A stretch of 64,000 nucleotides of DNA, taken from assembly GCF_902809845.1 (NCBI RefSeq), contig NZ_CADDWI010000009.1, forward strand, positions 434,001-498,000, read 5' to 3'. Under the pieces are notes generated by a model. That model saw only the letters and a program-made list of their open reading frames with translations. It searched no databases and was not told the origin of the DNA. Positions 1-64,000 of the stretch are shown here, piece by piece. The position numbers and the translations under genes are program-made. Position 1 is the first letter of the stretch. Every line of letters starts with the position of its first letter. The stretch is from Chelativorans sp. Marseille-P2723. Lineage in GTDB: Bacteria > Pseudomonadota > Alphaproteobacteria > Rhizobiales > Rhizobiaceae.

Positions 1-249
1 GGTTCCCGTGGGCCCGAGATAGGTGACATTTGCGCCCTGATCGTACGCAGCGACCTCGAAGCCGGTTCGCGTGCGCGTGGAATCCTTTTCGAAGATGAGG
101 GCGATGTTCTTGCCCTTCAGGCGCTGCTGTTCGTAGCCGCCATATTTGGCCTGCTTCATCGAGGCAGAGAGTTTCAGGAGGAACCGGAGCTCGTCCGGCG
201 TGAAGTCGAGCAGCGTCAGGAAACTGCGTCCGTGGAGATTGACGGGCAT
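1..249 (-). CDS. arcB: Ornithine carbamoyltransferase, catabolic, N-terminal part (cut by window edge)
   Basis: Catabolic ornithine carbamoyltransferase splits citrulline with phosphate into ornithine and carbamoyl phosphate, the second step of the arginine deiminase pathway in the cytoplasm. Only the first 83 codons are present; the rest lies beyond position 1. The frame starts with MPVN and contains STRTRTGFE, the carbamoyl-phosphate binding motif of the family. It is closely similar by eye to the complete arcB at 61986-62987. It follows arcA on the same strand after a 23-base gap, so the two are likely cotranscribed from an arcD-side promoter that has been lost. Confidence 0.93.
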
Positions 250-272
250 GGTCTTGGCCTCTGGATTGGGGA

Positions 273-1499
273 TCAGGTGGGATCGCGGATGAGCGGGCAG
301 GTCATGCAATGTCCGCCACCGCGGCCGCGTCCGAGCTCGGCGCCGGGGACGGTGATGACCTCGACACCGGCTTTTCTCAAAAGCGTGTTGGTGTAAACGT
401 TGCGGTCGTAGCCGACGACGACGCCTGGCTCGAGCGCGACGACGTTATTGCCGTCATCCCACTGCTCGCGCTCCTGGACGTAGGCATCGCCGCCCGTCTC
501 CACGACGCGCAACTTCTGAAGACCGAGTGCGCCGGCCACCACCTCGGTCAGTGGCTGTTCCTCGACGCGGACGTCCACCGTGCCTGGCTTTTCGCCGGGG
601 CGGAGGGAATAAGCCTCGATACCGTTCACCACTTCGGCAAAGACGGTGACGAGGTCGCGATCGCAGAAGGTGAAAACCGTGTCCAGATGCATGCTCGCCC
701 GCTCCCTGGGCAGCTTGCAGGCGATGACACGCTCGGCGGCTCCGTGGGCGAAGAGGGAGCGCGCGATCTGGCCCACGGCATGGGCCGTCGTGCGCTCGCC
801 CATGCCGATCAGAACCGCGCGGTTGCCGATGGGCATCACGTCGCCGCCTTCCGCCGTGGCGGCGCCGAAGCTGCGGTCGGGGTCGCCGAACCAGACGGGA
901 AATCCGGCGTCGCGGAAATCCGGATGGAAGCGGTAGATCGCGGCGATGTTCACCGTCTCGAGCTGCCGCGCGTTCCACCGCATGGGATTGAGCGTCACGC
1001 CCTCATAGATCCAGCAAGTCGTGTCGCGGGTGAATATGTGATTGGGCAGCGGCGGCAGGATGAAATCCTCCGGCGTCAGAACTGAGGCAACGACACTGTT
1101 GGTCTTCACCGGCAGCTCGGCCTTGCTCAACCCGCCGACGAGGATGCTTGACAGCGCATCGGCATCGATCTCCATCAGGTGAGCATGCAGATCGTCGGCA
1201 AGGCCGATGCCGACCGTATTGTCATTGACGCGCCGGTCGAGCAGCCAGCGCCGTGCCTCCGGGATGCGCATGGTCTCCGTCAGCATTTCGCGCAGGAACA
1301 CCACCTCCACGCCGCGATAGCGCATGGCGTCGACGAAGGTCATGTGCTCGACGCGGGCCTGCTTTACCCAGATCACGTCGTCGAACAGGAGTTCGTGGCA
1401 GTTGGTCGGCGTCAGGCGCGCCAGCGCCGTCCCGGGCCTATGCACCATGACGCGGCGCAGCTTGCCCACTTCCGAGTGCACTCCGTAGACAAGGGACAT
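273..1499 (-). CDS. arcA: Arginine deiminase (copy 1)
   Basis: Arginine deiminase hydrolyses arginine to citrulline and ammonia and feeds the fermentative arginine pathway. The 408-residue protein is full length and has the family signatures: an FTRDT motif near residue 158, the EGGD motif near 217, the HLDT motif near 273 and the C-terminal GGGHCMTCP segment carrying the nucleophilic cysteine. It lies between a truncated arcD and arcB. It is a close paralogue of the copy at 60721-61974 but lacks the nine-residue duplication found there. Its original operon promoter, which would lie before arcD, was lost to the insertion at about 1723, so its expression is uncertain. Confidence 0.96.
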
Positions 1500-1509
1500 G
1501 TCGGTTTCC

Positions 1510-1722
1510 TCAGGCGAGAACGGTTGCGACGCTGAGGCAGATCATGATGATCGCCGACAGGATGAGGAGCAGAGGCCACATGAAGGCGAGCCAGCGCTCA
1601 TAGGGCACCCGGCCGATGGCCAGCGCGCCCATCACCACGGCGAAGGTCGGGTTGATCAGGTTCACGAGACCGTTGGCCGATTGATAGGCGGTGACGACGA
1701 GATCGCGCCCCGTGCCGACGAA
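1510..1722 (-). pseudogene. arcD: arcD remnant: last ~70 codons of the arginine/ornithine antiporter
   Basis: The final part of a YfcC/ArcD-type membrane antiporter is present, matching the C-terminus of the intact arcD at 59276-60709, including the [19 protein letters not shown] stretch and the last membrane helix. Upstream of about 1722 the similarity stops and phage tail-gene sequence on the opposite strand begins. About 85 percent of the gene is missing and no start remains. The order arcD-arcA-arcB in this remnant is the same as in the second operon. Inference: insertion of foreign DNA, or a deletion ending in arcD, cut this operon off from its promoter. Confidence 0.9.
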
Positions 1723-3021
1723 ACAGAATACGCCGGTTCGGTCACGGACGAGTTCGCCCGCCGTGCGCAGACCACAAAATATGCATGGCAGCGGTTCAAG
1801 AACCAGATTGGCGAAATCGGGCTTGCCATTGGCGATGCCCTTCTGCCGCCGCTGAAAGAGGCAATGAACGTACTTGGGCCGGTTGCTACGAGAACAGGTG
1901 AACTTGCCGACCGCTTCCCGCATCTGACCCGCGCTGTCACCCTCTCGGTCGGTGGACTGATAGGCTTGCGCGTTGCCCTTGTCGGCGTCCAATGGGCGGC
2001 CCTAATGGCGCGTGGCGGCCTTCTGTCCGCCGCGCTGCCTATCGTAAAGCTTGGCACATGGGCGAGGAATGCAGCGGGTGGTGCAATCGCCCTGCAAGCC
2101 GCCGGAATGTCCGGCGCGAAGATGACAGGCTTGCAGAAGGTCACGACGGCGTTCTCTGGCATCGCTCGGGCCGTTCCGGGCTTCGGCATCCTGAAGGGCG
2201 CGCTTACTGCAATCGGCGGCGTTATTACCGGCATTTCCGCACCCGTTGCCGCTGTTATCGGAACGCTCGTTGCCGGGGGCATCGCGATCTATAAGTATTG
2301 GGATCACATTTCCTCATTCTTTACCGGCGTCGGGCGGGCGATTGGCGAGCTTATGGCTCCTGCAATCGAGGAAATCCGCCCGCATCTCGAATGGCTCGCT
2401 CCGATAGGCGACGCGATAGCGGCGGGATGGGAGCGGGTGAAAGCCGTGTTCTCAAGCGTCCGTGAGTGGATTGGCAATCTGTTTTCCCGCGAGGTCCTTT
2501 CCGAAAAGGAAAAGAAGAATTGGGAGCGCGCCGGTTACGAAGCAGCCATGGAAATGGTCGAGGCGATCAAGAGCGCTTTCACGGGCCTTGTGGATTGGGC
2601 GAAGGGAATAGGCAGCCGCATTGGCTCGGCAATTTCGACCGGGGCGTCAAACGTAGTGGGGTGGGTGAAGGAGAAAGCCGGGTTTGGCGGATCGGCGGGC
2701 GGAGCCCAGCCGGTTGAAGCACGGGCCATGGGAGGACCTGTCCGGCGCGGCAGAACCTATCTGGTGGGCGAGGAAGGGCCGGAACTGTGGCAGGCTCCTA
2801 GCAGTGGCAGGATCACCCCAACGGCGGAAACCCTGGCACTGCTAAGCGGCGGGGCATCGGAGAAAGGTGCGCAAGTCACGAACCATGTTTCGGTCAATGC
2901 TCCGATAACTGTAACCGGGGCAAGCAATCCAAGAGAAACGGCGAGAGCCGTGGCCGATGCCTTGACCGAGAAACTTTCGCTCACCGTCCGCGGCATTCAC
3001 GCGGACGTTGGCGTCGCCTGA
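1723..3021 (+). pseudogene. Phage tail tape-measure protein, C-terminal fragment
   Basis: This reading frame encodes about 430 residues with the look of the C-terminal half of a phage tail tape-measure protein. There is a hydrophobic glycine/alanine-rich central section with two or three helical hydrophobic segments (about 1960-2300), a helical stretch with repeated tryptophans, then the GGPVRRGRTYLVGEEGPEL segment typical of tape-measure C-termini and a beta-rich tail. The start is missing: the frame runs open back into sequence that is the antisense of arcD, so any start codon there is artefactual. Tape-measure proteins set tail length during virion assembly; this fragment cannot do so. Family assignment comes from recognition of the C-terminal motif. 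Confidence 0.82.
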
Positions 3022-3186
3022 TCTTGCTAAAGCTCATGCCTGACAATAACGTCGGCGCGGGCTTCGGCCCTGCGGGCGGCGGGGCTCCATTCCCCCCATA
3101 CGAAAAGCTCTGCCCCCGCTTCCTCCCGGCCTTGAATTGTTCCGGTGTCCTCGCATAGATCGTTCCACAGTGCAGGAGGATTGAAG

Positions 3187-3387
3187 ATGCAGGGAGCCGC
3201 CCGACCGTATGCAGCACTCAAAATTGATGAGTTAGCCGCCGAGTTCATTGGTGCCCGCAACTATGGCGACGTGAAGCGCCTCAAGGCGCTAGACGACGAA
3301 CTTACCCGGCGCAAGTCGCGGCGAGCGCGCGCATTGTCGGCGCATGTAAGCCTCGCCCTGGCATCGGCCGCCAAGCGCGCAGCGTAG
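3187..3387 (+). CDS. Small phage-associated hypothetical protein
   Basis: A 66-residue basic, helical protein. The start at 3187 is chosen because a strong ribosome site (AGGAGG, 3175-3180) lies seven bases before it; a longer version from 3145 has no such site. The C-terminal half is rich in arginine and alanine. It lies 165 bases after the tape-measure fragment and ten bases before the metallopeptidase-like gene on the same strand, so it probably belongs to the same phage tail or late module. I do not recognise a family and assign no function. Confidence 0.5.
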   Translation: MQGAARPYAALKIDELAAEFIGARNYGDVKRLKALDDELTRRKSRRARALSAHVSLALASAAKRAA

Positions 3388-3396
3388 GCGGTCCAT

Positions 3397-3978
3397 ATGA
3401 GAACCCTCGCAATCGCGCTAGCTGCCGCGCTGACAATCCTGACGCCCGCACATGCCGGTGATGAAGTAGAGGTCGACTTCGACCAAGTGCCGGCGCTTCA
3501 CATTCCGCTTGGAAAGCGCGTCGTGTCGGCCCGTCCGGCATTCGAGGATTACGCCTTCATGCTCTTTGACGTGTGCGACGCTCTTTCCCTCGAAGGCGAC
3601 GACTGCCTGATCTATCCGCTGAACGCGTCGCTCGGCGGAAACGCTGTCGCGACGATCTTCGACGGCAATCGCGTCATCATCTATGACCGCGAGCTTTCAC
3701 CGCTTGTCGGCTACGAAGGCGCAGAAATGATCATTGCGCACGAGCTTGCGCATCATCATTGCGGCCATATTGGCACCGCTCCCGATCCGAAGCAGGAACT
3801 TGCAGCCGACGCGCTTGCAGGGGCTGCTGCGCGTCTGATGGGGCGGTCGCTTGATGCCGCTCTGTCGGCAGTCAACGTGCTGGCCGAACGGCCGTCATCG
3901 ACCCATCCGGGCCGACAGGAGCGCATTGAGGCAATCACAGCAGGCTGGAACGATCCCGAGAAGGCGAAGGGCTGCTGA
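3397..3978 (+). CDS. Secreted M48-like zinc metallopeptidase-type protein
   Basis: The 193-residue product has a clear signal peptide (basic start, alanine/leucine core, cleavage probably after AHA at about residue 20). Near residue 116 it carries HELAHHHCGH, an HExxH zinc motif of the gluzincin kind, followed about 18 residues later by ELAAD, a plausible third zinc ligand. This arrangement is seen in M48-type peptidases and in small secreted peptidases of Rhizobiales and their prophages. It follows the 66-residue gene by ten bases. Substrate is unknown; an envelope or cell-wall-related role is only a guess. It is shorter than cellular M48 enzymes and lacks their membrane helices. Confidence 0.7.
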   Translation: MRTLAIALAAALTILTPAHAGDEVEVDFDQVPALHIPLGKRVVSARPAFEDYAFMLFDVCDALSLEGDDCLIYPLNASLGGNAVATIFDGNRVIIYDRELSPLVGYEGAEMIIAHELAHHHCGHIGTAPDPKQELAADALAGAAARLMGRSLDAALSAVNVLAERPSSTHPGRQERIEAITAGWNDPEKAKGC

Positions 3979-4073
3979 CAGGCGGCTCCTGCCCCCTTAC
4001 CCATTCTCATCGTCAACGCTTAGAACCATGCTCCTGTAGCCTCCTCTTGGCTAGGCAGGGCATTCTATAGGCG

Positions 4074-4092
4074 GGCGGCCCCAATGGCCGCC
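4074..4092. terminator. Candidate bidirectional terminator hairpin
   Basis: A perfect inverted repeat (GGCGGCC, five-base loop, GGCCGCC) lies between the convergent ends of the metallopeptidase-like gene (3978) and the membrane-protein gene (4197). Its position fits a shared terminator. There is no adjacent T run, so termination efficiency is uncertain. The rest of 3979-4196 holds no gene I can support. Confidence 0.4.
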
Positions 4093-4196
4093 GCACCTGT
4101 GCTTGCGTTTTCCACAGGCGCAGATGATAATCGCGCTAACGCTTCCCTTGTGAGGCACCGAGGCCGGGCTTAGACTTGGCCTTTTCTGCGGAAAGC

Positions 4197-4712
4197 TCAG
4201 CCAGACATTAGACCCGCGAAGAAATTGCCATGCAAAATGAAGGCACCGCCCAGTACACCAGCGATCAATGAGCCGACACCTGCGACGATGCTGAACCGAT
4301 AGGTGAAATCGAGGGCGACGGTATGAGGCGGATCGTCAGTCCACTGTTCCGGGTCCCAGAGCATATCGTACCGCGCCATTTGTTGATAATTGTCTGAGTG
4401 CAAAGACCAATTGAACCAAGCCGACAAGCCGGAAAGCATCGCCAAAGCGATGCCGACTATAAATGACCATATCGGGGCGATGTACTGCTCTACTCCGTCA
4501 ACCTTCAGCCCAATAGACCCAAGATATGAAAAGAGGCTCCACAACGCGCCTCCATTTATAAGGATGAGCGACGCAATGAGCCAGCGGCCATACTCAGCCG
4601 CAACAGAAAATGTTGCTCGCTGGCTCTCCTTCAGGTCGTGATAGACTAATGCTGCCGCTTGCTCCCGCGTCAGCATCTGCCGTTTCAGCAGCGCCTTGTC
4701 GCTCTGGTCCAT
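4197..4712 (-). CDS. Hypothetical integral membrane protein
   Basis: A 171-residue protein. The start at 4712 is preceded by a strong GGGGGAG ribosome site; an open frame continues upstream but has a different character (see the ParB-like remnant). After a charged N-terminal helix (residues 1-40) there are three predicted membrane segments: about 46-68 (LIASLILINGGALWSLFSYL), about 84-106 (WSFIVGIALAMLSGL) and about 143-168 at the C-terminus. The layout, with a short N-terminal cytosolic helix and a TM pair followed by a third TM, is common in small phage or island membrane proteins. I do not recognise a named family. It may be a cargo gene of the inserted element. Confidence 0.6.
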   Translation of the reverse strand: MDQSDKALLKRQMLTREQAAALVYHDLKESQRATFSVAAEYGRWLIASLILINGGALWSLFSYLGSIGLKVDGVEQYIAPIWSFIVGIALAMLSGLSAWFNWSLHSDNYQQMARYDMLWDPEQWTDDPPHTVALDFTYRFSIVAGVGSLIAGVLGGAFILHGNFFAGLMSG

Positions 4713-4949
4713 GATGAGCTCCCCCTTTTTTGCACACGCATATTTGACCCGATCATCAATCGGGTCAACGTCGGGCAGCATCGCCACCGCGTCCCGTTCC
4801 TCGCCCTTCTCTGACCCGCCTTCGCGGCTCAGGCCCTTCCGCCGACCGCCTTCGCAGGCCGGTTTTTTTTCATAGATTGCTCTGCGTTCTGCGATGTGGA
4901 TCCCCCGCTCGGCTGGCGAAAGCTCGCCGCGCGCTAGGTTCACGTGCAC
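4713..4949 (-). pseudogene. ParB-like domain remnant
   Basis: In frame with and directly upstream of the membrane protein gene lies a coding-like stretch containing NLARGELSPAERGIHIAE. It resembles the segment after the ParB/sulfiredoxin-like nuclease core of phage and plasmid ParB-like proteins (ENLxRxELxxxERxxxIAE). The core itself (GxxRxxA motif) is not found upstream, and downstream the frame degrades into low-complexity charged sequence before the start of the membrane gene. I read it as a fragment left by rearrangement. Assignment rests on one motif and is tentative. Confidence 0.35.
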
Positions 4950-5331
4950 GCTGCCGCACTCAATGGTCAGCGACAGACCGGGGCAGCGGACAGAGTAGGC
5001 GACTGGATCGCCCCTATGCTTCCCGCGCCATGTTGAAGGCCAGACACGTTATCCCCAAGCCGGCCATTTCCCGTCACCGTGGCTACCCGGTGGCTACCGA
5101 GCACCAAAAACAGAAACGCCCGGCTCAGATTGGGTGCTGTAACTTCTTATATTTATTGGGGGAATTTGGTTGCGGGAGGGCGCAACCATCTTTGCTTGCG
5201 CTACAGCGCTAGCCATCCCTTGAAGGCGACAGCCGCACATGAAGTAGCAAAAACAGCGGTCGTGCCTGCCAGTTTTCTCACAATGCTGTTCCAAGCTGCC
5301 GCCTAGCGCCGTCAGAAATCTCTACTTTCAT
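4950..5331. other. Non-coding stretch within the inserted element
   Basis: No gene can be supported here. Short open frames exist on both strands but lack ribosome sites and recognisable protein character. The base composition falls noticeably around 5130-5160 (an AT-rich patch), unlike the flanking genes, which fits a junction between pieces of different origin. No tRNA or perfect attachment-site repeat was found. Confidence 0.5.
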
Positions 5332-5354
5332 AGGGTGTCTATTTTTGACACCCT
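5332..5354. promoter_or_regulatory. Perfect 8-bp inverted repeat upstream of the TIR gene
   Basis: AGGGTGTC, a seven-base T-rich loop (TATTTTT), then GACACCCT. It ends 62 bases before the start of the DUF1883-TIR gene at 5417. It could be an operator for a dimeric repressor or a hairpin ending upstream transcription; the sequence alone does not decide. No TTGACA/TATAAT pair is clear around it. Confidence 0.45.
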
Positions 5355-5416
5355 CTTGTACGAACCTGTCGTCATCGAAAAGCCGGAGACTCAGATCTCC
5401 TGACCTGGAGTAGATG

Positions 5417-6220
5417 ATGAACTTTACGCACTACAATTTAGGTCACGTGGAGCGAGGAAGCGTTGTCGCCGTCACGCTCAGCGGAAATGCTGCCAACGTC
5501 CGCCTCATGGATGGTTCGAACTTCAACAACTATAAATCGGGCCGACACCATCGCTACATTGGCGGTCTTGCGAAGCGCTCACCGGTCCGACTGACAGTGC
5601 CACAATCTGGCATTTGGCACGTCGCGGTAGACATGCAGGGACTTCGTGGCTCAGTCCGAACTGGTGTTCGGGTAATCCCGAGTAAGGTATTTGGCCCACT
5701 GCCAGCGATCAATGAGGCTCCGCTGCGGAGCGTGCCGACGCTTGTACGCAACGAAGACGATGACGATCTCGCGCCCGCACCTACGTCTCCGGATGGGCGA
5801 GTGTTTGACGTCTTCATCTCCCATGCCTCCGAGGACAAGGACGAAGTCGTTCGGCCGCTAGCAACTGCCTTGCGCGACGCTGGTCTGTCAGTGTGGTACG
5901 ACGAGTTCGAGCTGCGCATCGGTGACAGCCTTCGACGGAAGATCGACCGCGGACTGGGAAGCAGCCGTTTCGGCGTGGTGGTGCTGACACAGGCATTCTT
6001 TGGCAAGGGGTGGCCGGAGTACGAGCTGGACGGGCTGGTGACCCGCGCCGTCTCGGGCGAGCAAATCTTGCTGCCGATCTGGCACAACGTCTCGAAGCGC
6101 GAAGTGATCGGGTATTCGGCTTCACTCGCCGACCGATTGGCAAGAAGCACCGCTACCCACACTGTTGAGGAGATCGCTGCGGAGATCGCGGAAGTGGTGC
6201 GTCTGCCTAAAGCAGCATGA
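5417..6220 (+). CDS. DUF1883 - TIR domain protein
   Basis: A 267-residue two-domain protein. Residues 1 to about 90 match DUF1883 (MNFTHYNLGH start; NVRLMDGSNFNNYKSG; later a WHVAVDMQGLRGSVR segment). After an acidic linker (EDDDDLAPAP, about 115-124) comes a TIR domain from about residue 130: VFISHASEDKD (box 1), LRDAGLSVWYDEFEL followed by GDSLRRKIDRGL, and a later FFGKGWPEYELDG segment. The glutamate in the WYDEFE motif is where TIR NADases have their catalytic residue. TIR proteins of this type act in NAD breakdown and phage defence; DUF1883 has no known role to my knowledge. The start at 5417 rather than 5414 fits GGAG at 5407-5410. It lies in inserted DNA, with a small conserved gene 26 bases downstream. 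Confidence 0.88.
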   Translation: MNFTHYNLGHVERGSVVAVTLSGNAANVRLMDGSNFNNYKSGRHHRYIGGLAKRSPVRLTVPQSGIWHVAVDMQGLRGSVRTGVRVIPSKVFGPLPAINEAPLRSVPTLVRNEDDDDLAPAPTSPDGRVFDVFISHASEDKDEVVRPLATALRDAGLSVWYDEFELRIGDSLRRKIDRGLGSSRFGVVVLTQAFFGKGWPEYELDGLVTRAVSGEQILLPIWHNVSKREVIGYSASLADRLARSTATHTVEEIAAEIAEVVRLPKAA

Positions 6221-6246
6221 CGTTTAGCGCACGCAAGGAGGTCTAC

Positions 6247-6531
6247 ATGACTCGGCAGGTTGAATATAAGTGGACAGGCTGGGATGGCAACACCATCGTC
6301 CGGCTCACGGATGGATCAGTTTGGCGGCAGGAGGAGTATCACTACGAGTATCGATACGCCTATCGCCCCTACGTCAACCTTTCAGGCGACGTCATGCATG
6401 TCGAGGGCATGAGCCGTGGCATTCGCTGTCAACGGCGGATACGCGTTCCTTCCTCCCAATCCACTAGCTTGCCATATTCTGTAGTGTCTGCCATCGGACG
6501 ATCTCCACGCTGCGAAGACTCGGGAGCCTGA
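6247..6531 (+). CDS. Small conserved hypothetical protein, probably with an altered C-terminus
   Basis: A ribosome site (AAGGAGG) precedes the start at 6247. The first 60 residues form a compact aromatic-rich protein (YKWTGWDGNT, TDGSVWRQ, YHYEYRYAYRP, VEGMSRGI) of a type I recognise as a small conserved protein of Proteobacteria that usually ends shortly after this last motif. Here the frame continues for about 35 more residues that are the antisense of the fixK 3' end, and it overlaps fixK by 68 bases. Inference: the natural stop was lost at the right-hand boundary of the inserted DNA near 6440-6460. Position after the TIR gene suggests a shared transcript. Function unknown. Confidence 0.6.
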   Translation: MTRQVEYKWTGWDGNTIVRLTDGSVWRQEEYHYEYRYAYRPYVNLSGDVMHVEGMSRGIRCQRRIRVPSSQSTSLPYSVVSAIGRSPRCEDSGA

Positions 6532-7120
6532 TGACGCCTCTGTGCTTCAGCTTGGAGAAGACCCGTGATACGGTCTCGATTGTGAGGCCGAGATAGTCCG
6601 CTATGTCCAATCGCGACATAGGAAGTTCGACCTGTCGCAATCCCCCTTGGCGCTCAGACATCTCAAGAAGGAAAGCGGCCACGCGTTCTATGGAATTCTG
6701 CCGGCCGAGCACTAAAAGATGCTCCTGGGCGTGAAGAAGACTTCGCAGCGCCATTGGAAGAAAATCAATAGTGAGATCGTCATGAGCAGACTTGGATTGC
6801 AGCATTCGGATACCGCTGGCGCAGATCGTTTCAGCAAAGAAGTGATGGGTGCTGTCGGCTTCGAATCCGAACGTCTCACCGGCGAGTTGAAAAGCCGAGA
6901 TTTGACGCCGTCCATCTGACAGCAGGCGATAAATACGCACTCCACCGAACTCGACCCTGTAGAGGCTGTTACAGACCTCTCCCTGAGCATAGATCTCGGT
7001 GCCGGCCGGACACAAAGCGGGCGGCGGCAGATTTTGGTTCAATCGTCGATCTTGTGCATCCGCACGTGGGAGGTCGCCACTAGGATGAAAGGAAAAACGC
7101 GAAGTCTCAAAGCTATCCAT
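6464..7120 (-). CDS. fixK: FixK-type CRP/FNR-family transcription factor
   Basis: A 218-residue regulator with an N-terminal cyclic-nucleotide-like beta-barrel (about 35-125) and a C-terminal helix-turn-helix (LPMSRLDIADYLGLTIETVSRVFSKLK, about 165-192). The SRxDIADYLGLTxETVSR recognition helix is the FNR/FixK type that reads TTGA-N6-TCAA. The N-terminus lacks the cysteine cluster of oxygen-sensing FNR, so it is better called FixK, with expression set by FixLJ. Consistent with this, a FixJ-like site lies at 7194-7207, about 75 bases upstream. It is transcribed in the same direction as the orphan receiver and fixLJ. Candidate targets with matching boxes are spread through the window. Confidence 0.9.
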   Translation of the reverse strand: MDSFETSRFSFHPSGDLPRADAQDRRLNQNLPPPALCPAGTEIYAQGEVCNSLYRVEFGGVRIYRLLSDGRRQISAFQLAGETFGFEADSTHHFFAETICASGIRMLQSKSAHDDLTIDFLPMALRSLLHAQEHLLVLGRQNSIERVAAFLLEMSERQGGLRQVELPMSRLDIADYLGLTIETVSRVFSKLKHRGVIRLPSLRSVEIVRWQTLQNMAS

Positions 7121-7193
7121 GGCCGATCCCTCAATCGCATTGAGATAACCATGGCCCTAAATGTAGCTGTCCGAAATTCGGTTATGCCCGTAA

Positions 7194-7207
7194 GGGAATA
7201 TACGTAC
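7194..7207 (-). promoter_or_regulatory. Candidate FixJ binding site of the fixK promoter
   Basis: On the minus strand the sequence reads GTACGTATATTCCC, close to the rhizobial FixJ site at fixK promoters (GTAAGTAGTTTCCC; 11 of 14 bases the same). It ends 74 bases before the fixK start codon, in the short gap between the receiver gene and fixK, which is where FixJ-P activation would need it. Confidence 0.5.
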
Positions 7208-7212
7208 TGCGA

Positions 7213-7563
7213 TCAGGCTAAGCCTGCGACGGCATACCGGACTGCCAAGATGAGGGGCTCACCGAGAAAGGGCTTCCTCAACAGGGTGACGGATGGGAGA
7301 TCTGGCATTGTCCTGAAAAGGCTGACCAGAAGGATGATCGGTTTGGCGAAGCGCTCGAATTGCGCCGGCGCTTCGATCCAGCTTTCGAGAGCTTCATCAT
7401 CCAACACCGCGCAAACAGCTTGGTCCGCATATGGTGATGCGAAGGCGCTGTCGGCGTCGCGATGAGCATCAGTGCTGAAGTGTTCGCTCGCGAGCGCGAA
7501 CTCGATAGAGTGGCGGAGGCCAGCGTCCGGTGCTGCAACAAGGACGATAGGGCGTTCGGTCAT
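7213..7563 (-). CDS. Orphan single-domain response-regulator receiver
   Basis: A 116-residue protein with only a receiver fold: a hydrophobic first strand IVLVAAP in which the usual acidic pair is weak, a VLDDEAL segment (about 51-57) providing the likely phosphoacceptor aspartate, a serine in the position after strand 4, and LRKPF near residue 98 with the conserved lysine-proline. It has no output domain. Single-domain receivers can act as phosphate sinks or as antikinases of two-component systems; here the gene lies between fixJ and fixK on the same strand. Two FNR/FixK-type boxes lie just upstream (7590-7603, 7637-7650), so it may be a FixK-driven feedback component. The weak acidic pocket leaves phosphorylation uncertain. 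Confidence 0.72.
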   Translation of the reverse strand: MTERPIVLVAAPDAGLRHSIEFALASEHFSTDAHRDADSAFASPYADQAVCAVLDDEALESWIEAPAQFERFAKPIILLVSLFRTMPDLPSVTLLRKPFLGEPLILAVRYAVAGLA

Positions 7564-7589
7564 GTGGAAGCCTCAGCGACCTTGCCCAA

Positions 7590-7603
7590 TTGGACCAGAT
7601 CAA
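7590..7603. promoter_or_regulatory. Imperfect FNR/FixK box
   Basis: TTGGACCAGATCAA: a good right half-site (ATCAA) and one mismatch in the left half. It lies 27 bases upstream of the receiver start codon at 7563. Confidence 0.4.
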
Positions 7604-7636
7604 GCTAAATTATCTCTCGCTTCCTGCAGTGGCGCT

Positions 7637-7650
7637 TTGAGCCAGATCAA
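7637..7650. promoter_or_regulatory. FNR/FixK box upstream of the receiver gene
   Basis: TTGAGCCAGATCAA fully matches TTGA-N6-TCAA. It lies 74 bases upstream of the receiver start codon, a usual distance for a class II activator site with a short leader. Confidence 0.65.
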
Positions 7651-7694
7651 GAGTGAGGAGAATGACGAGAGACCACAGGCGTGGAAGGCCCAAC

Positions 7695-8312
7695 TTAGCC
7701 GGTGAAGTCCAGAGATATGGTCATGCGTACGAGTTCTGGCAGGCTGCGGGCCTGCATTTTCCACATGATGTTGGCGCGATGGACCTCGACCGTGCGCGGA
7801 CTGATGCCAAGATTATATCCGATCGTCTTGTTCGGCAGACCCGATACGATACCTGTCAGAATCTGGCGCTCGCGCTCGGACAACTGGCTGAGCCGTGTTC
7901 GCAGCAAGGCTATATTGTCATCAAGTAGCGACGCGCCGCCCAACCGGCTCGCAGCTCTCCTGATTGCCTCCACCAGCACCTTGTCCTCGAATGGCTTCTC
8001 AATGAAGTCTACAGCCCCAGCTTTCATCGCCGCAACCGCCATGGTAATATCTCCGTGGCCGGTAATGACGATAGTGGGAATGGACCGGCCCTTTTTGTTC
8101 AGCTGTTCCAGCAACTCCAGTCCGTTCATATCCGGCATTCGCAGGTCGGTAACGAGACATGCTTTTCCGATGTTCTGTGCGTCCGTAAGAAAGTTACTAG
8201 CGGATTCGTGCACTCGAACCGTGAAGCCTGTCATGGTGAGGAGGGAGGCGAGCGACTTCCGGACCGCCACCTCATCGTCGACGACATGGACCACGTAGCT
8301 GTCAATTTGCAT
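7695..8312 (-). CDS. fixJ: FixJ response regulator
   Basis: A 205-residue NarL/FixJ-family regulator. The receiver (1-120) shows VHVVDDE with the acidic pair, [11 protein letters not shown] with the phosphoacceptor aspartate (about residue 54), [20 protein letters not shown] and EKPF. The LuxR-type helix-turn-helix follows ([40 protein letters not shown], about 143-182). The start at 8312 is chosen for its GGGAGG ribosome site and family length; it overlaps the fixL stop by 11 bases, typical of fixLJ coupling. Phosphorylated FixJ activates fixK at low oxygen. Confidence 0.95.
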
Positions 8313-9807
8313 TCGAGACCTCCCTTCCTGCCAGAGGGAGCGAGAACGTGAATGTCGCCCCACCCCTGTCGTTTCGGCTTGCCCAAATCTGACCTCCGTG
8401 TGCTTTGATGATGCGTTTGGATATCGACAGCCCAATCCCCATGCCGCTTGTTTTGCTGGTGACGAATGGCTGAAAAAGACGCGCGGCGATTTCGTCGGAG
8501 ATGCCCGGACCGGTATCTGCAATCTCGACCACGACATAGCCGTCCTTGGTAGCTGTTCGCACGATCAGCTCCCGCTCGCCGCTTTCTCTCATGGCTTCCA
8601 TTGCATTTCGCATAAGATTGATCAGGACTTGCTGGATCTGTACGCGGTCCACCAGAACTTCCGCGCCTTTGGGTGCGAAATCGAAGACGGAGCGGACCCC
8701 TTGCTCGCGAGATCCGACGAGCGCCAGGGCGCCCGCTTCTTCGATGAGCTTGCGCATGGTCTCCACAGTCATCTCCGTTTCCCCGCGGGTGATGAACTCC
8801 CTCAGATGCCTGATGATTTCGCCCGCGCGCAGCGATTGCTGTGCCGTTTCTTCCAGTGCGTCTTTTACAGGCTTTAGGGCTGGATCTTCGATCCCATTGA
8901 GGAAACGAACGCAACCTTGGGTGTAGTTCGCGATAGCGGCAAGTGGCTGGTTGAGTTCGTGTGCGAGGGTTGACGCCATCTCGCCAAGTTCGCTAAGCCG
9001 GGCCAGGCGCGCTAGTTCGCTTTGCAGTTCCTGTAGCCTTGCCTGCCATTGCTCGCGCTCGGTAAGATCGCGGATGAAGCCGGTGAAATAGAGGCCGTCT
9101 GCGGATTTCGTTTCTCCGACCGCGAGCTTCATCGGGAAAGTCGAGCCATCCTTTCGACGTCCAACCACGACACGATCGACGCCAATAATCCGCTTTTCTC
9201 CGGTCATCGAATAGCGCCGGATATAGCCGTCATGCTCACTACGATAAGGCTCAGGCATCAGAATTCTCACGTTCTGGCCTATAATCTCCTGCTCGGTGTA
9301 ACCAAACTGACGAATGGCGGCCGCGCTGAACGACATGATATTCCCCAGTTCGTCGATAACGACAGTTGCATCCGGAACAGTATCGAGAATCGAACGCACG
9401 TGCGCTTCTCGCGAACCAAGCGCTTTCTGGGCATCCTCAATCAGTCGACGTGCGTGATGGAGGGTTTCGCCCATCCAAACGATTGCCAATCCAATAAGAC
9501 CGAGAACCGGAAGCTGTAGCCATGCTGTGGGTGTCGGGCCTGCCACATAGGCAATGCCGGCGAGAGACAGCACCAGCGCCAATACTCCGGGTCCCAGACC
9601 GCCGAGGATCGCAGCGACGAGGACGACAGGAAGGAATGGAACGCAAATTGCGACGTCATTTATGATGTCGCTCAGTGCCACCTGGAGCGCAAAAACGGCG
9701 AGCACAGCGGCAACCGCAAGAGTATAGCCAGCCTTGCCCTCGAAGCGGCAGGAGAAGACAGCTTGCAGAAAGCGTCCCTGCAGTCCTGGTATGTCGCTCG
9801 CCTGCAT
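8302..9807 (-). CDS. fixL: FixL oxygen-sensing haem histidine kinase
   Basis: A 501-residue sensor kinase, the usual FixL length when started at 9807. Order of parts: an N-terminal membrane region with about four helices (residues 25-120), a PAS domain (about 140-265) with the segment [10 protein letters not shown] containing the proximal haem histidine and the following [17 protein letters not shown] with the conserved arginine, then a histidine kinase core with [13 protein letters not shown] (phosphoacceptor histidine) and the N, G1 and G2 boxes ([24 protein letters not shown]). It autophosphorylates when oxygen leaves the haem and passes the phosphate to FixJ. It is divergent from ftsH with an FNR/FixK box between. 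Confidence 0.95.
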
Positions 9808-9901
9808 CAGTATTCTCCGATTCAGATACCTCCTGGAAAAATAGCTGATGCGTTCCTGACCGGTCCAGTCCGCAGGTCTCCATTTGAATGACCGGGGACA
9901 T

Positions 9902-9915
9902 TTGATCGGCGTCAA
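9902..9915. promoter_or_regulatory. FNR/FixK box between fixL and ftsH
   Basis: TTGATCGGCGTCAA matches TTGA-N6-TCAA and all but one of the rhizobial TTGAT-N4-ATCAA bases. It lies 94 bases before fixL and 58 bases before ftsH, so it could serve either direction; the distance suits ftsH better. Confidence 0.7.
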
Positions 9916-9973
9916 GGATACATCTGCGACGGTGTGACAGCCCGCAAGCAGAGCAACATCGAGATTCCTACCC

Positions 9974-11839
9974 ATGGGCCGCAAGCAGACCTTCAACATC
10001 GGCTATGTCATCTTCGCACTCGTCCTGCTGGGCCTGTTCCAGATGTGGCTCGCCTCACGCGATGTAGCGCAGTTGTCCCACACCGAACTGATGCGGATGG
10101 TGGACGAGGGCAGAATTGCCTCGGTTACAATTACGGAGACGACCGTCCAGGGCGAGTTCAAGGAGCCACAGGAGGGAAAGGCGCTGTTCATTTCCGCCCG
10201 CGTCGATCCAAATGCTGCCGAGGCATTTGAAAAGGCGGGCGTCGCGGTCACCGGCGGCACGGATAGCAACTGGCTAACCGTGATCCTGTCCTGGGTCGTG
10301 CCGGTGCTGATTTTTTTCGGCCTGTGGATGTTTTTATTTCGCGGTTTTGCGGATCGACAGGGTATGGGCGGCCTGGTCAATATCGGAAAGTCAAAGGCGA
10401 AGGTTTATGTCGAGCGCGAAACCGGCGTGACATTCGATGACGTCGCTGGCGTCGACGAGGCAAAGGCCGAGCTCCAGGAGATCGTTTCGTTCCTGAAAGA
10501 CAGGGAAAAATACGGGCGTCTTGGCGCTCGCATCCCGAAGGGTATTCTTCTGGTCGGCCCGCCCGGCACAGGCAAGACCCTGATGGCGCGCGCCGTCGCC
10601 GGCGAAGCCGACGTACCGTTCTTTTCGATTTCCGGTTCCGAATTTGTGGAGATGTTCGTCGGCGTAGGCGCGGCGCGTGTGCGTGATCTCTTCGAGCAGG
10701 CACGTCAGGCCGCCCCCTGCATCATCTTCATCGACGAGTTGGACGCACTTGGGCGAGCACGTACGCCGTTCAGTGGCTATGGCGGAGGCGACGAGAAGGA
10801 GCAGACGCTCAATCAGCTCCTTGCCGAACTCGACGGCTTTGATCCCCGCGTTGGCATCGTCTTGCTCGCGGCGACTAACCGCCCGGAAATCCTCGATCCG
10901 GCACTAACCCGTGCCGGACGCTTCGACCGTCAGCTCGTGCTCGACCGCCCCGATCGTAGGGGACGCGAGGCCATCCTGAAGGTGCATATGAAGGCCGTGA
11001 AGACCGCGCCGGGCCTGGATGTCATCGATATCGCCAGCATCACGCCGGGCTTCACCGGTGCCGACCTCGCCAACCTCGTCAACGAGGCGGCGATCTTCGC
11101 CACCCGCCGCAACGCTGATGAGGTGACGATGGAGGACTTCACCAACGCGGTCGAGCGCACTGTCGCTGGGACTGAAAGGCGCGGTCGGCTACTCAGGCCG
11201 GAAGAGCGCGAGAGGGTTGCCTATCATGAAATGGGCCACGCCCTTGTTGCGGCGTCGCTGACCAAGGCGGACCCAGTGCACAAAGTCTCCATTATCCCTC
11301 GTTCAATTGGTGCCTTGGGTTATACGTTGCAACGCCCGACCGACGATCGCTTCCTGATCACAGCCAGTGAATTGAAGGAGCGTATGACGGCGCTGCTCGC
11401 CGGTCGGGCGGCTGAGGAAGTCATCTATGGCGAAGTTTCGACCGGCGCAGCCGACGATCTGGCCAAGGCGACCGACGTGGCCCGACAGAGCGTTACCCGC
11501 TTCGGAATGAGCCCGGCTGTGGGCCTGCCCGCACTCGAGGAGGAAAAACAGCAATGGCTCGGTGACGGTTCGCGCCTCTACGCGAAAGACTACTCCGAAG
11601 CCACGGCGCGCGAAGTCGATCTTGCGATTCGCGGCATGCTCGAAGAAGCGGGTGCCGCGGCCAGGGATCTGCTGCGGGAACGCGTGGAGGATCTTAAGGC
11701 CGGGGCCCGCCTTCTTCTGGAGCGGGAGACGATAACGCCGGACGATTTTCCGCCGCTGCAGCGACGCGAAGGAATCGTGCCTGCCGAGCCGACAACCGCC
11801 GTTGACACCCCGACCGCAAGACAGAGCCGGACGGCGTGA
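9974..11839 (+). CDS. ftsH: Accessory FtsH-type ATP-dependent zinc metalloprotease
   Basis: A 621-residue membrane AAA protease. Two membrane segments lie near the N-terminus (about 10-27 and 97-118) with a short periplasmic domain between. The AAA module has Walker A (GPPGTGKT, about 195-202), Walker B (IIFIDELDA) and the second-region-of-homology arginines (RAGRFDR). The peptidase has HEMGH (about 418) and a later TGAADDL segment supplying the third zinc ligand. It degrades misfolded membrane and some regulatory proteins. Beside fixLJ and behind a FixK box, it is more likely an oxygen-responsive second copy than the housekeeping ftsH, which normally sits next to tilS. The ribosome site before the start is weak. 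Confidence 0.94.
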
Positions 11840-11924
11840 AGCTGGAGAGCGCCGCGAGGGCGTGGACTTCCGACATCCGCCTGCCATGATTGGAACCGCC
11901 TGGCGCTTGCGCCCGGCGAGATGA

Positions 11925-12594
11925 TCAGGAATTGCCGGCAGCGGCTCCGCTCCCTTGGTGGGCAGCGCCGCGTCGGAGTGCCGCCAGCACCTCCTCGTCG
12001 GTGAGTTGGGGGAAATCGTGATAGTGATAGCCGAGAGCCAAGAACCGGGCGGGTTTACTGATGCAAACGACCCTGTCTGCTTCCCTTGCCAGTTCCGTCA
12101 ACGTATCCGGCGGAGCCACCGGGAGGGCAACCACGATCTCGCGAGGCGAGCGGCGTTTAAGCGCGCGGATCGCCACTTTCATTGTGGTCTGTTGCGGCAC
12201 CGTCGTCTACGAGGATCACGGTTTTGTTTTTTGTCGATAGCGGCCGACGAGCGCCAGAATATAGGCAGTTGCGACGTCCCAGTTCCGGGAGTTCCCGATC
12301 AACGAGAGAGCGCAATTCGGCGTCATCTAGTCCATATGCCTCAACGATTTCCCGGTTGAGAACGACATCGGGCGGATTGCCCTCAACGATTGCCGCCACC
12401 GCCAGCTCAGCATTGCTTGGAGCGCCTACCTTGCGCACGATTATGATGTCTAGGGGCGCCTTCAGAGCGTTTGCGATTTCGGCGGCGACCGGAACACCGC
12501 CACGCGGCAGGGCCAGTACCACGGGATCGGTGAGGCGGAGGCTGGCAAGTTCTTTCGCCAATTTGCATCCCGCTTCTTGCCGATCCCGGAACAT
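11925..12594 (-). pseudogene. Phosphoribosyltransferase-family protein, frameshifted
   Basis: The N-terminal 140 residues (FRDRQEAGCKLAKEL; LALPRGGVPVA; IIIVRKVGAPSN) and the C-terminal 85 residues (MKVAIRALKRRSPREIVVALPVAPP) belong to one PRTase-fold protein often found in anaerobic stress gene clusters with Usp and phosphoketolase genes. The reading frame shifts within the PRPP-binding loop, near 12187-12192: after VILVDDGAAT the expected small residues and TM continue in another frame. Restoring the frame needs two added bases or one removed. The lesion hits the catalytic loop, so the product would be inactive unless this is a sequencing error. Substrate of the intact family is not established. 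Confidence 0.8.
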
Positions 12595-12598
12595 AATC

Positions 12599-13027
12599 TC
12601 AGTCTTCCGGCCACAAATCGCGCAGGGACTTCTTCATCGAGTTCCTGACCTGGACAATCTCGCCGTACGAGATGTGCCGATGCAGCAGACGGAACGCTGC
12701 TCTTACCGCGGCATCGGGATCATTTAGCAAATCATCCGAAAAGGCATCTTGTACGCGGCTGATGAAATCCGCTTTCTTGCGATCTTCCACGGGCGTCTCG
12801 AGCGGCTTCCAACCCTCGAAATAGATGCCGCGGATGAGGGAAGGCAGTTGGGCCGAAAGGTCGATCATCTCCTCCTGCGGTAGCCAGTCACGCAGTGCGT
12901 GCAGGACGCACCGCAGCAGGTGATAGGCGCGGCGTTCGTCCCAGTCCAGATCTTCGGCAAGTTCATTGACCCATTGCTGGGCCTGCTGAGCAGCCTGCGT
13001 GAAATTGGCAATGGATGTACCTGCCAT
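12599..13027 (-). CDS. DUF2267 domain protein
   Basis: A 142-residue helical protein matching DUF2267: W-N-L at the start, then DWDERRAYHLLRCVLHALRDWL (about 28-49) and LSAQLPSLIRGIYFEGWKP (about 57-75). A start at 13027 is supported by AAGGAGA nine bases upstream. The family occurs in stress and low-oxygen gene clusters of Alphaproteobacteria and its function is unknown. It lies four bases upstream of the phosphoribosyltransferase gene and 77 bases downstream of hsp20, all on the minus strand, so the three probably form one stress operon. A second DUF2267 domain is fused to CBS domains at 57954-58841. Confidence 0.82.
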   Translation of the reverse strand: MAGTSIANFTQAAQQAQQWVNELAEDLDWDERRAYHLLRCVLHALRDWLPQEEMIDLSAQLPSLIRGIYFEGWKPLETPVEDRKKADFISRVQDAFSDDLLNDPDAAVRAAFRLLHRHISYGEIVQVRNSMKKSLRDLWPED

Positions 13028-13104
13028 GTTGAGATCTCCTTGTCCCGGAATATCCGTTGCGTCGGCGCGCAGGTAGAAGCGCACCGACGCCCGTCCCAGC
13101 TGTT

Positions 13105-13611
13105 TCAGGCCGCTTTGACGGCGATCGTCTTTTCCGCCTTTGCTTCTGTGGTCTTTGGCAGCTTCACGGTCAGCACACCCTTGGTGAAGTTCGCATCGAT
13201 CTTGTCGGCATCGACACCTTCGGGCACCCGGAAGCTACGCTGGAACGAACCGTAGCGCCGCTCCGAGAGATAATAGTCCTTCTGCTTCTCTTCCTTTTCC
13301 TCGCTCTTCTCGCCCGCGATCGTCAGCGTATGGTTCGAAAGCTTGATTTCGACGTCCTTCTCGTCAAGGCCGGGAAGCTCGGCCGTGATCTCATAGGCGT
13401 CGTTCTTTTCGACAAGATCCATCGCTGGCGCGACCTGCCAAACGGCTCGCGAGGCGCGCGGCACCTCGAAGCCGAGTACCCTGGACGGCAGGCGCCAGTC
13501 GTCGAACAACCGATCGATCTCCCGACGCAGGCTTTCAAAAGGCGTCCATTCTTCGGCTTTCGCAGGCGCGGTGGATTTCTTAACGGGAAGGTTGGTGGCG
13601 GCTTCGGCCAT
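13105..13611 (-). CDS. Small heat shock protein, Hsp20 family
   Basis: A 168-residue alpha-crystallin-type holdase that binds unfolding proteins without ATP. The core (about 60-155) contains PAMDLVEKNDAYEITAELPGLDEKDVEIKL, LTIAGEK and the C-terminal GVLTVKLPK signature. Length and motifs are usual for Rhizobiales class A-like Hsp20. It is first in a likely operon with DUF2267 and the phosphoribosyltransferase. Its leader has the features of a ROSE RNA thermometer (see 13612-13700), and an FNR/FixK box lies 241 bases upstream, so both heat and low oxygen may control it. Confidence 0.94.
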   Translation of the reverse strand: MAEAATNLPVKKSTAPAKAEEWTPFESLRREIDRLFDDWRLPSRVLGFEVPRASRAVWQVAPAMDLVEKNDAYEITAELPGLDEKDVEIKLSNHTLTIAGEKSEEKEEKQKDYYLSERRYGSFQRSFRVPEGVDADKIDANFTKGVLTVKLPKTTEAKAEKTIAVKAA

Positions 13612-13700
13612 TGCTGATCTCCTGGATGTTAGCGAACCACTTCACAGGTACCGCGGCCTCCGATCCTTCACCTTTGGGTATTCCAAAAGGTGTTAGAGCC
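13612..13700 (-). promoter_or_regulatory. Candidate ROSE-type RNA thermometer in the hsp20 leader
   Basis: In the minus-strand transcript the ribosome site AGGAG (13619-13623) is preceded by UUCGCU (13631-13636) with a seven-base loop between. UYGCU facing AGGA is the hallmark of ROSE thermometers, which are common in front of rhizobial small heat shock genes. Further upstream a hairpin with a seven-pair stem (CACCUUU/AAAGGUG, 13669-13692) fits the multi-hairpin layout. No folding calculation was made. Confidence 0.5.
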
Positions 13701-14142
13701 GGAGGCAGCGGACCCGCTCGCTGAACGTCATTGCCGATCTCGGTCCAGCGCTCGGCCGATCGCGTTTACACGCCTTCGTTCGCCTCGCTTCGCCTGGGTC
13801 TGGCTCGATCCAGCAAGGACCTTAGGAAATCGCCTTTGAAGGCTGCCTTCATTGACGCGGATCAAACCGGGGAAAACCCGTCTTCGAGTGGCGAAAGGTC
13901 ATGGGCACTAACGGTTATGATCAGCAGGACTAACCTTATGGTCGAGGCCGGAAGCCGTAGGTCTGGCGAACAGCAGTTCGCGGACTTGCGTCACCGCGTG
14001 TTAATTCTGGGCATCCGTCGCCTGCACGCCGCATGCTCCCGGTCTGTTGGTTACCTCACTACCCCACCGGATGAGGGTAGCGAGATCGCGTTGCTCCTAG
14101 TCCGGTGTTGCTTTTCGGCGCCCGGATCCGGTACCGCGCACC
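13701..14142. other. Gap upstream of hsp20 without a supported gene
   Basis: An open frame on the plus strand (13731-14231) lacks a ribosome site and has no recognisable protein features; its 3' end lies antisense to the HhH gene. I find only the FNR/FixK box at 13852-13865 here. The stretch may hold the hsp20 promoter and old gene debris. Confidence 0.45.
13852..13865. promoter_or_regulatory. FNR/FixK box upstream of hsp20
   Basis: TTGACGCGGATCAA matches TTGA-N6-TCAA. It is 241 bases from the hsp20 start, which requires a long leader. The identical 14-mer recurs at 15581-15594. Confidence 0.55.
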
Positions 14143-14991
14143 TCAGCCGTCTTTTGCACCTGAGACGCCGTCAAGGCCATGCACAACGCGATGGGCTCCC
14201 ACGGGATCGAGGACTTGCGTCACCACGGTGACGCGACCTTCGGAAGCGCCGTCCCGTTGGTAATGGATTACAACCCAATCACCGGTTTTGTTCAGCTCGT
14301 GTGCACGCTTGCTGTTGGAGTAGAGCGCGGTGAAATCCGAGCCCTCCCGCGACACATGCATCACGGGAAGCCAAGCTTCTGCGATCGGATTGAAGCGTCG
14401 GGGCGCGATCTTACGCAGAAGGCCCGAGCTCGCGCGCTCTCGGTATGCGCGATCGATCTCGAGCAGCAAGGCGCGCGGCGGTGAATTCGCCTTTCGGCTC
14501 CGGGTAATAAGCGGACGTCCGAGGCGCTCCGCGAGAATGGCGGCGATCATCTGCTTGCGCCGGGGACCAAGCCCCTCGACGAACAGATTGCCGAAATGCA
14601 AGGCATGTTCCAGATCCTCCAGGCTCTCAAGCTGCCCTTCCTCTGCGAGTCGCGTTGCCAATTTCCTGCCTATTCCAGGAATCGTGCGGAACAACGCCTC
14701 CGGCGCCAGATCCCCCTCAGTCGTTCCAGTTGCGACCAGTGCCCGGTAGTCACCATCTCGGCAATCGCACCAGCGATTGCAACGCCGATCGTCGGCAGAG
14801 CGATCAGACCGGCACGTCCTTCATGGGCGAGAATTTCATCGACTGGTCGATCAAGGGTTGCCAAGACATCGGCGGCGCGATGGTAGGCACGCGAGCGGTA
14901 GCCTACCTCCCCCAGGGCTCACTAAGAGATTAGCATCGTCGCGCAGTCTGTCGGCGATATGTCGATTGAATGCGTATGTTGCAGCGACCAT
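14143..14991 (-). pseudogene. Helix-hairpin-helix (PolX N-terminal-like) DNA-binding protein, two frameshifts
   Basis: Joined across three frames the product starts at 14991 (MVAATYAFNRHIADRLR), continues EVGYRSRAYHRAADVLATLDRPVDEIL, ALPTIGVAIAGAIAEMV, then LFRTIPGIGRKLATRL and VEGLGPRRKQMIAAI. This is the DNA polymerase X-type N-terminal domain with two helix-hairpin-helix GxGxxxA motifs, followed by a C-terminal domain of unknown role. The frame breaks at a run of five C at 14909-14913 (one base too many) and at a run of five C at 14712-14716 (one too few). Both breaks sit in homopolymers, so sequencing error is a serious alternative to true decay. Confidence 0.78.
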
Positions 14992-15052
14992 GGCGTTGTC
15001 CGGAGCCGATCCTGAGTTGGCGGAAGCTTCTGCAGCCACCCATCCGGACGAC

Positions 15053-15358
15053 TTAGGGTACGTCGTCGTCCGCTGCAGCCCCTCCCTCCGTCTCCCAGCG
15101 GGAGATCTGCTTTGCACCAGTGCGATCGAACTTGAGGCGCACGCCGACGCCGTGACCGCTTTCTTCCGGTAGAAAGATCACGCCGAGGGATTCAAGAGCC
15201 TTTTGCAGAGTTCCGGTGAGTGGACCATCCGTCATCGCAACCCCGGACTCGAACGCGCTGATGCTGTTAGCAGCAACATCCGCCTCCCTCGCCAATGTAT
15301 TCCGATCGATCTTTGCAAGGATCCGCGCTGCCTTGCATTGTTCAGGCGTAATTGTCAT
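15053..15358 (-). CDS. Small XRE-type helix-turn-helix regulator
   Basis: A 101-residue protein starting MTITPEQCKAARILAKIDRNTLAREADVAANSISAFESG, a typical XRE DNA-binding fold (residues 5-60) of the one-domain type common in Rhizobiales, followed by a short C-terminal tail predicted to form a beta hairpin (VRLKFDRTGAKQI). A start at 15358 is preferred over 15376 because family members begin at this methionine. It stands alone between the HhH gene and the cysQ remnant. Target unknown. Confidence 0.75.
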   Translation of the reverse strand: MTITPEQCKAARILAKIDRNTLAREADVAANSISAFESGVAMTDGPLTGTLQKALESLGVIFLPEESGHGVGVRLKFDRTGAKQISRWETEGGAAADDDVP

Positions 15359-15580
15359 TGATCCAGATCTCTTCACTCGGGTTTTATCGTCATGGCCAAC
15401 GTTATTGATGCGGGCTCTCTTTCCGGATCACCTCTATGATCGCAACATCAGGCGATAGACGCTTATGGCCGAAATCCATCCTTCGCCACTATGATCGCAG
15501 CAGGCCACGTGACTAGCGTAACGCACCGTTGCCGAGCTCTGGCTTCATTTGCATTCTGCCACCGTGATGAGGCATCCGAA

Positions 15581-15594
15581 TTGACGCGGATCAA
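15581..15594. promoter_or_regulatory. FNR/FixK box
   Basis: TTGACGCGGATCAA, identical to the box at 13852-13865. No intact gene starts within 300 bases on either side except the sigma factor further downstream. Confidence 0.55.
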
Positions 15595-15636
15595 GGATCA
15601 AGATGGCCGCGCTTCATTCGACCTGCGCTCCACACT

Positions 15637-15650
15637 TTGATGTATGTCAA
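15637..15650. promoter_or_regulatory. FNR/FixK box
   Basis: TTGATGTATGTCAA fits TTGA-N6-TCAA. It lies 42 bases downstream of the preceding box, directly before the cysQ remnant. Confidence 0.6.
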
Positions 15651-15689
15651 GGCAAATGGATTGATCGCGTTGCATTGTTCCTACAATGG

Positions 15690-15863
15690 ATAAAAGGCGA
15701 TTTATATGCTCGGCCCGGTCGCACCATGGAATGGGACACTGCTGCGCCATACGCCATCCTTGAGGCAGCTGGTGCCAGCGTGCGCACCGTAGACGGCCAC
15801 CCTCTAATGTATGGTAAGCCGAGATGGGAGAACACTTCCTTCGTCTGCACCGGACGGCAATAG
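15690..15863 (+). pseudogene. cysQ: cysQ remnant (3'(2'),5'-bisphosphate nucleotidase C-terminus)
   Basis: About 57 codons match the C-terminal end of CysQ/inositol-monophosphatase-type enzymes: GRTMEWDTAAPYAILEAAG with the metal-binding WDTAA motif, then GHPLMYGKPRWENTSFVCTG. The N-terminal 80 percent, including the first metal-binding motifs, is absent. Intact CysQ removes the 3' phosphate of PAP made in sulfate assimilation. The break lies close to the FNR/FixK boxes, so a deletion joined an oxygen-controlled promoter region to this fragment. Confidence 0.75.
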
Positions 15864-16031
15864 CCATTCCGCCCCCGGCTCGGCGCAACAATTCGCTTTT
15901 CATTTGGTTCATCTGGTTCGGTTGCTGTTGCAGTTTCACGATCCAATTTGATCCCGCTCAATGCGTCCGGCAGTGACGGTGGTGATGATGGAGCTGAATT
16001 TAGGGAATGTTGCTTCTGTGAGAACTGCATC

Positions 16032-16583
16032 ATGCATGCCGAGCCGAAGACTAGTCTCCTGACGCTGCTTCCTGCGTTACGAGCATTTGGTTTTTGCCTC
16101 GTCCAGGATCTCAAGCAAGCCGACGAGCTTGTCTGCTCGACCTTGATCGAAATCTGGTCCGGCCGTTTCAAAAAGAATCGTCTTGACTTCAAAGTCACCG
16201 CTTTTCGCGCCCTGTATCGTCAATTCGTAATGCAGGGGAGCCGCGAAACGATACCGATCATGAATTTTGAAAGGCGACCGATTTTATCAGGAGACGATGC
16301 CTTCGTGTCCCGGTTCGTGCGACTTCCGCGGACTGAGAGAGTCGCTGTATCGCTGACGGAAGTTTGGAGCTTCAGCCTCGAGGAAACCGCCTGGATCTGC
16401 GATTGCGATCGCGAGACAATCCTCTGCCGCCTTACTATGGCCCGTCGGCATTTGGGTGGAAGTTCATCACGGTTAACTATCGGCAAATCTGCCACCAATG
16501 TAGCCGGCCAGCATACAAGCGAGCAGGCTTCTTGGTCGATAGATCGGGAGACGAGAGCAAATGCATGTTCGATCTTTGAGTAA
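16032..16583 (+). CDS. Divergent ECF-type RNA polymerase sigma factor
   Basis: About 183 residues from the methionine at 16032; an upstream start at 15948 would add a low-complexity, cysteine-rich stretch. Region 2-like sequence is seen near the N-terminus (LLPALRAFGFCLVQDLKQADELVCSTLIEIW), then RALYRQFV, and a region 4-like helix-turn-helix (LPRTERVAVSLTEVWSFSLEETAWICDCDRETI) with the cysteines unusual for this family. This is the layout of short ECF sigma factors of the EcfG-like type, but weakly conserved. No anti-sigma gene is adjacent. Its stop overlaps the next gene by 23 bases, so the pair is probably cotranscribed. Assignment is by motif only. Confidence 0.62.
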   Translation: MHAEPKTSLLTLLPALRAFGFCLVQDLKQADELVCSTLIEIWSGRFKKNRLDFKVTAFRALYRQFVMQGSRETIPIMNFERRPILSGDDAFVSRFVRLPRTERVAVSLTEVWSFSLEETAWICDCDRETILCRLTMARRHLGGSSSRLTIGKSATNVAGQHTSEQASWSIDRETRANACSIFE

Positions 16584-17010
16584 CCTCGAATGTACCCGGC
16601 TGCTGTCGGATGGTCGACTAGCCCACCTGGCATGCGCGAAGGACGGAAAACCATATGTTGTGCCGATCTATTTCGCCTATGCCGACGGTCATCTTTACGC
16701 ATTCTCGATGCCCGGCAAGAAAATAGAGTTCATGCGGGCAAATCCCGTGGTCTCACTCATCGTGGAGGAATGGGGACGAGGCAGAGAATGGAAAAGTGTC
16801 CACGTCGAAGGGCGTTTTGAGGAATTGCCGGATCGTATCGGTCACAAAAGGGAACGAGATCATGCCTGGTCGCTGCTCAGCACGCATGCTGACTGGTGGG
16901 AGCCCGGCGCACTCAAGCCGGTGACGCCTCCCCTATCTGATCATTCAGAGCACATCTTCTTTCGTGTGTTCGTTGACCAGCTTTACGGCCGCGAAGCGAA
17001 AGAGGCGTAA
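16561..17010 (+). CDS. Pyridoxamine 5'-phosphate oxidase-like flavin-binding protein
   Basis: A 149-residue split-barrel protein. Typical parts are CTRLLSDGRLAHLACAKDGKPYVVPIYFAYADGHLYAFS (residues 11-49) and KIEFMRANPVVSLIVEEW (about 54-71), where the family binds FMN or F420/haem. Such proteins recur in anaerobic stress clusters with Usp and CBS proteins. Substrate is not predictable. It overlaps the sigma factor gene and precedes uspA by 87 bases. Confidence 0.8.
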   Translation: MHVRSLSNLECTRLLSDGRLAHLACAKDGKPYVVPIYFAYADGHLYAFSMPGKKIEFMRANPVVSLIVEEWGRGREWKSVHVEGRFEELPDRIGHKRERDHAWSLLSTHADWWEPGALKPVTPPLSDHSEHIFFRVFVDQLYGREAKEA

Positions 17011-17097
17011 AGCTCAGTGAGTTGGAATGAATGCCCCGGCAACACGTCTGCAGATATCATTTCAGAGATTGTAAGCTCGCAATCGGAGGTAAGTTCT

Positions 17098-17934
17098 ATG
17101 GAGTTCAAGACAGTCCTCACTGTAACCGGTTCGGACCTGGGCGACAGCGATCTGCGGATGGCAGTAACACTTTGCCAGGAAGTCGACGCGCACCTGGCGG
17201 TACTCGTCATGGCTCTGGCTGCGCCGCCGCCGATCGGTGGCTATGCGGCCGTGATGTCGGAAGCCTGGCTCGAGGAACGCCAAGCCGATATGGATAAACT
17301 GCAGCAGCGTACCGCTGAAGTATCGGCCTTTCTAGCTGCAAACGCTGTTTCTTCAGACATCTCGAGCGAGTATCAGGAAGAGACCTGGGCGGACGAGACG
17401 ATCGGTCAACGGGCAAGATATACGGATATCGTCTTGCTCGGGCCGGAACTTCTTTCTCACCCTGTCCTGAAGGGCAGGGTACTAGAGGGAGCATTGTTTT
17501 CTTCCGGAAAGCCTGTGCTTTTGGCGCCAGAAGGTTCAAAGGCAAGTCTAAGACCGAAGCGCGTGATGATCGCGTGGGATTCGCGCCTGGAGGCATCGAA
17601 CGCCGTAACAAGCGCCATGGATTTGCTAAGTGCGGCCGATGCCGTTCATGTGGTTCTCGTCGATCCGATCGGGGACGAGGGCGGACAGGGCGCAGAGCCG
17701 GGAGCAGATATTGCGACGTATCTGGCGAGGCACGGCGTCAAGGTGACGGTCGATCGGCTGCCGAGCCAAGGCAGGACGGTCGCCGAGACCCTACGCCAGC
17801 ACGCAATCGACGCGGCGGCAGACCTGCTTGTGATGGGTGCATATGGTCACTCGAGACTGCGTCAGCGCATATTCGGTGGCGTTACACGATCGATGGTCGA
17901 TGAACCGCCTCTTGCCGTTCTGATGACGCGTTAA
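17098..17934 (+). CDS. Universal stress protein, tandem Usp domains
   Basis: A 278-residue protein with two Usp-like domains. The second (about 155-278) keeps the ATP-binding loop GAYGHSRLRQRIFGG (G-2x-G-9x-G pattern) and ends PLAVLMTR; the first (1-140) is degenerate at that loop. CGGAGGT seven bases upstream supports the start at 17098. Proteins of this kind support survival during starvation and low oxygen. The neighbours (flavin-binding protein and two-domain kinase) are often found with usp in hypoxia regulons. Confidence 0.9.
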   Translation: MEFKTVLTVTGSDLGDSDLRMAVTLCQEVDAHLAVLVMALAAPPPIGGYAAVMSEAWLEERQADMDKLQQRTAEVSAFLAANAVSSDISSEYQEETWADETIGQRARYTDIVLLGPELLSHPVLKGRVLEGALFSSGKPVLLAPEGSKASLRPKRVMIAWDSRLEASNAVTSAMDLLSAADAVHVVLVDPIGDEGGQGAEPGADIATYLARHGVKVTVDRLPSQGRTVAETLRQHAIDAAADLLVMGAYGHSRLRQRIFGGVTRSMVDEPPLAVLMTR

Positions 17935-17953
17935 TTAGCTCACAAGGGGCCGG

Positions 17954-19600
17954 ATGTGGGAGCGAAGTGTTGGTTGTCGCCAGGTCAGCAATCGGCACGA
18001 TCAGATTCTGAAGTTGGAGCGTCCATTGGGCGTATCCGCTGCGTTCGGACGGGCCGCCCAGGAGGATCTATTGAACATAGAGGACCAGGGAGGCGCGATT
18101 GCCTTTCTCGCGAAATCCATCTCAGCAGCAACTCTCGCCCCGATCGGATCCATCGAAACGCATATCTCCTGGATTTTCCTGGCCGGCGATCGCGCCTTCA
18201 AGATGAAGCGTGCGGTGAAACTGCCCTACGTCGATTTCTCGACGCCGGAATTGCGGCTCGCCGCCTGTCGCAAGGAGGTCGACCTGAATTCCGCAACGGC
18301 TCCGGGTCTTTACCTCGGCGTCAAACGCATCACCCGCGAGGCGGAGGGCGTATTTGCATTTGACGGCGATGGCGAACTGGTTGACGCCGTTATTGAAATG
18401 AAGCGTTTCGACCAGGCGCTCCTGCTTGACCGTATGGCAGAAGCAGGCGCACTCACACCCGATTTGATGACGCAAACGGCGCGCATGATCGCACACTTCC
18501 ACGCCCAGGCTCCATCCGTTCATGCTGGGAGAGGCGCAGCGAACCTCGCGGCGGTGCTTGACATCAACAAGGCGGGGTTCGCCACCAGTCGTGTTTTCGG
18601 CGAAAAGGAAGTAGAAAATCTCGATGCTGCATTTCGCGGCGCGCTGAAGCGTCATGCGGACGTGCTGGATCAGCGGGAGGCGGCCGGTAAGGTGCGACGT
18701 TGTCACGGCGATCTCCATTTGCGCAACATCTGCCTGCTCGACGGGCAGCCCTGCCTGTTCGATTGCATCGAGTTCAACGACCAGATCGCGACGGTAGACG
18801 TGCTCTACGACCTGGCTTTCCTGCTAATGGACCTATGGCACCGCGACTTTCTGGAGCTGGCCAACCTTGTAGCAAACCGCTATCTCGACGAGACAGACAA
18901 TGAGGATGGTTTTGTCCTTCTGCCATTCCTGATGGCAATCAGGGCCGCCGTACGTGCTCATGTCACCGGCACTCAGGTGGAAGAGAGCCGCGATCCATCG
19001 GGCACCTTGCGCACCGAAGCACGAGCTTACTTTGACCTTGCCACCGAGCTTCTTGAAGAGCGTCCTCCGCATCTCATTGCCATTGGCGGCTTGAGCGGCT
19101 CAGGCAAGACCACGGTCGCCGAGGCACTTGCCCCTCATATTGGCGCGGCGCCCGGTGCGCGTATCGTTGAGAGCGACCGCATTCGAAAGGCGCTACACGG
19201 CGTGCCACCTGAGACGCGTCTGCCTGACAAGGCCTATCGACAGGAGGTCTCTGAGCGCGTTTATCGGGAGATGGCCTGGCGAGCAGATCTCATTTTGGCC
19301 GAAGGCGGATCCGTTGTCGCAGACGCAGTCTTCGATCGACCGCCGGATCGTTTGCGCATTGAGAAGGTGGCCGCGGAACGGCGCGTGCCCTTCCTCGGAG
19401 TATGGCTGGACGTCTCTCCCGAAGTGATGTGGCGCCGCGTGGAGCAGCGGCGCGCCGGGCCGTCCGACGCGACTGTTGACATCCTGTCGCGTCAGCTCGA
19501 AAGAGACGCGGGCGCGATCACCTGGCATCGCCTCGATGCGGCTCGCAGGCCGGCGCATGTCGTTTCTAATATTATCGCCTTGGCGGTCGAGGCAATCTGA
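17954..19600 (+). CDS. Two-domain kinase: aminoglycoside-phosphotransferase-like plus P-loop kinase
   Basis: A 548-residue protein. Residues about 60-370 form an APH-like domain with the Brenner motif HGDLHLRNIC (about 254) and the DFD-equivalent LFDCIEFND. Residues about 375-548 form a P-loop kinase with Walker A GGLSGSGKTT (about 379) and a Zeta/gluconate-kinase-like ending (VVADAVFDRP, LGVWLDV). The start at 17954 has GGGG upstream; the first 30 residues look unconserved, so a later start is possible. Families of this architecture occur in hypoxia and stress clusters; the substrate is unknown and antibiotic resistance should not be inferred from the APH fold. It starts 20 bases after uspA. 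Confidence 0.85.
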   Translation: MWERSVGCRQVSNRHDQILKLERPLGVSAAFGRAAQEDLLNIEDQGGAIAFLAKSISAATLAPIGSIETHISWIFLAGDRAFKMKRAVKLPYVDFSTPELRLAACRKEVDLNSATAPGLYLGVKRITREAEGVFAFDGDGELVDAVIEMKRFDQALLLDRMAEAGALTPDLMTQTARMIAHFHAQAPSVHAGRGAANLAAVLDINKAGFATSRVFGEKEVENLDAAFRGALKRHADVLDQREAAGKVRRCHGDLHLRNICLLDGQPCLFDCIEFNDQIATVDVLYDLAFLLMDLWHRDFLELANLVANRYLDETDNEDGFVLLPFLMAIRAAVRAHVTGTQVEESRDPSGTLRTEARAYFDLATELLEERPPHLIAIGGLSGSGKTTVAEALAPHIGAAPGARIVESDRIRKALHGVPPETRLPDKAYRQEVSERVYREMAWRADLILAEGGSVVADAVFDRPPDRLRIEKVAAERRVPFLGVWLDVSPEVMWRRVEQRRAGPSDATVDILSRQLERDAGAITWHRLDAARRPAHVVSNIIALAVEAI

Positions 19601-19678
19601 TCGCTTCCATCATTTCGTGTCGCAGCGTTGGCCCTGGCATCATACCCGGATCTACTCTGCGATGCTCTTTGCAACCGC

Positions 19679-20065
19679 CTACAAGCTCTCGACGACGCCT
19701 TTCAGCATCTCGCGCACTTTCGTGGCTGGCGCCTTCAGTGCGGGGTTGTCGACCGCAGTCATAGACGCAACCGGGTCGATCGCTGCGACCTCAACATTGC
19801 CCGCGCCTGCGTCCTGGACGATGACGTTGCACGGCAACATGGTGCCGATCTTGTCCTCGATCTCAAGCGCGTCGTGTGCGATCGCCGGATTGCAGGCACC
19901 CAGGATGCGGTAGTTGCGATAGTCGGCGCCGAGCTTCTTCTTGAAAGTCTCCTTCAGGTCAATCTCGGTGATGATGCCGAAGCCGGCCTTGCTGAGCGCG
20001 TCTGTCGTGCGCCGCACGGCGTCGTCAAATGAACATTGAAGCGTCCGGGAGAAATAGTAGTTCAC
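19679..20065 (-). CDS. DUF302 domain protein
   Basis: A 128-residue protein of the DUF302 family: DDAVRRTTDALSKAGFGIITEIDLKETF, YRILGACNPAIAHDAL with the conserved CNP, and LPCNVIVQD with a second cysteine. This family is found next to sulfur and oxidative-stress genes and with RND or ArsR genes in Alphaproteobacteria; function is unknown. It starts 15 bases after the stop of the RND gene on the same strand, so it appears to be the last gene of the pump operon. Confidence 0.87.
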   Translation of the reverse strand: MNYYFSRTLQCSFDDAVRRTTDALSKAGFGIITEIDLKETFKKKLGADYRNYRILGACNPAIAHDALEIEDKIGTMLPCNVIVQDAGAGNVEVAAIDPVASMTAVDNPALKAPATKVREMLKGVVESL

Positions 20066-20080
20066 AGTCGGTCTCCTTTG

Positions 20081-23000
20081 TCATGTCGATGCTAAACCGG
20101 CATGCTCCGGCCCATGGGGATCGGGTGGCGAAGCGGCCTCGATGGAGCTCCGTCCTCCTCTCAGCACGATGTAGATCGCCGGAATGACGAGCACGGTCAG
20201 TGCTGTGGAGGATGCGAGCCCGAACAGGAGCGAGATCGCCAGACCCTGGAAGATCGGATCGGTGAGGATGACGGCAGCACCGATCATGGCGGCGATCGCG
20301 GTCAGCAGGATCGGCTTGAAGCGGATCGCGCCGGCTTCCAGAAGGACGTCGATCAGCGGCCTGTCGGGCCTGCGCGCGTGCCGGATGAAATCCACCAGCA
20401 GGATCGAGTTGCGCACGATGATGCCGGCAAGCGCAATGAATCCGATCATGGAGGTCGCGGTGAACGGAGCGTCGAACAGCCAGTGCCCGCCGAGGATGCC
20501 GATGAAGGTCAGCGGAATCGGCGTCAGGATAACGAGCGGCAGCTTGAACGAGCCGAACTGGGCGACGACGAGGATGTAGATTCCGAGGATCGCCACCATG
20601 AAGGCTGCGCCCATGTCGCGGAACGTCACCCAGGTCACGTCCCATTCGCCGTCCCACAGAAGCGTCGGATGGCTCTCGTCGTCCGGCTGGCCATGCAGGA
20701 CGATCGCCGGCTTGGGCAGGTTGCCCCAGTCGATCCTGTCGATCGCTTCCTGCACGGCGAGCATGCCGTAGATCGGCGCTTCATAGGCGCCGGCAAGCTC
20801 CGCCATCACCATCTCGGCAGCCCGGCCATTGTGCCGGAAGATCGGATAGGATGCAGGCTCACGCGCAACGGTGACGACGTCGCCGAGTTCGACCACGCCG
20901 CGGCCGCCGGGCAGCGCGTTGGCCGGAACCGGGGTTGCCAGCGCGCGTTCGTCGATCGTGCCGTGTTCCTTCGGGAGCGCGAGCCGGATCGGGATCGGCT
21001 GGCGCCCTTCGCTGCGATGCGAATAGCCGACGGTTGCCCCGCCATAGAGGTAGCGCAGCGTGTCATATACATCCGACTGCTCGACCCGGTAATATTCGAG
21101 ATTGTCCTGGTCGATGGCGAGGCGCACCCGCTCCGGCTGGTTGTGGTAGCTGTCGTCGACGTCGACGATGAAGGGCACGCTCTCGAAGGCCTCCCGTACC
21201 TTGCCGGCGACGGCGCGCCGGGTCTGCGGGTCCGGGCCGTAGATCTCGGCAAGCAGGGTCCCGATGACGGGAGGCCCCGGCGGCGGCTCCACGACCTTCA
21301 CGGCAGTATCGTTGGGCAAATCGAGGTCCTTGATCCGCTCGCGCATGTCGAGCGCGATCGCATGGCTCGCCCGGCCGCGCTCCCCCTTGGGGGAGAGATT
21401 CACCGCAACCTGTCCTTGCTCGGGATTGCCCCGCAGATAGTAGTGACGCACCAACCCGTTGAAATCGAAGGGTGCGGCGGTACCGGCATAGGTCTGGAAG
21501 GAAACGATCTCCGGAACTTCGACAAGCCTGTCCACCACGGATTGCAACGCCCGGTCGGTATCTTCGACGGAGGAGCCCTTCGGCAGGTCGAGCACGACCT
21601 GGAGATCGGACTTGTTGTCGAACGGAAGCAGCTTGACCGTGACATGCTGAGTGTAGAGAAGCCCGAGCGAGGCGAAAGTCGCCAGCCCGACCACGAGCAG
21701 AAACGCCCAGGCGCGTGGGCGGCTTGCAAGAACGGGCGTGGCAACCGCGACATAGAGACGTCCGAGACGGCCGCCTGCCTCCTCGTGAGCAGCCGGAGAA
21801 GCGCCCTCCCCTTGCGGTCCCGCGTGTTCCCTGCCGATCCTGATCATGAGCCACGGCGTCAGCATGACGGCGACGAAGAACGAGAACAGCATGGCCGCGG
21901 AGGCATTGGCGGGAATCGGGCTCATATAGGGCCCCATCATGCCTGAGACGAACAGCATCGGCAGGAGAGCCGCGACCACCGTCAGCGTGGCGACGATCGT
22001 CGGATTGCCGACCTCGGCGACGGCGTCTATCGCCGCCTGGATGCGCGAGCGGCCGTCCTGCATGGCCCAATGGCGTGCGATGTTCTCGATGACGACGATG
22101 GCGTCGTCGACCAGGATCCCGATCGAAAAGATCAGCGCGAACAGCGAAACCCGGTTGAGCGTATAGCCCATGATCCAAGAAGCGAAGAGCGTAAGCAGGA
22201 TGGTCGTGGGAATGACGACGGCGACCACCAGAGCCTCGCGCCAGCCGATAGCGATCGCGACCAGAACGACGATCGAGACTGTCGCCAGCCCGAGGTGGAA
22301 GAGCAGCTCGTTGGCTTTCTCGTCGGCGGTCTCGCCATAGTTGCGCGTGACCGTCATTTCCACGTCGGACGGAAAGATCTGGCCGCGCACCTGCTCCAGC
22401 CTGTGCACGATCTCCTCGGCGATCACGACGGCATTGGTGGCGGGACGCTTGGCGATGGCGAGAGAGACCGCAGGGGCCCGTTCAAGTCCTTCGCCGGCCC
22501 TGCGAATGTCCATCACGCTGCTTTCGGCCGGCGTGGTGGCCAAGACCATATCGGCCACATCTCGGACGTAGACGGGGCGGCCGTCGCGCGCCGTAAGCAG
22601 AAGGTTGCCGATTTCGGGTAACGTCTGAAGCGTCTGGCCTGCGATGACGGGGTGCTGGCCGCCGTCATCACGGATCGTGCCGATCCGGAACGAGCGGTTG
22701 GCGCCTTCGACCTTGGCGGCAAGCTGCTGCAAGGTGATGCCGAAGAGGGAAAGCCGCTCCGGGTCCGGTTCGACGCGGAACTGTTCGGGCTGTTCGCCGA
22801 CGATGTAGGTGAGCCCGATATCGGGCAGCTTCGACACTTCCACCTGAAGCTCGCGGGCGAGGCGGGTAAGGTCATTTGCTGTCCAGCGCCCGGCGGCCTG
22901 CGCAGTCGGGCGCAACGTGACCACGACGATCGCCACGTCGTCGATGCCGCGGCCGACGATCAACGGCTCGGGGATGCCGACCGGAATGCGGTCCATGTTG

Positions 23001-23356
23001 GCGCGAACCTTCTCATGGACCCGCAGCATGGCCGCATCGGAATCGGTGCCCACCTCGAAGCGGGCGGTGACGAGCGCGCCGTCGTCGTCCGTCTGTGAAT
23101 AGACATGCTCCACACCATCGATGCTCTTGATGATGGTTTCGAGAGGCTCCGTGACGAGTTTGACGGCATCTTCCGCCTTCAGGCCGTTGGCGTTGACATG
23201 AATGTCGACCATCGGCACGGAAATCTGCGGTTCCTCCTCGCGCGGTAGCGTGATGAGGGCGACCAGGCCGAGGGCAAGTGCGGCCAGCAGGAAAAGCGGC
23301 GTAAGCGGCGAAACGATGAAGGCGCGGGTGAGTCCGCCGGCGATCCCAAGCTTCAT
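20081..23356 (-). CDS. RND-family efflux transporter permease
   Basis: A 1091-residue inner-membrane pump of the AcrB/HAE1 type with twelve membrane segments: TM1 at about 14-36, the TM2-6 block about 355-505, TM7 about 545-565 and TM8-12 about 900-1060. The LVDDAIVVIEN motif (about 412-422) has the acidic pair of proton-coupled HAE pumps rather than the metal-type signature of CzcA. Two large periplasmic loops lie between. It overlaps the upstream adaptor gene by four bases. No outer-membrane partner gene is nearby, so it may use a shared TolC. Link to sulfur stress is inferred from the neighbouring ArsR and DUF2892 genes. Confidence 0.93.
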   Translation of the reverse strand: MKLGIAGGLTRAFIVSPLTPLFLLAALALGLVALITLPREEEPQISVPMVDIHVNANGLKAEDAVKLVTEPLETIIKSIDGVEHVYSQTDDDGALVTARFEVGTDSDAAMLRVHEKVRANMDRIPVGIPEPLIVGRGIDDVAIVVVTLRPTAQAAGRWTANDLTRLARELQVEVSKLPDIGLTYIVGEQPEQFRVEPDPERLSLFGITLQQLAAKVEGANRSFRIGTIRDDGGQHPVIAGQTLQTLPEIGNLLLTARDGRPVYVRDVADMVLATTPAESSVMDIRRAGEGLERAPAVSLAIAKRPATNAVVIAEEIVHRLEQVRGQIFPSDVEMTVTRNYGETADEKANELLFHLGLATVSIVVLVAIAIGWREALVVAVVIPTTILLTLFASWIMGYTLNRVSLFALIFSIGILVDDAIVVIENIARHWAMQDGRSRIQAAIDAVAEVGNPTIVATLTVVAALLPMLFVSGMMGPYMSPIPANASAAMLFSFFVAVMLTPWLMIRIGREHAGPQGEGASPAAHEEAGGRLGRLYVAVATPVLASRPRAWAFLLVVGLATFASLGLLYTQHVTVKLLPFDNKSDLQVVLDLPKGSSVEDTDRALQSVVDRLVEVPEIVSFQTYAGTAAPFDFNGLVRHYYLRGNPEQGQVAVNLSPKGERGRASHAIALDMRERIKDLDLPNDTAVKVVEPPPGPPVIGTLLAEIYGPDPQTRRAVAGKVREAFESVPFIVDVDDSYHNQPERVRLAIDQDNLEYYRVEQSDVYDTLRYLYGGATVGYSHRSEGRQPIPIRLALPKEHGTIDERALATPVPANALPGGRGVVELGDVVTVAREPASYPIFRHNGRAAEMVMAELAGAYEAPIYGMLAVQEAIDRIDWGNLPKPAIVLHGQPDDESHPTLLWDGEWDVTWVTFRDMGAAFMVAILGIYILVVAQFGSFKLPLVILTPIPLTFIGILGGHWLFDAPFTATSMIGFIALAGIIVRNSILLVDFIRHARRPDRPLIDVLLEAGAIRFKPILLTAIAAMIGAAVILTDPIFQGLAISLLFGLASSTALTVLVIPAIYIVLRGGRSSIEAASPPDPHGPEHAGLAST

Positions 23357-24372
23357 GGCAGCACGACCCGGTCGCCGACGCGCAGGCCGGACAGCACCTC
23401 GACGTGCTTTACGTCGCCGTCCCCGACAATTTCGCCAAGGATCACGGCGACGTCCATCTCGCCTTCGGCCGTGGCGACACGCACATAGTCGACGCCATGC
23501 ACGGTGCGCACCGCTTCGGGCGGGACGGCAAGTGCGGATCGCTTGCCCACGGGGATGGACACCAGCGTGCGCTCGTTGACGAAATAGTCGCCGATGCCCT
23601 CAATCTCGACGTCGGCGATCACGCGCCCTTCGTCGATTTCCGGATAGACCTTGCTGATGCGGCCGGAACGGACTGTCTCGAGCTCGCCGGCGCGTTGCAC
23701 CAGTCCACGCTCGCCAATGACGACCTCTGCGCCCTCCACGATCTCGGCCGCATGCCGTTCCGGCAAGGAAAGGCGCAGATAATATGGCCCGGGTGCGATA
23801 CGCGCGATGTCCTCACCTGCCATGATGACGGATCCGAGGGTTACGGGGACGGTGAGGACCCTACCCGTTGCGGGAGCAAGGACTTCACCTTCCTTCGCGC
23901 TTTGCTCGACAACCGCCTTCTCCGCAACCGCGGCAGCGGCCTGATTGGTGGCGACCTCGAACTGCGTCCTGGCCTGGTCGACACGGGTCTGGGTCCCGGT
24001 GCCGGACGCCCGCAACTGTTCGGCGCGCTCCAGCTCGAGACGCGCATTCGCGAGTTGCGAGTTGAGCGCTTCGAGGCGGGCGTCGGCAGCCCTCAATTGC
24101 AGAGCGAGCTTGTCGTCGACGATCAGCGCGATGACGTCGCCCTTGGAGACCTGATCTCCCTCGCCAACCCGAACGTCCTGCACGACACCGCCTATCCGGG
24201 CGCGTCCCGGCACGACTATCCGGCTTTCCACGCGGCCGAACACGGCCTTCATCTCGGGAACCGTCAGCGGTTGCACGAGGAACTCGGCGGCAAAGGACAT
24301 CGAGACGACAAAGGGTGCAGTCGCTGCAAGCGCTGCGGCAAATTGAACAACGGCTCGAATCATGTATTTCAT
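23353..24372 (-). CDS. RND membrane-fusion (periplasmic adaptor) protein
   Basis: The product (339 residues from 24372; 345 from 24390) starts with a signal peptide ending near SFAAEF. It has the two lipoyl half motifs around a coiled coil: VGEGDQVSKGDVIALI (about 70-85), then a helical hairpin rich in Ala/Gln (95-160), then VLAPATGRVLTVPVTLGSVI (about 167-187) and a beta-barrel domain (LSLPERHAAEIVEGA). It bridges the RND pump to an outer-membrane channel. The stop overlaps the pump start (ATGA), so the two are translationally coupled. Confidence 0.93.
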   Translation of the reverse strand: MKYMIRAVVQFAAALAATAPFVVSMSFAAEFLVQPLTVPEMKAVFGRVESRIVVPGRARIGGVVQDVRVGEGDQVSKGDVIALIVDDKLALQLRAADARLEALNSQLANARLELERAEQLRASGTGTQTRVDQARTQFEVATNQAAAAVAEKAVVEQSAKEGEVLAPATGRVLTVPVTLGSVIMAGEDIARIAPGPYYLRLSLPERHAAEIVEGAEVVIGERGLVQRAGELETVRSGRISKVYPEIDEGRVIADVEIEGIGDYFVNERTLVSIPVGKRSALAVPPEAVRTVHGVDYVRVATAEGEMDVAVILGEIVGDGDVKHVEVLSGLRVGDRVVLP

Positions 24373-24438
24373 CGCTTTTTCAGGCGGCAATGCGCAACTG
24401 CTGCAACTACTTTGAATGTAACGAGGCGGCTCGTTGGA

Positions 24439-24642
24439 CTACTTGAACGCGCAGCCTGTCTTCACCCCAAGCTTTCGGAAGACCATGGCCGCAGGGCAGA
24501 AGCCTGTGAGAGATGCCTGCATGAGATTCAGGCCGACAAAGGCATTCAGCAGATACCACCAGGGCGACACGTAGAAGCCGAGCGCCAGGGAAAGAAGAAC
24601 CATGAACCCCGCGAACATCATCACCGCACGATCGAGCGTCAT
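24439..24642 (-). CDS. DUF2892 (YgaP-like membrane domain) protein
   Basis: A 67-residue protein with two membrane helices (residues about 8-25 and 27-47) and the C-terminal FCPAAMVFRKLG motif with the conserved CP, followed by another cysteine. This is the membrane domain of YgaP-type rhodanese proteins found alone in sulfide and persulfide response operons. The start at 24642 (MTLDRAV) is chosen for the family start and AAAGGA upstream. It leads the minus-strand operon with the RND adaptor 66 bases downstream; an FNR/FixK box and the ArsR gene lie on the other side. Confidence 0.85.
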   Translation of the reverse strand: MTLDRAVMMFAGFMVLLSLALGFYVSPWWYLLNAFVGLNLMQASLTGFCPAAMVFRKLGVKTGCAFK

Positions 24643-24698
24643 TTGAGTAATCCTTTTGTTATCGAACCCACTTGTGCGACCCTGGAAGCCATCCCGCA

Positions 24699-24712
24699 TT
24701 GATCCGGCTCAA
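24699..24712. promoter_or_regulatory. FNR/FixK box between DUF2892 and ArsR
   Basis: TTGATCCGGCTCAA matches TTGA-N6-TCAA. It lies 57 bases before the DUF2892 start and 89 bases before arsR, so it could connect the pump operon to oxygen control. Confidence 0.6.
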
Positions 24713-24771
24713 ACCCGCCGGCCAGCAGTGGTCCTGCGGTCCGCACAGCAGGCAAAATCGTGGCTTGCATA

Positions 24772-24810
24772 TAACATTCAAAGAACTTAAATTCAAGAAC
24801 ATGAATGTTA
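24772..24810. promoter_or_regulatory. Candidate operator of the ArsR regulator
   Basis: TAACATTCA (24772-24780) and its exact inverse TGAATGTTA (24802-24810) flank a 21-base centre. Within it are direct repeats ATTCAAAGAAC and ATTCAAGAAC. The element overlaps the ArsR start codon, as expected for a site used for autorepression and for shutting the divergent pump promoter. Confidence 0.5.
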
Positions 24811-25145
24811 TGGATATGATTCCCGCTTCCGAATCCGCCGCCGAGCTGATGCGCAGCCTGTCTCATCCCCAACGACTGCTGGTGCTTTGCGCGCTGGTGG
24901 ATGGCGAGAAGTCGGTTGCTGAATTGCGTCAGGAACTAGGGATCGAGCAGGTGCCGATGTCGCAGCAACTGATGCGCCTGAGGGCGGACGGGCTCGTCGA
25001 GGCCCGCCGTGAGGGAACGGCGGTCTTCTACAGCATTACCCAGCCACAGGTCCTGACGGTGATCGAAGCGCTCCACACCGCCTATTGCAGAAAGCAACCC
25101 TCAGCCCCCCGACCCGGCCAAAGGGGAAACGAGGCGGCGGACTGA
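24801..25145 (+). CDS. ArsR-family regulator, persulfide-sensor type (paralogue 1)
   Basis: A 114-residue winged helix protein. The start at 24801 is taken because residues before it are not ArsR-like. The recognition region is VPMSQQLMRLRADGLVEARREG. Cysteines at residues 30 (LLVLCALV) and 96 (HTAYCRK) are 66 residues apart, the same spacing as the dithiol of BigR/SqrR persulfide sensors. It is divergent from DUF2892 and the RND pump operon. Inference: it represses that operon until reactive sulfur forms a cysteine link. There are no metal-site motifs of SmtB/ArsR type. Confidence 0.85.
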   Translation: MNVMDMIPASESAAELMRSLSHPQRLLVLCALVDGEKSVAELRQELGIEQVPMSQQLMRLRADGLVEARREGTAVFYSITQPQVLTVIEALHTAYCRKQPSAPRPGQRGNEAAD

Positions 25146-25192
25146 CGGCCAGACCAGGCTAGTTCGCCCGACATCCAGGTCGGGCCGTCCTG

Positions 25193-25336
25193 TCATTCGC
25201 CAGCCTTCCCTGCTCTTCCGGAGACTGTAACCGCCTGCTTCTTTGCCGCATCATCCATCAGTTCGTACCACATAGCGTTGAGGACGGCGACGGCCGCGGC
25301 AAGGGGCAGGCCAAGCAACCATGCAAAATACCACAT
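25193..25336 (-). CDS. cydX: CydX, cytochrome bd oxidase small subunit
   Basis: A 47-residue single-helix protein (MWYFAWLLGLPLAAAVAVLNAMWYEL) of the CydX/YbgT type, starting at 25336. It starts 17 bases after the cydB stop. CydX stabilises the haem centre of the bd oxidase. The C-terminal tail is hydrophilic and longer than in E. coli. Confidence 0.85.
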   Translation of the reverse strand: MWYFAWLLGLPLAAAVAVLNAMWYELMDDAAKKQAVTVSGRAGKAGE

Positions 25337-25352
25337 TGCGAATTTCCCTTGT

Positions 25353-26510
25353 TCAATAGGCGTGGCCTGAGCCGTCAGTGATCGACTTCTCGTCCACCTT
25401 GCCCCACAGCACGCGATAGACCCAGGCGGTGTAGGCGACCACGATCGGCACGAAAACCACGCTGACGACCAGCATGATGAAGAGCGTCATATGGCTCGAC
25501 GAAGCGTCCCAGACGGTCAGGCTGGCCTGCGGCTGGATCGATGACGGCAGGATGAAAGGAAACATCGACAGCCCGACCGTCGAGATGATGCCGAGGATGG
25601 AGACGGACGAGGCAAGGATCGCCGCAACCTCGCGCCTCGCGCGCATAAAAGCATAGGCGCCCGCCGCCCCGGCAAAACCCATCGCCGGGCCGGGCACCAT
25701 CCATGGATGGGTGGCATAGTTCTCGAACCAGATACCTGGCGCCCGCTCCACCGTCTTGGCGAGGGGGTTGGAGGGGCCGGTCGTGACGACCTCGCTGGTG
25801 ATACGATAGCCGTCGATGCCGAGCCAGAGCCACAGCCCGCCGATCGCGAACAGGGCGATGGTCACGAGCGCGGCAATGCTTCCGTAGGCACGCGAGCGGT
25901 CGGCGACCGGGCCTTCCGTCTTCAGAACAAGCCAGGCCGCCCCGTGCATGACCAGCATGGCGACGGACAGGAGGCCAGCCAGCAACCCGAACGGGTTCAG
26001 AAGTTCAAACAATGTCGTGCCCTCATAGAAGATGCGCAGATCGCTTTCGAACCGAAACGGAACTCCTTGCAGGACGTTGCCGACGGCTACACCCATGACG
26101 AGCGCCGGCACGCCGCCGCCGATGAAGAGAGCCCAGTCCCAGGCTGTACGCCATGCCGCGCTCTCGCGCTCGGATCGGTATTTGAAGCCGACAGGGCGCA
26201 GGATGAGGGCGAACAGGATGGCGAACATCGCGAGGTAGAAGCCGGAGAAGGAGACGGCGTAGAGCGGCGGCCAGGCGGCGAAGATCGCACCGCCGCCGAG
26301 GACCAGCCACACCTGATTGCCTTCCCAAACCGGGCCGACGGAATTGATGACGACACGGCGCTCGACATCCGTTCTGGCCACGAAAGGCAACAGGAATCCC
26401 GTGCCCAGATCGAAGCCGTCCATCACGGCAAAGCCGATGAGCAGCACACCGAGCAGCAGCCACCAGGCGACGCGGAGAATTTCGTAATCGATATATTGAT
26501 GCAGGATCAT
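25353..26510 (-). CDS. cydB: Cytochrome bd ubiquinol oxidase subunit II
   Basis: A 385-residue membrane protein with about nine helices. It starts MILHQYIDYEILRVAWWLLLG (start 26510, GTAGAACT upstream), followed by GFAVMDGFDLG, the CydB signature, and GPVWEGNQVWLV. It pairs with CydA to form the high-affinity, cyanide-resistant quinol oxidase. It follows cydA by four bases. Confidence 0.95.
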   Translation of the reverse strand: MILHQYIDYEILRVAWWLLLGVLLIGFAVMDGFDLGTGFLLPFVARTDVERRVVINSVGPVWEGNQVWLVLGGGAIFAAWPPLYAVSFSGFYLAMFAILFALILRPVGFKYRSERESAAWRTAWDWALFIGGGVPALVMGVAVGNVLQGVPFRFESDLRIFYEGTTLFELLNPFGLLAGLLSVAMLVMHGAAWLVLKTEGPVADRSRAYGSIAALVTIALFAIGGLWLWLGIDGYRITSEVVTTGPSNPLAKTVERAPGIWFENYATHPWMVPGPAMGFAGAAGAYAFMRARREVAAILASSVSILGIISTVGLSMFPFILPSSIQPQASLTVWDASSSHMTLFIMLVVSVVFVPIVVAYTAWVYRVLWGKVDEKSITDGSGHAY

Positions 26511-26514
26511 AGTT

Positions 26515-28092
26515 CTACTCCGCAGCAGCGAACGAGGTCGGAACAAGTTTGGCCTCGGGCTCGTCATCGGGCTCCGGTCCGTGGCGGATCGCCCTGATCA
26601 TCAAAGCCATCTCGATGATGAACAGCACCGTGTAAATCAGCACGAAGCCGGCGATGGTGGCGAGCACCGTCGCGGCCCCCAGATTGGAGACCGCTGCGGC
26701 GGTCGGCAGCACGCCCTCGATGATCCAGGGCTGGCGACCGAATTCCGCGACGATCCAGCCCAGTTCGGCCGCGATCCATGGCAGGGGTATCGAGAAGACG
26801 GCGACGCGCAGGAGGAAAGGATAGCGGTCGAGCCGGCGGCGCGCCGAGAGGTAGAAGAACACGGCCATCAGGGCAATGAAGAAAAAGCCCAGACCGACCA
26901 TGATGCGAAACGACCAGAACAGCGTTGGAACGTGGGGAACCGTGTCCAGCGCCGCCTGATGGATCTGGTCTTCAGTCGCCTGACGCGGATCGTCGACATA
27001 ACGCTTGAGAAGAAGGGCATATCCGAGGTCGCGGCCATTGTTCTCGAAGGCCGTGCGCACTTCCGGTGCAACATTGGCCCCGCCATTCGTCTCCCGGATC
27101 TGCTGGAGTGCGTCGAAAGCCGTGACGCCCCGACGAATGCGTGTCTCGGCATGCTCCACCAGTTCGTCTATGCCGGGGATTTCGGCGGTCAGCGAGCGCG
27201 TGCCGATCAGGCCCATCACCCATGGAATCCTGACCGCATAATGGGTTTCGCGAGCCTCCTGGTCGGGAAGCCCGAACAGGGTGAAGGCGGCGGGCGCAGG
27301 TTCGGTCTCCCACATGCCCTCCATGGCCGCCAGCTTCATCTTCTGGTGCTCGGTCGACAGATAGCCGCTCTCGTCGCCGAGAACGACGACCGACAGCGCC
27401 GCGGCAAGGCCGAACGAGGCCGCAACCGTCATCGAGCGCTTGGCCAATTCGGAATGCCGTTCCTTGAGCACATACCAGGCCGAGACGCCGAGGACGAAAA
27501 CCGCGGCGGTGACGTAGCCGGCGGAAATCGTGTGCACGAACTTCGCCTGCGCCACCGGATTGAAAAGCACCGCATAGAAGTCGTTCACTTCCATGCGCAT
27601 GGTCTGCGGATTGAAGACGGAACCGACCGGGTTCTGCATCCAGCCATTGGCAATGAGAATCCATAGCGCCGAAAGATTCGAGCCGAGAGCCACGGCCCAG
27701 GTGGCGGCGAGGTGACCGACCCTGGACAGTTTATCCCATCCGAAAAAGAAGAGGCCGACGAAGGTCGCTTCGAGGAAGAAGGCCATCAGCCCTTCGATCG
27801 CCAGCGGAGCGCCGAAGATGTCGCCGACATAATGGCTATAATAGCTCCAGTTCATGCCGAACTGGAATTCCATGACAAGGCCGGTGGCGACGCCGAGCAC
27901 AAAGTTGATGCCGAACAGCGTGCCCCAGAACTTAGTCATCTGGCGCCAGATCGGTCGCCCCGTCATGACGTAGACTGTCTCCATGATCGCCAGCAGCACA
28001 GAAAGGCCGAGCGTCAGGGGCACGAAGAGGAAATGGTAAAGCGCGGTGATGGCGAATTGCAGCCGCGAAAGATCTACAATGTCCAGGTCCAT
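26515..28092 (-). CDS. cydA: Cytochrome bd ubiquinol oxidase subunit I
   Basis: A 525-residue membrane protein containing the haem b558, b595 and d sites. Visible signatures are LSRLQFAITALYHFLFVPLTLGL (residues 8-30, with the first haem histidine), a long quinol-binding Q loop in the middle, and FGRQPWIIEGVLPT near 440. Length fits. It reduces oxygen to water with electrons from quinol, without pumping protons. It lies directly after cydC, so it probably shares the gbsR-cydDC promoter. Assembly of its haems normally needs CydDC, whose genes are damaged here. Confidence 0.96.
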   Translation of the reverse strand: MDLDIVDLSRLQFAITALYHFLFVPLTLGLSVLLAIMETVYVMTGRPIWRQMTKFWGTLFGINFVLGVATGLVMEFQFGMNWSYYSHYVGDIFGAPLAIEGLMAFFLEATFVGLFFFGWDKLSRVGHLAATWAVALGSNLSALWILIANGWMQNPVGSVFNPQTMRMEVNDFYAVLFNPVAQAKFVHTISAGYVTAAVFVLGVSAWYVLKERHSELAKRSMTVAASFGLAAALSVVVLGDESGYLSTEHQKMKLAAMEGMWETEPAPAAFTLFGLPDQEARETHYAVRIPWVMGLIGTRSLTAEIPGIDELVEHAETRIRRGVTAFDALQQIRETNGGANVAPEVRTAFENNGRDLGYALLLKRYVDDPRQATEDQIHQAALDTVPHVPTLFWSFRIMVGLGFFFIALMAVFFYLSARRRLDRYPFLLRVAVFSIPLPWIAAELGWIVAEFGRQPWIIEGVLPTAAAVSNLGAATVLATIAGFVLIYTVLFIIEMALMIRAIRHGPEPDDEPEAKLVPTSFAAAE

Positions 28093-28159
28093 TAAGTATT
28101 CTCCATTCGCCCATCATCGCAAGGTGTTGCCGGCAGTCTTTGATATCGGTCAATCGCCA

Positions 28160-29867
28160 TCAGTCCGGTCGCAAGTCTTCGAGCAGGGAGGCAAATTCCG
28201 GCCCGCCGCGCCGGACGATGGTAGTGATCGATCCCTTGTCCATGATGACAATGCTGTCGGCGAGTTCGGCCTCCCGCCGGATATGCGTGGCCAACACTAT
28301 CGAACGCCCTTCGGCCCGTGCTGCAAGACGGATCAGGACGTCACGCGCCGTCGGCCCGTCGAGCCCCTCGGTCGGCTCGTCGAGCAGCCATAGCGGCGCG
28401 TCGCGCAGGAACAGGCGAGCGAGCGCCAGCGCGCAGGAACAGGCGAGCGAGCGCCAGCCGACGCGCCTGCCCGCCCGAAAGACCAAACCCCCCTTCGCCG
28501 AGCCGCGTATCGAGCTTCTCCGGGAGAGCTTCGACATCCTCTCTGAGGCCTGCGGCCTCGAGTGCGGCAAGCAGTCGGGAATCGTCGGCCTTCGGATCGG
28601 CGAGGCGAAGGTTGTCGCGCAGGCAGTCCTGAAACAGTTCGGTCCTCTGTGTCAGCAGCGTTGCCACCCGTCGTTCGACCATACCGTGTTCGGCCGCTAT
28701 TTCCCCGGCAATGAGGGCGAGCAACGTCGACTTGCCGGCGCCGCTCGGTCCCACGAGCGCGACTCGCTGGCCGTCACGGATCATAAGCGAGACATCGCGC
28801 AGCGTCGGCGCGGAAGCGCCCGCATGCCTGACCGTTGCATGCGCCAGACAGACGGAAAGGCCGGCAGGAGGACCGAGGGCGGCCGATTCGGGAGGAAGAA
28901 CCTCCAGACGCGGCGCGATCCGACGCGCCGCAAGCAGTGTGCGCCCCAGCTCAAGGGCGCCTCTGCGCAGTGGCGTGAAAGGTTCCAGGGCCGCGAACGC
29001 CACGAGAATGCCGAGCGCGGCGACTGGCGCGTCGATGGAACCTGTCTCGGCAAGCAGCGTCATGGCGACGACGGTGGCCGACAACAGTAGCGTCCCGACA
29101 ATACCGAAAGCGATGCCCGTCTTGGTTTCTATGCGATTGAGCGCGTCGTCGCTCTCTGCAAGATAGCGGTCCACCGTGGCGGCATCTTGCTGCCGGGCAG
29201 CAAGTTGTCCTGCCATGATCAATTCCGTATGACCGGCGACGAGGTCGATGATGTGTGAGCGCAGGATTTCAAGGCCATGCGCCCGTCGCTCCGCCGGCCT
29301 TTTCGCGGCAATGGCCGCAACGGTGGGAATTCCAGCCCCCGCCAGCACGAGCAAAAAGACAATCGCGGTTCCGAACAGCGGCTCGATCAGCCCCAGCACG
29401 GTACCGCTTGCCAGCGCCACGACAAGCGCGCCAAAAAGCGGCACCAACACACGCAGGTAGAGCGAATCCAGCGCGTCGATGTCGAGCGTCAGCCGGAACA
29501 GCAAGCGGGCCGGCCGCTTGATGAGGCCGGCGGCCATGTCGGGCCGGGCCCAACCCCGGAACAGCCCCTCGCGCAGTTCGGCAAGTACGCCGAGGGTTGC
29601 ATCGTGCGTCGTCAATCGCTCGCCATAGCGGGCGGCGGTGCGGACAAGCGCGAGGAAGCGGATACCTGCTGCCGGGGCGAATACGTCGAAGGCAAGCGCA
29701 GTCGTGACCGACAGGCCGGCGATCGCCGTGGCTGTGATGAACCAGCCGGAAAGGCCGAGAAGCGCTACTCCGGCCAGAGCCGTGGCGGCTGAAAGAAGCG
29801 CACCGGCAACCGGCATGAAACGATTGCCGGAGAGGAAAAGCACGAGGATCGGTCGCAGGCTGGTCAT
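28160..29867 (-). pseudogene. cydC: cydC, ABC exporter subunit, frameshifted by a 28-bp tandem duplication
   Basis: CydC pairs with CydD to export cysteine and glutathione needed for cytochrome bd assembly. The N-terminal membrane domain (six helices, about 15-310) and the P-loop (GPSGAGKSTLL, about 370), then LSGGQARRLALARLF (about 470), are present from start 29867. The frame is lost in an exact two-copy repeat at 28403-28458 and regained in another frame as DAPLWLLDEPTEGLDG (Walker B) to the stop at 28160. Removing one copy restores a continuous, usual-length protein of about 560 residues. The frame shift removes Walker B and the H-loop, so the damaged form would be inactive. Confidence 0.9.
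28403..28458. repeat. Tandem duplication, 2 x 28 bp, in cydC
   Basis: Two adjacent identical 28-base copies (28403-28430 and 28431-28458, unit starting GCGCAGGAACAGG). Because 28 is not a multiple of three, the extra copy shifts the cydC frame. Confidence 0.97.
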
Positions 29868-31683
29868 GCCGCGCGCTCCAGTCGCCCCGGTGTCACGCGC
29901 ACGATCCGATCCATGCGTGCCGCCAGCACAGGATCATGCGTAGCGACGATCAGAGTGCGGCCGTCCGCCAGCGCCAGAAGAGCGTCGGCGATCTGCCGGG
30001 CGGTTACCACATCGAGATGCGCGGTGGGTTCGTCGGCGAGGATCAGCCCGGTTTCGGGGGCTGCGACAATGCGCGCGAGCGCAAGCCGCGAGGCCTCGCC
30101 TCCCGACAAGCCAACACCGCCCTCGCCGACCGGCGCCGCCCCTCTCCTGGCGCACCGCCCTCGCCGACCGGCGCCGCCCCTCTCCTGGCGGCCACCGCGC
30201 CGAGGCCCACCAGATCCAGGGCCTTTCGGACCACCTTCCTGCTTATGCCGGGTCGCCCCAGCGTGACATTGCCTGCAAGTGTCGCGGGGAAAATGTGCGG
30301 ACGTTGTCCGATGAACGCCATGCGTCGGCGCAGCGCTGCAGCTGTACGCTGCGACATGACCTCTCCTCCGATCAGGATGCGGCCGCTTTCGGGCAGCGCA
30401 AAGCCGGAAAGCAGCGCGAGCAGCGTCGATTTTCCGGATCCGCTGGAACCGAGCAGCGCCACATGCTCGCCGGGGACGACGTCGAGATCGAAGCCGTCGA
30501 AGACAGGCTCGGTATTGGAAGCGTGGCGAAAGCGAAGCTTTTCGATGCGAACACCTGGCGGCGAAGATGGAGCCGGCCCGAATGGCAAATCCTCATCTTG
30601 GGCCCCGGGAAGTAGCGTGCCTTGCTGTGCAAGATCGCGAACCGCCTGCATGGCCGCCTCGCCCGCGGCCCGGTCGTGCCAGACGGTGGAAAGGTCACGC
30701 AACGGTTCGAAGAAGGCGGGCGCGAGCAGCAGAATGAACAAACCTTCTTTGAGGGAAAGCGTCGTCTCCCAGGCGCCAAAGGGGAGTTGTCCCAGAAGGT
30801 GGAAACCGACGTAGACGGCGACCATGGCGACGCCCAGCGCGGAGCACAACTCAAGCACCGCGGACGACAGGAAGGCGATCCGCAGCACCGCCATGGTGCG
30901 CAGCCGGAGATTTTCCGCATCGAGCCTTAGCCTGCGGGCGGTCATGTCGACGGCTCCGAGCGAGCGGATCGTGGCAAGACCACGCAGCCGGTCGAGCAGG
31001 AAGGCGTTCATGCTCCCCAGTTCGACGAGTTGCGCCTTGCTCGCGGCCTTGGCGCGCCAGCCGATGAGCGCCATGAAGATCGGGATCAGGGGTGCAGCGA
31101 TGAGGAGCACCAGGGCGGCGGCCCAGGACCAGACGAAGACGCAAGCGAAGATCAGCAGCGGCATGATCGTCGCACGCAGTCGCGCCGGCTGGAAACGGGC
31201 AACGTGTGGTACGATCGCCTCCGCCTGCTCGGCCAGCGTGCTCGCTGCGAGGCCGGAGGCAGGACGGGCGGGGTCGATCGGCGAACGGTCCGCGAGAGCG
31301 GCCAGGGCATCGCGGCGAAGATCGGACAGGCTATGACGCGCCTGACGAAAGGCTATGCGAGCGCCGGCGGCATCGAGAACCGACCTCAGCACTCCGAGGA
31401 CAAACACGCCTGTCGCATACCACCAGACCGAAGCGGCGGCGTCTCCGGCGCCGATGTTCCCCACTGCCGATGCGAGCAGCCAAGCTTGCGGAATCCAGAT
31501 CGTGGACGCAAAGATTTGAAGAGCCGATCCAGTCCGGGCTTTTGCATTCGATGCCGGTCGCATGGTCGCATGGCACTGATCGGTATCAGCGCCTCCCTCG
31601 CCGCGAGATGCATCGCAAGGACCGATGACCGCGGCTTCCGCTCGCCTATCTTCCGGCGCGCTGATGGAACCGGCTTTGGTCAC
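29864..31683 (-). pseudogene. cydD: cydD, ABC exporter subunit, frameshifted by a 38-bp tandem duplication
   Basis: The start at 31683 overlaps the stop of the gbsR gene by four bases. The membrane domain (six helices, about 55-330), P-loop (GSSGSGKSTLL, about 415) and Q-loop are intact. Before the ABC signature the frame is shifted by a repeat at 30116-30190; the remainder is read in another frame as SGGEASRLALARI, ILADEPTAHLD and the C-terminus ending at 29864. Deleting one repeat unit restores a normal protein of about 560 residues. As written, the signature and Walker B are lost. The last four bases overlap the cydC start. Confidence 0.9.
30116..30190. repeat. Tandem duplication, period 38 bp, in cydD
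   Basis: Copies at 30116-30152 and 30154-30190 are identical over 37 bases with a period of 38 (unit starting ACCGCCCTCGCCG). The extra unit is not a multiple of three and shifts the cydD frame. Confidence 0.96.
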
Positions 31684-32258
31684 ACTCGCCCCTTCCCGTC
31701 TTTTGTTTTCCGACGACCCACGGAGACGATCTTGTCGCTGGCATCGAGCAACCTGGAGATGCGGGAACCCAACCCAAGCAAGGTCGCGAGCCGCTGGGTG
31801 TCGAGCTGCTTGACATCATCATACCAGGTCGTCAGTTGCTCGATCAGGCCGTGCATCTCGGTCATGCGTCGCTGCGCGAAGCGTTCGCTCTCGCCCTGCG
31901 GATCCTGCATCAGAATTTCGCGCAGCACCGAAAGCGTAGGATCGATTTCGCGCTTTTTTCTTTCCTCGATCAGCGTGCGCAGGATTTGCCAGACATCATC
32001 CGGCGCGGAGAAGAACTCACGACGATCGCCCGGCTTGTGGCTTAGCAGAACAAGGCGCCACGCTTGCAATTCGCGCAAGCTCATCGAGACATTCGAGCGT
32101 GAAATGCCGAGTGCCTCGACAATCTCGTCGGCACATAGCGGCTTCGGTGAGACATAGAGAAGGGCGTAGATCTGGCCGACCGTGCGGTTGATACCCCAGC
32201 GACTCCCCATCTCTCCGAAATGAAGAACAAAAGCCTGAATGAGTGGCGGAAGGTTCAC
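31680..32258 (-). CDS. GbsR/MarR-family transcriptional regulator of the cyd operon
   Basis: A 192-residue winged helix protein of the GbsR type: FGEMGSRWGINRTVGQIYALLYVSPKPLCADEIVEALGISRSNVSMSLRELQAW (residues 14-67) and a helical C-terminal dimerisation part. It leads the gbsR-cydDC-cydABX gene run with a four-base overlap into cydD. A perfect 16-base palindrome just upstream (32276-32291) is its likely operator, so it is probably autoregulated together with the bd oxidase genes. Signal unknown. Confidence 0.85.
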   Translation of the reverse strand: MNLPPLIQAFVLHFGEMGSRWGINRTVGQIYALLYVSPKPLCADEIVEALGISRSNVSMSLRELQAWRLVLLSHKPGDRREFFSAPDDVWQILRTLIEERKKREIDPTLSVLREILMQDPQGESERFAQRRMTEMHGLIEQLTTWYDDVKQLDTQRLATLLGLGSRISRLLDASDKIVSVGRRKTKDGKGRV

Positions 32259-32275
32259 GGCGGACTTTCACGGAG

Positions 32276-32291
32276 TTCAGAAATTTCTGAA
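32276..32291. promoter_or_regulatory. Perfect palindrome upstream of the GbsR/MarR gene
   Basis: TTCAGAAATTTCTGAA is its own reverse complement; the palindrome ends 18 bases before the gene's start codon, beside an AT-rich stretch (32298-32305, TATATATA) that may be a -10 region. MarR/GbsR operators are usually of this form. Confidence 0.6.
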
Positions 32292-32481
32292 ACTTCTATA
32301 TATAAAGACGTGATTGCGCAAGTCTGCATTGCTAGCGCCTGAGGTGTACATCGCGAAAGACAAGGAACCTTCAACACATCTCGTCAGCTCAAAATGGCCA
32401 TGCTTTATCGAAGCCGTGAGAACTCTGGATCGGTCAACCCCGGAAGATAGTCCGTAGGGCGCCAATGTCCGTATTCGTGGC

Positions 32482-34287
32482 TTATGACGTCGTACGCGCT
32501 TCCATCGGCAAGGAACAAAGGTCGTGGTCACCACTGGCTGACGGTGCATGCCCGCATATGTCTCGTTCTTCCGTGAGGCTGCGGAACGCCTCGAACTGAC
32601 TGAGATAGACGGTTCCCGTCAGGTGATCGAGGAACGCGGCACGCTTGAGACGATCCATCACGGGACCCTTCACCTCGGTCAGATGGAAGGTGATACCGGC
32701 ATCCTTCAGCCGGTGATTGATCTCCTCCAGGCTTTCCAGCGCGCTGGCATCGACGGTGTTGACTGCCGAACACATCAGCACAACGTGGCGCAGGTCAGGA
32801 CGCTCGGCCACAAGTTCGGCAATGCGGTCTTCGAGATAGCGACTGTTGGCGAAATAGAGGCTTTCGTCGACCCGGATCGACAGGATGTGCGGATCGATCT
32901 GGACCTGATGGCGTTCGACGTTGCGGAAGTGTTCGGTCCGTGGCACCAGGCCGACGACCGCCATGTGGGGCTTGCTCGTGCGGTAGAGGTGAAGAACGAG
33001 CGACAGCGCTACCCCAGCCACCACGCCAGGCTCCACGCCCCACAACAGGGTAACGAGGATCGTCGCCGCCATCGCGGAAAAGTCGGCCTTCGAATAGTCG
33101 AAGACCTGGCGGATCGCCTTGAGGTCGACGAGCGACAGGACGGCGACGATGATGGTTGCGGCAAGGGTAGCCTGCGGGAGGCTGGTGAGGAGCGGCGTCA
33201 GGAACAAGGTCGCAAATGCGATACCGGCGGCCGTGAATACGCCGGCAGCGGGCGTTTCGGCCCCAGCGTCGAAATTGACGACGGAACGGGCGAAGCCTCC
33301 CGTCACCGGATAGCCGGTGGAAAGGCCGGAAGCGATGTTGGCAGCGCCAAGCCCGATCAGTTCCTGATCCGGAACGATGCGCTGTCGCCGTTTCGAGGCG
33401 AGCGTCTGCGCAACCGACACGGATTCGACGAAGCCGATAATGCTGATCAGGAAGGCTGGTGCGGCGAGGGTTATGACCAGATCGATGGAGATCTGGGGCA
33501 GCCCGAATGCAGGGAGACCCTGCGGGATCGTGCCGACCAGGGCCACACCCTCCCCGCCAAGGTCGAGCGCGGCTGCGATGAAGATCGTCAAGGCCACGGC
33601 AAGAATCGGCGCGGCCTTGGTCATCAGGTCCGCCGGCCGTTTCGCGATGCCGAGGCCGATCAGGAGCGGCTTCAGCCGCATACGCGCGAAATAGAGGAAG
33701 GCGAGCGCGCCCACACCGATGGCTACCGTGTAGGGATTGATCCGGGCTGCCGTCCTTGCCAGCGCGAAAACAATTTCGGGAAGGGTATCGCCACCCGCAT
33801 GGACGCCGAAAATATGCTTCAACTGGCTGGCCGCGATCAGGAGTCCCGAGGCGGTGATGAAGCCGGAAATCACCGGGTGGCTGAGGAAATTGGCAAGGAA
33901 GCCGAGCCGGAACAGACCCATCAACACCAGCATCGCCCCCGACAGCAGCGCCAGCACGATTGCCGCTGTGAGATAATCCGTCGTACCTTGCGCGGCGATC
34001 TGCCCAATGGCCGATGCCGTCATGAGCGACACGACGGCGACAGGCCCGACCGCGAGTGTCCGGCTGGCGCCAAACAGCGCGTAGGCCACCAGCGGCAGGA
34101 TCGACGCGTAGAGGCCGACTTCAGGCGGCAGCCCCGCGAGCATGGCATAGGCCAGCGATTGCGGGATAAGCATGATCGTGACGATGACCGCGGCAACCAG
34201 ATCGCTGACCAGCGTCGTCCGATCATAGGTACGCGCCCAATCCGTCAACGGCAGATATCCGTTTATCCGCCTCGCAAGGCCGCCCAT
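32482..34287 (-). CDS. SulP-family anion (sulfate) transporter with STAS domain
   Basis: A 601-residue transporter. The membrane part (residues 15-440, about 12-14 helices) includes the SulP signature near the start (LVAAVIVTIMLIPQSLAYAMLAGLPPEVGLYASI) and GLGAANIASGLSTGYPVTGGFARSVVN. The C-terminal STAS domain (about 455-560) contains VNTVDASALESLEEI. The last 30 residues appear unconserved. It lies at the end of the likely sulfur operon, 22 bases after the second YeeE gene. Family substrates are sulfate and related anions; here sulfite or sulfate export or uptake after sulfide oxidation is an inference. Confidence 0.93.
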   Translation of the reverse strand: MGGLARRINGYLPLTDWARTYDRTTLVSDLVAAVIVTIMLIPQSLAYAMLAGLPPEVGLYASILPLVAYALFGASRTLAVGPVAVVSLMTASAIGQIAAQGTTDYLTAAIVLALLSGAMLVLMGLFRLGFLANFLSHPVISGFITASGLLIAASQLKHIFGVHAGGDTLPEIVFALARTAARINPYTVAIGVGALAFLYFARMRLKPLLIGLGIAKRPADLMTKAAPILAVALTIFIAAALDLGGEGVALVGTIPQGLPAFGLPQISIDLVITLAAPAFLISIIGFVESVSVAQTLASKRRQRIVPDQELIGLGAANIASGLSTGYPVTGGFARSVVNFDAGAETPAAGVFTAAGIAFATLFLTPLLTSLPQATLAATIIVAVLSLVDLKAIRQVFDYSKADFSAMAATILVTLLWGVEPGVVAGVALSLVLHLYRTSKPHMAVVGLVPRTEHFRNVERHQVQIDPHILSIRVDESLYFANSRYLEDRIAELVAERPDLRHVVLMCSAVNTVDASALESLEEINHRLKDAGITFHLTEVKGPVMDRLKRAAFLDHLTGTVYLSQFEAFRSLTEERDICGHAPSASGDHDLCSLPMEARTTS

Positions 34288-34308
34288 CTTCGTATCACCT
34301 TCCGCTGA

Positions 34309-34752
34309 TCAGGCCGCGTCCGACTGCGTCCGCACTGCCATCGCGTGTCGCGCCAGGCGCGCCGCAGCGATGCCGCCCAACATCGAGCCGACAAAGAGCA
34401 GCGCGTCGGCTTCGCCCAGGCCGAGAGCCGGGATGGCACCTCCTGGACAGAAGCCGGTGATGCCCCAACCGACGCCGAACACCGCCGAACCCGCGATGAG
34501 CGCGGGGTCGATATTGCGGGCGCTCGGAAGATGAAAGGTTCGATCGAACAGGGGCTGCGGACGTCTGAGCACGAAATGATAGCCGATGGCGGTCACGATG
34601 AGCGCACCACCCATCACGAACGCGAGCGAGGGGTCCCACACGCCTGCCACATCGAAGAAACTGAGCACCTTGGCCGGGTTGGCCATACCGGAAATCGCAA
34701 TTCCTGCGCCGAAGACGAGACCTGCGAAAAGGGCGGAGAGGGTCCGGATCAT
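34309..34752 (-). CDS. YeeE/YedE-type sulfur transport membrane protein (short form 2)
   Basis: A 147-residue membrane protein with about four helices: residues 2-22, 35-55, 85-105 and 112-135. It contains GVGWGITGFCPGGAIP, the cysteine motif of YeeE/YedE (TsuA) family thiosulfate transporters. It is the second half of a split pair with the gene at 34752-35183. Its start overlaps the previous stop by one base (TGATG), so the two are translationally coupled. Such pairs occur in BigR-controlled operons. Substrate (thiosulfate or a related sulfur species) is inferred. Confidence 0.9.
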   Translation of the reverse strand: MIRTLSALFAGLVFGAGIAISGMANPAKVLSFFDVAGVWDPSLAFVMGGALIVTAIGYHFVLRRPQPLFDRTFHLPSARNIDPALIAGSAVFGVGWGITGFCPGGAIPALGLGEADALLFVGSMLGGIAAARLARHAMAVRTQSDAA

Positions 34753-35183
34753 CAGAAGCCTCCAAGAAGGTGACGAACGATGAAGACGGTCAATGCCGTC
34801 GATGCCATGAATGTGAGCGTCGCGGCGATGGAACGTGGCGACACCCGGGCGAGCCCGCAGACGCCGTGTCCGGACGTGCAGCCGGAGCCGAAATAGACGC
34901 CAATGCCGACGATCAGCCCGCCGATGACGAGCCATGGCGCTGGTACCGCGCTCTCAAAAGGAATGACCGGCTCACCGGCAATGGCAATGATCAGGGCTGG
35001 TGCGGCGATCGCTCCGGCAATGAAGGCCGCCCGCCAGGTCCAGTCGTCCGAGAATGGCGGCAGAAGCCCAGACAGGATGCCGGTCATCCCGGCGATGCGG
35101 CCATGGAAGGCCATCAGCAGGACGGCGGCAACGCCGATCAGCGCGCCTCCAAAAAGGGAGGCAACCGGTGTGAATTCAGTCAT
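34752..35183 (-). CDS. YeeE/YedE-type sulfur transport membrane protein (short form 1)
   Basis: A 143-residue membrane protein with four helices and the motif [15 protein letters not shown] (about residues 98-112), the first-half cysteine signature of YeeE/YedE sulfur transporters. It partners with the next gene, which carries the second signature. It starts three bases after the regulator gene upstream. In the family the cysteines pass a sulfur compound across the membrane. Confidence 0.9.
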
Positions 35184-35186
35184 CGA

Positions 35187-35528
35187 TCAGTCTCGTCGTT
35201 GCGGGTTTGCGGCATCGCTCGTGCAGAACAGCCGGTGCATGGTGTGAATGAATGCTGCCACGCGCGGGTCCGCGAGGTGGTAAAAGACATGCTTGCCCTC
35301 CTTGCGACCCGCAATCAGCCCTGCCTCGCGCAACTCTGCGATCTGCTGCGACAGGCCCGGCTGGCGGATGCCGAGCAGATCCTCGAGGTCCCGAACGGAG
35401 CGCTCGGCCTCAAGGAGTGCGCAGCAGACCAGCAGTCGATCGGGATTGGACAGCTTCTTCAGAAAGCCCGATGCCTCCTCGACATTGGCCTTCAGGTCGG
35501 CTGCTTCGCAGGAAAGCGGCTCAATCAC
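35187..35528 (-). CDS. bigR: ArsR-family persulfide sensor, BigR-like (paralogue 2)
   Basis: A 113-residue winged helix regulator. The recognition helix region reads RQPGLSQQIAELREAGLIAGRKEG. Cysteines at residues 36 (LLVCCALL) and 102 (HRLFCTS) are 66 residues apart, exactly the spacing of the BigR/SqrR dithiol that forms a polysulfide bridge. It lies inside the operon it probably regulates, between the persulfide dioxygenase and YeeE genes, the arrangement known for BigR operons in Agrobacterium and Xylella. The symbol bigR is given because context and cysteines both fit. Confidence 0.88.
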   Translation of the reverse strand: MIEPLSCEAADLKANVEEASGFLKKLSNPDRLLVCCALLEAERSVRDLEDLLGIRQPGLSQQIAELREAGLIAGRKEGKHVFYHLADPRVAAFIHTMHRLFCTSDAANPQRRD

Positions 35529-35531
35529 GTG

Positions 35532-36413
35532 TCAATCCCATGGCGCGCCGCTCAGCACGTCGAGCGGGATCTTAAGGTAACGGCGTCCGTTTGATTCGGG
35601 TACGGGCAGCCGTCCGCCATTGGTGTTGATCTGCAGCGAGTGCAAGATCAGCTTAGGCATGGCAAGCGTCCTGTCGCGGGCCTCGCGGGCGGCGACAAAC
35701 TCCGCTTCCGTCCTGTATTTCGCCATATGGATGTTCTTTGCCTTCTGCTCGCTGACCGTCGATTCCCACAGCGGTTCGCGACCGCCGGGCTGGTAGTCGT
35801 GGCCGGTAAAGATGCGGGTCTCGTCCGGCAGGGCGAGGATGTCCTGGATGGACTTCCACAGCACCTTGGCGCTGCCGCCCGGGAAATCGGCGCGCGCCGT
35901 GCCGCTGTCGGGCATGAACAGCGTGTCGTGTACGAACGCGGCATCACCGATGACATAGGTGATCGAAGCGAGCGTATGACCCGGCGAGAACATCACTCTC
36001 GCGTCGATATTGCCGATCGTGAAGGTGTCGCCGTCAGCAAAGAGGCGATCCCACTGGGAGCCGTCGGCGGGAAAATCCGGCCAGTTGTAGAAGTCCTTCC
36101 AAAGCTTCTGGACCTCAGTCACCTTCTCGCCGATCGCTGTGGGCGCTCCGGTCTTTTCCTTGAGGTAGGCGGCGGCCGAGAAGTGGTCGGCATGGGGATG
36201 GGTGTCGAGGATCCACTCGACCGTGTAGCCCCTCTCCTTCACGAATTCGAGGATGCGGTCGGCGCTCTTCGATGCGGTCTGGCCGGATTTCTCATCGAAG
36301 TCATAGACGGGGTCGATGATCGCGCATTTCTTCGTCTCGGGATCAGCGACCACATATTGGATCGACCAGGTCCGCCGGTCGAAGAAGCCGGTCACTTCGG
36401 GTTTCTGTGCCAT
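35532..36413 (-). CDS. blh: Metallo-beta-lactamase-fold persulfide dioxygenase (Blh/ETHE1 type)
   Basis: A 293-residue MBL-fold enzyme. It starts FFDRRTWSIQYVVADPETKKCAIIDPVYDF. Iron-binding motifs are DTHPHADHFSAA (about residues 73-84), the HTL of SPGHT (about 146) and the FTGHDYQPGG motif (about 200). Persulfide dioxygenases oxidise glutathione persulfide to sulfite with oxygen. It lies between the DUF442 gene and bigR, as in known BigR operons. The start at 36413 gives the usual length. Confidence 0.93.
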   Translation of the reverse strand: MAQKPEVTGFFDRRTWSIQYVVADPETKKCAIIDPVYDFDEKSGQTASKSADRILEFVKERGYTVEWILDTHPHADHFSAAAYLKEKTGAPTAIGEKVTEVQKLWKDFYNWPDFPADGSQWDRLFADGDTFTIGNIDARVMFSPGHTLASITYVIGDAAFVHDTLFMPDSGTARADFPGGSAKVLWKSIQDILALPDETRIFTGHDYQPGGREPLWESTVSEQKAKNIHMAKYRTEAEFVAAREARDRTLAMPKLILHSLQINTNGGRLPVPESNGRRYLKIPLDVLSGAPWD

Positions 36414-36452
36414 GGGAATTCTCTTTCTGCGTGCTGCTCTTGGATGAAGGTG

Positions 36453-36880
36453 CTAGCGGCCATGTGTGGCGAGCCAGGCCACGCCTCCGGACAGATCGAA
36501 ACCATGCCTGGCTCCGAACTGCATGAGGTCGGTCTTGGCCATCCGGCCGTCGAGGACCCTCCGATTGCCCAGAGCGTCAACGATCGTGTGCCGGAGCGGC
36601 AAAAGGCAACAACGGGTCCGGCGCTTTCGGCAAGCGTCTTCTGAAAATCGCGCACGAGCTGTTCGGTGATATCGGGCCCTCGCACCGGCAGATGGGCCGA
36701 ACGCAGTCCGGCCTTCTCGGCGGCGTCGGCGATTGCGCTGGCGGTCGGCTGCAGAAAGCCCTCCCCGTCCGGCCGGTTGTTGACGATTGTCGCATACCCG
36801 GCTTGCGCAAGACCGCTGATGTCCTGCGGACTGATCTGGCCGCAAACGGCAAGCCGTTCGTCGATCTGGACCGGCTTCAT
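36453..36880 (-). pseudogene. DUF442 (Blh N-domain-like sulfurtransferase), frameshifted
   Basis: The frame starting at 36880 gives VQIDERLAVCGQISPQDISGLAQAGYATIVNNRPDGEG, a TIGR01244-type protein with the phosphatase-like loop FCRSGTRS (about residue 93) that carries the catalytic cysteine of this persulfide/rhodanese-like family. After LWAIG the frame changes at about 36555-36563; the expected ending (RMAKTDLMQFGARHGFDLSGGVAWLATHG) is read in another frame to the stop at 36453. One missing base explains it. The catalytic loop precedes the shift. Truncation removes the C-terminal helix; activity is doubtful. Sequencing error is possible. Confidence 0.82.
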
Positions 36881-37083
36881 TTGCCACCTCTCTTAAGTGG
36901 ACAGGTGTTCAGGCCAAAGATCGAATAGAGCGGGCAGGTTGAGAACAGGCCCGTGAAAAGCGGCACGAGGCCGACCAGTCCCCACCAGCGTGCGTTGCTC
37001 TCGAGGACCAACAGGAGCGACAGAAGCCCCAGGCCGATGATGATTCTCAGGGTGCGATCGACGCCACCGACATTCTTCGTCAT
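36877..37083 (-). CDS. DUF2892 (YgaP-like membrane domain) protein
   Basis: A 68-residue protein with two helices (about 12-28 and 32-48) and the motif STCPLYSIFGLNTCPLKR with two cysteine-proline pairs. It is the first gene of the minus-strand sulfur operon and overlaps DUF442 by four bases. It resembles the second DUF2892 protein at 24439-24642. The membrane domain of YgaP takes part in sulfur handling; exact role unknown. A perfect inverted repeat lies 57 bases upstream. Confidence 0.88.
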   Translation of the reverse strand: MTKNVGGVDRTLRIIIGLGLLSLLLVLESNARWWGLVGLVPLFTGLFSTCPLYSIFGLNTCPLKRGGK

Positions 37084-37139
37084 GTCCGTTCCTCGTCATT
37101 GTTTCCGGTTCAATTCCGGCTTCTTCCTTACGTACATAC

Positions 37140-37159
37140 GATTGCAAATAAATGCAATC
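37140..37159. promoter_or_regulatory. Candidate BigR operator of the sulfur operon
   Basis: GATTGCA and TGCAATC are perfect inverse 7-base arms around AATAAA, in an AT-rich stretch 57 bases upstream of the DUF2892 start. BigR-type sites are AT-rich inverted repeats, so this is the best operator candidate for the operon 37083-32482. Confidence 0.55.
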
Positions 37160-37221
37160 AATAAAATGTTTCGAACCTACAGTTCTCTCCGGAATTCTTT
37201 CTTGCGTGGTGTGCGCCGTCG

Positions 37222-38427
37222 TCAGGTCGTGCCGGGTGCCTCCTGCTTTCTCCTGCTCATGCGCCACAGAAGCGGGACCAGAACGAGGGCAATCGTCGGA
37301 AATATCAGCCAGTTGATGGTCTGCCAGCCGGCCGCCGTCAGCAGCGTTCCGGAAAAGAACGAAGCTGCGGCGACGGAGCCGAAGATGAGGAAGTCGTTCG
37401 CGCCTTGCACTTTGCCGCGTTCATCTGACGTGTGGCAGTCGGTTACCATTGCGGTTGCGCCGATGAACCCGAAGTTCCAGCCAACGCCGAGCAGGATCAG
37501 CGAGATATAAAAATCGGAAAGGTTTAGCCCGGAAAGTGCGACGGCCCCGGAGCCCGCGATAAGAAGCAGTCCGGCGGCGGTCACCTTCTCCTTGCCGAAG
37601 CGACCAATGAGATGGCCGGTGATGAAGCTTGGCGCAAACATGGCGAGCACATGCCACTGGATGCCGAGCGCGGCCTCCCCGACGGTAAACCCGCAGCCGA
37701 CCATAGCGATGGGGGCCGCAGTCATGACGAAGCTCATTAGCCCATAGGAGACGATGCCGGCCGCTGCTACGAGCATGAAACGAGGCGCAAGCAGGATCTC
37801 GCGAAGGGGTCGGCCGCTGCTCATCGACAGGCGGGCCTGCGCCACTTTCGGAGCGCGCAGCATTGCCAACACGGGAAGCGCCAGAAGCGCCAACACCGCC
37901 TGGCTCAGGAAGCTGCCCGCGAAAGGCGCTGCTGGCAGCGCGTCGCGCGTCCAGATCACCAACTGCGGTCCGATGATGGCTGCGATCAGCCCGCCGATCA
38001 TTACCAGAGAGATCGCCCGTGCCTTGAAGCTGTCGGGGGCTGCATCGGTCGCGGCGAAACGATAGCTTTGAACGTATGCGCCGTAGAAACCGGCGAGAAA
38101 GGTGCCAAGGCAGAAGACGACGAATGCTGCTGCGACCACTCCGAGTGTCGCGACGAGGCCGGAGATGATGCCGATCCCCGCACCGAGCAAATATCCTGTG
38201 CGACGACCGAAATGACGCATCACGACCGCGGCGGGGATCGTTCCGAGCGCAAGGCCGAGATTGTAGAGGCTGACCGGCAAGGTCACGAAGGCGGGATCCG
38301 GCGACAGGACCTGATCGACGATGCCGCCGAGCGAAATGATGATCGGCGGGCTGGCGGCCCCGAGCGCTTGGGCTGCCGTCAAGATGAATACGTTCCTACG
38401 GGCAAGTGCCTCAGCCGGCATAAACAA
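37222..38427 (-). CDS. Major facilitator superfamily transporter
   Basis: A membrane protein of about 400 residues with twelve predicted helices and MFS motif A-like sequence after TM2 (MRHFGRRTGYLLGAG, about 92-106). It starts at 38427 or 38421 (both start in frame). It follows the third ArsR gene by seven bases, so it is probably its operon partner. Its substrate is unknown; among YfcJ-like or drug and sulfite exporters no clear choice can be made from the sequence. Confidence 0.88.
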   Translation of the reverse strand: MFMPAEALARRNVFILTAAQALGAASPPIIISLGGIVDQVLSPDPAFVTLPVSLYNLGLALGTIPAAVVMRHFGRRTGYLLGAGIGIISGLVATLGVVAAAFVVFCLGTFLAGFYGAYVQSYRFAATDAAPDSFKARAISLVMIGGLIAAIIGPQLVIWTRDALPAAPFAGSFLSQAVLALLALPVLAMLRAPKVAQARLSMSSGRPLREILLAPRFMLVAAAGIVSYGLMSFVMTAAPIAMVGCGFTVGEAALGIQWHVLAMFAPSFITGHLIGRFGKEKVTAAGLLLIAGSGAVALSGLNLSDFYISLILLGVGWNFGFIGATAMVTDCHTSDERGKVQGANDFLIFGSVAAASFFSGTLLTAAGWQTINWLIFPTIALVLVPLLWRMSRRKQEAPGTT

Positions 38428-38434
38428 TCCCCAG

Positions 38435-38803
38435 TCAGTTCTGGGGCGCTTTGCGGCGCCCGATGGCAGGGCCCTCCGAGGCTGCAGCTGCCTTGGCCAC
38501 CCGTGGTTCGCAGAAAGACTCGTACAAAATGGTCAGCACGTTGCGCGCGGGCTCGCTCTGGATCCGGTACCAGATCATCTGGCCGTCTCGCCGACCGGCG
38601 ATCAGCCGGTCGCGGCGCAAGAGCGCTAGATGCTGGGAGACGGTCGAATCCCGGATCCCGAGATACTCCGCAAGCTGTCCAACCGACTTCTCGCCATCGA
38701 TGAGCTGGCACAGGATCAGGAGACGATGCCGGTTGGCAAGCGCCTTCAGCAATTCGCTGGCATCGTCGGCGGCGGCTTCCATGATTTGAAGATCGATTTT
38801 CAT
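38435..38803 (-). CDS. ArsR-family regulator, persulfide-sensor type (paralogue 3)
   Basis: A 122-residue winged helix protein; the start at 38803 fits the family. The recognition segment is RDSTVSQHLALLRRDRLIAGRRDG. Cysteines at residues 32 (LLILCQLI) and 98 (YESFCEP) are again 66 residues apart, as in BigR/SqrR. It is divergent from the trx-sqr operon with 93 bases between; a TTGA/TCAA inverted repeat with an AT-rich centre (38824-38839) in this gap is a likely operator. SqrR-type regulators control sulfide:quinone reductase genes, which fits the neighbour. Confidence 0.87.
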   Translation of the reverse strand: MKIDLQIMEAAADDASELLKALANRHRLLILCQLIDGEKSVGQLAEYLGIRDSTVSQHLALLRRDRLIAGRRDGQMIWYRIQSEPARNVLTILYESFCEPRVAKAAAASEGPAIGRRKAPQN

Positions 38804-38823
38804 TATTGCGAACCTACGCAGAT

Positions 38824-38839
38824 TTGAATATATAGTCAA
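38824..38839. promoter_or_regulatory. Candidate operator between ArsR and trxC
   Basis: TTGAATATATAGTCAA: inverse TTGA and TCAA arms with eight AT-rich bases between. The spacing (eight, not six) argues against an FNR/FixK box, while position between divergent genes fits an ArsR/SqrR operator or overlaps a -10 region. Confidence 0.4.
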
Positions 38840-38896
38840 TGAGAAATCGCCCTGCCGACGGCACTGCCCCGGCAAGGCGCGCTGGAGATCGGATGT

Positions 38897-39346
38897 ATGA
38901 CGAACGGTGACCGTAACGTTGTCTGCCCGCATTGCGCGGCAGTGAACCGGATTGCTACCGGGCGGGACGCCACGGCGGCCCGCTGCGGATCGTGCAAGGA
39001 GAAGCTGTTCGACGGACATCCCGTCGATGCGAATGCCCGCATGTATGATCGCCAGATCGCGCGCAGCGACATCCCGGTTCTTGTCGATGTCTGGGCGCCC
39101 TGGTGCGGGCCCTGCCGGGCGATGGCGCCGGCCTTCGCCCAGGCCAGCACCGAACTCGAGCCCGATGTCAGGCTGATCAAGCTCAATTCCGATAACGAAC
39201 CGGAGGTCGCCGGACGGCTCGGCATTCGCGGGATCCCGACCATGATCCTGTTCCGCGGAGGCAGGGAGCTTGCCCGCACCTCCGGAGCCATGACCGCCAG
39301 GCAGATTTTTGACTGGACGCAAAGACATTTGGGCCCGGCAGCCTAG
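38897..39346 (+). CDS. trxC: Thioredoxin 2-type protein with zinc ribbon
   Basis: A 149-residue thioredoxin 2 homologue. The N-terminal zinc ribbon has CPHC (residues 10-13) and CGSC (about 30-33), and the active site is WAPWCGPCR (about 68-76) in a full thioredoxin fold ending GGRELARTSGAM. Such proteins reduce disulfides and persulfides; the position directly before sulfide:quinone reductase and divergent from a persulfide-type ArsR suggests a sulfur-stress job. Start at 38897 is the only one fitting the zinc ribbon. Confidence 0.93.
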   Translation: MTNGDRNVVCPHCAAVNRIATGRDATAARCGSCKEKLFDGHPVDANARMYDRQIARSDIPVLVDVWAPWCGPCRAMAPAFAQASTELEPDVRLIKLNSDNEPEVAGRLGIRGIPTMILFRGGRELARTSGAMTARQIFDWTQRHLGPAA

Positions 39347-39384
39347 AACAAAGCTGATTTTGCCGTTCGGCGAGGAGGTGAGAG

Positions 39385-40680
39385 ATGAACAGACGAGAAC
39401 TACTCCTTGGCGTCAGTGCGGCCGGTGCGCTTTCCGCATTGGGCGCGTTTCCAGCCCGTGCTCAGATTTCGTCGGCGCGTGCCCGCATTGTCATCGCGGG
39501 AGCCGGTGCCGCCGGCCTGTCGCTGGCCTCCAGATTGTCGCGGCAGATGGAGAATGCAAGCATCACCATCATCGACGCCAAGCACGAGCATCATTTCCAG
39601 CCAGGCTACACCTTAATCGGCGCCGGTCTCTGGCAACCGACGGACGTGACCTTCCGGAACGCCGATTTCATCCCCCCGGGCATCGAGTGGATCGAGGAGG
39701 GTGTGGCGGAGTTCGATCCTGACGCCAATCGGGTCGCGACCACTTCGGGTCGTAGCGTGAATTACGACTTCCTCTTCGTGGCAACGGGTTTGATGCTGGA
39801 TTATCGCGGCATCCAGGGTATGGACGAGTCGCTCATCGGAACGGACGGGATCGCTTCGATCTATGCCGGACCCGAGGCAGCCGCAGCCTCGTTCATGGAG
39901 ATCGAAACTTTCATCGACAAGGGCGGCGTCGGCCTGTTCGGCCGGCCTCCGACGGAAATGAAATGCGCCGGCGCGCCGCTGAAGATCACCTTCATCACCG
40001 ACGACAGGGCGCGCCGCAGAGGCCGGCGCGACAATGTGGAGCTGATCTACAACGCACATGCTGGCGCGGTGTTCGCAATTCCGCCGGTCAACGACAAGGT
40101 CAAGGAGATGTTTGCCGCCCGCGACGTCGCGGTGAACTATAATCATGTGCTGTCGGCAATCGACCCCGATGCGAAGAAAGCCACCTACCGGACCGAAGGC
40201 GGCGACGTCACGCTCGACTATGATTTCATTCACGTCGTACCGCCCATGCGCGCTCCTGAGGCCGTCAGGAACAGTCCCCTGCCCTGGCAGGACGGTGCGC
40301 TCGCCGCGGATGGCTGGATCGAGGCAGACAAGGCGACGCTCCGCCACCCGCGTTTTGCCAATGTCTTTGCAGTCGGCGACGTGGCCGGTGTGCCCCGCGG
40401 CAAGACAGCAGCGAGCGTCAAATGGCAGGTCCCTGTTGTCGTGGACAATCTCGTTGCCGAGACGGCCGGACGCGATCCGACCGCGACCTATAACGGCTAC
40501 ACCTCCTGCCCGATGGTGACCGCCTACGGCAAGGCGATGCTGATCGAGTTCGACTATGACGGCACTCTGATCCCCTCCTTCCCGTTCATCGACCCGCTCG
40601 AGGAACGCTGGATCTCCTGGGTGATCGAGGAAAAGGGGCTCAAGGGAGCCTACCGCGCCATGCTGCGCGGACGTGCGTGA
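39385..40680 (+). CDS. sqr: Sulfide:quinone oxidoreductase-type flavoprotein
   Basis: A 431-residue FAD enzyme. It starts with a Tat-like or lipoprotein-like leader (RRELLLGVSAAGALSALGAFPARA), then the dinucleotide fold IVIAGAGAAGLSLASRLSR (residues 35-53). Catalytic cysteines of SQR are found in EMKCAGAPLK (about 192) and YTSCPMVTAYGK (about 374). The FAD motif VFAVGDVAGVP lies near 330. It oxidises sulfide to polysulfide and passes electrons to quinone. A leader at the N-terminus is uncommon for SQR and hints at periplasmic placement. The gene is flanked by trxC and a membrane protein gene on the same strand. Confidence 0.9.
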   Translation: MNRRELLLGVSAAGALSALGAFPARAQISSARARIVIAGAGAAGLSLASRLSRQMENASITIIDAKHEHHFQPGYTLIGAGLWQPTDVTFRNADFIPPGIEWIEEGVAEFDPDANRVATTSGRSVNYDFLFVATGLMLDYRGIQGMDESLIGTDGIASIYAGPEAAAASFMEIETFIDKGGVGLFGRPPTEMKCAGAPLKITFITDDRARRRGRRDNVELIYNAHAGAVFAIPPVNDKVKEMFAARDVAVNYNHVLSAIDPDAKKATYRTEGGDVTLDYDFIHVVPPMRAPEAVRNSPLPWQDGALAADGWIEADKATLRHPRFANVFAVGDVAGVPRGKTAASVKWQVPVVVDNLVAETAGRDPTATYNGYTSCPMVTAYGKAMLIEFDYDGTLIPSFPFIDPLEERWISWVIEEKGLKGAYRAMLRGRA

Positions 40681-40692
40681 GGAGCAAGGACA

Positions 40693-41070
40693 ATGGCTGA
40701 TTTCAATCCTGTGACGCTTTATTTCATTCTCTATGAAAGCATGGGCGTCTGGCTCTTCATTCTCGCCGGCGTGGCAATTCTCCTCCTTGTCGGCGTGATC
40801 ATGATGACGTTCCGTCTGGGCCGTACGGGTCGTCCGGCCAAACGGCCGGCGATGGCGGCAATCGCGGCGGCGCTCGTCGTGACGGTCGTATTCTTCTTCC
40901 TGGTTCCCCGCTGGACGCTCGCCGGCATCGGCGCGTTGAGCGGCGTTGTCGATTATGCCTTCGCTGCTCTTCTTGCGCTCGTGCCAGGAGTCGCGGCCGG
41001 AGCGATCGTGTTCATGCTTGCGGCGCGTCGTTGTACTGCGAAAAGCATGAGACAGCCGGTCTCGGCCTGA
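40693..41070 (+). CDS. Membrane protein of the sqr operon (DUF5368-like)
   Basis: A 125-residue protein with three hydrophobic helices (residues about 17-38, 53-71 and 82-110). It follows sqr by 12 bases with GAGCAAGG upstream. It reminds me of DUF5368 proteins beside sulfide:quinone reductase genes, but this identification is from memory of the gene order and is not certain. Function unknown; a membrane partner of Sqr is possible. Confidence 0.6.
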   Translation: MADFNPVTLYFILYESMGVWLFILAGVAILLLVGVIMMTFRLGRTGRPAKRPAMAAIAAALVVTVVFFFLVPRWTLAGIGALSGVVDYAFAALLALVPGVAAGAIVFMLAARRCTAKSMRQPVSA

Positions 41071-41240
41071 CGAACTCACGCGACCGCGGCAATGTGGGAA
41101 CCGAGGGACAAGTCAGGTCGATTCAGCGAGGTCCGACAGGTCAACCCTCCGACCCGCCGGGCCTCGTCGCAAAAGATGGTAGCAAGACCTCTTGCACCTT
41201 CTTCACTTTCAACCGGAACACCTTGCTTAAGGCGATACAG

Positions 41241-41716
41241 ATGCCGTCTGCGCGTACTTTCCTTCTCGCGGTCGCCGCAGCCGGCCTGGTTGGCGGATCT
41301 ATCGCCTGGGTTGCTGGCGAAGAGTGGTCGCGATGGGCATGGTCAGCGGGAACGGCCGTTGTCCTCACCGGGCTGATTATCGAGATTGTCACCAGCCTGC
41401 GACGCGGCGAGGTTGGGCTCGACCTTGTCGCCGCCCTGTCCATGTCGGCGGCGCTCGCCTTTGGCGAGCCGCTGGCGGGCAATATCGTCGCGCTGATGTA
41501 TGCTGGGGGTCAGTTTCTCGAAGGCTATGCCGAGGGCCGCGCGCGCCGCGAAATGACGGCGTTGCTGGGCCGCGTGGCGCGTGAAGCCAGCCGCTACGTC
41601 GATAGCAGGCTCGAAACTGTGCCGATCGAGTCGCTCCAGCCTGGCGATCGCATTCTGGTGCGCCAGGGCGAAGTGGCGCCGGTCGACGGTGTGCTGCTTT
41701 CTGCAACAGCCATGCT
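41241..41716 (+). pseudogene. Heavy-metal P-type ATPase, N-terminal fragment cut by an IS3 element
   Basis: About 158 residues match the N-terminal membrane region and the first part of the actuator domain of CadA/ZntA-type metal-transporting ATPases: EVGLDLVAALSMSAALAFGE (membrane), ALMYAGGQFLEGYAEGRARREMTALLGR, and ESLQPGDRILVRQGEVAPVDGVLLSATAML. The frame ends where the family would read DQSALTGE; from about 41717 the sequence is IS material. The phosphorylation and ATP-binding domains are missing, so the gene is dead. It may have followed trxC-sqr in a metal/sulfur operon. Confidence 0.85.
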
Positions 41717-42561
41717 TTGGCCTGACCCCATAGGGTGGTCCGGTTTCAATCTTAGTTCATGATCGGCCTTGGGGCTATTGCCTGGGCAGATGACGGTGCT
41801 GCTCCGCTTGCTGGCGCAGGCCAGATGATGGCCTCGGGTGCCGGTGGCTTGTATCCAAGCGACGAGTGTGGCCTCTCGGTGTTGTAGTACCGCCGCCAGG
41901 CTTCGATGATGATCTTGGCCTCGGCGAGGCTGTAGAAGATCTCACCGTCGAGCAGTTCGTCGCGGAGCTTCGAGTTGAAGCTCTCGCAGTAGCCGTTCTC
42001 CCAAGGGCTTCCAGGTTCGATGAACGCTGTCTTTGCGCCGACGGCTACGATCCACTCCCGTACAGCCTTGGCGATGAACTCCGGGCCGTTGTCGGAACGG
42101 ACATGGCCGGGCACACCACGCAGGATGAACAGGTCCGACAGGGCGTCGATGACGTCGGTCGAGTTGAGCTTGCGATCGATGCGGATTGCAAGGCATTCCC
42201 TGGTGAACTCGTCGATGATGTTGAGCATGCGGAATCTCCTGCCATCGTGGGTCCGACCCTCGACGAAGTCATAGGACCAGACATGGTTTGGATGCTCGGG
42301 TCGAAGCCGGATGCACGATCCGTCATTCAACCAGAGCCGCCCCTTCTTCGGTTGCTTCTGGGGAACCTTCAGCCCCTCCCGCCGCCAGATCCGTTCGACA
42401 CGCTTGGCGTTCACCGTCCAGCCTTCAGACCGCAGCATCGCCGTGATCCTGCGATAGCCATAACGGCCATAGCGGGAAGCGAGCCGGATGATGTCGGAGG
42501 TCAACGCCTCTTCATCGGGCCGGCCTTGCGGCTTTTTGCGCTGGGTCGAACGATGCTGGCC
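41717..42561 (-). mobile_element. IS3-family element fragment: 3' part of transposase OrfB
   Basis: The IS3-type DDE integrase core is read on the minus strand from about 42561 to 41762: DEEALTSDIIRLASRYGRYGYRRITAMLR, NHVWSYDFVEGRTHDGR with the first aspartate, VRSDNGPEFIAKAV with the second, and the ENGYCESFNSKLRDELLD glutamate. OrfA and the first ~25-30 codons of OrfB are absent, so the left end is lost. The right end is near 41717, where the sequence leaves the ATPase gene with no clear target duplication visible. It is fused in frame to ackA at 42561. No second copy occurs in the window. Confidence 0.88.
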
Positions 42562-43680
42562 ATCGGTCGGGATGATCCTGACTTCCACGCTGCTGGTCGG
42601 ATTACTTACGATTGGATCGTGGCGCTGATTTCCGGCATCATCAATCGAAATGCCCAGCCAGCGGAGCCTGTCGCAAATCCCCCAGCGCACAGTGGCGGAA
42701 TGCTCGCCGATCCCGGCCGTGAAGACGAGACAATCGAGGCCGCCCAAAGTGCTTGCCAGCGCGGCAATCTCGCGAGCGGCACGGAAGACGAAAAGCTCGA
42801 CTGCTTCGCGGGCGTGAGGATCTTTACTTTGCTCCAGATCGCGCATGTCCCCGGATATGCCGGACACGCCGAGCAAGCCGGAGTTCTGATAAAGCAGGTC
42901 CTGCAACTTGTCCGGCGTCATGCCGTCATGCTGCAGGAGGTAAAGGAGGATGCCCGGATCGATGGTTCCGCAACGTGTTCCCATGACAAGCCCGTCCAGC
43001 GCGGAAAATCCCATGGTGGTGTCAAGGCTATGGCCATGCCGCATAGCGCACAGGCTCGCGCCATTGCCGAGATGGGCAACCACAGTGCGCTGATCCGCTT
43101 TCCCCTCCTGCGCCAGATACGACGCGATATACTCGTAGGAAAGGCCATGGAAGCCGAAGCGCCGGATGCCTCTTTCCTCATAAGCGCGAGGCAGGGCATA
43201 GCAACCGGCCGGCGGCTCGATCGTGCGATGAAAGGCAGTGTCAAAACAGCCAACCTGCCGCAACCGCGGGCGCAGTTCCGCCATCGCATGGACCGGCGCG
43301 ATGCTGCGCGGCTGATGCAGCGGCGCAAGCGGCGCCATTTTCTCGAGCGCATCGACAGTCGGCGGCGACAGCAGGACAGGATCTGAGAATACGGTGCCTC
43401 CGTGAACGATTCGATGGCCACAACCGATCAGCCGCCGCTTGCCGAACTCCTGCTCCACCCAATTGACGAGGGCGTCGATTGCGTCGCTGACATCTTCCCT
43501 TCCAACCTCACGGTCGACCAAAGACGCTCCTTCGACCGACCTGGCGACGAGCCGCGGTGTTCTGTCTGTTCGGATTGCTCCACGTGCCGCCGTTGCAGGT
43601 TCGCCTGCTTCGCCGACGTCATAGACGCCGAATTTGATGCTCGATGAACCCGTGTTCAGCGACAGGATCGCGTCGCGCAT
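42562..43680 (-). pseudogene. ackA: Acetate kinase, C-terminally truncated and fused to IS3 OrfB
   Basis: The first ~373 residues are acetate kinase: LSLNTGSSSIKFGVY (residues 7-21), GCGHRIVHGG (about 85), RYGFHGLSYEYIA-type motif, VVAHLGNGASLCAM, DTTMGFSALDGLVMGTRCG and VFTAGIGEHS. Where the usual ending IPTDEE... would follow, the frame changes to IS3 transposase sequence after IPTD. The complete reading frame of 642 codons (41752-43680) is therefore a chimera. Acetate kinase makes ATP from acetyl phosphate, which the adjacent phosphoketolase supplies. The last ~25 residues are lost; whether activity survives is unknown. Confidence 0.88.
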
Positions 43681-46056
43681 CAGTCGCCGGCCTCGGCCGC
43701 CGTTCCATAAGGCCAGGTCCAGTCGCGGATTTCGGGCATGTCCTCGCCATGCTCGCAGACGTAAGCTTTGTGCTCTTCGAGTTTCCTTTCCAGCGCGGCG
43801 CCGAATTGGGCCGACCGTTCGGCAAGTTGTGGCAGGCGGCGTAACGCAGACAGCGCCAGATGAAAGCGGTCGATCTGGTTCATCACCGCAATGTCGAAGG
43901 GCGTGGTGGTCGTGCCCTCCTCGTGAAAGCCATGAACGTGGAAATTGTCGTGGTTGTTGCGCCGGTAGGTCAGCCGGTGGATGAGATAGGGATAGCCGTG
44001 ATAGGCGAAAATGACGGGCTTGTCCGTGGTGAACAGGCGGTCGAAGATCTCGTCCGCGAAGCCGTGCGGATGCTCGCTATGGGACTGCAGCGTCATCAGA
44101 TCGACGACGTTGACGACACGGATCCTGATCTCCGGAAGCGCCGTGCGCACAAGATCGACGGCGGCCAGCGTCTCCATTGTCGGTACGTCCCCCGCGCAGG
44201 CTATCACGATGTCCGGTTCCTCGCCGGACGGGCCCGTGCAGGCCCAATCCCAGATGCCGGCGCCGGCCTTGCAGTGCCTTTCCGCCGCATCGGCGCTCAG
44301 CCATTGCGGCGACGGCTGTTTGCCCGCCGTGATGACGTTGATGCGATTCCAGGTCCGCAGGCAATGATCGGTGACCCAAAGCAGCGTGTTGGCGTCCGGC
44401 GGGAAATAGAGCCGGACCGTATCGGCCTTCTTGTTGGCCACGAAATCGGCGAAGCCGGGATCCTGATGGGAAAAGCCGTTATGGTCCTGGCGCCAGACAT
44501 GGGAGGTCAACAGATAGTTCAACGAGGCGATCGGCTTGCGCCAGGGCAATTCCGCCGAGGTCTTCAGCCATTTCGCATGCTGGTTGACCATGGAGTCCAC
44601 GATGTGGATGAAGGCTGGAAAACAGGCCATGCCGTCCAGTCAGCAGATAGCCCTCCAGCCAGCCCTGGCAGAGATGCTCCGATAGAACCTCCATGACCCT
44701 GCCTTCACGGGCAAGATGGACGTCATAGGGCTCGATTCCTTCCATCCAGACACGGTCCGTCACATCAAACACGGCGTCCAGCCGGTTCGATGAGGTTTCG
44801 TCCGGCCCCATCAGGCGGAAGTTCCGCGCTTCACCGTTCAGGCTGATGACATCGCGCAAATAGGCGCCCATGAGGCGGGTCGCTTCTGCGATCCTGCCGC
44901 CCGGTTCCGGCACCTCGATGGCAAAACTCTTCCAGTCGGGCAGGACGAGGTCCTTCTTTAACAAGCCGCCATTGGCATGCGGAAGCGCGCCCATGCGCTT
45001 TTCTCTCTTGGGTGCGAGCGCCGCGATTTCGGGCAGCAATCGCCCTTCCGCATCGAACAGTTCCTCCGGCCGATAGCTGCGCATCCATTCCTCAAGGATC
45101 TGGCGATGAGCGGCATTGCCGCGCGCATTGGAGACGGGCACCTGGTGCGAGCGCCAGAAATCCTCGACCTTCTCGCCGTCGACCTCTTTCGGTCCGGTCC
45201 AGCCTTTCGGGCTGCGCAGGATGATCATCGGCCAGCGGGGCCTGTCACCCGCCCATCCCTCCTTACGGGCGCCAGTCTGGATGTCCCGGATGCGATCCAT
45301 CGCCTCGTCCAGCGTGGCCGCCATCAAACCGTGCATGGCCATCGGATCGCTGCCCTCGACGAAGAAGGGATCGTAACCATAGCCGGTGAAGAGGCTCTTC
45401 AGTTCACCGACGTCCATACGCGCCAGCAGCGTCGGATTGGCGATCTTGTAGCCATTCAGATGCAGGATAGGCAGCACCGCGCCGTCCACCCGTGGGTTGA
45501 GGAACTTGTTGGAATGCCAGGCGGCGGCCAGCGGGCCGGTCTCCGCCTCGCCGTCGCCGACGACGCAGGCCACGATCAAATCCGGATTGTCGAAAGCCGC
45601 TCCAAAGGCGTGGACCAGCGCATATCCAAGCTCCCCACCCTCATGAATCGAACCGGGCGTTTCGGGCGCGACGTGGCTCGGCACACCGCCGGGGAAGGAG
45701 AATTGCTTGAACAGCTTCCTCATCCCCTCGGCGTCTCGGCCGATGTCTGGGTAAATCTCGCTGTAGCTGCCCTCGAGCCAGGTGTTGGCAACCATGGCCG
45801 GGCCGCCATGTCCCGGGCCGCAGACGTAAAGCACGTCGAGATCGCGTTTCCGGATCAACCTGTTCAGGTGCACATAGATGAAGTTGAGACCCGGCGTAGT
45901 CCCCCAATGTCCAAGCAGTCTGGGCTTCACGTGCTCGGCACGCAGAGGTTCTCGCAGCAGCGGATTGTCCATCAGATAGATTTGTCCGACGGAGAGGTAG
46001 TTGGCGGCACGCCAATAGCGATCCATTATCTTCAGCTCAGCCGAAGTCTGATTCAC
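43680..46056 (-). pseudogene. xfp: Phosphoketolase, frameshifted
   Basis: Phosphoketolase splits xylulose 5-phosphate or fructose 6-phosphate with phosphate to acetyl phosphate. The start is 46056; N-terminal sequence includes [59 protein letters not shown] and [11 protein letters not shown], which bind thiamine diphosphate and substrate. The frame shifts near 44617-44622, where family members read [14 protein letters not shown]; about eight bases appear deleted. The C-terminal 315 residues follow in another frame down to the stop at 43680, next to ackA. Rejoining gives about 790 residues, the family length. The shift would remove the last third of the enzyme. Confidence 0.9.
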
Positions 46057-46362
46057 GGTTCAGCCCTTTGCGTTTCTCGCGACGATATTCCTGATTCATG
46101 TCAACAACACATCATGCCCATGATTTTTGTCATGTAGCTGGAACCAGAGTCGCCGATTACGGCGTCGTCTGACGCAAAGGTTCGCCGGTCGGATAACCAC
46201 GGTGCTGTACCTATCGGAATGCACATAGTATTGCCTTGGCTGGTTTCGCAGCAGCCAGCGATGCAGCAATGCTGGTTGCCCCGATAGCTGCGAAGGTCAT
46301 TTTTTTCGCGCCTTGGGGATACGCGGCGGGTACACGTTCAAGACTCTCCGGATGATTTGGGG
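46057..46362. other. Gap between xfp and narK with an FNR-like box
   Basis: No gene is firmly supported. A 29-codon frame on the minus strand (46211-46300) has a signal-peptide-like look (MTFAAIGATSIAASLAAAKPAKA) but ends at once; it may be a remnant of a secreted protein. The FNR-like box at 46091-46104 faces xfp. Confidence 0.5.
46091..46104 (-). promoter_or_regulatory. FNR/FixK-like box upstream of xfp
   Basis: On the minus strand it reads TTGACATGAATCAG, one mismatch from TTGA-N6-TCAA. It ends 35 bases before the xfp start codon. Confidence 0.45.
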
Positions 46363-47622
46363 TTATCTGCCGTTGGAGGTTACACTCTCGCCCATTACGG
46401 GCGCGCGACGCACTTCCGTCAGATAATTCAATACCAGAGATACCGCGACGATCCCGTAAAGCAGCATGAAGCAACTCGAGTTTACGCCGAGCCCGTCGAG
46501 AATGACTCCGAACATGATAGGCAGTAGGAAGCCGCCCAGGCCGCCGGCCATGCCGACCACGCCGGAAACCACGCCCATGTTCTCCGGGAATTCGTCGCCG
46601 ATATATTTGAACGTCGAGGCCATGCCGCAGGCGAAGGCTATGCCGAGAACAAACAGCAGAGCCGTAAACAACCAGGACGGCAAGGCGATGCCGAAACCCC
46701 GTGGACCTTCGATCGTATGAACGATCAGTTCCGTCTTGGGATAGGAGAGCAGGAACAGGCAGACCCAGGCGATCCACAGCACCCACCAAGTCACCGCGTG
46801 CGCTCCGAAGCGATCCGACAACCAGCCACCCAGGGCGCGAAACGCGCCGCCGGGCAGTGCGAATGCTGTGGCGAGTAACGACGCCTGAGCGATGGAGTAG
46901 CCGTACTCCGTCGTGAAATACTGCGGCATCCAGATCGAAAGGGCCGTGAACCCGCCGAATACGATCGAGTAGTATTGACAATATTTCCAGACCCGTGGAT
47001 CGCGCAGGACCGTCAACTGCCGCATCATGGACGGCGTTGAATTGTCCGACCGCGCCGGGTCGGGCGCGGAGAATATCCAGAAGAGCGCCGCCGTGACCAC
47101 CAGCGCCGCCGCATAGACCTTCGGTACCATCTCCCATCCATACTGCTCGATGAGGAATGGCGCGACGAACATGTTGAGCGCGGCCCCCACCGTGCCGGCG
47201 CCGAACAATCCCATGGCGAAGCCGCGGCGCTCCTTGGGAAAGAAGCGGGCGACATAGGGTGTTCCGACCGCGAAAGACGCGCCGACGAGACCCAGTGCGA
47301 GCCCGAGGAGAAGGAACTGCCACAAGGCGGAGGCATAGGCCGAGATCCAGAGTGGCACAGCACAGCCGAGCAGAAGAAGTAGCATGATACGGCGCCCGCC
47401 GAAACGGTCCGTCCAGATCCCGAGCGGCAATCTGAACAGCGCTCCTGTCAGCACGGGCGTGGCGGTCAAAAGGCCGAATTCGGTCGAATCGAGGCCGAGT
47501 TGCGCGCGAATCGGAATCCCGATCACGCCGAACATCATCCAGACTGCGAAGCAGACCGTGAATGCTAGCGTGGTGATCAACAGGACGGTGAAGTCACCCT
47601 GCTCGCCGGAGGTGTAGGACAT
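46363..47622 (-). CDS. narK: NarK-type nitrate/nitrite transporter
   Basis: A 419-residue MFS protein of the nitrate/nitrite porter family, about twelve helices. The start at 47622 follows CDS 47631-47855 closely. Typical features: an N-terminal signature RAQLGLDSTEFGLLTATPVLTGALFRLPLGIWTDRFGGRR (residues about 43-83), FALPGGAFRALGGWLSDRFG (about 248-267) and the second nitrate signature VVGMAGGLGGFLLP (about 360-373). It imports nitrate and exports nitrite for the Nar enzyme. It is the last gene of the nar operon on the minus strand. Confidence 0.94.
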   Translation of the reverse strand: MSYTSGEQGDFTVLLITTLAFTVCFAVWMMFGVIGIPIRAQLGLDSTEFGLLTATPVLTGALFRLPLGIWTDRFGGRRIMLLLLLGCAVPLWISAYASALWQFLLLGLALGLVGASFAVGTPYVARFFPKERRGFAMGLFGAGTVGAALNMFVAPFLIEQYGWEMVPKVYAAALVVTAALFWIFSAPDPARSDNSTPSMMRQLTVLRDPRVWKYCQYYSIVFGGFTALSIWMPQYFTTEYGYSIAQASLLATAFALPGGAFRALGGWLSDRFGAHAVTWWVLWIAWVCLFLLSYPKTELIVHTIEGPRGFGIALPSWLFTALLFVLGIAFACGMASTFKYIGDEFPENMGVVSGVVGMAGGLGGFLLPIMFGVILDGLGVNSSCFMLLYGIVAVSLVLNYLTEVRRAPVMGESVTSNGR

Positions 47623-47630
47623 TGTACCCC

Positions 47631-47855
47631 TCAGAAGACGATGAGGACGATCGCCACGATCACGCAAACGATCGTTGCGGCCGCCCAGATGACTGGCCAA
47701 TAGGCGCCCTCGTCCTTCTTGAGGGAAACGCTTTCCATTGGATCGGTGCCCTGGTGATCGGCGCCATAGGTCGCGTCATGCACCTGCTTCATCGCCGGAT
47801 TGAGCGGCGAAGCGTCAGGTGTGGAGCTTGGCCGGGGCGGCGGGACGGTGCTCAT
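47631..47855 (-). CDS. Small single-helix membrane protein of the nar operon
   Basis: A 74-residue protein with a proline- and serine-rich N-terminus, an aspartate/histidine-containing middle and one C-terminal helix (AYWPVIWAAATIVCVIVAIVLIV). It lies eight bases before narK in the same operon. It is not a known subunit that I can name. The dispersed context suggests it is narK-linked; function unknown. Confidence 0.65.
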   Translation of the reverse strand: MSTVPPPRPSSTPDASPLNPAMKQVHDATYGADHQGTDPMESVSLKKDEGAYWPVIWAAATIVCVIVAIVLIVF

Positions 47856-48177
47856 GATCTATCCTCGTCGAAGGGTCAAACACGTGGTCTTCACATACAG
47901 GCGCGGCCATGCGCCAACGCACCATGACCCTGAGGCAGGCCATTCCAGGATCGTCGCTGTCGCGCACTGTACGGCTGAGCTGCGCCCAGGCCTCCTCGTC
48001 GGCAAAACGGCTGAAATCGGCGACGGCCATACGAAGATAACCGCTCAGGGACCCGCCATCCGCAATAGCCGCCGTCTTCACCGCCTCTGCAAGTTCGGGA
48101 TCGGCCGCTTCAGCCCATATCTCGAACGTCGCCGCCGAGCGCCTTGCCGAGCCCAATATGTCGCCGAGCGTTGCCAT
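47815..48177 (-). CDS. Conserved hypothetical protein of nar operons
   Basis: A 120-residue soluble protein (start 48177) with a helical N-terminal section (GDILGSARRSAATFEIWAEAADPELAEAVKTAAIADGG) and a proline/histidine-rich tail. The start codon overlaps the stop of the PpiC-type gene by one base (TGATG). Its end overlaps the next small gene by 41 bases in another frame. Genes of similar size occupy this place after narI and the peptidylprolyl isomerase gene in Alphaproteobacteria. Function unknown. Confidence 0.65.
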   Translation of the reverse strand: MATLGDILGSARRSAATFEIWAEAADPELAEAVKTAAIADGGSLSGYLRMAVADFSRFADEEAWAQLSRTVRDSDDPGMACLRVMVRWRMAAPVCEDHVFDPSTRIDHEHRPAAPAKLHT

Positions 48178-49157
48178 CAACTCGCCCCGATCGATTCTGG
48201 ATCCATCAGTACGCCCTCGATATCCGCCGAACGCGCCAGTTCCGCCGCATAGCGCGCGCTGGCGACCGTCCACGCACGGGCGTCGAGCATATCTGCGATC
48301 CGCGGCATGACGATATCGAACGGCAGCGTCCGCCCCTCGATCTTGCGTTGCAGGCGCAGCACATGCCAACCGAAACGGGAGCGCACGGGCTCGCGGGCGG
48401 TCGTGCCTTCCGGGAGCCGTTCCAGCGCTTGCTGCACGGCTGAAACCAGTTCGCCTCGCCTCACCTGACCGAGCGACCCTCCCTGATGCGCGGTCGGGCA
48501 TTTAGAGAACTCCCGGGCGGCTGCGGCGAAGTTTTCCGGGTCATCACCCAATTCGGCCGCGATGGCGTAAGCTTCACCTTCGGCTGCCGCCCAAGCGGCA
48601 TCGTCCTTTCCTTCCGGTTCAATGAGGATATGCGAGGCTTCAAACAGGTCGGGCGTGCGGAACCGATCGACGCGGCTTTCATAATAGCGTCGGCATTCTT
48701 CTTCTCCGGCCTTTGCAGGCTCAACCTCTCGATCAAGTAGCATGCGGATTGTTGCATCCTCCGGCGTCTCGCCGCGCCCCTGCTCGTCTTGCTCGGGTTC
48801 AGGCTCGATATGGAGCCTATGTGCCTCCTGCAGAAGAAGCTCGCGGAGCACCAAAGCTCGCGCGGCCTCCTTCCAGGCCGTTTCGCCGTCAGAGGCAGGA
48901 TGATGCTGGATTTCCTGCGCAATCTCTTCGGGCTCGATTTCGACGCCGTTGACCAGCACCGTCCCGAAACTCGGCGGCGCTGGCCGCAGCCGCGAATCGG
49001 GCGATGGTGAGCCGCAGCCGCCGCTCTCGCACGCCCCCGGCATCACAGGGGCGGAATGGACGCAGCCGCCGCTCTCGCACGCCCCCGGCATCACAGGGGC
49101 GGAATGGACGCGGCGCGTGCGGGCCGATGCCCTTGCATCGAGTATGGTATGGGTCAT
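48177..49157 (-). CDS. PpiC-type peptidylprolyl isomerase of the nar operon
   Basis: A 326-residue protein with a helical N-terminal chaperone-like part (about 65-160) and a parvulin domain (about 185-280): DLFEASHILIEPEG, FAAAAREFSKCPTAHQGGSLGQVRRGELV and FGWHVLRLQRK. Such a gene follows narGHJI in many bacteria and is taken to aid maturation of the nitrate reductase; there is no signal peptide, so it acts in the cytoplasm. The N-terminal 50 residues contain an exact 48-base repeat (49013-49108) that adds a 16-residue duplicate with extra cysteines. It overlaps narI by four bases. Confidence 0.88.
   Translation of the reverse strand: MTHTILDARASARTRRVHSAPVMPGACESGGCVHSAPVMPGACESGGCGSPSPDSRLRPAPPSFGTVLVNGVEIEPEEIAQEIQHHPASDGETAWKEAARALVLRELLLQEAHRLHIEPEPEQDEQGRGETPEDATIRMLLDREVEPAKAGEEECRRYYESRVDRFRTPDLFEASHILIEPEGKDDAAWAAAEGEAYAIAAELGDDPENFAAAAREFSKCPTAHQGGSLGQVRRGELVSAVQQALERLPEGTTAREPVRSRFGWHVLRLQRKIEGRTLPFDIVMPRIADMLDARAWTVASARYAAELARSADIEGVLMDPESIGAS
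49013..49108. repeat. Tandem duplication, 2 x 48 bp, in the ppiC-type gene
   Basis: Copies 49013-49060 and 49061-49108 are identical. Since 48 is a multiple of three the frame stays open; the protein gains a second VHSAPVMPGACESGGC unit. Confidence 0.97.
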
Positions 49158-49939
49158 TGTGCACTCTCGCTGTGGGAACGGGGGATGGAATCGCCACCGA
49201 AGCTCGGAGCGAGGCCGGCGGGGCCTCGCGTCGGAGTGGTGCTGGCGCCGCTTTTCGCGCGCGATCGCACGATCTGGTAGCCCGGCCTGAACAGATACCA
49301 GACGGGCGCGCTCCAGATGTGGACCAGCCGGGTAAACGGTGTGATCAGGAACAGCGTCAGTCCCAGCACGATATGCATCTTGTAGACGAGCGCGGTGTCG
49401 ATGATCAGCGCCGACGCGCCTGGGTTGAACTGAGTAAGCCCACTCGCCCAACCCATGAATAGCACCATCTCGTGACCGTCGAGCGCGTTCACGGTCCAAA
49501 TAGTCGTCGCGAGCCCTAGGACAAGCTGAAGCCAGATGAGAACGAGAACGAGGATGTCTCCGATTGACGAAGAGCGTCGAATACGAGGATCGAACAACCG
49601 CCGATGAAGCAGCAGAGAGCAGCCGATGAAAGCGAATATCCCGGCAATCCCTCCGACTGTAAGCGCCGTCACCTGCTTGAAGCCGTGAGACACGCCGACG
49701 AAGCTGAAGACGGCCGCGGGCGTGAGCAGGCCGACTAAATGCCCGACAAATAGGATCAGCACGCCGAGATGGAACAGGTTGGAGCCCAGCATCATCTGTC
49801 GGCGGCGCAAGAACTGCGAGGATTGCGAGCGCCAGGTGTATTGCCCCTTGTCGAAGCGCAGGATACTTCCAACGATAAGAACCGTGATCGCGAGATAGGG
49901 ATACCAGCCAAAGAGCAGGTAATTGACGAATTCTCGCAT
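49154..49939 (-). CDS. narI: Respiratory nitrate reductase gamma subunit (cytochrome b)
   Basis: A 261-residue membrane protein with five helices that carries two b haems and passes quinol electrons to NarH. Haem-ligand histidines are seen in GHLVGLLTP (about residue 66), VSHGFKQV, and KMHIVLGLTLFLITPFTRLVHIWSAP (about 187-212). The stop overlaps the PpiC-type start by four bases. The tail after residue 230 is low-complexity and longer than in E. coli. Confidence 0.95.
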   Translation of the reverse strand: MREFVNYLLFGWYPYLAITVLIVGSILRFDKGQYTWRSQSSQFLRRRQMMLGSNLFHLGVLILFVGHLVGLLTPAAVFSFVGVSHGFKQVTALTVGGIAGIFAFIGCSLLLHRRLFDPRIRRSSSIGDILVLVLIWLQLVLGLATTIWTVNALDGHEMVLFMGWASGLTQFNPGASALIIDTALVYKMHIVLGLTLFLITPFTRLVHIWSAPVWYLFRPGYQIVRSRAKSGASTTPTRGPAGLAPSFGGDSIPRSHSESAQ

Positions 49940-49952
49940 GGTTCTCTTCCCT

Positions 49953-50648
49953 TCAGTCCTTGATCGTCGCGGTCACCGCCCGGCGTGCTGCCCGGATCTT
50001 TGCAACTATCCCGGTTGGCCCACCGCCATCATGCAGAGGCGCCCCGAAATTGACTGGAGCTTCTTCCCATTCATCGTCGATGGATTTGTCGTCTTCCGGC
50101 TTTGCGCGGTCACGCAGCTCTGCGATTGCCGCTGGATCGGGCTTGGCATCGGGAAGCGCCAACAGCGCGTGAAACACGGCGGCATAGGACGATCCCCGTT
50201 CCGATAGCCGCTGCTCGATGACCACCAGAACGTGCGCCGGCTCGCTCAGCCATTCACGAGCCTCTTTGGCAGATGAGCAGGAGAGGAATTCAAGAAACAT
50301 GGGCAGGAAATCAGGCAATTCGCTTGACTCCATAATGAATTCTCGATCCACATATTGTTGGCCAAGATCGATCATCGCCTGGCCGCGTTCGCGGCTCTCT
50401 CCATGAACATGCTCGAATAGATGAAGCGAGAGCGACCGCGAACGGTCGAAAAGCTCGCTATAGGCTACCTGAAGGTCAAGCAGATCCTCCGTCTCGAAGG
50501 AGCGCAGCAAAGGTTCAAGCCGCGCGAGGGCTTCATCAGGAAGCACCGCTTCCGAGCGAAGTGCTACCCGGACTTCGGCTATGTTTTCCTTCAGTTCGGC
50601 GGATGGATAGCCGAGCAATGCCGACAATGCGCGTAGCGTTAGCTTCAT
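49953..50648 (-). CDS. narJ: Nitrate reductase assembly chaperone
   Basis: A 231-residue all-helical protein of the NarJ/TorD family: LRALSALLGYPSAELKENI (residues 6-24), SLHLFEHVHGESRERGQAMIDLGQQY (about 75-100), and LPDFLPMFLEFLS. It binds the NarG N-terminus and times cofactor insertion. It overlaps narH by four bases. Its client NarG is damaged in this window. Confidence 0.93.
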   Translation of the reverse strand: MKLTLRALSALLGYPSAELKENIAEVRVALRSEAVLPDEALARLEPLLRSFETEDLLDLQVAYSELFDRSRSLSLHLFEHVHGESRERGQAMIDLGQQYVDREFIMESSELPDFLPMFLEFLSCSSAKEAREWLSEPAHVLVVIEQRLSERGSSYAAVFHALLALPDAKPDPAAIAELRDRAKPEDDKSIDDEWEEAPVNFGAPLHDGGGPTGIVAKIRAARRAVTATIKD

Positions 50649-52171
50649 GTCGGGATGTCCATGTAGGGTTTGCGCGGCGTCCGCTTCGGCCCCCCGAACA
50701 GGTTAAGCTTCGTGGATCCATTGGTCGGTTCCTTGAAGCCAAACCCCGTCGAACCGCGCAGGAGGTAGGCATCCTCGTTCAATTCACGGTGCGTGGTCGG
50801 GATAACATAGCGGTCCTCATAGGCCGCTAAGGCCATGTAGCGGTACATTTCCTCGATCATGGGACCGGTGAGACCGACATTTTCGGCGATGCTCTCATCA
50901 ATGCGACCATCAACCGTCTTCGCACGCATAAAGCCGCGCATTGCAAGCATTCGTTCCAGTGCGGCAACGATCGGCTCCTCGTCGCCCGCGGTAAGAAGAT
51001 TCGCGAGATAACGCATCGGAATCCGAAGAGAGCGCACATCGGGCATGCCGTTGTTGACCGACATCTTGCCGGCTTCGGCTGCGGACTGGATGGGCGACAA
51101 AGGCGGCACGTACCAGACCATCGGCAATGTGCGATACTCGGGATGGAGCGGGAAGGCGACCTTCCACTCCATAGCCATCTTGTAGACGGGCGAGCGGGTC
51201 GCAGCCTCGATCCACGCCTCGGGCACCCCATCCAGTCTTGCCTGTTCCTGGATGGCCGGATCATAGGGATCGAGGAATACTCCCAACTGAGCGGGATAAA
51301 GATCCTTCGGATCCTCGACCGATGCCGCCGCCTGGATGCGATCTGCATCGTAGAGTACGACGCCCAAATACCGAATGCGCCCAACGCAGGTTTCGGAACA
51401 GACCGTCGGCTGCCCCACCTCAATGCGCGGATAGCAAAAGATGCATTTTTCGGATTTGCCGGTCGACCAGTTGTAGTAGATTTTTTTGTAGGGACAGCCC
51501 GACACGCACATGCGCCAGCCACGGCACTTGTCCTGGTCGATCAGGACGATGCCGTCCTCCTCGCGCTTGTAGATCGCGCCTGAAGGGCAGGAGGCAAGGC
51601 AGGACGGATTAAGGCAATGCTCGCAAAGCCGTGGCAGATACATAAGGAAGGTCTGCTCGAACTGGCCGTAGATTTCCTTCTCGACCCCCTCAAAGTTATA
51701 ATCTTGCGAGCGCTTGGAGAATTCGCCGCCTAGGTCGTCCTCCCAGTTGCCGCTCCACTCGATCTTCTTCAGCACCTCCCCCGTCACGAGCGAGCGAGGC
51801 TTGGCCGAAGGCTGGGCCTCCAGTTCTGGCGCTTTTTGCAGCCATTCATATTCGAAAGTGTAAGGCTCGTAGAAATCGTCGATCTCAGGGAGGTCCGGGT
51901 TGGCGAAGATCTTGGAGAGAATCCGCCATTTGGAGCCTTGCCGAGGCACGATCTTGCCATTCTTCTTTCTGACCCAGCCGCCCTTCCAGCGGTTCTGATT
52001 TTCCCAATCCTTCGGGTATCCGACGCCCGGCTTGGACTCGACATTGTTGAACCATGCGTATTCAACGCCTTCGCGGTTGGTCCATACGTTCTTGCAGGTG
52101 ATCGAGCAGGTATGGCAGCCGATGCACTTGTCGAGGTTCAAAACCATCGCGATCTGCGCGCGGACCTTCAT
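50645..52171 (-). CDS. narH: Respiratory nitrate reductase beta subunit (iron-sulfur)
   Basis: A 508-residue electron-transfer protein with four iron-sulfur sites: CIGCHTCSITCKN (about residue 16), CEHCLNPSCLASCP (about 184), CRGWRMCVSGCP (about 217, with the tryptophan that marks the [3Fe-4S] site) and CIFCYPRIE / CSETC (about 243). Start at 52171 is the standard MKVRAQ start and overlaps narG by four bases. It passes electrons from NarI haem to NarG. Confidence 0.96.
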   Translation of the reverse strand: MKVRAQIAMVLNLDKCIGCHTCSITCKNVWTNREGVEYAWFNNVESKPGVGYPKDWENQNRWKGGWVRKKNGKIVPRQGSKWRILSKIFANPDLPEIDDFYEPYTFEYEWLQKAPELEAQPSAKPRSLVTGEVLKKIEWSGNWEDDLGGEFSKRSQDYNFEGVEKEIYGQFEQTFLMYLPRLCEHCLNPSCLASCPSGAIYKREEDGIVLIDQDKCRGWRMCVSGCPYKKIYYNWSTGKSEKCIFCYPRIEVGQPTVCSETCVGRIRYLGVVLYDADRIQAAASVEDPKDLYPAQLGVFLDPYDPAIQEQARLDGVPEAWIEAATRSPVYKMAMEWKVAFPLHPEYRTLPMVWYVPPLSPIQSAAEAGKMSVNNGMPDVRSLRIPMRYLANLLTAGDEEPIVAALERMLAMRGFMRAKTVDGRIDESIAENVGLTGPMIEEMYRYMALAAYEDRYVIPTTHRELNEDAYLLRGSTGFGFKEPTNGSTKLNLFGGPKRTPRKPYMDIPT

Positions 52172-55100
52172 GGCACCACCTCTGTCGTCGTCGCCGACCT
52201 GCGGCCGGTTCCCCAATCCGCCGTGGCATGCCCGCTGGCGCTGTCGTCGGCCGCCTTGTCGAACCAGTTTATCTCGCTCATCTTGCGGATGATCACGAAC
52301 TGGTCGCGGTTGGCGCCGACGGTCCCGTAGTAGTTGAAGCCGTAGGCGAACTGGACATAGCCCCCGATCATATGCGTCGGCTTCATGTTGATCCGGGTCA
52401 CCGAATTATGGATGCCGCCGCGCTGCCCGGTGATCTCGGAGCCGACCGTGTTCACCATCTTTTCCTGCGCATGGTACATGATCGCCGAGCCCGGCATAAT
52501 GCGTTGCGAGACGATCGCGCGCGCCGTCAGAGCGCCGTTCACATTGAACGCCTCAATCCAGTCATTGTCTTCGATGCCAGCCTGCTTGGCATCGACCTCG
52601 CTGATCCACACCGTCGGCCCGCCGCGGTTGAGGCTGAGCATGATGAGGTTTTCGGTATAGGTCGAGTGGATGCCCCATTTCTGGTGCGGCGTCAGAATGT
52701 TGAGCTGGATCTCGGGGTTGCCGTTTGGCAGCTTTCCGAGAACCTGCTTGACCGACCTGGTGTCGATCGGCGGTCGCCAGGTCACAAATCCCTCGCCGAA
52801 TGCCAGCATCCAATGATGATCCATGTACATTTGCTGACGTCCCGTCAGCGTCCGCCAAGGGATAAATTCATGAACATTTGTGTAGCCGGCATTGTAGCAG
52901 ACATGCTCGCTTTCCAGCCCGGACCAGGTTGGCGAGGAGATAATCTTGCGCGGTTGCGCCACGACATCGCGAAACCGGATCTTCTCCTCCTCCTTGCCTT
53001 TTGCGAGATGGCTGTGATCCCGGCCGGTCGCCCTGGATAGCTCCGCCCAGGCTTTCACCGCGACTTCGCCATTCGTTTCCGGCGCGAGCATCAGAACAGT
53101 CTCGCAGGCATCGATGTCGGTATCGATCTTTGGACGGCCCGCCGCCGCGCCGTCCGGCGTCACGCCGTTCAGCGTCGCCAGCAACTGCACCTCATGCTTG
53201 ATGTCCCAGGTCAACCCCTTTGAGCCATTGCCGTGCTTTTCAAGTTCGGGGCCTAGCGACGTGAAGCGCGCATAGGTCGAAGGGTAGTCGCGTTCGACAA
53301 TCGCGATGCTGCTCATTGTCTTGCCCGGGATTGGTTCGCATTCGCCCTTTTTCCAATCGAGCGGCTCGTAAGGTTGGGCAAGTTCGAACTTCGTGTCGTG
53401 CATGATCGGCGTCATCACCAAATCCTGTTCGACGCCGAGCACTTCGGGTGCCACCTCCGAGAATTTCTTCGCGATCGCCCGGAAGATATTCCAGTCGCTT
53501 TTGCACTCCCATACCGGATCTACCGCCGCCGTCAGGGGATGAATGAACGGGTGCATATCCGTCGTATTGAGATCATGCTTCTCGTACCAGGTTGCGGTGG
53601 GAAGCACGATGTCGGCGTACAGGCTCGTGGTCGACATTCGGAAATCAATATTGACGATCAGGTCGAGCTTTCCGACTGGCGCCTCCTCGTGCCAGACGAC
53701 TTCATCGGGCCTCTCGATGCCACCGCGCTCATCGTCGGTGCCGACAACACCATGCAGGGAGCCGACGAGATGCTTCAGGAAATATTCGTGTCCCTTGCCG
53801 CTTGCACCCAACACGTTGGAGCGCCAGAAAAACATGTTGCGCGGCCAATTCCGAGCATTGTCCGGGTCATGACAGGCAAGCTTCAGCTCACCCGACTTGA
53901 GGGCCTCGGGAATGACTTTATTGGGGTCTGCTCCGTTCTCTGCGATGCTGCGGCCAAGTTCGATCGGATTGCTCTCGAGCTGCGGGGCAGATGGAAGCCA
54001 GCCCATGCGCTCCGCCCTGACATTGTAGTCGATCATCGCCCCCGACCAGTCGCCAGGAGGCGCGGTCGGCGACAGAATATCGGAGATCTTGAGCGTTTCG
54101 TAGCGCCACTGGTTGCTGTGCGCATAAAAGAACGAGGTGCCGTTCATCTGCCGGACCGGCCGTAGCCAATCCGTCGCGAAAGCAAGCGGCAACCATCCGG
54201 TCTGCGGACGCAGCTTCTCCTGCCCGACATAATGGGCCCAGCCGCCGCCCGACTTGCCGACGCAGCCGCACATCACCAAAAGCGCGATGATGCCGCGGTA
54301 GCTCATGTCCATGTGGTACCAATGGTTGAGTCCGGCCCCCAGGATCACCATCGAGCGGCCGTTGGTCTTTTCAGCGTTGCTCGCGAATTCGCGCGCCACC
54401 TGGACGATCGCGTCACGTGGGACACCGCAGACTTTTTCTGCCCAGGCTGGCGTGAACGGGATATCCTCATCGTAGCTCGAGGCGGCGTTCTCACCCCCGT
54501 AACCACGGTCGACGCCGTAGTTGGCGAGGAAGAGATCGAAGGTCGAGGCGACATAGCTTTTGCCTCCGACGAGATTGATCTCCTTCACCGGCACGTTGCG
54601 CATCAGGATCTCGTCGTGGCCGGTGGCGACGAAGGTATCCGGCGCAACGGTCCCGAAATAGGGGAACGCGACAGGAACCACCGCATCTTCCTGTCCGGCG
54701 AGGCTGAGGCGGAGCTTCACTTCGCGGCCCTGGCCGTCCTTTTCCTCCAGGTTCCACTTGCCGCCATCGCCCCAGCGGAACCCCGCCGAGCCGAGCGGGC
54801 AAACCGGCTCTCCGCTGATCTCGTCGATCGCGACCGGCTTCCAGTCGGGATTGTTGGTCTCGCCCAATCCGCCCTCGAAATCGGCAGCCCTGACCAAGCG
54901 GTCGGGCACCAGGCGGCCATCCCGCTCGACAAGCTTTACCAGGAAGGGGAAGTCGGTATAGCGGCGGGCGTAGTCGGCGAAGTAGGGCACTTCGCGGTCG
55001 ACGTAATATTCGCGCAGGACGACGTGGCGAGCGCCAAGCCGCCACCGGCGTCAGCGTCTTGCGCGCTTCCCTCCAGGCGCGCAGCAACCGGGCGCGAACG

Positions 55101-55438
55101 AGCGGATATTTTATGCGGGTTCCCGAATAGAGGTACCAGCTGTAGCTGGCGCCGCGGGGGCAGCCGCGCGGCTCGTGATTGGGAAGGTCGGGGCGCGTGC
55201 GCGGATAGTCCGTCTGCTGCGTCTCCCAGGTGACGATGCCGCCCTTCACGTAGATTTTCCAGGAGCAGGATCCGGTGCAGTTCACTCCATGGGTGGAGCG
55301 CACGATCTTGTCCGCCGCCCAGCGTTTCCGGTACGCATCTTCCCACTCGCGGCTCTCATTCGTAGTGATGCCGTGGCCGTCGGAAAAGGGGTCTTGACGC
55401 CTACGGAAATAGGTCAGGCGGTCCAGGAAATGGCTCAC
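52168..55438 (-). pseudogene. narG: Respiratory nitrate reductase alpha subunit with a ~200-codon internal deletion
   Basis: NarG reduces nitrate at a Mo-bis-MGD centre. The start at 55438 ([14 protein letters not shown]) is intact, as are the FS0 cluster motif ([15 protein letters not shown]) and [24 protein letters not shown]. After KTLTPVAAW the frame jumps, near 55033-55040, to the segment that in intact proteins follows [30 protein letters not shown], in another frame. About 200 residues are missing; the part lost contains the aspartate that binds molybdenum (Asp222 in E. coli). The remaining 940 residues to the stop at 52168 are normal. The protein cannot be an active nitrate reductase as written. 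Confidence 0.9.
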
Positions 55439-56531
55439 GCGATCCTCCCTGTTGTCGGGAAGTCATCCAACCTCCCAGGGAGAAGCCTAGAACTTAGCGC
55501 GTCTTTAGCAACCCTTCAAATGCGCGGGCCCTTGCCATCACGAATGAATGCCTAGGATATGCATGGTTCGTTCTCCGTGCCGGGTGTGGTTCTAAGCACC
55601 TGATCTGGGAGTGGCCTGGATAACGCAGTCGTTGTTACAATTTGTTACATCGCAGCGCACAATGTTTCGAGAATTAACCGTGGCGATTATAGGAACTTGA
55701 CTTTTTTGCGCCCTACAAAGCTGTGCGACGCTGGGATCGTTCAAACGCACTGGATCGTGCTATGCTGATGGCGAGAAGCAACGCCAAGGTAGCCGACCAT
55801 CAGGTGTAGATGCTCAACAAGGATAAAGAAGCGGCCGATGGTGTCTAAACCCAATCTCGTCGTCGACATGGCGGCGACGCCGTCGCCTTCGTACAGACTG
55901 AATTTCGACCCAGCCACCATCGACCGTATGATTAGTCGATGTGGGCTCCAGTTACGTGTCGTGCGCCGGCTGCCCCGGTCTCTCGCCAGTCCATTGCCCA
56001 AAAACGAGAAAAGCACGTGCTAAAGCCCATTGGTAAAGATTGGGCTCATGGAAACATTCAAATTTCTGTGCAGCTCGCCGTCTATTGGGCGGGTGTTTGA
56101 TAATTACCGTGAAGGGCGCTGCGTCGCGTCGGAAACAGAAAGCTGCACATCCAAATCCGCGTCCGTCTTCACGACAGCGCCGCATGATGCCCCTCCCCTG
56201 CGCGCATCAGCTTGCCTCTCATTCAGTCGGGTCAATTCGACTAGAAGCCGCAAGGTTGGCGCACAGGATGACAACATCAGGAGCAGAATCCAACGGCATT
56301 CATTCGTCTGGTCGCTGCACTGCCAGAGTGGAGAACCGTGCTGTCGCGGTGGATGACAACTCCGGGCGACAGGCTGTCTCCAGCCGACCTTTGCCATGAT
56401 ATGGAAGACGCTTTCTGGAATGGCCGATTGTGAAAACGGCAGCTTCGGGTCATCTTCTTTATGCATGACCAAGCGCGTCGGCCTTGTGGGCTGCAATAGG
56501 CCGCCCTATCGCTCTTGATCTCGTACTGCAG
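55439..56531. other. Upstream region of narG, ~1.1 kb, no supported gene
   Basis: Short open frames on both strands (for example 55838-56023 plus and 55741-56016 minus) lack ribosome sites and family signatures. Two TTGTTACA direct repeats ten bases apart (55632-55639 and 55642-55649) lie about 200 bases before narG and may belong to its promoter. I see no complete FNR box here, which is unusual for a nar operon. 56030-56530 is featureless and may be a junction product of deletions. Confidence 0.4.
55632..55649. promoter_or_regulatory. Direct repeats upstream of narG
   Basis: Two TTGTTACA copies, one helical turn apart, 194 bases before the narG start. A transcription factor or NnrR/Nar-type site is possible but unidentified. 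Confidence 0.3.
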
Positions 56532-56877
56532 TTATCGGTATCCGACGCACGAGACGTAATCGCTCAGCAACTGCTCTTCATACTCTACGTCTTCAAGCAG
56601 GACTTGAAGCACGTCCCTGGCGTTAAGGACTCCAATCGGCACGGAGTTCTGGTTCACAACAGGTAGGTTTTTCAGACGCCGCTCCTTGATGACGGACCAT
56701 ACGTCGTTCACCCAATCGTCTGGGCGGCAGAATGCAACCTCCGATGTCATCACCTGCGCCACCGCCATCGTGCAACTGCAACCGGTGCAATGACTGATAC
56801 GGCTCACCACATCGGTCTTGCTGATGACACCAGCCATTTTGCCGCTATCGTCGCAGACCACAACGAGGTTGAATTCC
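56532..56877 (-). pseudogene. CBS-domain protein, C-terminal fragment
   Basis: About 115 residues of a CBS-pair protein: NLVVVCDDSGKMAGVISKTDVVSRI (end of the first CBS domain), then VMTSEVAFCRPDDWVNDVWSVIKERRLKNLPVVNQNSVPIGVLNARDVLQVLL (second CBS domain). The first CBS domain's start and any promoter are missing; the fragment begins exactly where the Lon-like gene ends. CBS pairs bind adenine nucleotides. An extra CTGCSC motif is inserted between the domains. No start codon can be assigned. Confidence 0.75.
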
Positions 56878-57880
56878 CCAGCGTGGGGTGCAACTCTTCG
56901 ATGATCGGTGCGCCGCACGCAGCGTCCTCGCAGGTCACCAGCACGTTGACTTCGTAACGAGCGAACGGCCCTCCCAGTGCAGGATCGACAGCAAACACCT
57001 CTTCGCCCCCCGCCCTGCCGATAAATGTGGCGACATTGTCGACAAGGTCGGCCTGCACCGCGTCGAGATGCTTCAGGACGGCCGGAAGATCGCGAAAACC
57101 GGCCCTTGTCTCGTCGATGGATTGACTGACGGCGCGGGCGGCAATGTCGCGATCGAGCCTGCGAACCTCGTTGCGTCGCTCCTTCTCCCAGGAAGGCAGA
57201 AGACGCACCACGCGCTCCAGTTCCTTTTCCAGCTCCCTGGTGGTTTCTTGTACTTCCCGCTTCTTCGTATCGTCCCAGGCATTGAACTCTTCGGGTGAGA
57301 CGACCTTGCCTTCCCGTGCAGGTGCCAGAGCAAACCTCATCGGCGTTCGGATGAGGACGAGGCCCCGACCCTGTGCCCTGGCACCCAGCTCAGCGAACGC
57401 ATCGGCCTGCTTCTTTTGGAAGGAATCGTCGATGGAGCCGCGCAGCGTCTGGTAGTCCTCGCTTTCGAACGCGACCGGCAGGGCGACCTTCAAGTCCTCG
57501 ATCAGCTCCCGCATAGCGTCCCGGAAATGCGGCGCACGACCCGCAGGCAAAGCGATGGCGACCGGCCGATGGGGTTCTGCGAAATTGTTGATGTATACCC
57601 AGTCGGAGGGAGGGTCTTCCGCTGCCGCCTGCCGATTCAGCATGGCCTGCACCGTCGCGCGCATTCGCGCCTCCGGCGCGCCGATGACGAAGAGGTTGAA
57701 ACCGGGCTTGTTAATCCGACTGCCGAAGCGCACCGCTTCAACAGCCCGTTCCTGGCCAATGATCCCTTCCTCAGCCCCGATGTCGGCGGTCGTTTCAAAA
57801 CGTATCGTCGACAGGTCAGCGCGACGATAAAGGGCCGTTGGCGCAAGAGCGGCCGGCATCACGGTGTCGGTGCGATCCAT
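56878..57880 (-). pseudogene. Lon-like AAA protease, N-terminal fragment
   Basis: Starting at 57880, about 334 residues match the N-terminal part of the Lon-like (COG1067) AAA protease: STIRFETTADI, GQERAVEAVRFG, NLFVIGAPEARMRATVQAML with a degenerate Walker A, the long coiled coil (ETTRELEKELERVVRLLPSWEKERRNEVRRL) and LVTCEDAACGAPIIEELHPTLGN. After HPTLGN similarity stops; the catalytic Ser/Lys protease domain (~450 residues) is missing and the CBS fragment follows. Intact relatives occur beside Usp, CBS and FixK genes in low-oxygen clusters. Confidence 0.85.
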
Positions 57881-57953
57881 GTCCGAGAAGCCCTCCTTCT
57901 GAAAACACAGGAAACCCGCACGGAATGTCTATCAGGTCTGCGCGGGCGGTTTC

Positions 57954-58841
57954 CTATGGCTGGAACAAGTCTTCCATGTCTTGGGGCAGCTGTCCCCGGA
58001 TGTCCTCGATCTGCCCGGTAGAGACGCTCTCGGCGATCGCCTTGCAGATTTGCTGGAGGACTTCACCTGCCCGCTGAGAGGCAAGTCCCAGGGAGCGGGT
58101 CAACTCGTCCTCAATGGCTTTGGTCGAGACGGCACGATCGGGACCATCGGCGCACTGGTCGAGCCGCCCCTGAAGGAGCGTAGGCAATTGGGCGATCAAA
58201 TCTTGCGCCTCGTTGGGAGCCAGACGCCGGCACAGCATGCAACTCACGATCAGCAAGGCCCGCTCGGCCGGATCGCGCTCCAGTCCGGCAGCCTCGGCCA
58301 CCGCGTTCAGCATGCGGCCGTAAGAAGACTCGGCGCGCGCCTTGGCTCGCATCAGAGCGCGGGCCCTCGATTGCGCCGACCTGCCGGCGCTTGGATGCAG
58401 CATTCCCGCCGGCTTCTGGGGCGCCTCGACCTCGAGCTGCGCGGCGACGATTTCCCGCAATGTTTCCGGGCTTACGGATTTGTTTACAACAAGGTCATCG
58501 AAGGTCACGAGCCCGACGGGGCGGCCTTCCTCGACCAAGGGGATTCGTCGGACGCCGTGCTCCCGCATCAGCTCCGCCGCCTGCTCGACGCCGGCCCCCA
58601 TCTCACAGACGGCTATCTCCTCGGACATGACGTCTCTGAGACGGGTCGTCTTCGGATGCAGATCGCTCCCGAGAACGGCCAGCGCGAGATCGCGGTCGGT
58701 CACGATTCCGGCAATGCCACGTTGATCGCTGACGAGCACCGCGCCGATATGGTTGTCCGCCATTGCGCGCGCGGCCTGATATGCTGTCGAACTCGCATTT
58801 AGAATCACCATGCGTGTTCTTCGAAACCGTTCGAGAGACAT
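57954..58841 (-). CDS. CBS-pair protein with C-terminal DUF2267 domain
   Basis: A 295-residue protein (MSLERF start at 58841; a longer start at 58862 adds MKGVLGA). Two CBS domains (about 8-55 and 70-120: VLVSDQRGIAGIVTDRDL; GVRRIPLVEEGRPVGLVTFDDL) are followed by a DUF2267-like domain (about 175-290: RALLIVSCMLCRRLAPNEAQDLIAQLPTLLQ). This fusion occurs in stress clusters of Alphaproteobacteria. CBS pairs often bind AMP or ATP and the fused domain would respond; the target is unknown. An FNR/FixK box (59042-59055) lies about 200 bases upstream. Confidence 0.85.
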   Translation of the reverse strand: MSLERFRRTRMVILNASSTAYQAARAMADNHIGAVLVSDQRGIAGIVTDRDLALAVLGSDLHPKTTRLRDVMSEEIAVCEMGAGVEQAAELMREHGVRRIPLVEEGRPVGLVTFDDLVVNKSVSPETLREIVAAQLEVEAPQKPAGMLHPSAGRSAQSRARALMRAKARAESSYGRMLNAVAEAAGLERDPAERALLIVSCMLCRRLAPNEAQDLIAQLPTLLQGRLDQCADGPDRAVSTKAIEDELTRSLGLASQRAGEVLQQICKAIAESVSTGQIEDIRGQLPQDMEDLFQP

Positions 58842-59041
58842 AGCGCCAAGCACCCCCTTCATTGGTGTGAATGTTTCATGGTCTTCCGACCTGTCATTGT
58901 GTCAGCCGCTGATCGCCAGCACACGGGCTGACAACTTCTTCAGGGGCGCCAAATCATCCCATGGAACTGCATGGCGCCTGAATGGACCCGAATCCAATCG
59001 GTTGTTTCACAAGAGGCAAGCAGTCGGCTCCGCTCATGTCA

Positions 59042-59055
59042 TTGATGCACGTCAA
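59042..59055. promoter_or_regulatory. FNR/FixK box upstream of the CBS-DUF2267 gene and arcD
   Basis: TTGATGCACGTCAA fits TTGA-N6-TCAA with only one difference from TTGAT-N4-ATCAA. It lies 201 bases before the CBS gene and 220 bases before arcD. Confidence 0.6.
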
Positions 59056-59164
59056 AGCTTTCACCTAACAGACCACACCAACCCGACCTCCGACGTAAGG
59101 AACGCGGTATCTCGGCTGGCGCCTGCCGTGCAATTCTAGAGTAATTCGAGATCAAGTCCTCGAT

Positions 59165-59178
59165 TTGCGACAGATCAA
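59165..59178. promoter_or_regulatory. Imperfect FNR/FixK box upstream of arcD
   Basis: TTGCGACAGATCAA, with a perfect right half-site and one mismatch in the left half, 97 bases before the arcD start. FNR-type control (ANR, ArcR) of arc operons is the rule in other bacteria. Confidence 0.5.
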
Positions 59179-59275
59179 ATCAATCGAACGCACCCTGTCC
59201 TAGAGATCAGATCATACGAGGCGTCGACTATCAGGCGTGGCGCCTTGTGATGGGTCAAACCAGATGGGAGCCGAC

Positions 59276-60709
59276 ATGAGCGCCATTTCCGAAACTGCAC
59301 AGAGCGGGAAGTTTCGTTTTCCGACCGCTTTCACAATCCTGTTTGGGCTCATCGTATTTGTGGCGGCGTTGACCTGGATTATCCCGGCCGGCCAGTACGA
59401 GCGGGTCATCAATCCGGCGCTCGAACGCGAAGTGCCGGTCGCGGGCACCTACGCGCCGACCGACCCGAACCCGCAAGGGATCTTCGAGGTGATCATGGCG
59501 CCGATCGCCGGCTTCTATGATCCGGCCACCAACGAGGCCAACGCGATCGACGTGGCGCTGTTTGTGCTGGTGATCGGCGGCTTCATCGGGGTGGTCGCCT
59601 CGACGGGCGCCATCAATGCCGGCATCGGTCGGGCGATGACCGCGCTGAAGGGCCGCGAGAAATGGATGATCCCGGTTCTGATGGCGCTGTTCGCCTTCGG
59701 CGGCACGACCTACGGCATGGCCGAGGAGACGCTCGCCTTCTACGTGCTGCTGATCCCGATCATGATCGCCGCCGGCTATGACGCCGTCACGGCCGTTGCC
59801 ATCATCCTGCTTGGCGCCGGCGTCGGCGTTCTCGGTTCGACGGTGAACGCCTTCGCCACCGTGATCGCCTCCGACGCCGCCGGGGTACCCTTTACGCGCG
59901 GGATGACGCTGCGGCTCATCATTCTCGGCCTCACCTGGCTCGCCTGCGTGGCCTATGTGATGCGCTATGCGGAACGGGTGCGGCGCGATCCAACGAAATC
60001 GATCGTATACGACCGCAAGGCCGAGAATGAGGCGCATTTCCTTTCCGGTCAGCAGGAAGGGACGCTGGCTTTCACCGGCATGCACAAGATCGTACTGGCG
60101 ATCTTCGGGGCGACCTTCGTCGTGATGGTCTGGGGCGTGCTGAGGGGCGGCTGGTGGATGGGCGAGATGAGCGGCCTGTTCCTCGCTGCAGCCATCCTGA
60201 TCGGCCTGATTGCACGGCCGGGTGAAGAAAATTTCGTCAACGCATTCCTCAACGGCGCGCGCGACCTGCTTGGCGTGGCGCTGATCATCGGGCTGGCGCG
60301 CGGCATCGTCGTCATCATGGACGCAGGCCGGATCAGCGACACGATCCTGCACTGGGCCGAACTTTCGGTCGCCGGACTTGGCGAAATTGCCTTCATCAAC
60401 GTGATCTACTGGATCGAGGTGCTGATGTCCTTCTTCGTGCCTTCGTCCTCCGGGCTGGCTGTGCTGTCGATGCCGATCCTGGCGCCGGTCGCCGATTTCG
60501 CCAATGTCGGGCGCGAACTGGTGGTCACCGCCTATCAGTCGGCCAACGGACTGGTGAACCTGATCAACCCGACTTTCGCGGTGGTCATGGGCGCGCTCGC
60601 CATCGGGCGGGTGCCATATGAGCGGTGGCTGCGCTTCATGTGGCCGCTGCTCATCATCCTGACCGTCATCATCATGGCGAGCCTCAGCATCGCCACACTG
60701 ATTTCCTGA
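59276..60709 (+). CDS. arcD: Arginine/ornithine antiporter-type YfcC-family transporter
   Basis: A 477-residue membrane protein with about twelve helices. The start at 59276 follows GGGAG. It begins [30 protein letters not shown], the YfcC-type first helix, and has [41 protein letters not shown] and [19 protein letters not shown]. The C-terminus [22 protein letters not shown] matches the remnant at 1510-1722. Exchanges arginine for ornithine for the arc pathway. It lies 11 bases before arcA. YfcC relatives are also called C4-type or basic amino acid antiporters; context decides for arginine. Confidence 0.9.
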
Positions 60710-60720
60710 AGGAGAGAAAA

Positions 60721-61974
60721 ATGCCGTTCACCTATGGCGTCCACTCGGAAGTGGGCAAGTTGAGGCGGGTGCTTGTCGACCGCCCCGGCGCTGCGCTGGC
60801 CCGACTCACTCCGTCGAACTGCGATGAGTTGCTTTTCGACGACGTGCTTTGGGTCAAGCAGGCCCGCGTCGACCACATGACCTTCGTCGACGCCATCCGT
60901 TATCGCGGCGCCGAGGTCGTCTTCCTGCGCGAGGCGCTCGCGGAAACCATGCAGGACGCCGAGGCGCGCGGCTGGCTGCTGGAGCGCCGTATCAACGAGA
61001 ACACGGTCGGCGTCGGACTGGCCGACGACCTGCGCGCGGCGCTTATGGAAATGGATGCCGACGCCCTGTCGCTCGTCCTCATGGGCGGCATGAGCAAGGC
61101 GGAACTGCCGGTCGAGCCGAAAGGCGCATTTGCACCCGTACTGCGGCCTGAGGACTTCATCCTGCCGCCGCTGCCCAACCACCTGTTCACGCGCGACACC
61201 ACCTGCTGGATCTATGGCGGGGTGACCCTCAATCCCATGCGCTGGAATGCGCGCAAGCTGGAGACGGTCAATGTCGCCGCCGTCTACCGCTTCCATCCCG
61301 ATTTCCGCGATGCCGATTTCCCCGTATGGTGGGGCGAACCCGACGCCGATTATGGCCTGGCGACGCTGGAGGGCGGCGACGTCATGCCGGTCGGGGCCGG
61401 CCTCGTGCTGGTCGGCATGGGCGAGCGCACCACGCCGCAAGCGGTTGGCGAGCGCACCACGCCGCAAGCGGTTGGCCAGCTTGCCCGGGCGCTGTTCGCG
61501 CAGGGCGCCGCAGAACGCGTCATCGCCTGCAAGCTGCCCATTGAGCGCGCGTCCATGCACCTCGATACGGTCTTCACCTTCTGCGATCGCGACCTCGTCA
61601 CGCTGTTTCCCGAAGTGGTCGACGGCATCACCGCCTATTCGCTGCGCCCCGGCGAACAGGACTGGCAGATCGACGTGCGCGAGGAGGCCGGTCATCTTAC
61701 CCAGGTGGTTGCCGAGGCTCTCGGCCTGCCGAAGCTGCGCGTCGTCCAGACCGGCGGCAACGCCTATATCGCCGAGCGCGAGCAGTGGGACGACGGCAAC
61801 AATGTCGTCGCGCTCGAACCAGGGGTCGTCGTCGCCTATGACCGCAACACATACACCAACACGCTGCTGCGCAAGGCGGGCGTGGAGGTCATCACAGTCC
61901 CCGGTTCGGAGCTTGGCCGCGGCCGCGGCGGCGGCCATTGCATGACTTGCCCGCTGATCCGCGACCCGGCTTGA
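60721..61974 (+). CDS. arcA: Arginine deiminase (copy 2) with nine-residue duplication
   Basis: A 417-residue arginine deiminase with all signatures (FTRDT, EGGD near 217, [13 protein letters not shown] catalytic cysteine). The start at 60721 has GGAGAG upstream. Near residue 235 the nonamer GERTTPQAV is repeated exactly because of a 27-base tandem duplication (61420-61473). Copy 1 at 273-1499 has only one unit, and the length difference (408 versus 417) is just that. The insertion falls in a surface helix region before IACKLP; effect on activity unknown. Confidence 0.96.
61420..61473. repeat. Tandem duplication, 2 x 27 bp, in arcA copy 2
   Basis: Copies 61420-61446 and 61447-61473 are identical (unit GGCGAGCGCACCACGCCGCA...). 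It is in frame and adds GERTTPQAV. Confidence 0.98.
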
Positions 61975-61985
61975 GGAGAAGAGAG

Positions 61986-62987
61986 ATGCCAGTCAACGTG
62001 AAGGGACGCAGCGTCCTGAAGCTGCTCGATTTCTCGCCGGACGACATCCGTTTCCTGCTGAAACTGTCGGCGGCGCTCAAACAGGCCAAGTATGGCGGCT
62101 ACGAGGAACAGCGCTTGAAGGGGAAGAACATCGCGCTGATCTTCGAGAAGGATTCGACGCGCACCCGCACCGGCTTCGAGGTCGCCGCTTATGATCAGGG
62201 TGCCCATGTCACCTATCTCGGTCCGACAGGCACCCAGATCGGCAAGAAGGAGTCGATGAAGGACACTGCGCGCGTGCTGGGCCGACTCTACGACGCGATC
62301 GAATATCGCGGCTTCGGCCAGGAGCAGGCGGAGACGCTCGCGGCCTATTCCGGCGTACCGGTCTACAACGGTCTGACCGACGAGTTCCATCCAACCCAGG
62401 TGCTTGCCGATTTCCTGACAATGCGGGAATTCACGCGCAAGCATCTTTCGCAGATCGCCTTCGCGTTTCTCGGCGACGCTGCCAACAATATGGGGAACTC
62501 TCTGCTCACCGGCGCCGCGCTGATCGGGATGGATGTGCGCCTGGCGGCGCCAAGGGCCTGCTGGCCCGATGCGGCGCTCGTGGACGAGAGCCGGCAAATC
62601 GCGGAAGCGACGGGCGCCAAGATTACGCTGACCGAGGATCCGATGGAGGCGGTGCGCGGCTGCGACTTCATCTATACGGACGTCTGGGTGTCGATGGGCG
62701 AGCCCGATTCGGTCTGGGAGGAGCGCATCGAACTGTTGACGCCCTATCGCGTCACCTCCGACATCATGCGCGCCAGCGGCAACCCGCACGCCAAGTTCAT
62801 GCACTGCCTGCCCGCCTTCCACAACCGCGAGACCGAGATCGGCGAGCAGATCTTCCAGAAATATGGCGTCGAAAGCATGGAGGTGACGGAGGAGGTCTTC
62901 GAATCCGGAGCTTCCGTTGTTTTCGATCAGGCCGAAAACCGCATGCACACCATCAAGGCGATCCTTGTCGCCACATTGGGAGCCTGA
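61986..62987 (+). CDS. arcB: Ornithine carbamoyltransferase, catabolic
   Basis: A 333-residue enzyme with STRTRTGFE (carbamoyl-phosphate site, about 55), [15 protein letters not shown] (about 130), and HCLPAFHN (about 273) that binds ornithine. The start at 61986 has GGAGAA upstream and gives the family length. In this pathway it runs in the direction of citrulline breakdown to carbamoyl phosphate. It follows arcA by 11 bases and ends one base before arcC. Confidence 0.96.
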
Positions 62988-62988
62988 G

Positions 62989-63924
62989 ATGCGCGTCGTC
63001 GTGGCGCTCGGCGGAAACGCGCTGCTGAAGCGCGGCGAGCCGATGACGGCCGAGGTCCAGCGCGCCAATGTTCGCAAGGCTGCCGAGGCGCTTGCTTCGC
63101 TGGCGCGCGAGCATGACATCATCGTCGCCCACGGCAATGGACCGCAGGTGGGCTTGCTGGCGCTGCAGGCCGCCGCCTACAAGGCGGTGGCCCCCTACCC
63201 TCTCGACATTCTCGGCGCCGAAAGCGTCGGCATGATCGGCTATCTCGTTGAGCAGGAACTCACCAACGCCCTGCCTGCGGCGACCAGGTTGGCGACGCTT
63301 CTCACCCAGATCGAGGTTGATCGCGACGATCCGGCTTTCGGCAGGCCGGAAAAGCCGATTGGCCCAGTTTACGACGACGTCGAAGCGGAAAAGGCGCGCA
63401 CGGCCCATGGCTGGGCCCTGGTTGAGGAAGCACAGGGGAAATGGCGACGAGTCGTGCCATCCCCCTTGCCCAAGCGCATCATCCAGATCGAGACGCTGCG
63501 GCTGCTCGTCGATCTCGGCGTCGTCGTAGTTTGCGCGGGTGGTGGCGGAATTCCGGTCATCCGCGACGAACAGAACGATCTGATGGGCGTGGAGGCAGTC
63601 ATCGACAAGGATCGGGCGGCCGGGCTTCTTGCCGAAGAACTCAGCGTCGACGCCTTCCTGATGCTCACCGATGTGGACGCCGTCTATGCGGATTGGGGAA
63701 CGCCGCAGCAGCGTGCGATTGACCATGTCCGGCCTGACCAGATCGACCCAGCCGACTTCCCGGCCGGTTCAATGGGCCCCAAGGTCGAAGCTGCTCGCGC
63801 TTTCGCCTCCCGCCCGGGCCGCATTGCGGGAATCGGCAGGCTCGAGGATGCTGCCGCAATCCTCGAGGGACGAGCCGGAACGCTGGTGAGCGCTACCGCC
63901 AATCCGCCTGCCCGCGGCGTTTGA
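62989..63924 (+). CDS. arcC: Carbamate kinase
   Basis: A 311-residue amino acid kinase-fold enzyme: VVALGGNALL (residues 3-12), VAHGNGPQVGLLAL (about 42), CAGGGGIPVI (about 178), EAVIDKDRAAGLLAEEL (about 199) and DVDAVYADWG. It turns carbamoyl phosphate and ADP into ATP, the energy-yielding last step. It starts one base after the arcB stop, so coupling is likely. The copy belonging to the first arc remnant lies beyond the window edge, if it exists. Confidence 0.96.
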   Translation: MRVVVALGGNALLKRGEPMTAEVQRANVRKAAEALASLAREHDIIVAHGNGPQVGLLALQAAAYKAVAPYPLDILGAESVGMIGYLVEQELTNALPAATRLATLLTQIEVDRDDPAFGRPEKPIGPVYDDVEAEKARTAHGWALVEEAQGKWRRVVPSPLPKRIIQIETLRLLVDLGVVVVCAGGGGIPVIRDEQNDLMGVEAVIDKDRAAGLLAEELSVDAFLMLTDVDAVYADWGTPQQRAIDHVRPDQIDPADFPAGSMGPKVEAARAFASRPGRIAGIGRLEDAAAILEGRAGTLVSATANPPARGV

Positions 63925-63949
63925 GCAAACCCGCAAGACGGGAACTGAT

Positions 63950-63984
63950 GACGGACCCTGGTTCTCCGTCCGGGTTCCGTCCTC
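63950..63984 (+). terminator. Candidate terminator after arcC
   Basis: GACGGACCC and GGGTTCCGTC form an imperfect stem with one bulged base around a 13-base loop, starting about 25 bases after the arcC stop. No T run follows within view. Confidence 0.4.
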
Positions 63985-64000
63985 GAAACAGCGCGTCTGT

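Follow-up and report, generated by a model that had tools for sequence, protein, structure and literature searches.

Three two-cysteine ArsR repressors and a conserved RND-DUF2892 pump in a probable reactive-sulfur defence island of Chelativorans sp. Marseille-P2723

Sulfide detoxification is usually drawn as an oxidation by sulfide:quinone reductase (SQR) and persulfide dioxygenase (SDO), with sulfite and thiosulfate leaving the cell via TauE-type carriers. The sensors considered here belong to the ArsR superfamily, which is known largely for metal sensors. For instance, the two-cysteine ArsR protein SqrR of Rhodobacter capsulatus controls sqr. To our knowledge, the ygaVP operon of E. coli, which combines an ArsR gene with a YgaP-type membrane partner, contains neither an RND pump nor an SQR. 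According to two studies, BigR of Xylella, Agrobacterium and Acinetobacter adjoins persulfide dioxygenase and DUF442, and the A. baumannii locus also has YeeE/YedE genes (PMC5823870, PMC7315123). Moreover, a study from 2025 mentions RND pumps next to the genes of two-cysteine sulfane-sulfur ArsR proteins, along with PmpAB/YeeE, sqr and pdo (PMC12423496). A preliminary description of the DNA studied here had called RND pumps not known in BigR regulons; that study already names them, although as a gene-neighbourhood statement.

The window, i.e. the whole stretch of 64,000 nucleotides that was analysed (contig NZ_CADDWI010000009.1, positions 434,001 to 498,000), quite probably carries an island for defence against reactive sulfur, governed by three switches that act in parallel, and an RND-DUF2892 pump would be a conserved part of this module. 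Its genes are the following (window coordinates, strand):

19679-20065, minus: DUF302 protein, downstream of the RND gene (Pfam PF03625, E=4e-24)
20081-23356, minus: RND permease of 1091 aa, free of cysteine, with the HAE1-type motif VDDAIVV (PF00873, E=1e-140)
23353-24390, minus: periplasmic adaptor of the MFP/HlyD family, no cysteine (PF13437)
24439-24642, minus: DUF2892a, a YgaP-like transmembrane protein (PF11127); the mechanical ORF begins at 24699, the likely start is 24642
24801-25145, plus: ArsR1, two-cysteine (C30/C96) repressor of the SqrR/BigR group by homology (alignment and fold search)
25353-28092, minus: cydB (25353-26567) and cydA (26515-28092), cytochrome bd oxidase (PF02322, PF01654)
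28341-31683, minus: cydC/cydD-type ABC exporter genes (PF00005, PF00664; synteny with cydAB)
31680-32258, minus: MarR/GbsR-type regulator (PF12802; NF047500 sub-threshold)
32482-34287, minus: SulP transporter (PF00916 and STAS)
34309-35183, minus: two YeeE-type proteins, DUF6691 and Sulf_transp (PF20398, PF04143)
35187-35528, minus: ArsR2, two-cysteine (C36/C102) with an additional C35 (ORF and alignment)
35532-36413, minus: persulfide dioxygenase, SDO (NF040641 positions 139-423)
36392-36880, minus: DUF442 sulfur transferase (TIGR01244, E=5e-31)
36877-37083, minus: DUF2892b, a second DUF2892 protein (orthologues in loci L179, L195 and L196)
37222-38427, minus: MFS transporter, downstream of ArsR3 (PF07690)
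38435-38803, minus: ArsR3, two-cysteine (C32/C98) (ORF and alignment)
38897-39346, plus: thioredoxin-2-like protein with zinc ribbon (PF00085, PF21352)
39385-40680, plus: sulfide:quinone oxidoreductase, mitochondrial SQOR-like (PDB 6mp5, E=6e-74)

The three ArsR genes, their cysteines and their neighbours had been recognised correctly in the preliminary description: RND, MFP, DUF2892 and DUF302 lie at ArsR1, SDO, DUF442, two YeeE-type proteins and SulP at ArsR2, and the MFS gene beside ArsR3, from which the thioredoxin-2-like gene and the SQR are divergent. Like BigR, ArsR2 is a two-cysteine repressor beside persulfide dioxygenase, DUF442 and YeeE-type genes, and its operon contains the elements that define the BigR type (two-cysteine ArsR, DUF442, SDO), with both domains as separate ORFs. 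The SDO scores 588 bits with NF040641 (E=1e-176), below a cut-off of 625 that was set for the two-domain protein. A three-frame translation revealed a frameshift near 36560 in the DUF442 gene, which places the C-terminal part in another frame. Unlike in the case of BigR, ArsR1 and ArsR3 guard other operons, and no TauE match was obtained among the island proteins scanned.

The cysteines of all three ArsR proteins coincide with those of BigR (3pqj), SqrR (6o8k) and HlyU (4k2e) in alignments that compared BigR with ArsR1 and ArsR2, HlyU with ArsR1 and ArsR3, and SqrR with all three, which agrees with the persulfide-type family proposed previously. A Foldseek search with the predicted ArsR1 structure (mean pLDDT 83.5) yielded SqrR, BigR and HlyU as top matches, SqrR being 38-41% identical to the model; ArsR2 and ArsR3 were compared by sequence only. 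The earlier assignment had been made dependent on cysteines that are conserved in orthologues, and both are indeed present in 83 of 83 ArsR1 matches with at least 60% identity (74 distinct proteins), spaced by 66 residues in 79 and by 67 in four of them. Both are also retained by 52 of the 55 homologous sequences of the ArsR tree, in which ArsR2 branches nearest BigR (support 0.815) and ArsR1 is not placed as sister of SqrR. The 66-residue spacing exceeds the chance expectation, yet it is a signature of the SqrR/BigR/HlyU family and was thus counted as homology rather than as a separate coincidence. With the BigR equivalog model NF040642, the window proteins score 90, 91 and 84 bits and do not reach the cut-off of 155. 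A fourth two-cysteine paralogue, located elsewhere in the genome at C9:192378 and adjoining a second SDO and SulP, has 103 bits with the NCBIfam BigR model and is also under the cut-off. By homology, the three window proteins are two-cysteine repressors of the SqrR/BigR/HlyU group. It is highly improbable that they are metal or general-oxidant sensors with accidental sulfur neighbours: the reputation of the superfamily and the metalloregulator model NF033788 (75-84 bits, over its cut-off) would fit such a role, but SqrR, BigR, HlyU and YgaV are the best structural and sequence relatives, ahead of SmtB/CzrA, and the two cysteines are kept beside sulfur genes across many loci.

The preliminary description had proposed a check on the conservation of the RND-DUF2892-DUF302-ArsR unit. 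A divergent DUF2892-MFP-RND operon is indeed present in 66 of the 67 ArsR1 loci with at least 1.5 kb of upstream flank, and DUF2892 in 66 of 70 loci, while DUF302 occurs in just 6/70 and is a minor companion; one locus (L107) has ArsR1 without RND. Within the genus, ArsR1 is patchy, with a match of at least 70% in only 7 of 15 genomes. In 44 of the 66 linked operons, an extra ORF at the head encodes a type I SQR; all 44 are at least about 73% to the ORF of locus L056, which matches the A. ferrooxidans SQR at 1e-137, and have three invariant cysteines. By gene position, the control of sqr by SqrR would be mirrored in these operons, though not in the window, where the RND operon has no embedded SQR and the SQR adjoins ArsR3 instead; a genome search found no type I SQR. 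In contrast to SqrR, the predicted target operons of ArsR1 hold DUF2892-MFP-RND.

The pump is also found with other regulators. ArsR3 orthologues adjoin MFP-RND in 9 of 13 loci that were chosen by ArsR3 similarity alone; among the four without RND, one (L188) is a 6 kb contig. A two-cysteine ArsR lies near 15 of 28 class-wide RND orthologues when up to about 8 kb of flank was fetched, and at an equal reach of 1.5 kb, it occurs at 12/28 of them versus 0/29 RND paralogues. Ten of the 28 class-wide loci have no such ArsR, of which L209, L224, L225 and L235 are close to a contig end and the other six have wider flanks. Among distant RNDs (42-46% identity), 7 of 20 loci contain an ArsR. The plasmid pPAN2 of P. 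pantotrophus unites cyd, SDO, YeeE, a sulfur transferase, an ArsR3-type gene, DUF2892-MFP-RND and SQR. A Shinella plasmid copy has neither ArsR nor DUF2892 in its annotation, which is incomplete. Overall, the RND unit is joined to at least two ArsR lineages.

The following regulatory sites were predicted:

24765-24793, plus: arsR1 promoter, -35 TTGCAT (24765-24770), 17 bp, -10 TAAATT (24788-24793), read by eye
24791-24806, plus: ArsR1 operator ATTC-N8-GAAT, from the -10 into the start codon (conserved block)
37136-37163, no strand: ArsR2 operator, a palindrome with TTGC-N8-GCAA at its centre and the core at 37142-37157 (PWM and genome-wide pattern)
38801-38839, minus: arsR3 promoter/operator, TTGACT, 17 bp, TAGGTT, 7 nt, ATG (PWM)

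The predicted -10 of arsR1 is 7 nt from the ATG, and the mRNA appears to be leaderless, which would be a further difference from SqrR. The region forms an almost invariant block (75 distinct sequences) with ATTC-N8-GAAT exact in 69 and a TTTC variant in six; an additional ATTC half-site is located at 24776-24779, and codons 2-3 are under DNA-level constraint. E. coli YgaVP has a similar site, and the SqrR site quoted in PMC9774250 is identical to the predicted operator. The conserved ArsR2 and ArsR3 sites differ from this SqrR-type sequence, which belongs to ArsR1 only. Using a PWM built without its own sites, the ArsR2 site ranks best in 115 kb. The ArsR3 site has a CGTA-N2-TACG-type core at 38809-38818, which is imperfect in the window; with a PWM from eight orthologues, it scores 45 bits and the next best site in 115 kb 12 bits. 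Conserved cysteines, the conserved unit, the SQR in 44/66 operons and the SqrR-type operator together support the view that the RND-DUF2892 operon belongs to a reactive-sulfur module.

The preliminary description had suggested a layered response. Hierarchical control, with one ArsR governing several of the three operons, could be read from the operator type that ArsR2 and the fourth paralogue have in common at two SDO operons, but it is unlikely because ArsR1, ArsR2 and ArsR3 have different operators and, within the 115 kb scanned, no PWM matches beyond its own operon(s). Thus, the ArsR proteins look like parallel switches. Hyphomicrobium denitrificans likewise has several related sulfane-sulfur ArsR proteins; however, as two studies report, its sHdrR and SoxR bind a common region (PMC12423496, PMC10451225), whereas distinct operators are predicted here. 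These offer a testable case of how chemical sensors that are close relatives stay insulated from one another within a single cell.

By analogy with the SqrR/BigR/HlyU group, bridging of the two cysteines by persulfide or polysulfide would release the parallel repressors from DNA. ArsR1 would most likely act at ATTC-N8-GAAT over the promoters of the divergent arsR1 and DUF2892-MFP-RND genes, and ArsR3 at the CGTA-N2-TACG-type site over arsR3-MFS and thioredoxin-sqr. For ArsR2, the most likely site would be TTGC-N8-GCAA upstream of the persulfide dioxygenase operons, which the fourth paralogue probably uses as well. Judging from the known families, SQR would convert sulfide to sulfane sulfur, which dioxygenase, sulfur transferase and thioredoxin would clear, the YeeE and SulP proteins would move sulfur anions, and cytochrome bd would sustain respiration while sulfide blocks other oxidases.

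The permease has an ACR_tran domain and a DD pair in the proton-relay region, as is typical of HAE1 pumps, and shares fold family and DD pair with AcrB, MexB and MexK. Unlike these, it is free of cysteine in 63 of 64 linked close orthologues (2/29 RND paralogues), which may be drift within one clade; the cysteine-free adaptor is ordinary, as 10 of 11 controls likewise have none. Another difference concerns the residue before N[ASG]I, a position that we take to be in TM10: a regular-expression test found Arg instead of Lys in 64, 28 and 20 readable cases and Lys in 11/11 readable control RNDs, 18 controls being unreadable. The permease stays below the cut-off for all 15 models listed, including the multidrug model RND_permease_2 of NCBIfam (397 bits versus 1250) and the CusA/CzcA metal model TIGR00914 (233 bits versus 701, also under the HAE1-type models). 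The pump could be a common exporter for drugs or envelope stress that came under the control of reactive-sulfur regulators and is co-induced without a sulfur cargo. The HAE1 type by Pfam, PDB relatives such as MdtB and MexK, and the sulfane-sulfur sensing by drug-efflux regulators reported in two papers (PMC8614764, PMC11211675) make this possible, though doubtful: the embedded SQR in 44/66 orthologous operons, the link to at least two ArsR lineages and the nearly cysteine-free permease suggest a sulfur task. Clearance of a toxic by-product of sulfide stress, e.g. metal-thiol complexes or free copper/zinc, is improbable. It would be in line with the HlyD_D23/CusB-like match of the adaptor and with the copper perturbation by sulfide in A. 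baumannii that is described in PMC7315123, but conflicts with the HAE1 DD pair, the lower score of TIGR00914 compared to RND_permease_2 and the lack of cysteines in both pump proteins.

As the cargo, we tentatively favour either sulfane sulfur that SQR has produced, in the form of polysulfide or low-molecular persulfide, or a small thiol adduct; it would be expelled from the periplasm or the inner membrane. RND-MFP-DUF2892 might then be a dedicated exporter of SQR-derived polysulfide or low-molecular persulfide, switched by its own two-cysteine ArsR via an operator entering a leaderless start codon, and might form an export arm of sulfide detoxification across Alphaproteobacteria and, more distantly, other classes; this reading is also tentative. 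The pairing of this little-studied pump with a sensor and often with SQR in many bacteria suggests, at the level of gene content, a part in toxic-sulfur handling. If a pump of this kind accompanies SQR and two-cysteine sensors in many families, reactive sulfur would have an additional way out of the cell, and an RND group beyond the reach of current named models would be accounted for.

The genes cydAB-cydDC and the MarR/GbsR-type regulator (25353-32258), absent from the preliminary description, lie between the RND and SDO operons, and the regulator perhaps controls the cyd operon.

The reactive-sulfur island lies in the window (contig C9, positions 434001-498000) of a genome of 3.77 Mb. Its genes are arranged from left to right as follows:

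Leftmost, minus strand: DUF302, RND permease, periplasmic adaptor (MFP) and DUF2892 protein (YgaP-like); divergent from these, ArsR1 (24801-25145, plus strand)
25353-32258, between ArsR1 and SulP: cydB, cydA, cydC, cydD and a MarR/GbsR-type regulator
Right of the cyd block: SulP, two YeeE-type proteins, ArsR2 (35187-35528), persulfide dioxygenase, DUF442 and a second DUF2892 protein
Right of the second DUF2892 gene: MFS transporter and ArsR3 (38435-38803), minus strand; divergent from these, a thioredoxin-2-like protein and sulfide:quinone reductase (SQR), plus strand

The cytochrome bd genes within the island were absent from the preliminary description. A passage of PMC7315123 describes cytochrome bd as sulfide-induced and sulfide-resistant. 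Two other genomes (L179/L180 and L196) also have cyd genes adjoining their dioxygenase operon, and cydA/cydB genes (>55% identity) are present near ArsR1 in four of 70 loci (L054, L082, L099 and L101). At the MarR/GbsR-type regulator of the cyd block, the palindrome CAGAAATTTCTG was found near 32279. The DUF442 sulfur-transferase gene (36392-36880) contains a frame shift near 36560, and the conserved C-terminal part lies in another frame; therefore, it is either a pseudogene or affected by a sequencing error.

The three two-Cys ArsR repressors were confirmed at the places where they had been described, with the cysteine pairs 30/96 in ArsR1, (35)36/102 in ArsR2 and 32/98 in ArsR3 (window ORFs). 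In the alignments printed for ArsR1-3, both cysteines match those of the structures of BigR (3pqj), SqrR (6o8k) and HlyU (4k2e). Moreover, a fold search with a structure model of ArsR1 (mean pLDDT 83.5) ranked SqrR, BigR, HlyU and YgaV before metal sensors. Thus, the constant cysteine spacing is a mark of the group, and the window regulators are new members of the known two-Cys ArsR group. Both cysteine columns are kept in 52 of 55 homologous ArsR sequences. Equivalogy to BigR was rejected by the NCBIfam cut-off. A fourth two-Cys ArsR (L199, Cys35/101) is encoded outside the window at C9:192378, where it adjoins genes for a further persulfide dioxygenase and a SulP protein. A recent duplication of the three window regulators can be rejected because each of them belongs to its own clade (FastTree local support 0.991 for ArsR1, 0.992 for ArsR2 and 0.905 for ArsR3). 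The ArsR1 protein set comprises 83 sequences, of which 74 are distinct and two are the window itself. Within the genus the distribution of ArsR1 is patchy, with a match of at least 70% in seven of 15 other genomes.

The neighbourhood of ArsR1 was compared using one genome per species and the best 80 of 88 relatives. Since these loci were chosen by ArsR1 similarity, the linkage is partly due to common descent. Among the 70 loci with close ArsR1 orthologues (L039-L108, identity at least 65%), 66 contain the divergent DUF2892, MFP and RND genes. In three of the four exceptions, the contig ends within 1 kb on the divergent side, and L107 lacks the unit despite a flank of 8 kb. In L105 and L107, a dioxygenase gene is located downstream of ArsR1. 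The preliminary description had included DUF302 in the unit; the DUF2892-MFP-RND part stands, but DUF302 occurs in only six of the 70 loci and was rejected as a core part. In 44 of the 66 loci, the RND strand encodes a protein of 376-488 amino acids between ArsR1 and DUF2892. All 44 proteins share about 73% or more identity with the L056 copy and have three invariant cysteines in common. The L056 protein matched a sulfide-quinone reductase entry (E=1e-137), which we take to be the Acidithiobacillus ferrooxidans SQR, and the invariant cysteines are presumably the catalytic cysteines of that enzyme. Given this match and the likeness of all 44 proteins, the ArsR1-linked operon is often headed by a type I SQR. 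A de novo clustering of neighbouring ORFs was discarded, as it yielded mostly shadow ORFs.

The linkage extends beyond ArsR1. The ArsR3 neighbourhoods comprise the 13 best other genomes by ArsR3 match and genome G023 (L193), making 14 in all; L193 was added since its RND was already known, and the counts therefore refer to 13 loci. MFP-RND genes accompany nine and a type I SQR five of these 13 ArsR3 orthologues; MFP-RND genes likewise lie beside the ArsR3 orthologue of L193. When the RND protein was compared with 385 genomes of the class, 30 matches at E<=1e-200 were obtained, including the window's own, and further orthologues may be missed because no more than two candidates per genome were scored. 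The 29 other matches were retrieved, 28 of them with at least 60% identity and one with 45%; L208 in this set appears to be the same genome as L088 in the ArsR1 set. Within the retrieved flank (at most about 8 kb), 15 of the 28 class-wide loci contain a two-Cys ArsR and three an ArsR with the second cysteine displaced by roughly one helical turn; no such ArsR was found in ten, of which four are close to a contig end. DUF2892 is present in 21 and SQR in nine of the 28. An ArsR of this kind is encoded within 1.5 kb of 12 and within 3 kb of 18 of these RND orthologues, and next to none of 29 paralogous RNDs (flank about 1.5 kb), the controls being 30 loci from seven genomes minus the window's own RND. 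In three RND-linked ArsRs (L228, L229 and L230), the cysteine spacing is 62-63, the second cysteine coming about a helical turn sooner; these ArsRs stand beside a type I SQR and are possibly a variant sensor.

Among the matches listed for a phylum sample of 398 genomes, RND identity drops from 57% to 46% with a gap between, and all matches of at least 57% belong to the same class. Twenty distant RND loci from other branches (42-46% identity), hand-picked from a longer list, include seven with an ArsR (five with the cysteine pair), 11 with DUF2892 and two with a type I SQR. The RND was also found in 43 plasmid records. For instance, the Paracoccus pantotrophus plasmid pPAN2, which according to its record originates from a denitrifying, sulfide-oxidising effluent plant, carries cyd genes together with genes for a dioxygenase, YgaP-like, YeeE-type and DUF6691 proteins, a sulfur transferase and a cytochrome c, as well as an ArsR3-type regulator (Cys36/102) with DUF2892, MFP and RND. 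Its SQR is 49% identical to the window SQR. The Rhizobium leguminosarum plasmid p2 carries an ArsR (Cys31/97) with DUF2892, MFP and RND, and in the listed annotation of Shinella pShin-07, MFP and RND are the only ones of these genes.

It has been reported, in a passage of PMC7315123, that BigR of Acinetobacter baumannii governs yeeE-yedE-pdo2. A passage of PMC12423496 states that genes for two-Cys sulfane-sulfur ArsRs neighbour those for an RND pump, sqr, sox, pdo and a YeeE transporter. The link between RND and sensor is thus already in print, so that the earlier view of RND pumps as not known in BigR regulons has to be narrowed; however, the passage presents the link as a neighbourhood remark. 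Searches of open-licence papers found none on the function of the pump or an SQR-DUF2892-MFP-RND operon, nor on SqrR and RND efflux or polysulfide export with SQR. Judged by gene neighbourhoods, the RND unit genuinely belongs to reactive-sulfur defence, is widely conserved and has been little described.

The window permease and adaptor contain no cysteine. Among RND ORFs of at least 950 amino acids (64 ArsR1-linked, 27 class-wide and 29 paralogue controls), the permease is cysteine-free in 63 of 64 and 20 of 27, compared to two of 29 paralogues, which have 1.9 cysteines on average. The adaptors show no such contrast (57 of 65 ArsR1-linked, 27 of 28 class-wide and 10 of 11 controls are cysteine-free). 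Moreover, a conserved permease motif has Arg in 64 ArsR1-linked, 28 class-wide and 20 distant orthologues, and Lys in all 11 readable paralogue controls (18 were unreadable). Both traits may reflect descent from one ancestor rather than independent events. The avoidance of thiols by the permease would suit a thiol-reactive cargo. A role as a metal RND pump is disfavoured by the model scores and by the permease motif and cysteine reading.

Upstream of arsR1, a block of 52 bases is common to 75 distinct sequences, with 34 positions of at least 1.4 bits. It includes TTGCAT, 17 bases, TAAATT, seven bases and ATG. ATTC-N8-GAAT occurs in 69 of the 75 blocks, and TTTC replaces ATTC in the other six. 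The predicted ArsR1 operator thereby equals the deduced SqrR site, as quoted in a passage of PMC9774250. The opposite strand can be read by eye as TTGAAT-N17-TANATG, and the RND promoter would tentatively fall under the same ArsR1 site. The arsR1 mRNA would be leaderless because the promoter would start it at the A of the ATG and no ribosome site was seen by eye. Codon 2 is AAT in all 83 arsR1 genes, and the Val at codon 3 is encoded by GTA or GTT in 78 of 80 genes, whereas elsewhere in the arsR1 genes these two codons account for 102 of 685 Val codons. Thus, the DNA, beyond the protein alone, is under constraint. At both arsR1 (region 24765-24806) and arsR3 (region 38801-38839), the predicted operator overlaps the start region and the message looks leaderless.

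All operator PWM scans covered 115 kb of the genome. The ArsR1 PWM scored its own site at 83 bits and everything else negative, except for 2 bits on its own reverse strand. Ahead of the ArsR2 operon, a palindrome around TTGC-N8-GCAA (GTAA in one case) was found at five of seven orthologous loci, some matches to TTGC-N8-G[CT]AA in these five being away from the operon start; L194 and L200 had none. A PWM built from the five orthologue sites, with the own sites left out, ranked the window site 37136-37163 first (34.5 bits) and the dioxygenase promoter of the fourth paralogue second (31.0 bits), followed by an overlapping shifted match at the latter promoter (21.5 bits) and others of at most 7.8 bits. 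Genome-wide, TTGCA-N6-TGCAA occurs at seven places, with an all-A/T spacer at the ArsR2 and fourth-paralogue sites only, and the reversed control pattern at none. ArsR2 and the fourth paralogue probably share targets. For ArsR3, a dyad search (X4-N8-X4) gave no site, and the site was seen by alignment only. The ArsR3 PWM was built from eight loci (L181-L186, L189 and L193); L179, whose block has one additional base, was left out, and so were L187, L188 and L190-L192, which could not be aligned by eye. With this PWM, the arsR3 promoter scored 45 bits and no other position more than 12. Among 16 further ArsR-RND loci, six reached at least 30 bits (L190, L211-L214 and L217), and the remaining ten scored 1.5-22 bits. 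The "layered" response proposed earlier was not borne out, and layered control is unsupported by the operator PWMs in the 115 kb scanned. Instead, the three different predicted operators and the three ArsR clades speak for ArsR1, ArsR2 and ArsR3 acting as parallel, insulated switches.

To the right of the island, a P-type ATPase fragment (41031-41762) is followed by a single ORF in which acetate kinase runs into an IS3-type transposase integrase domain (41752-43680), and by a phosphoketolase (XFP) split across two overlapping ORFs (43680-46056); the ATPase fragment and the split XFP are apparently decayed genes. Elsewhere in the window, the protein encoded at 17954-19600, beside a universal stress protein gene, combines an APH kinase-like part with an AAA/zeta-toxin-like part.
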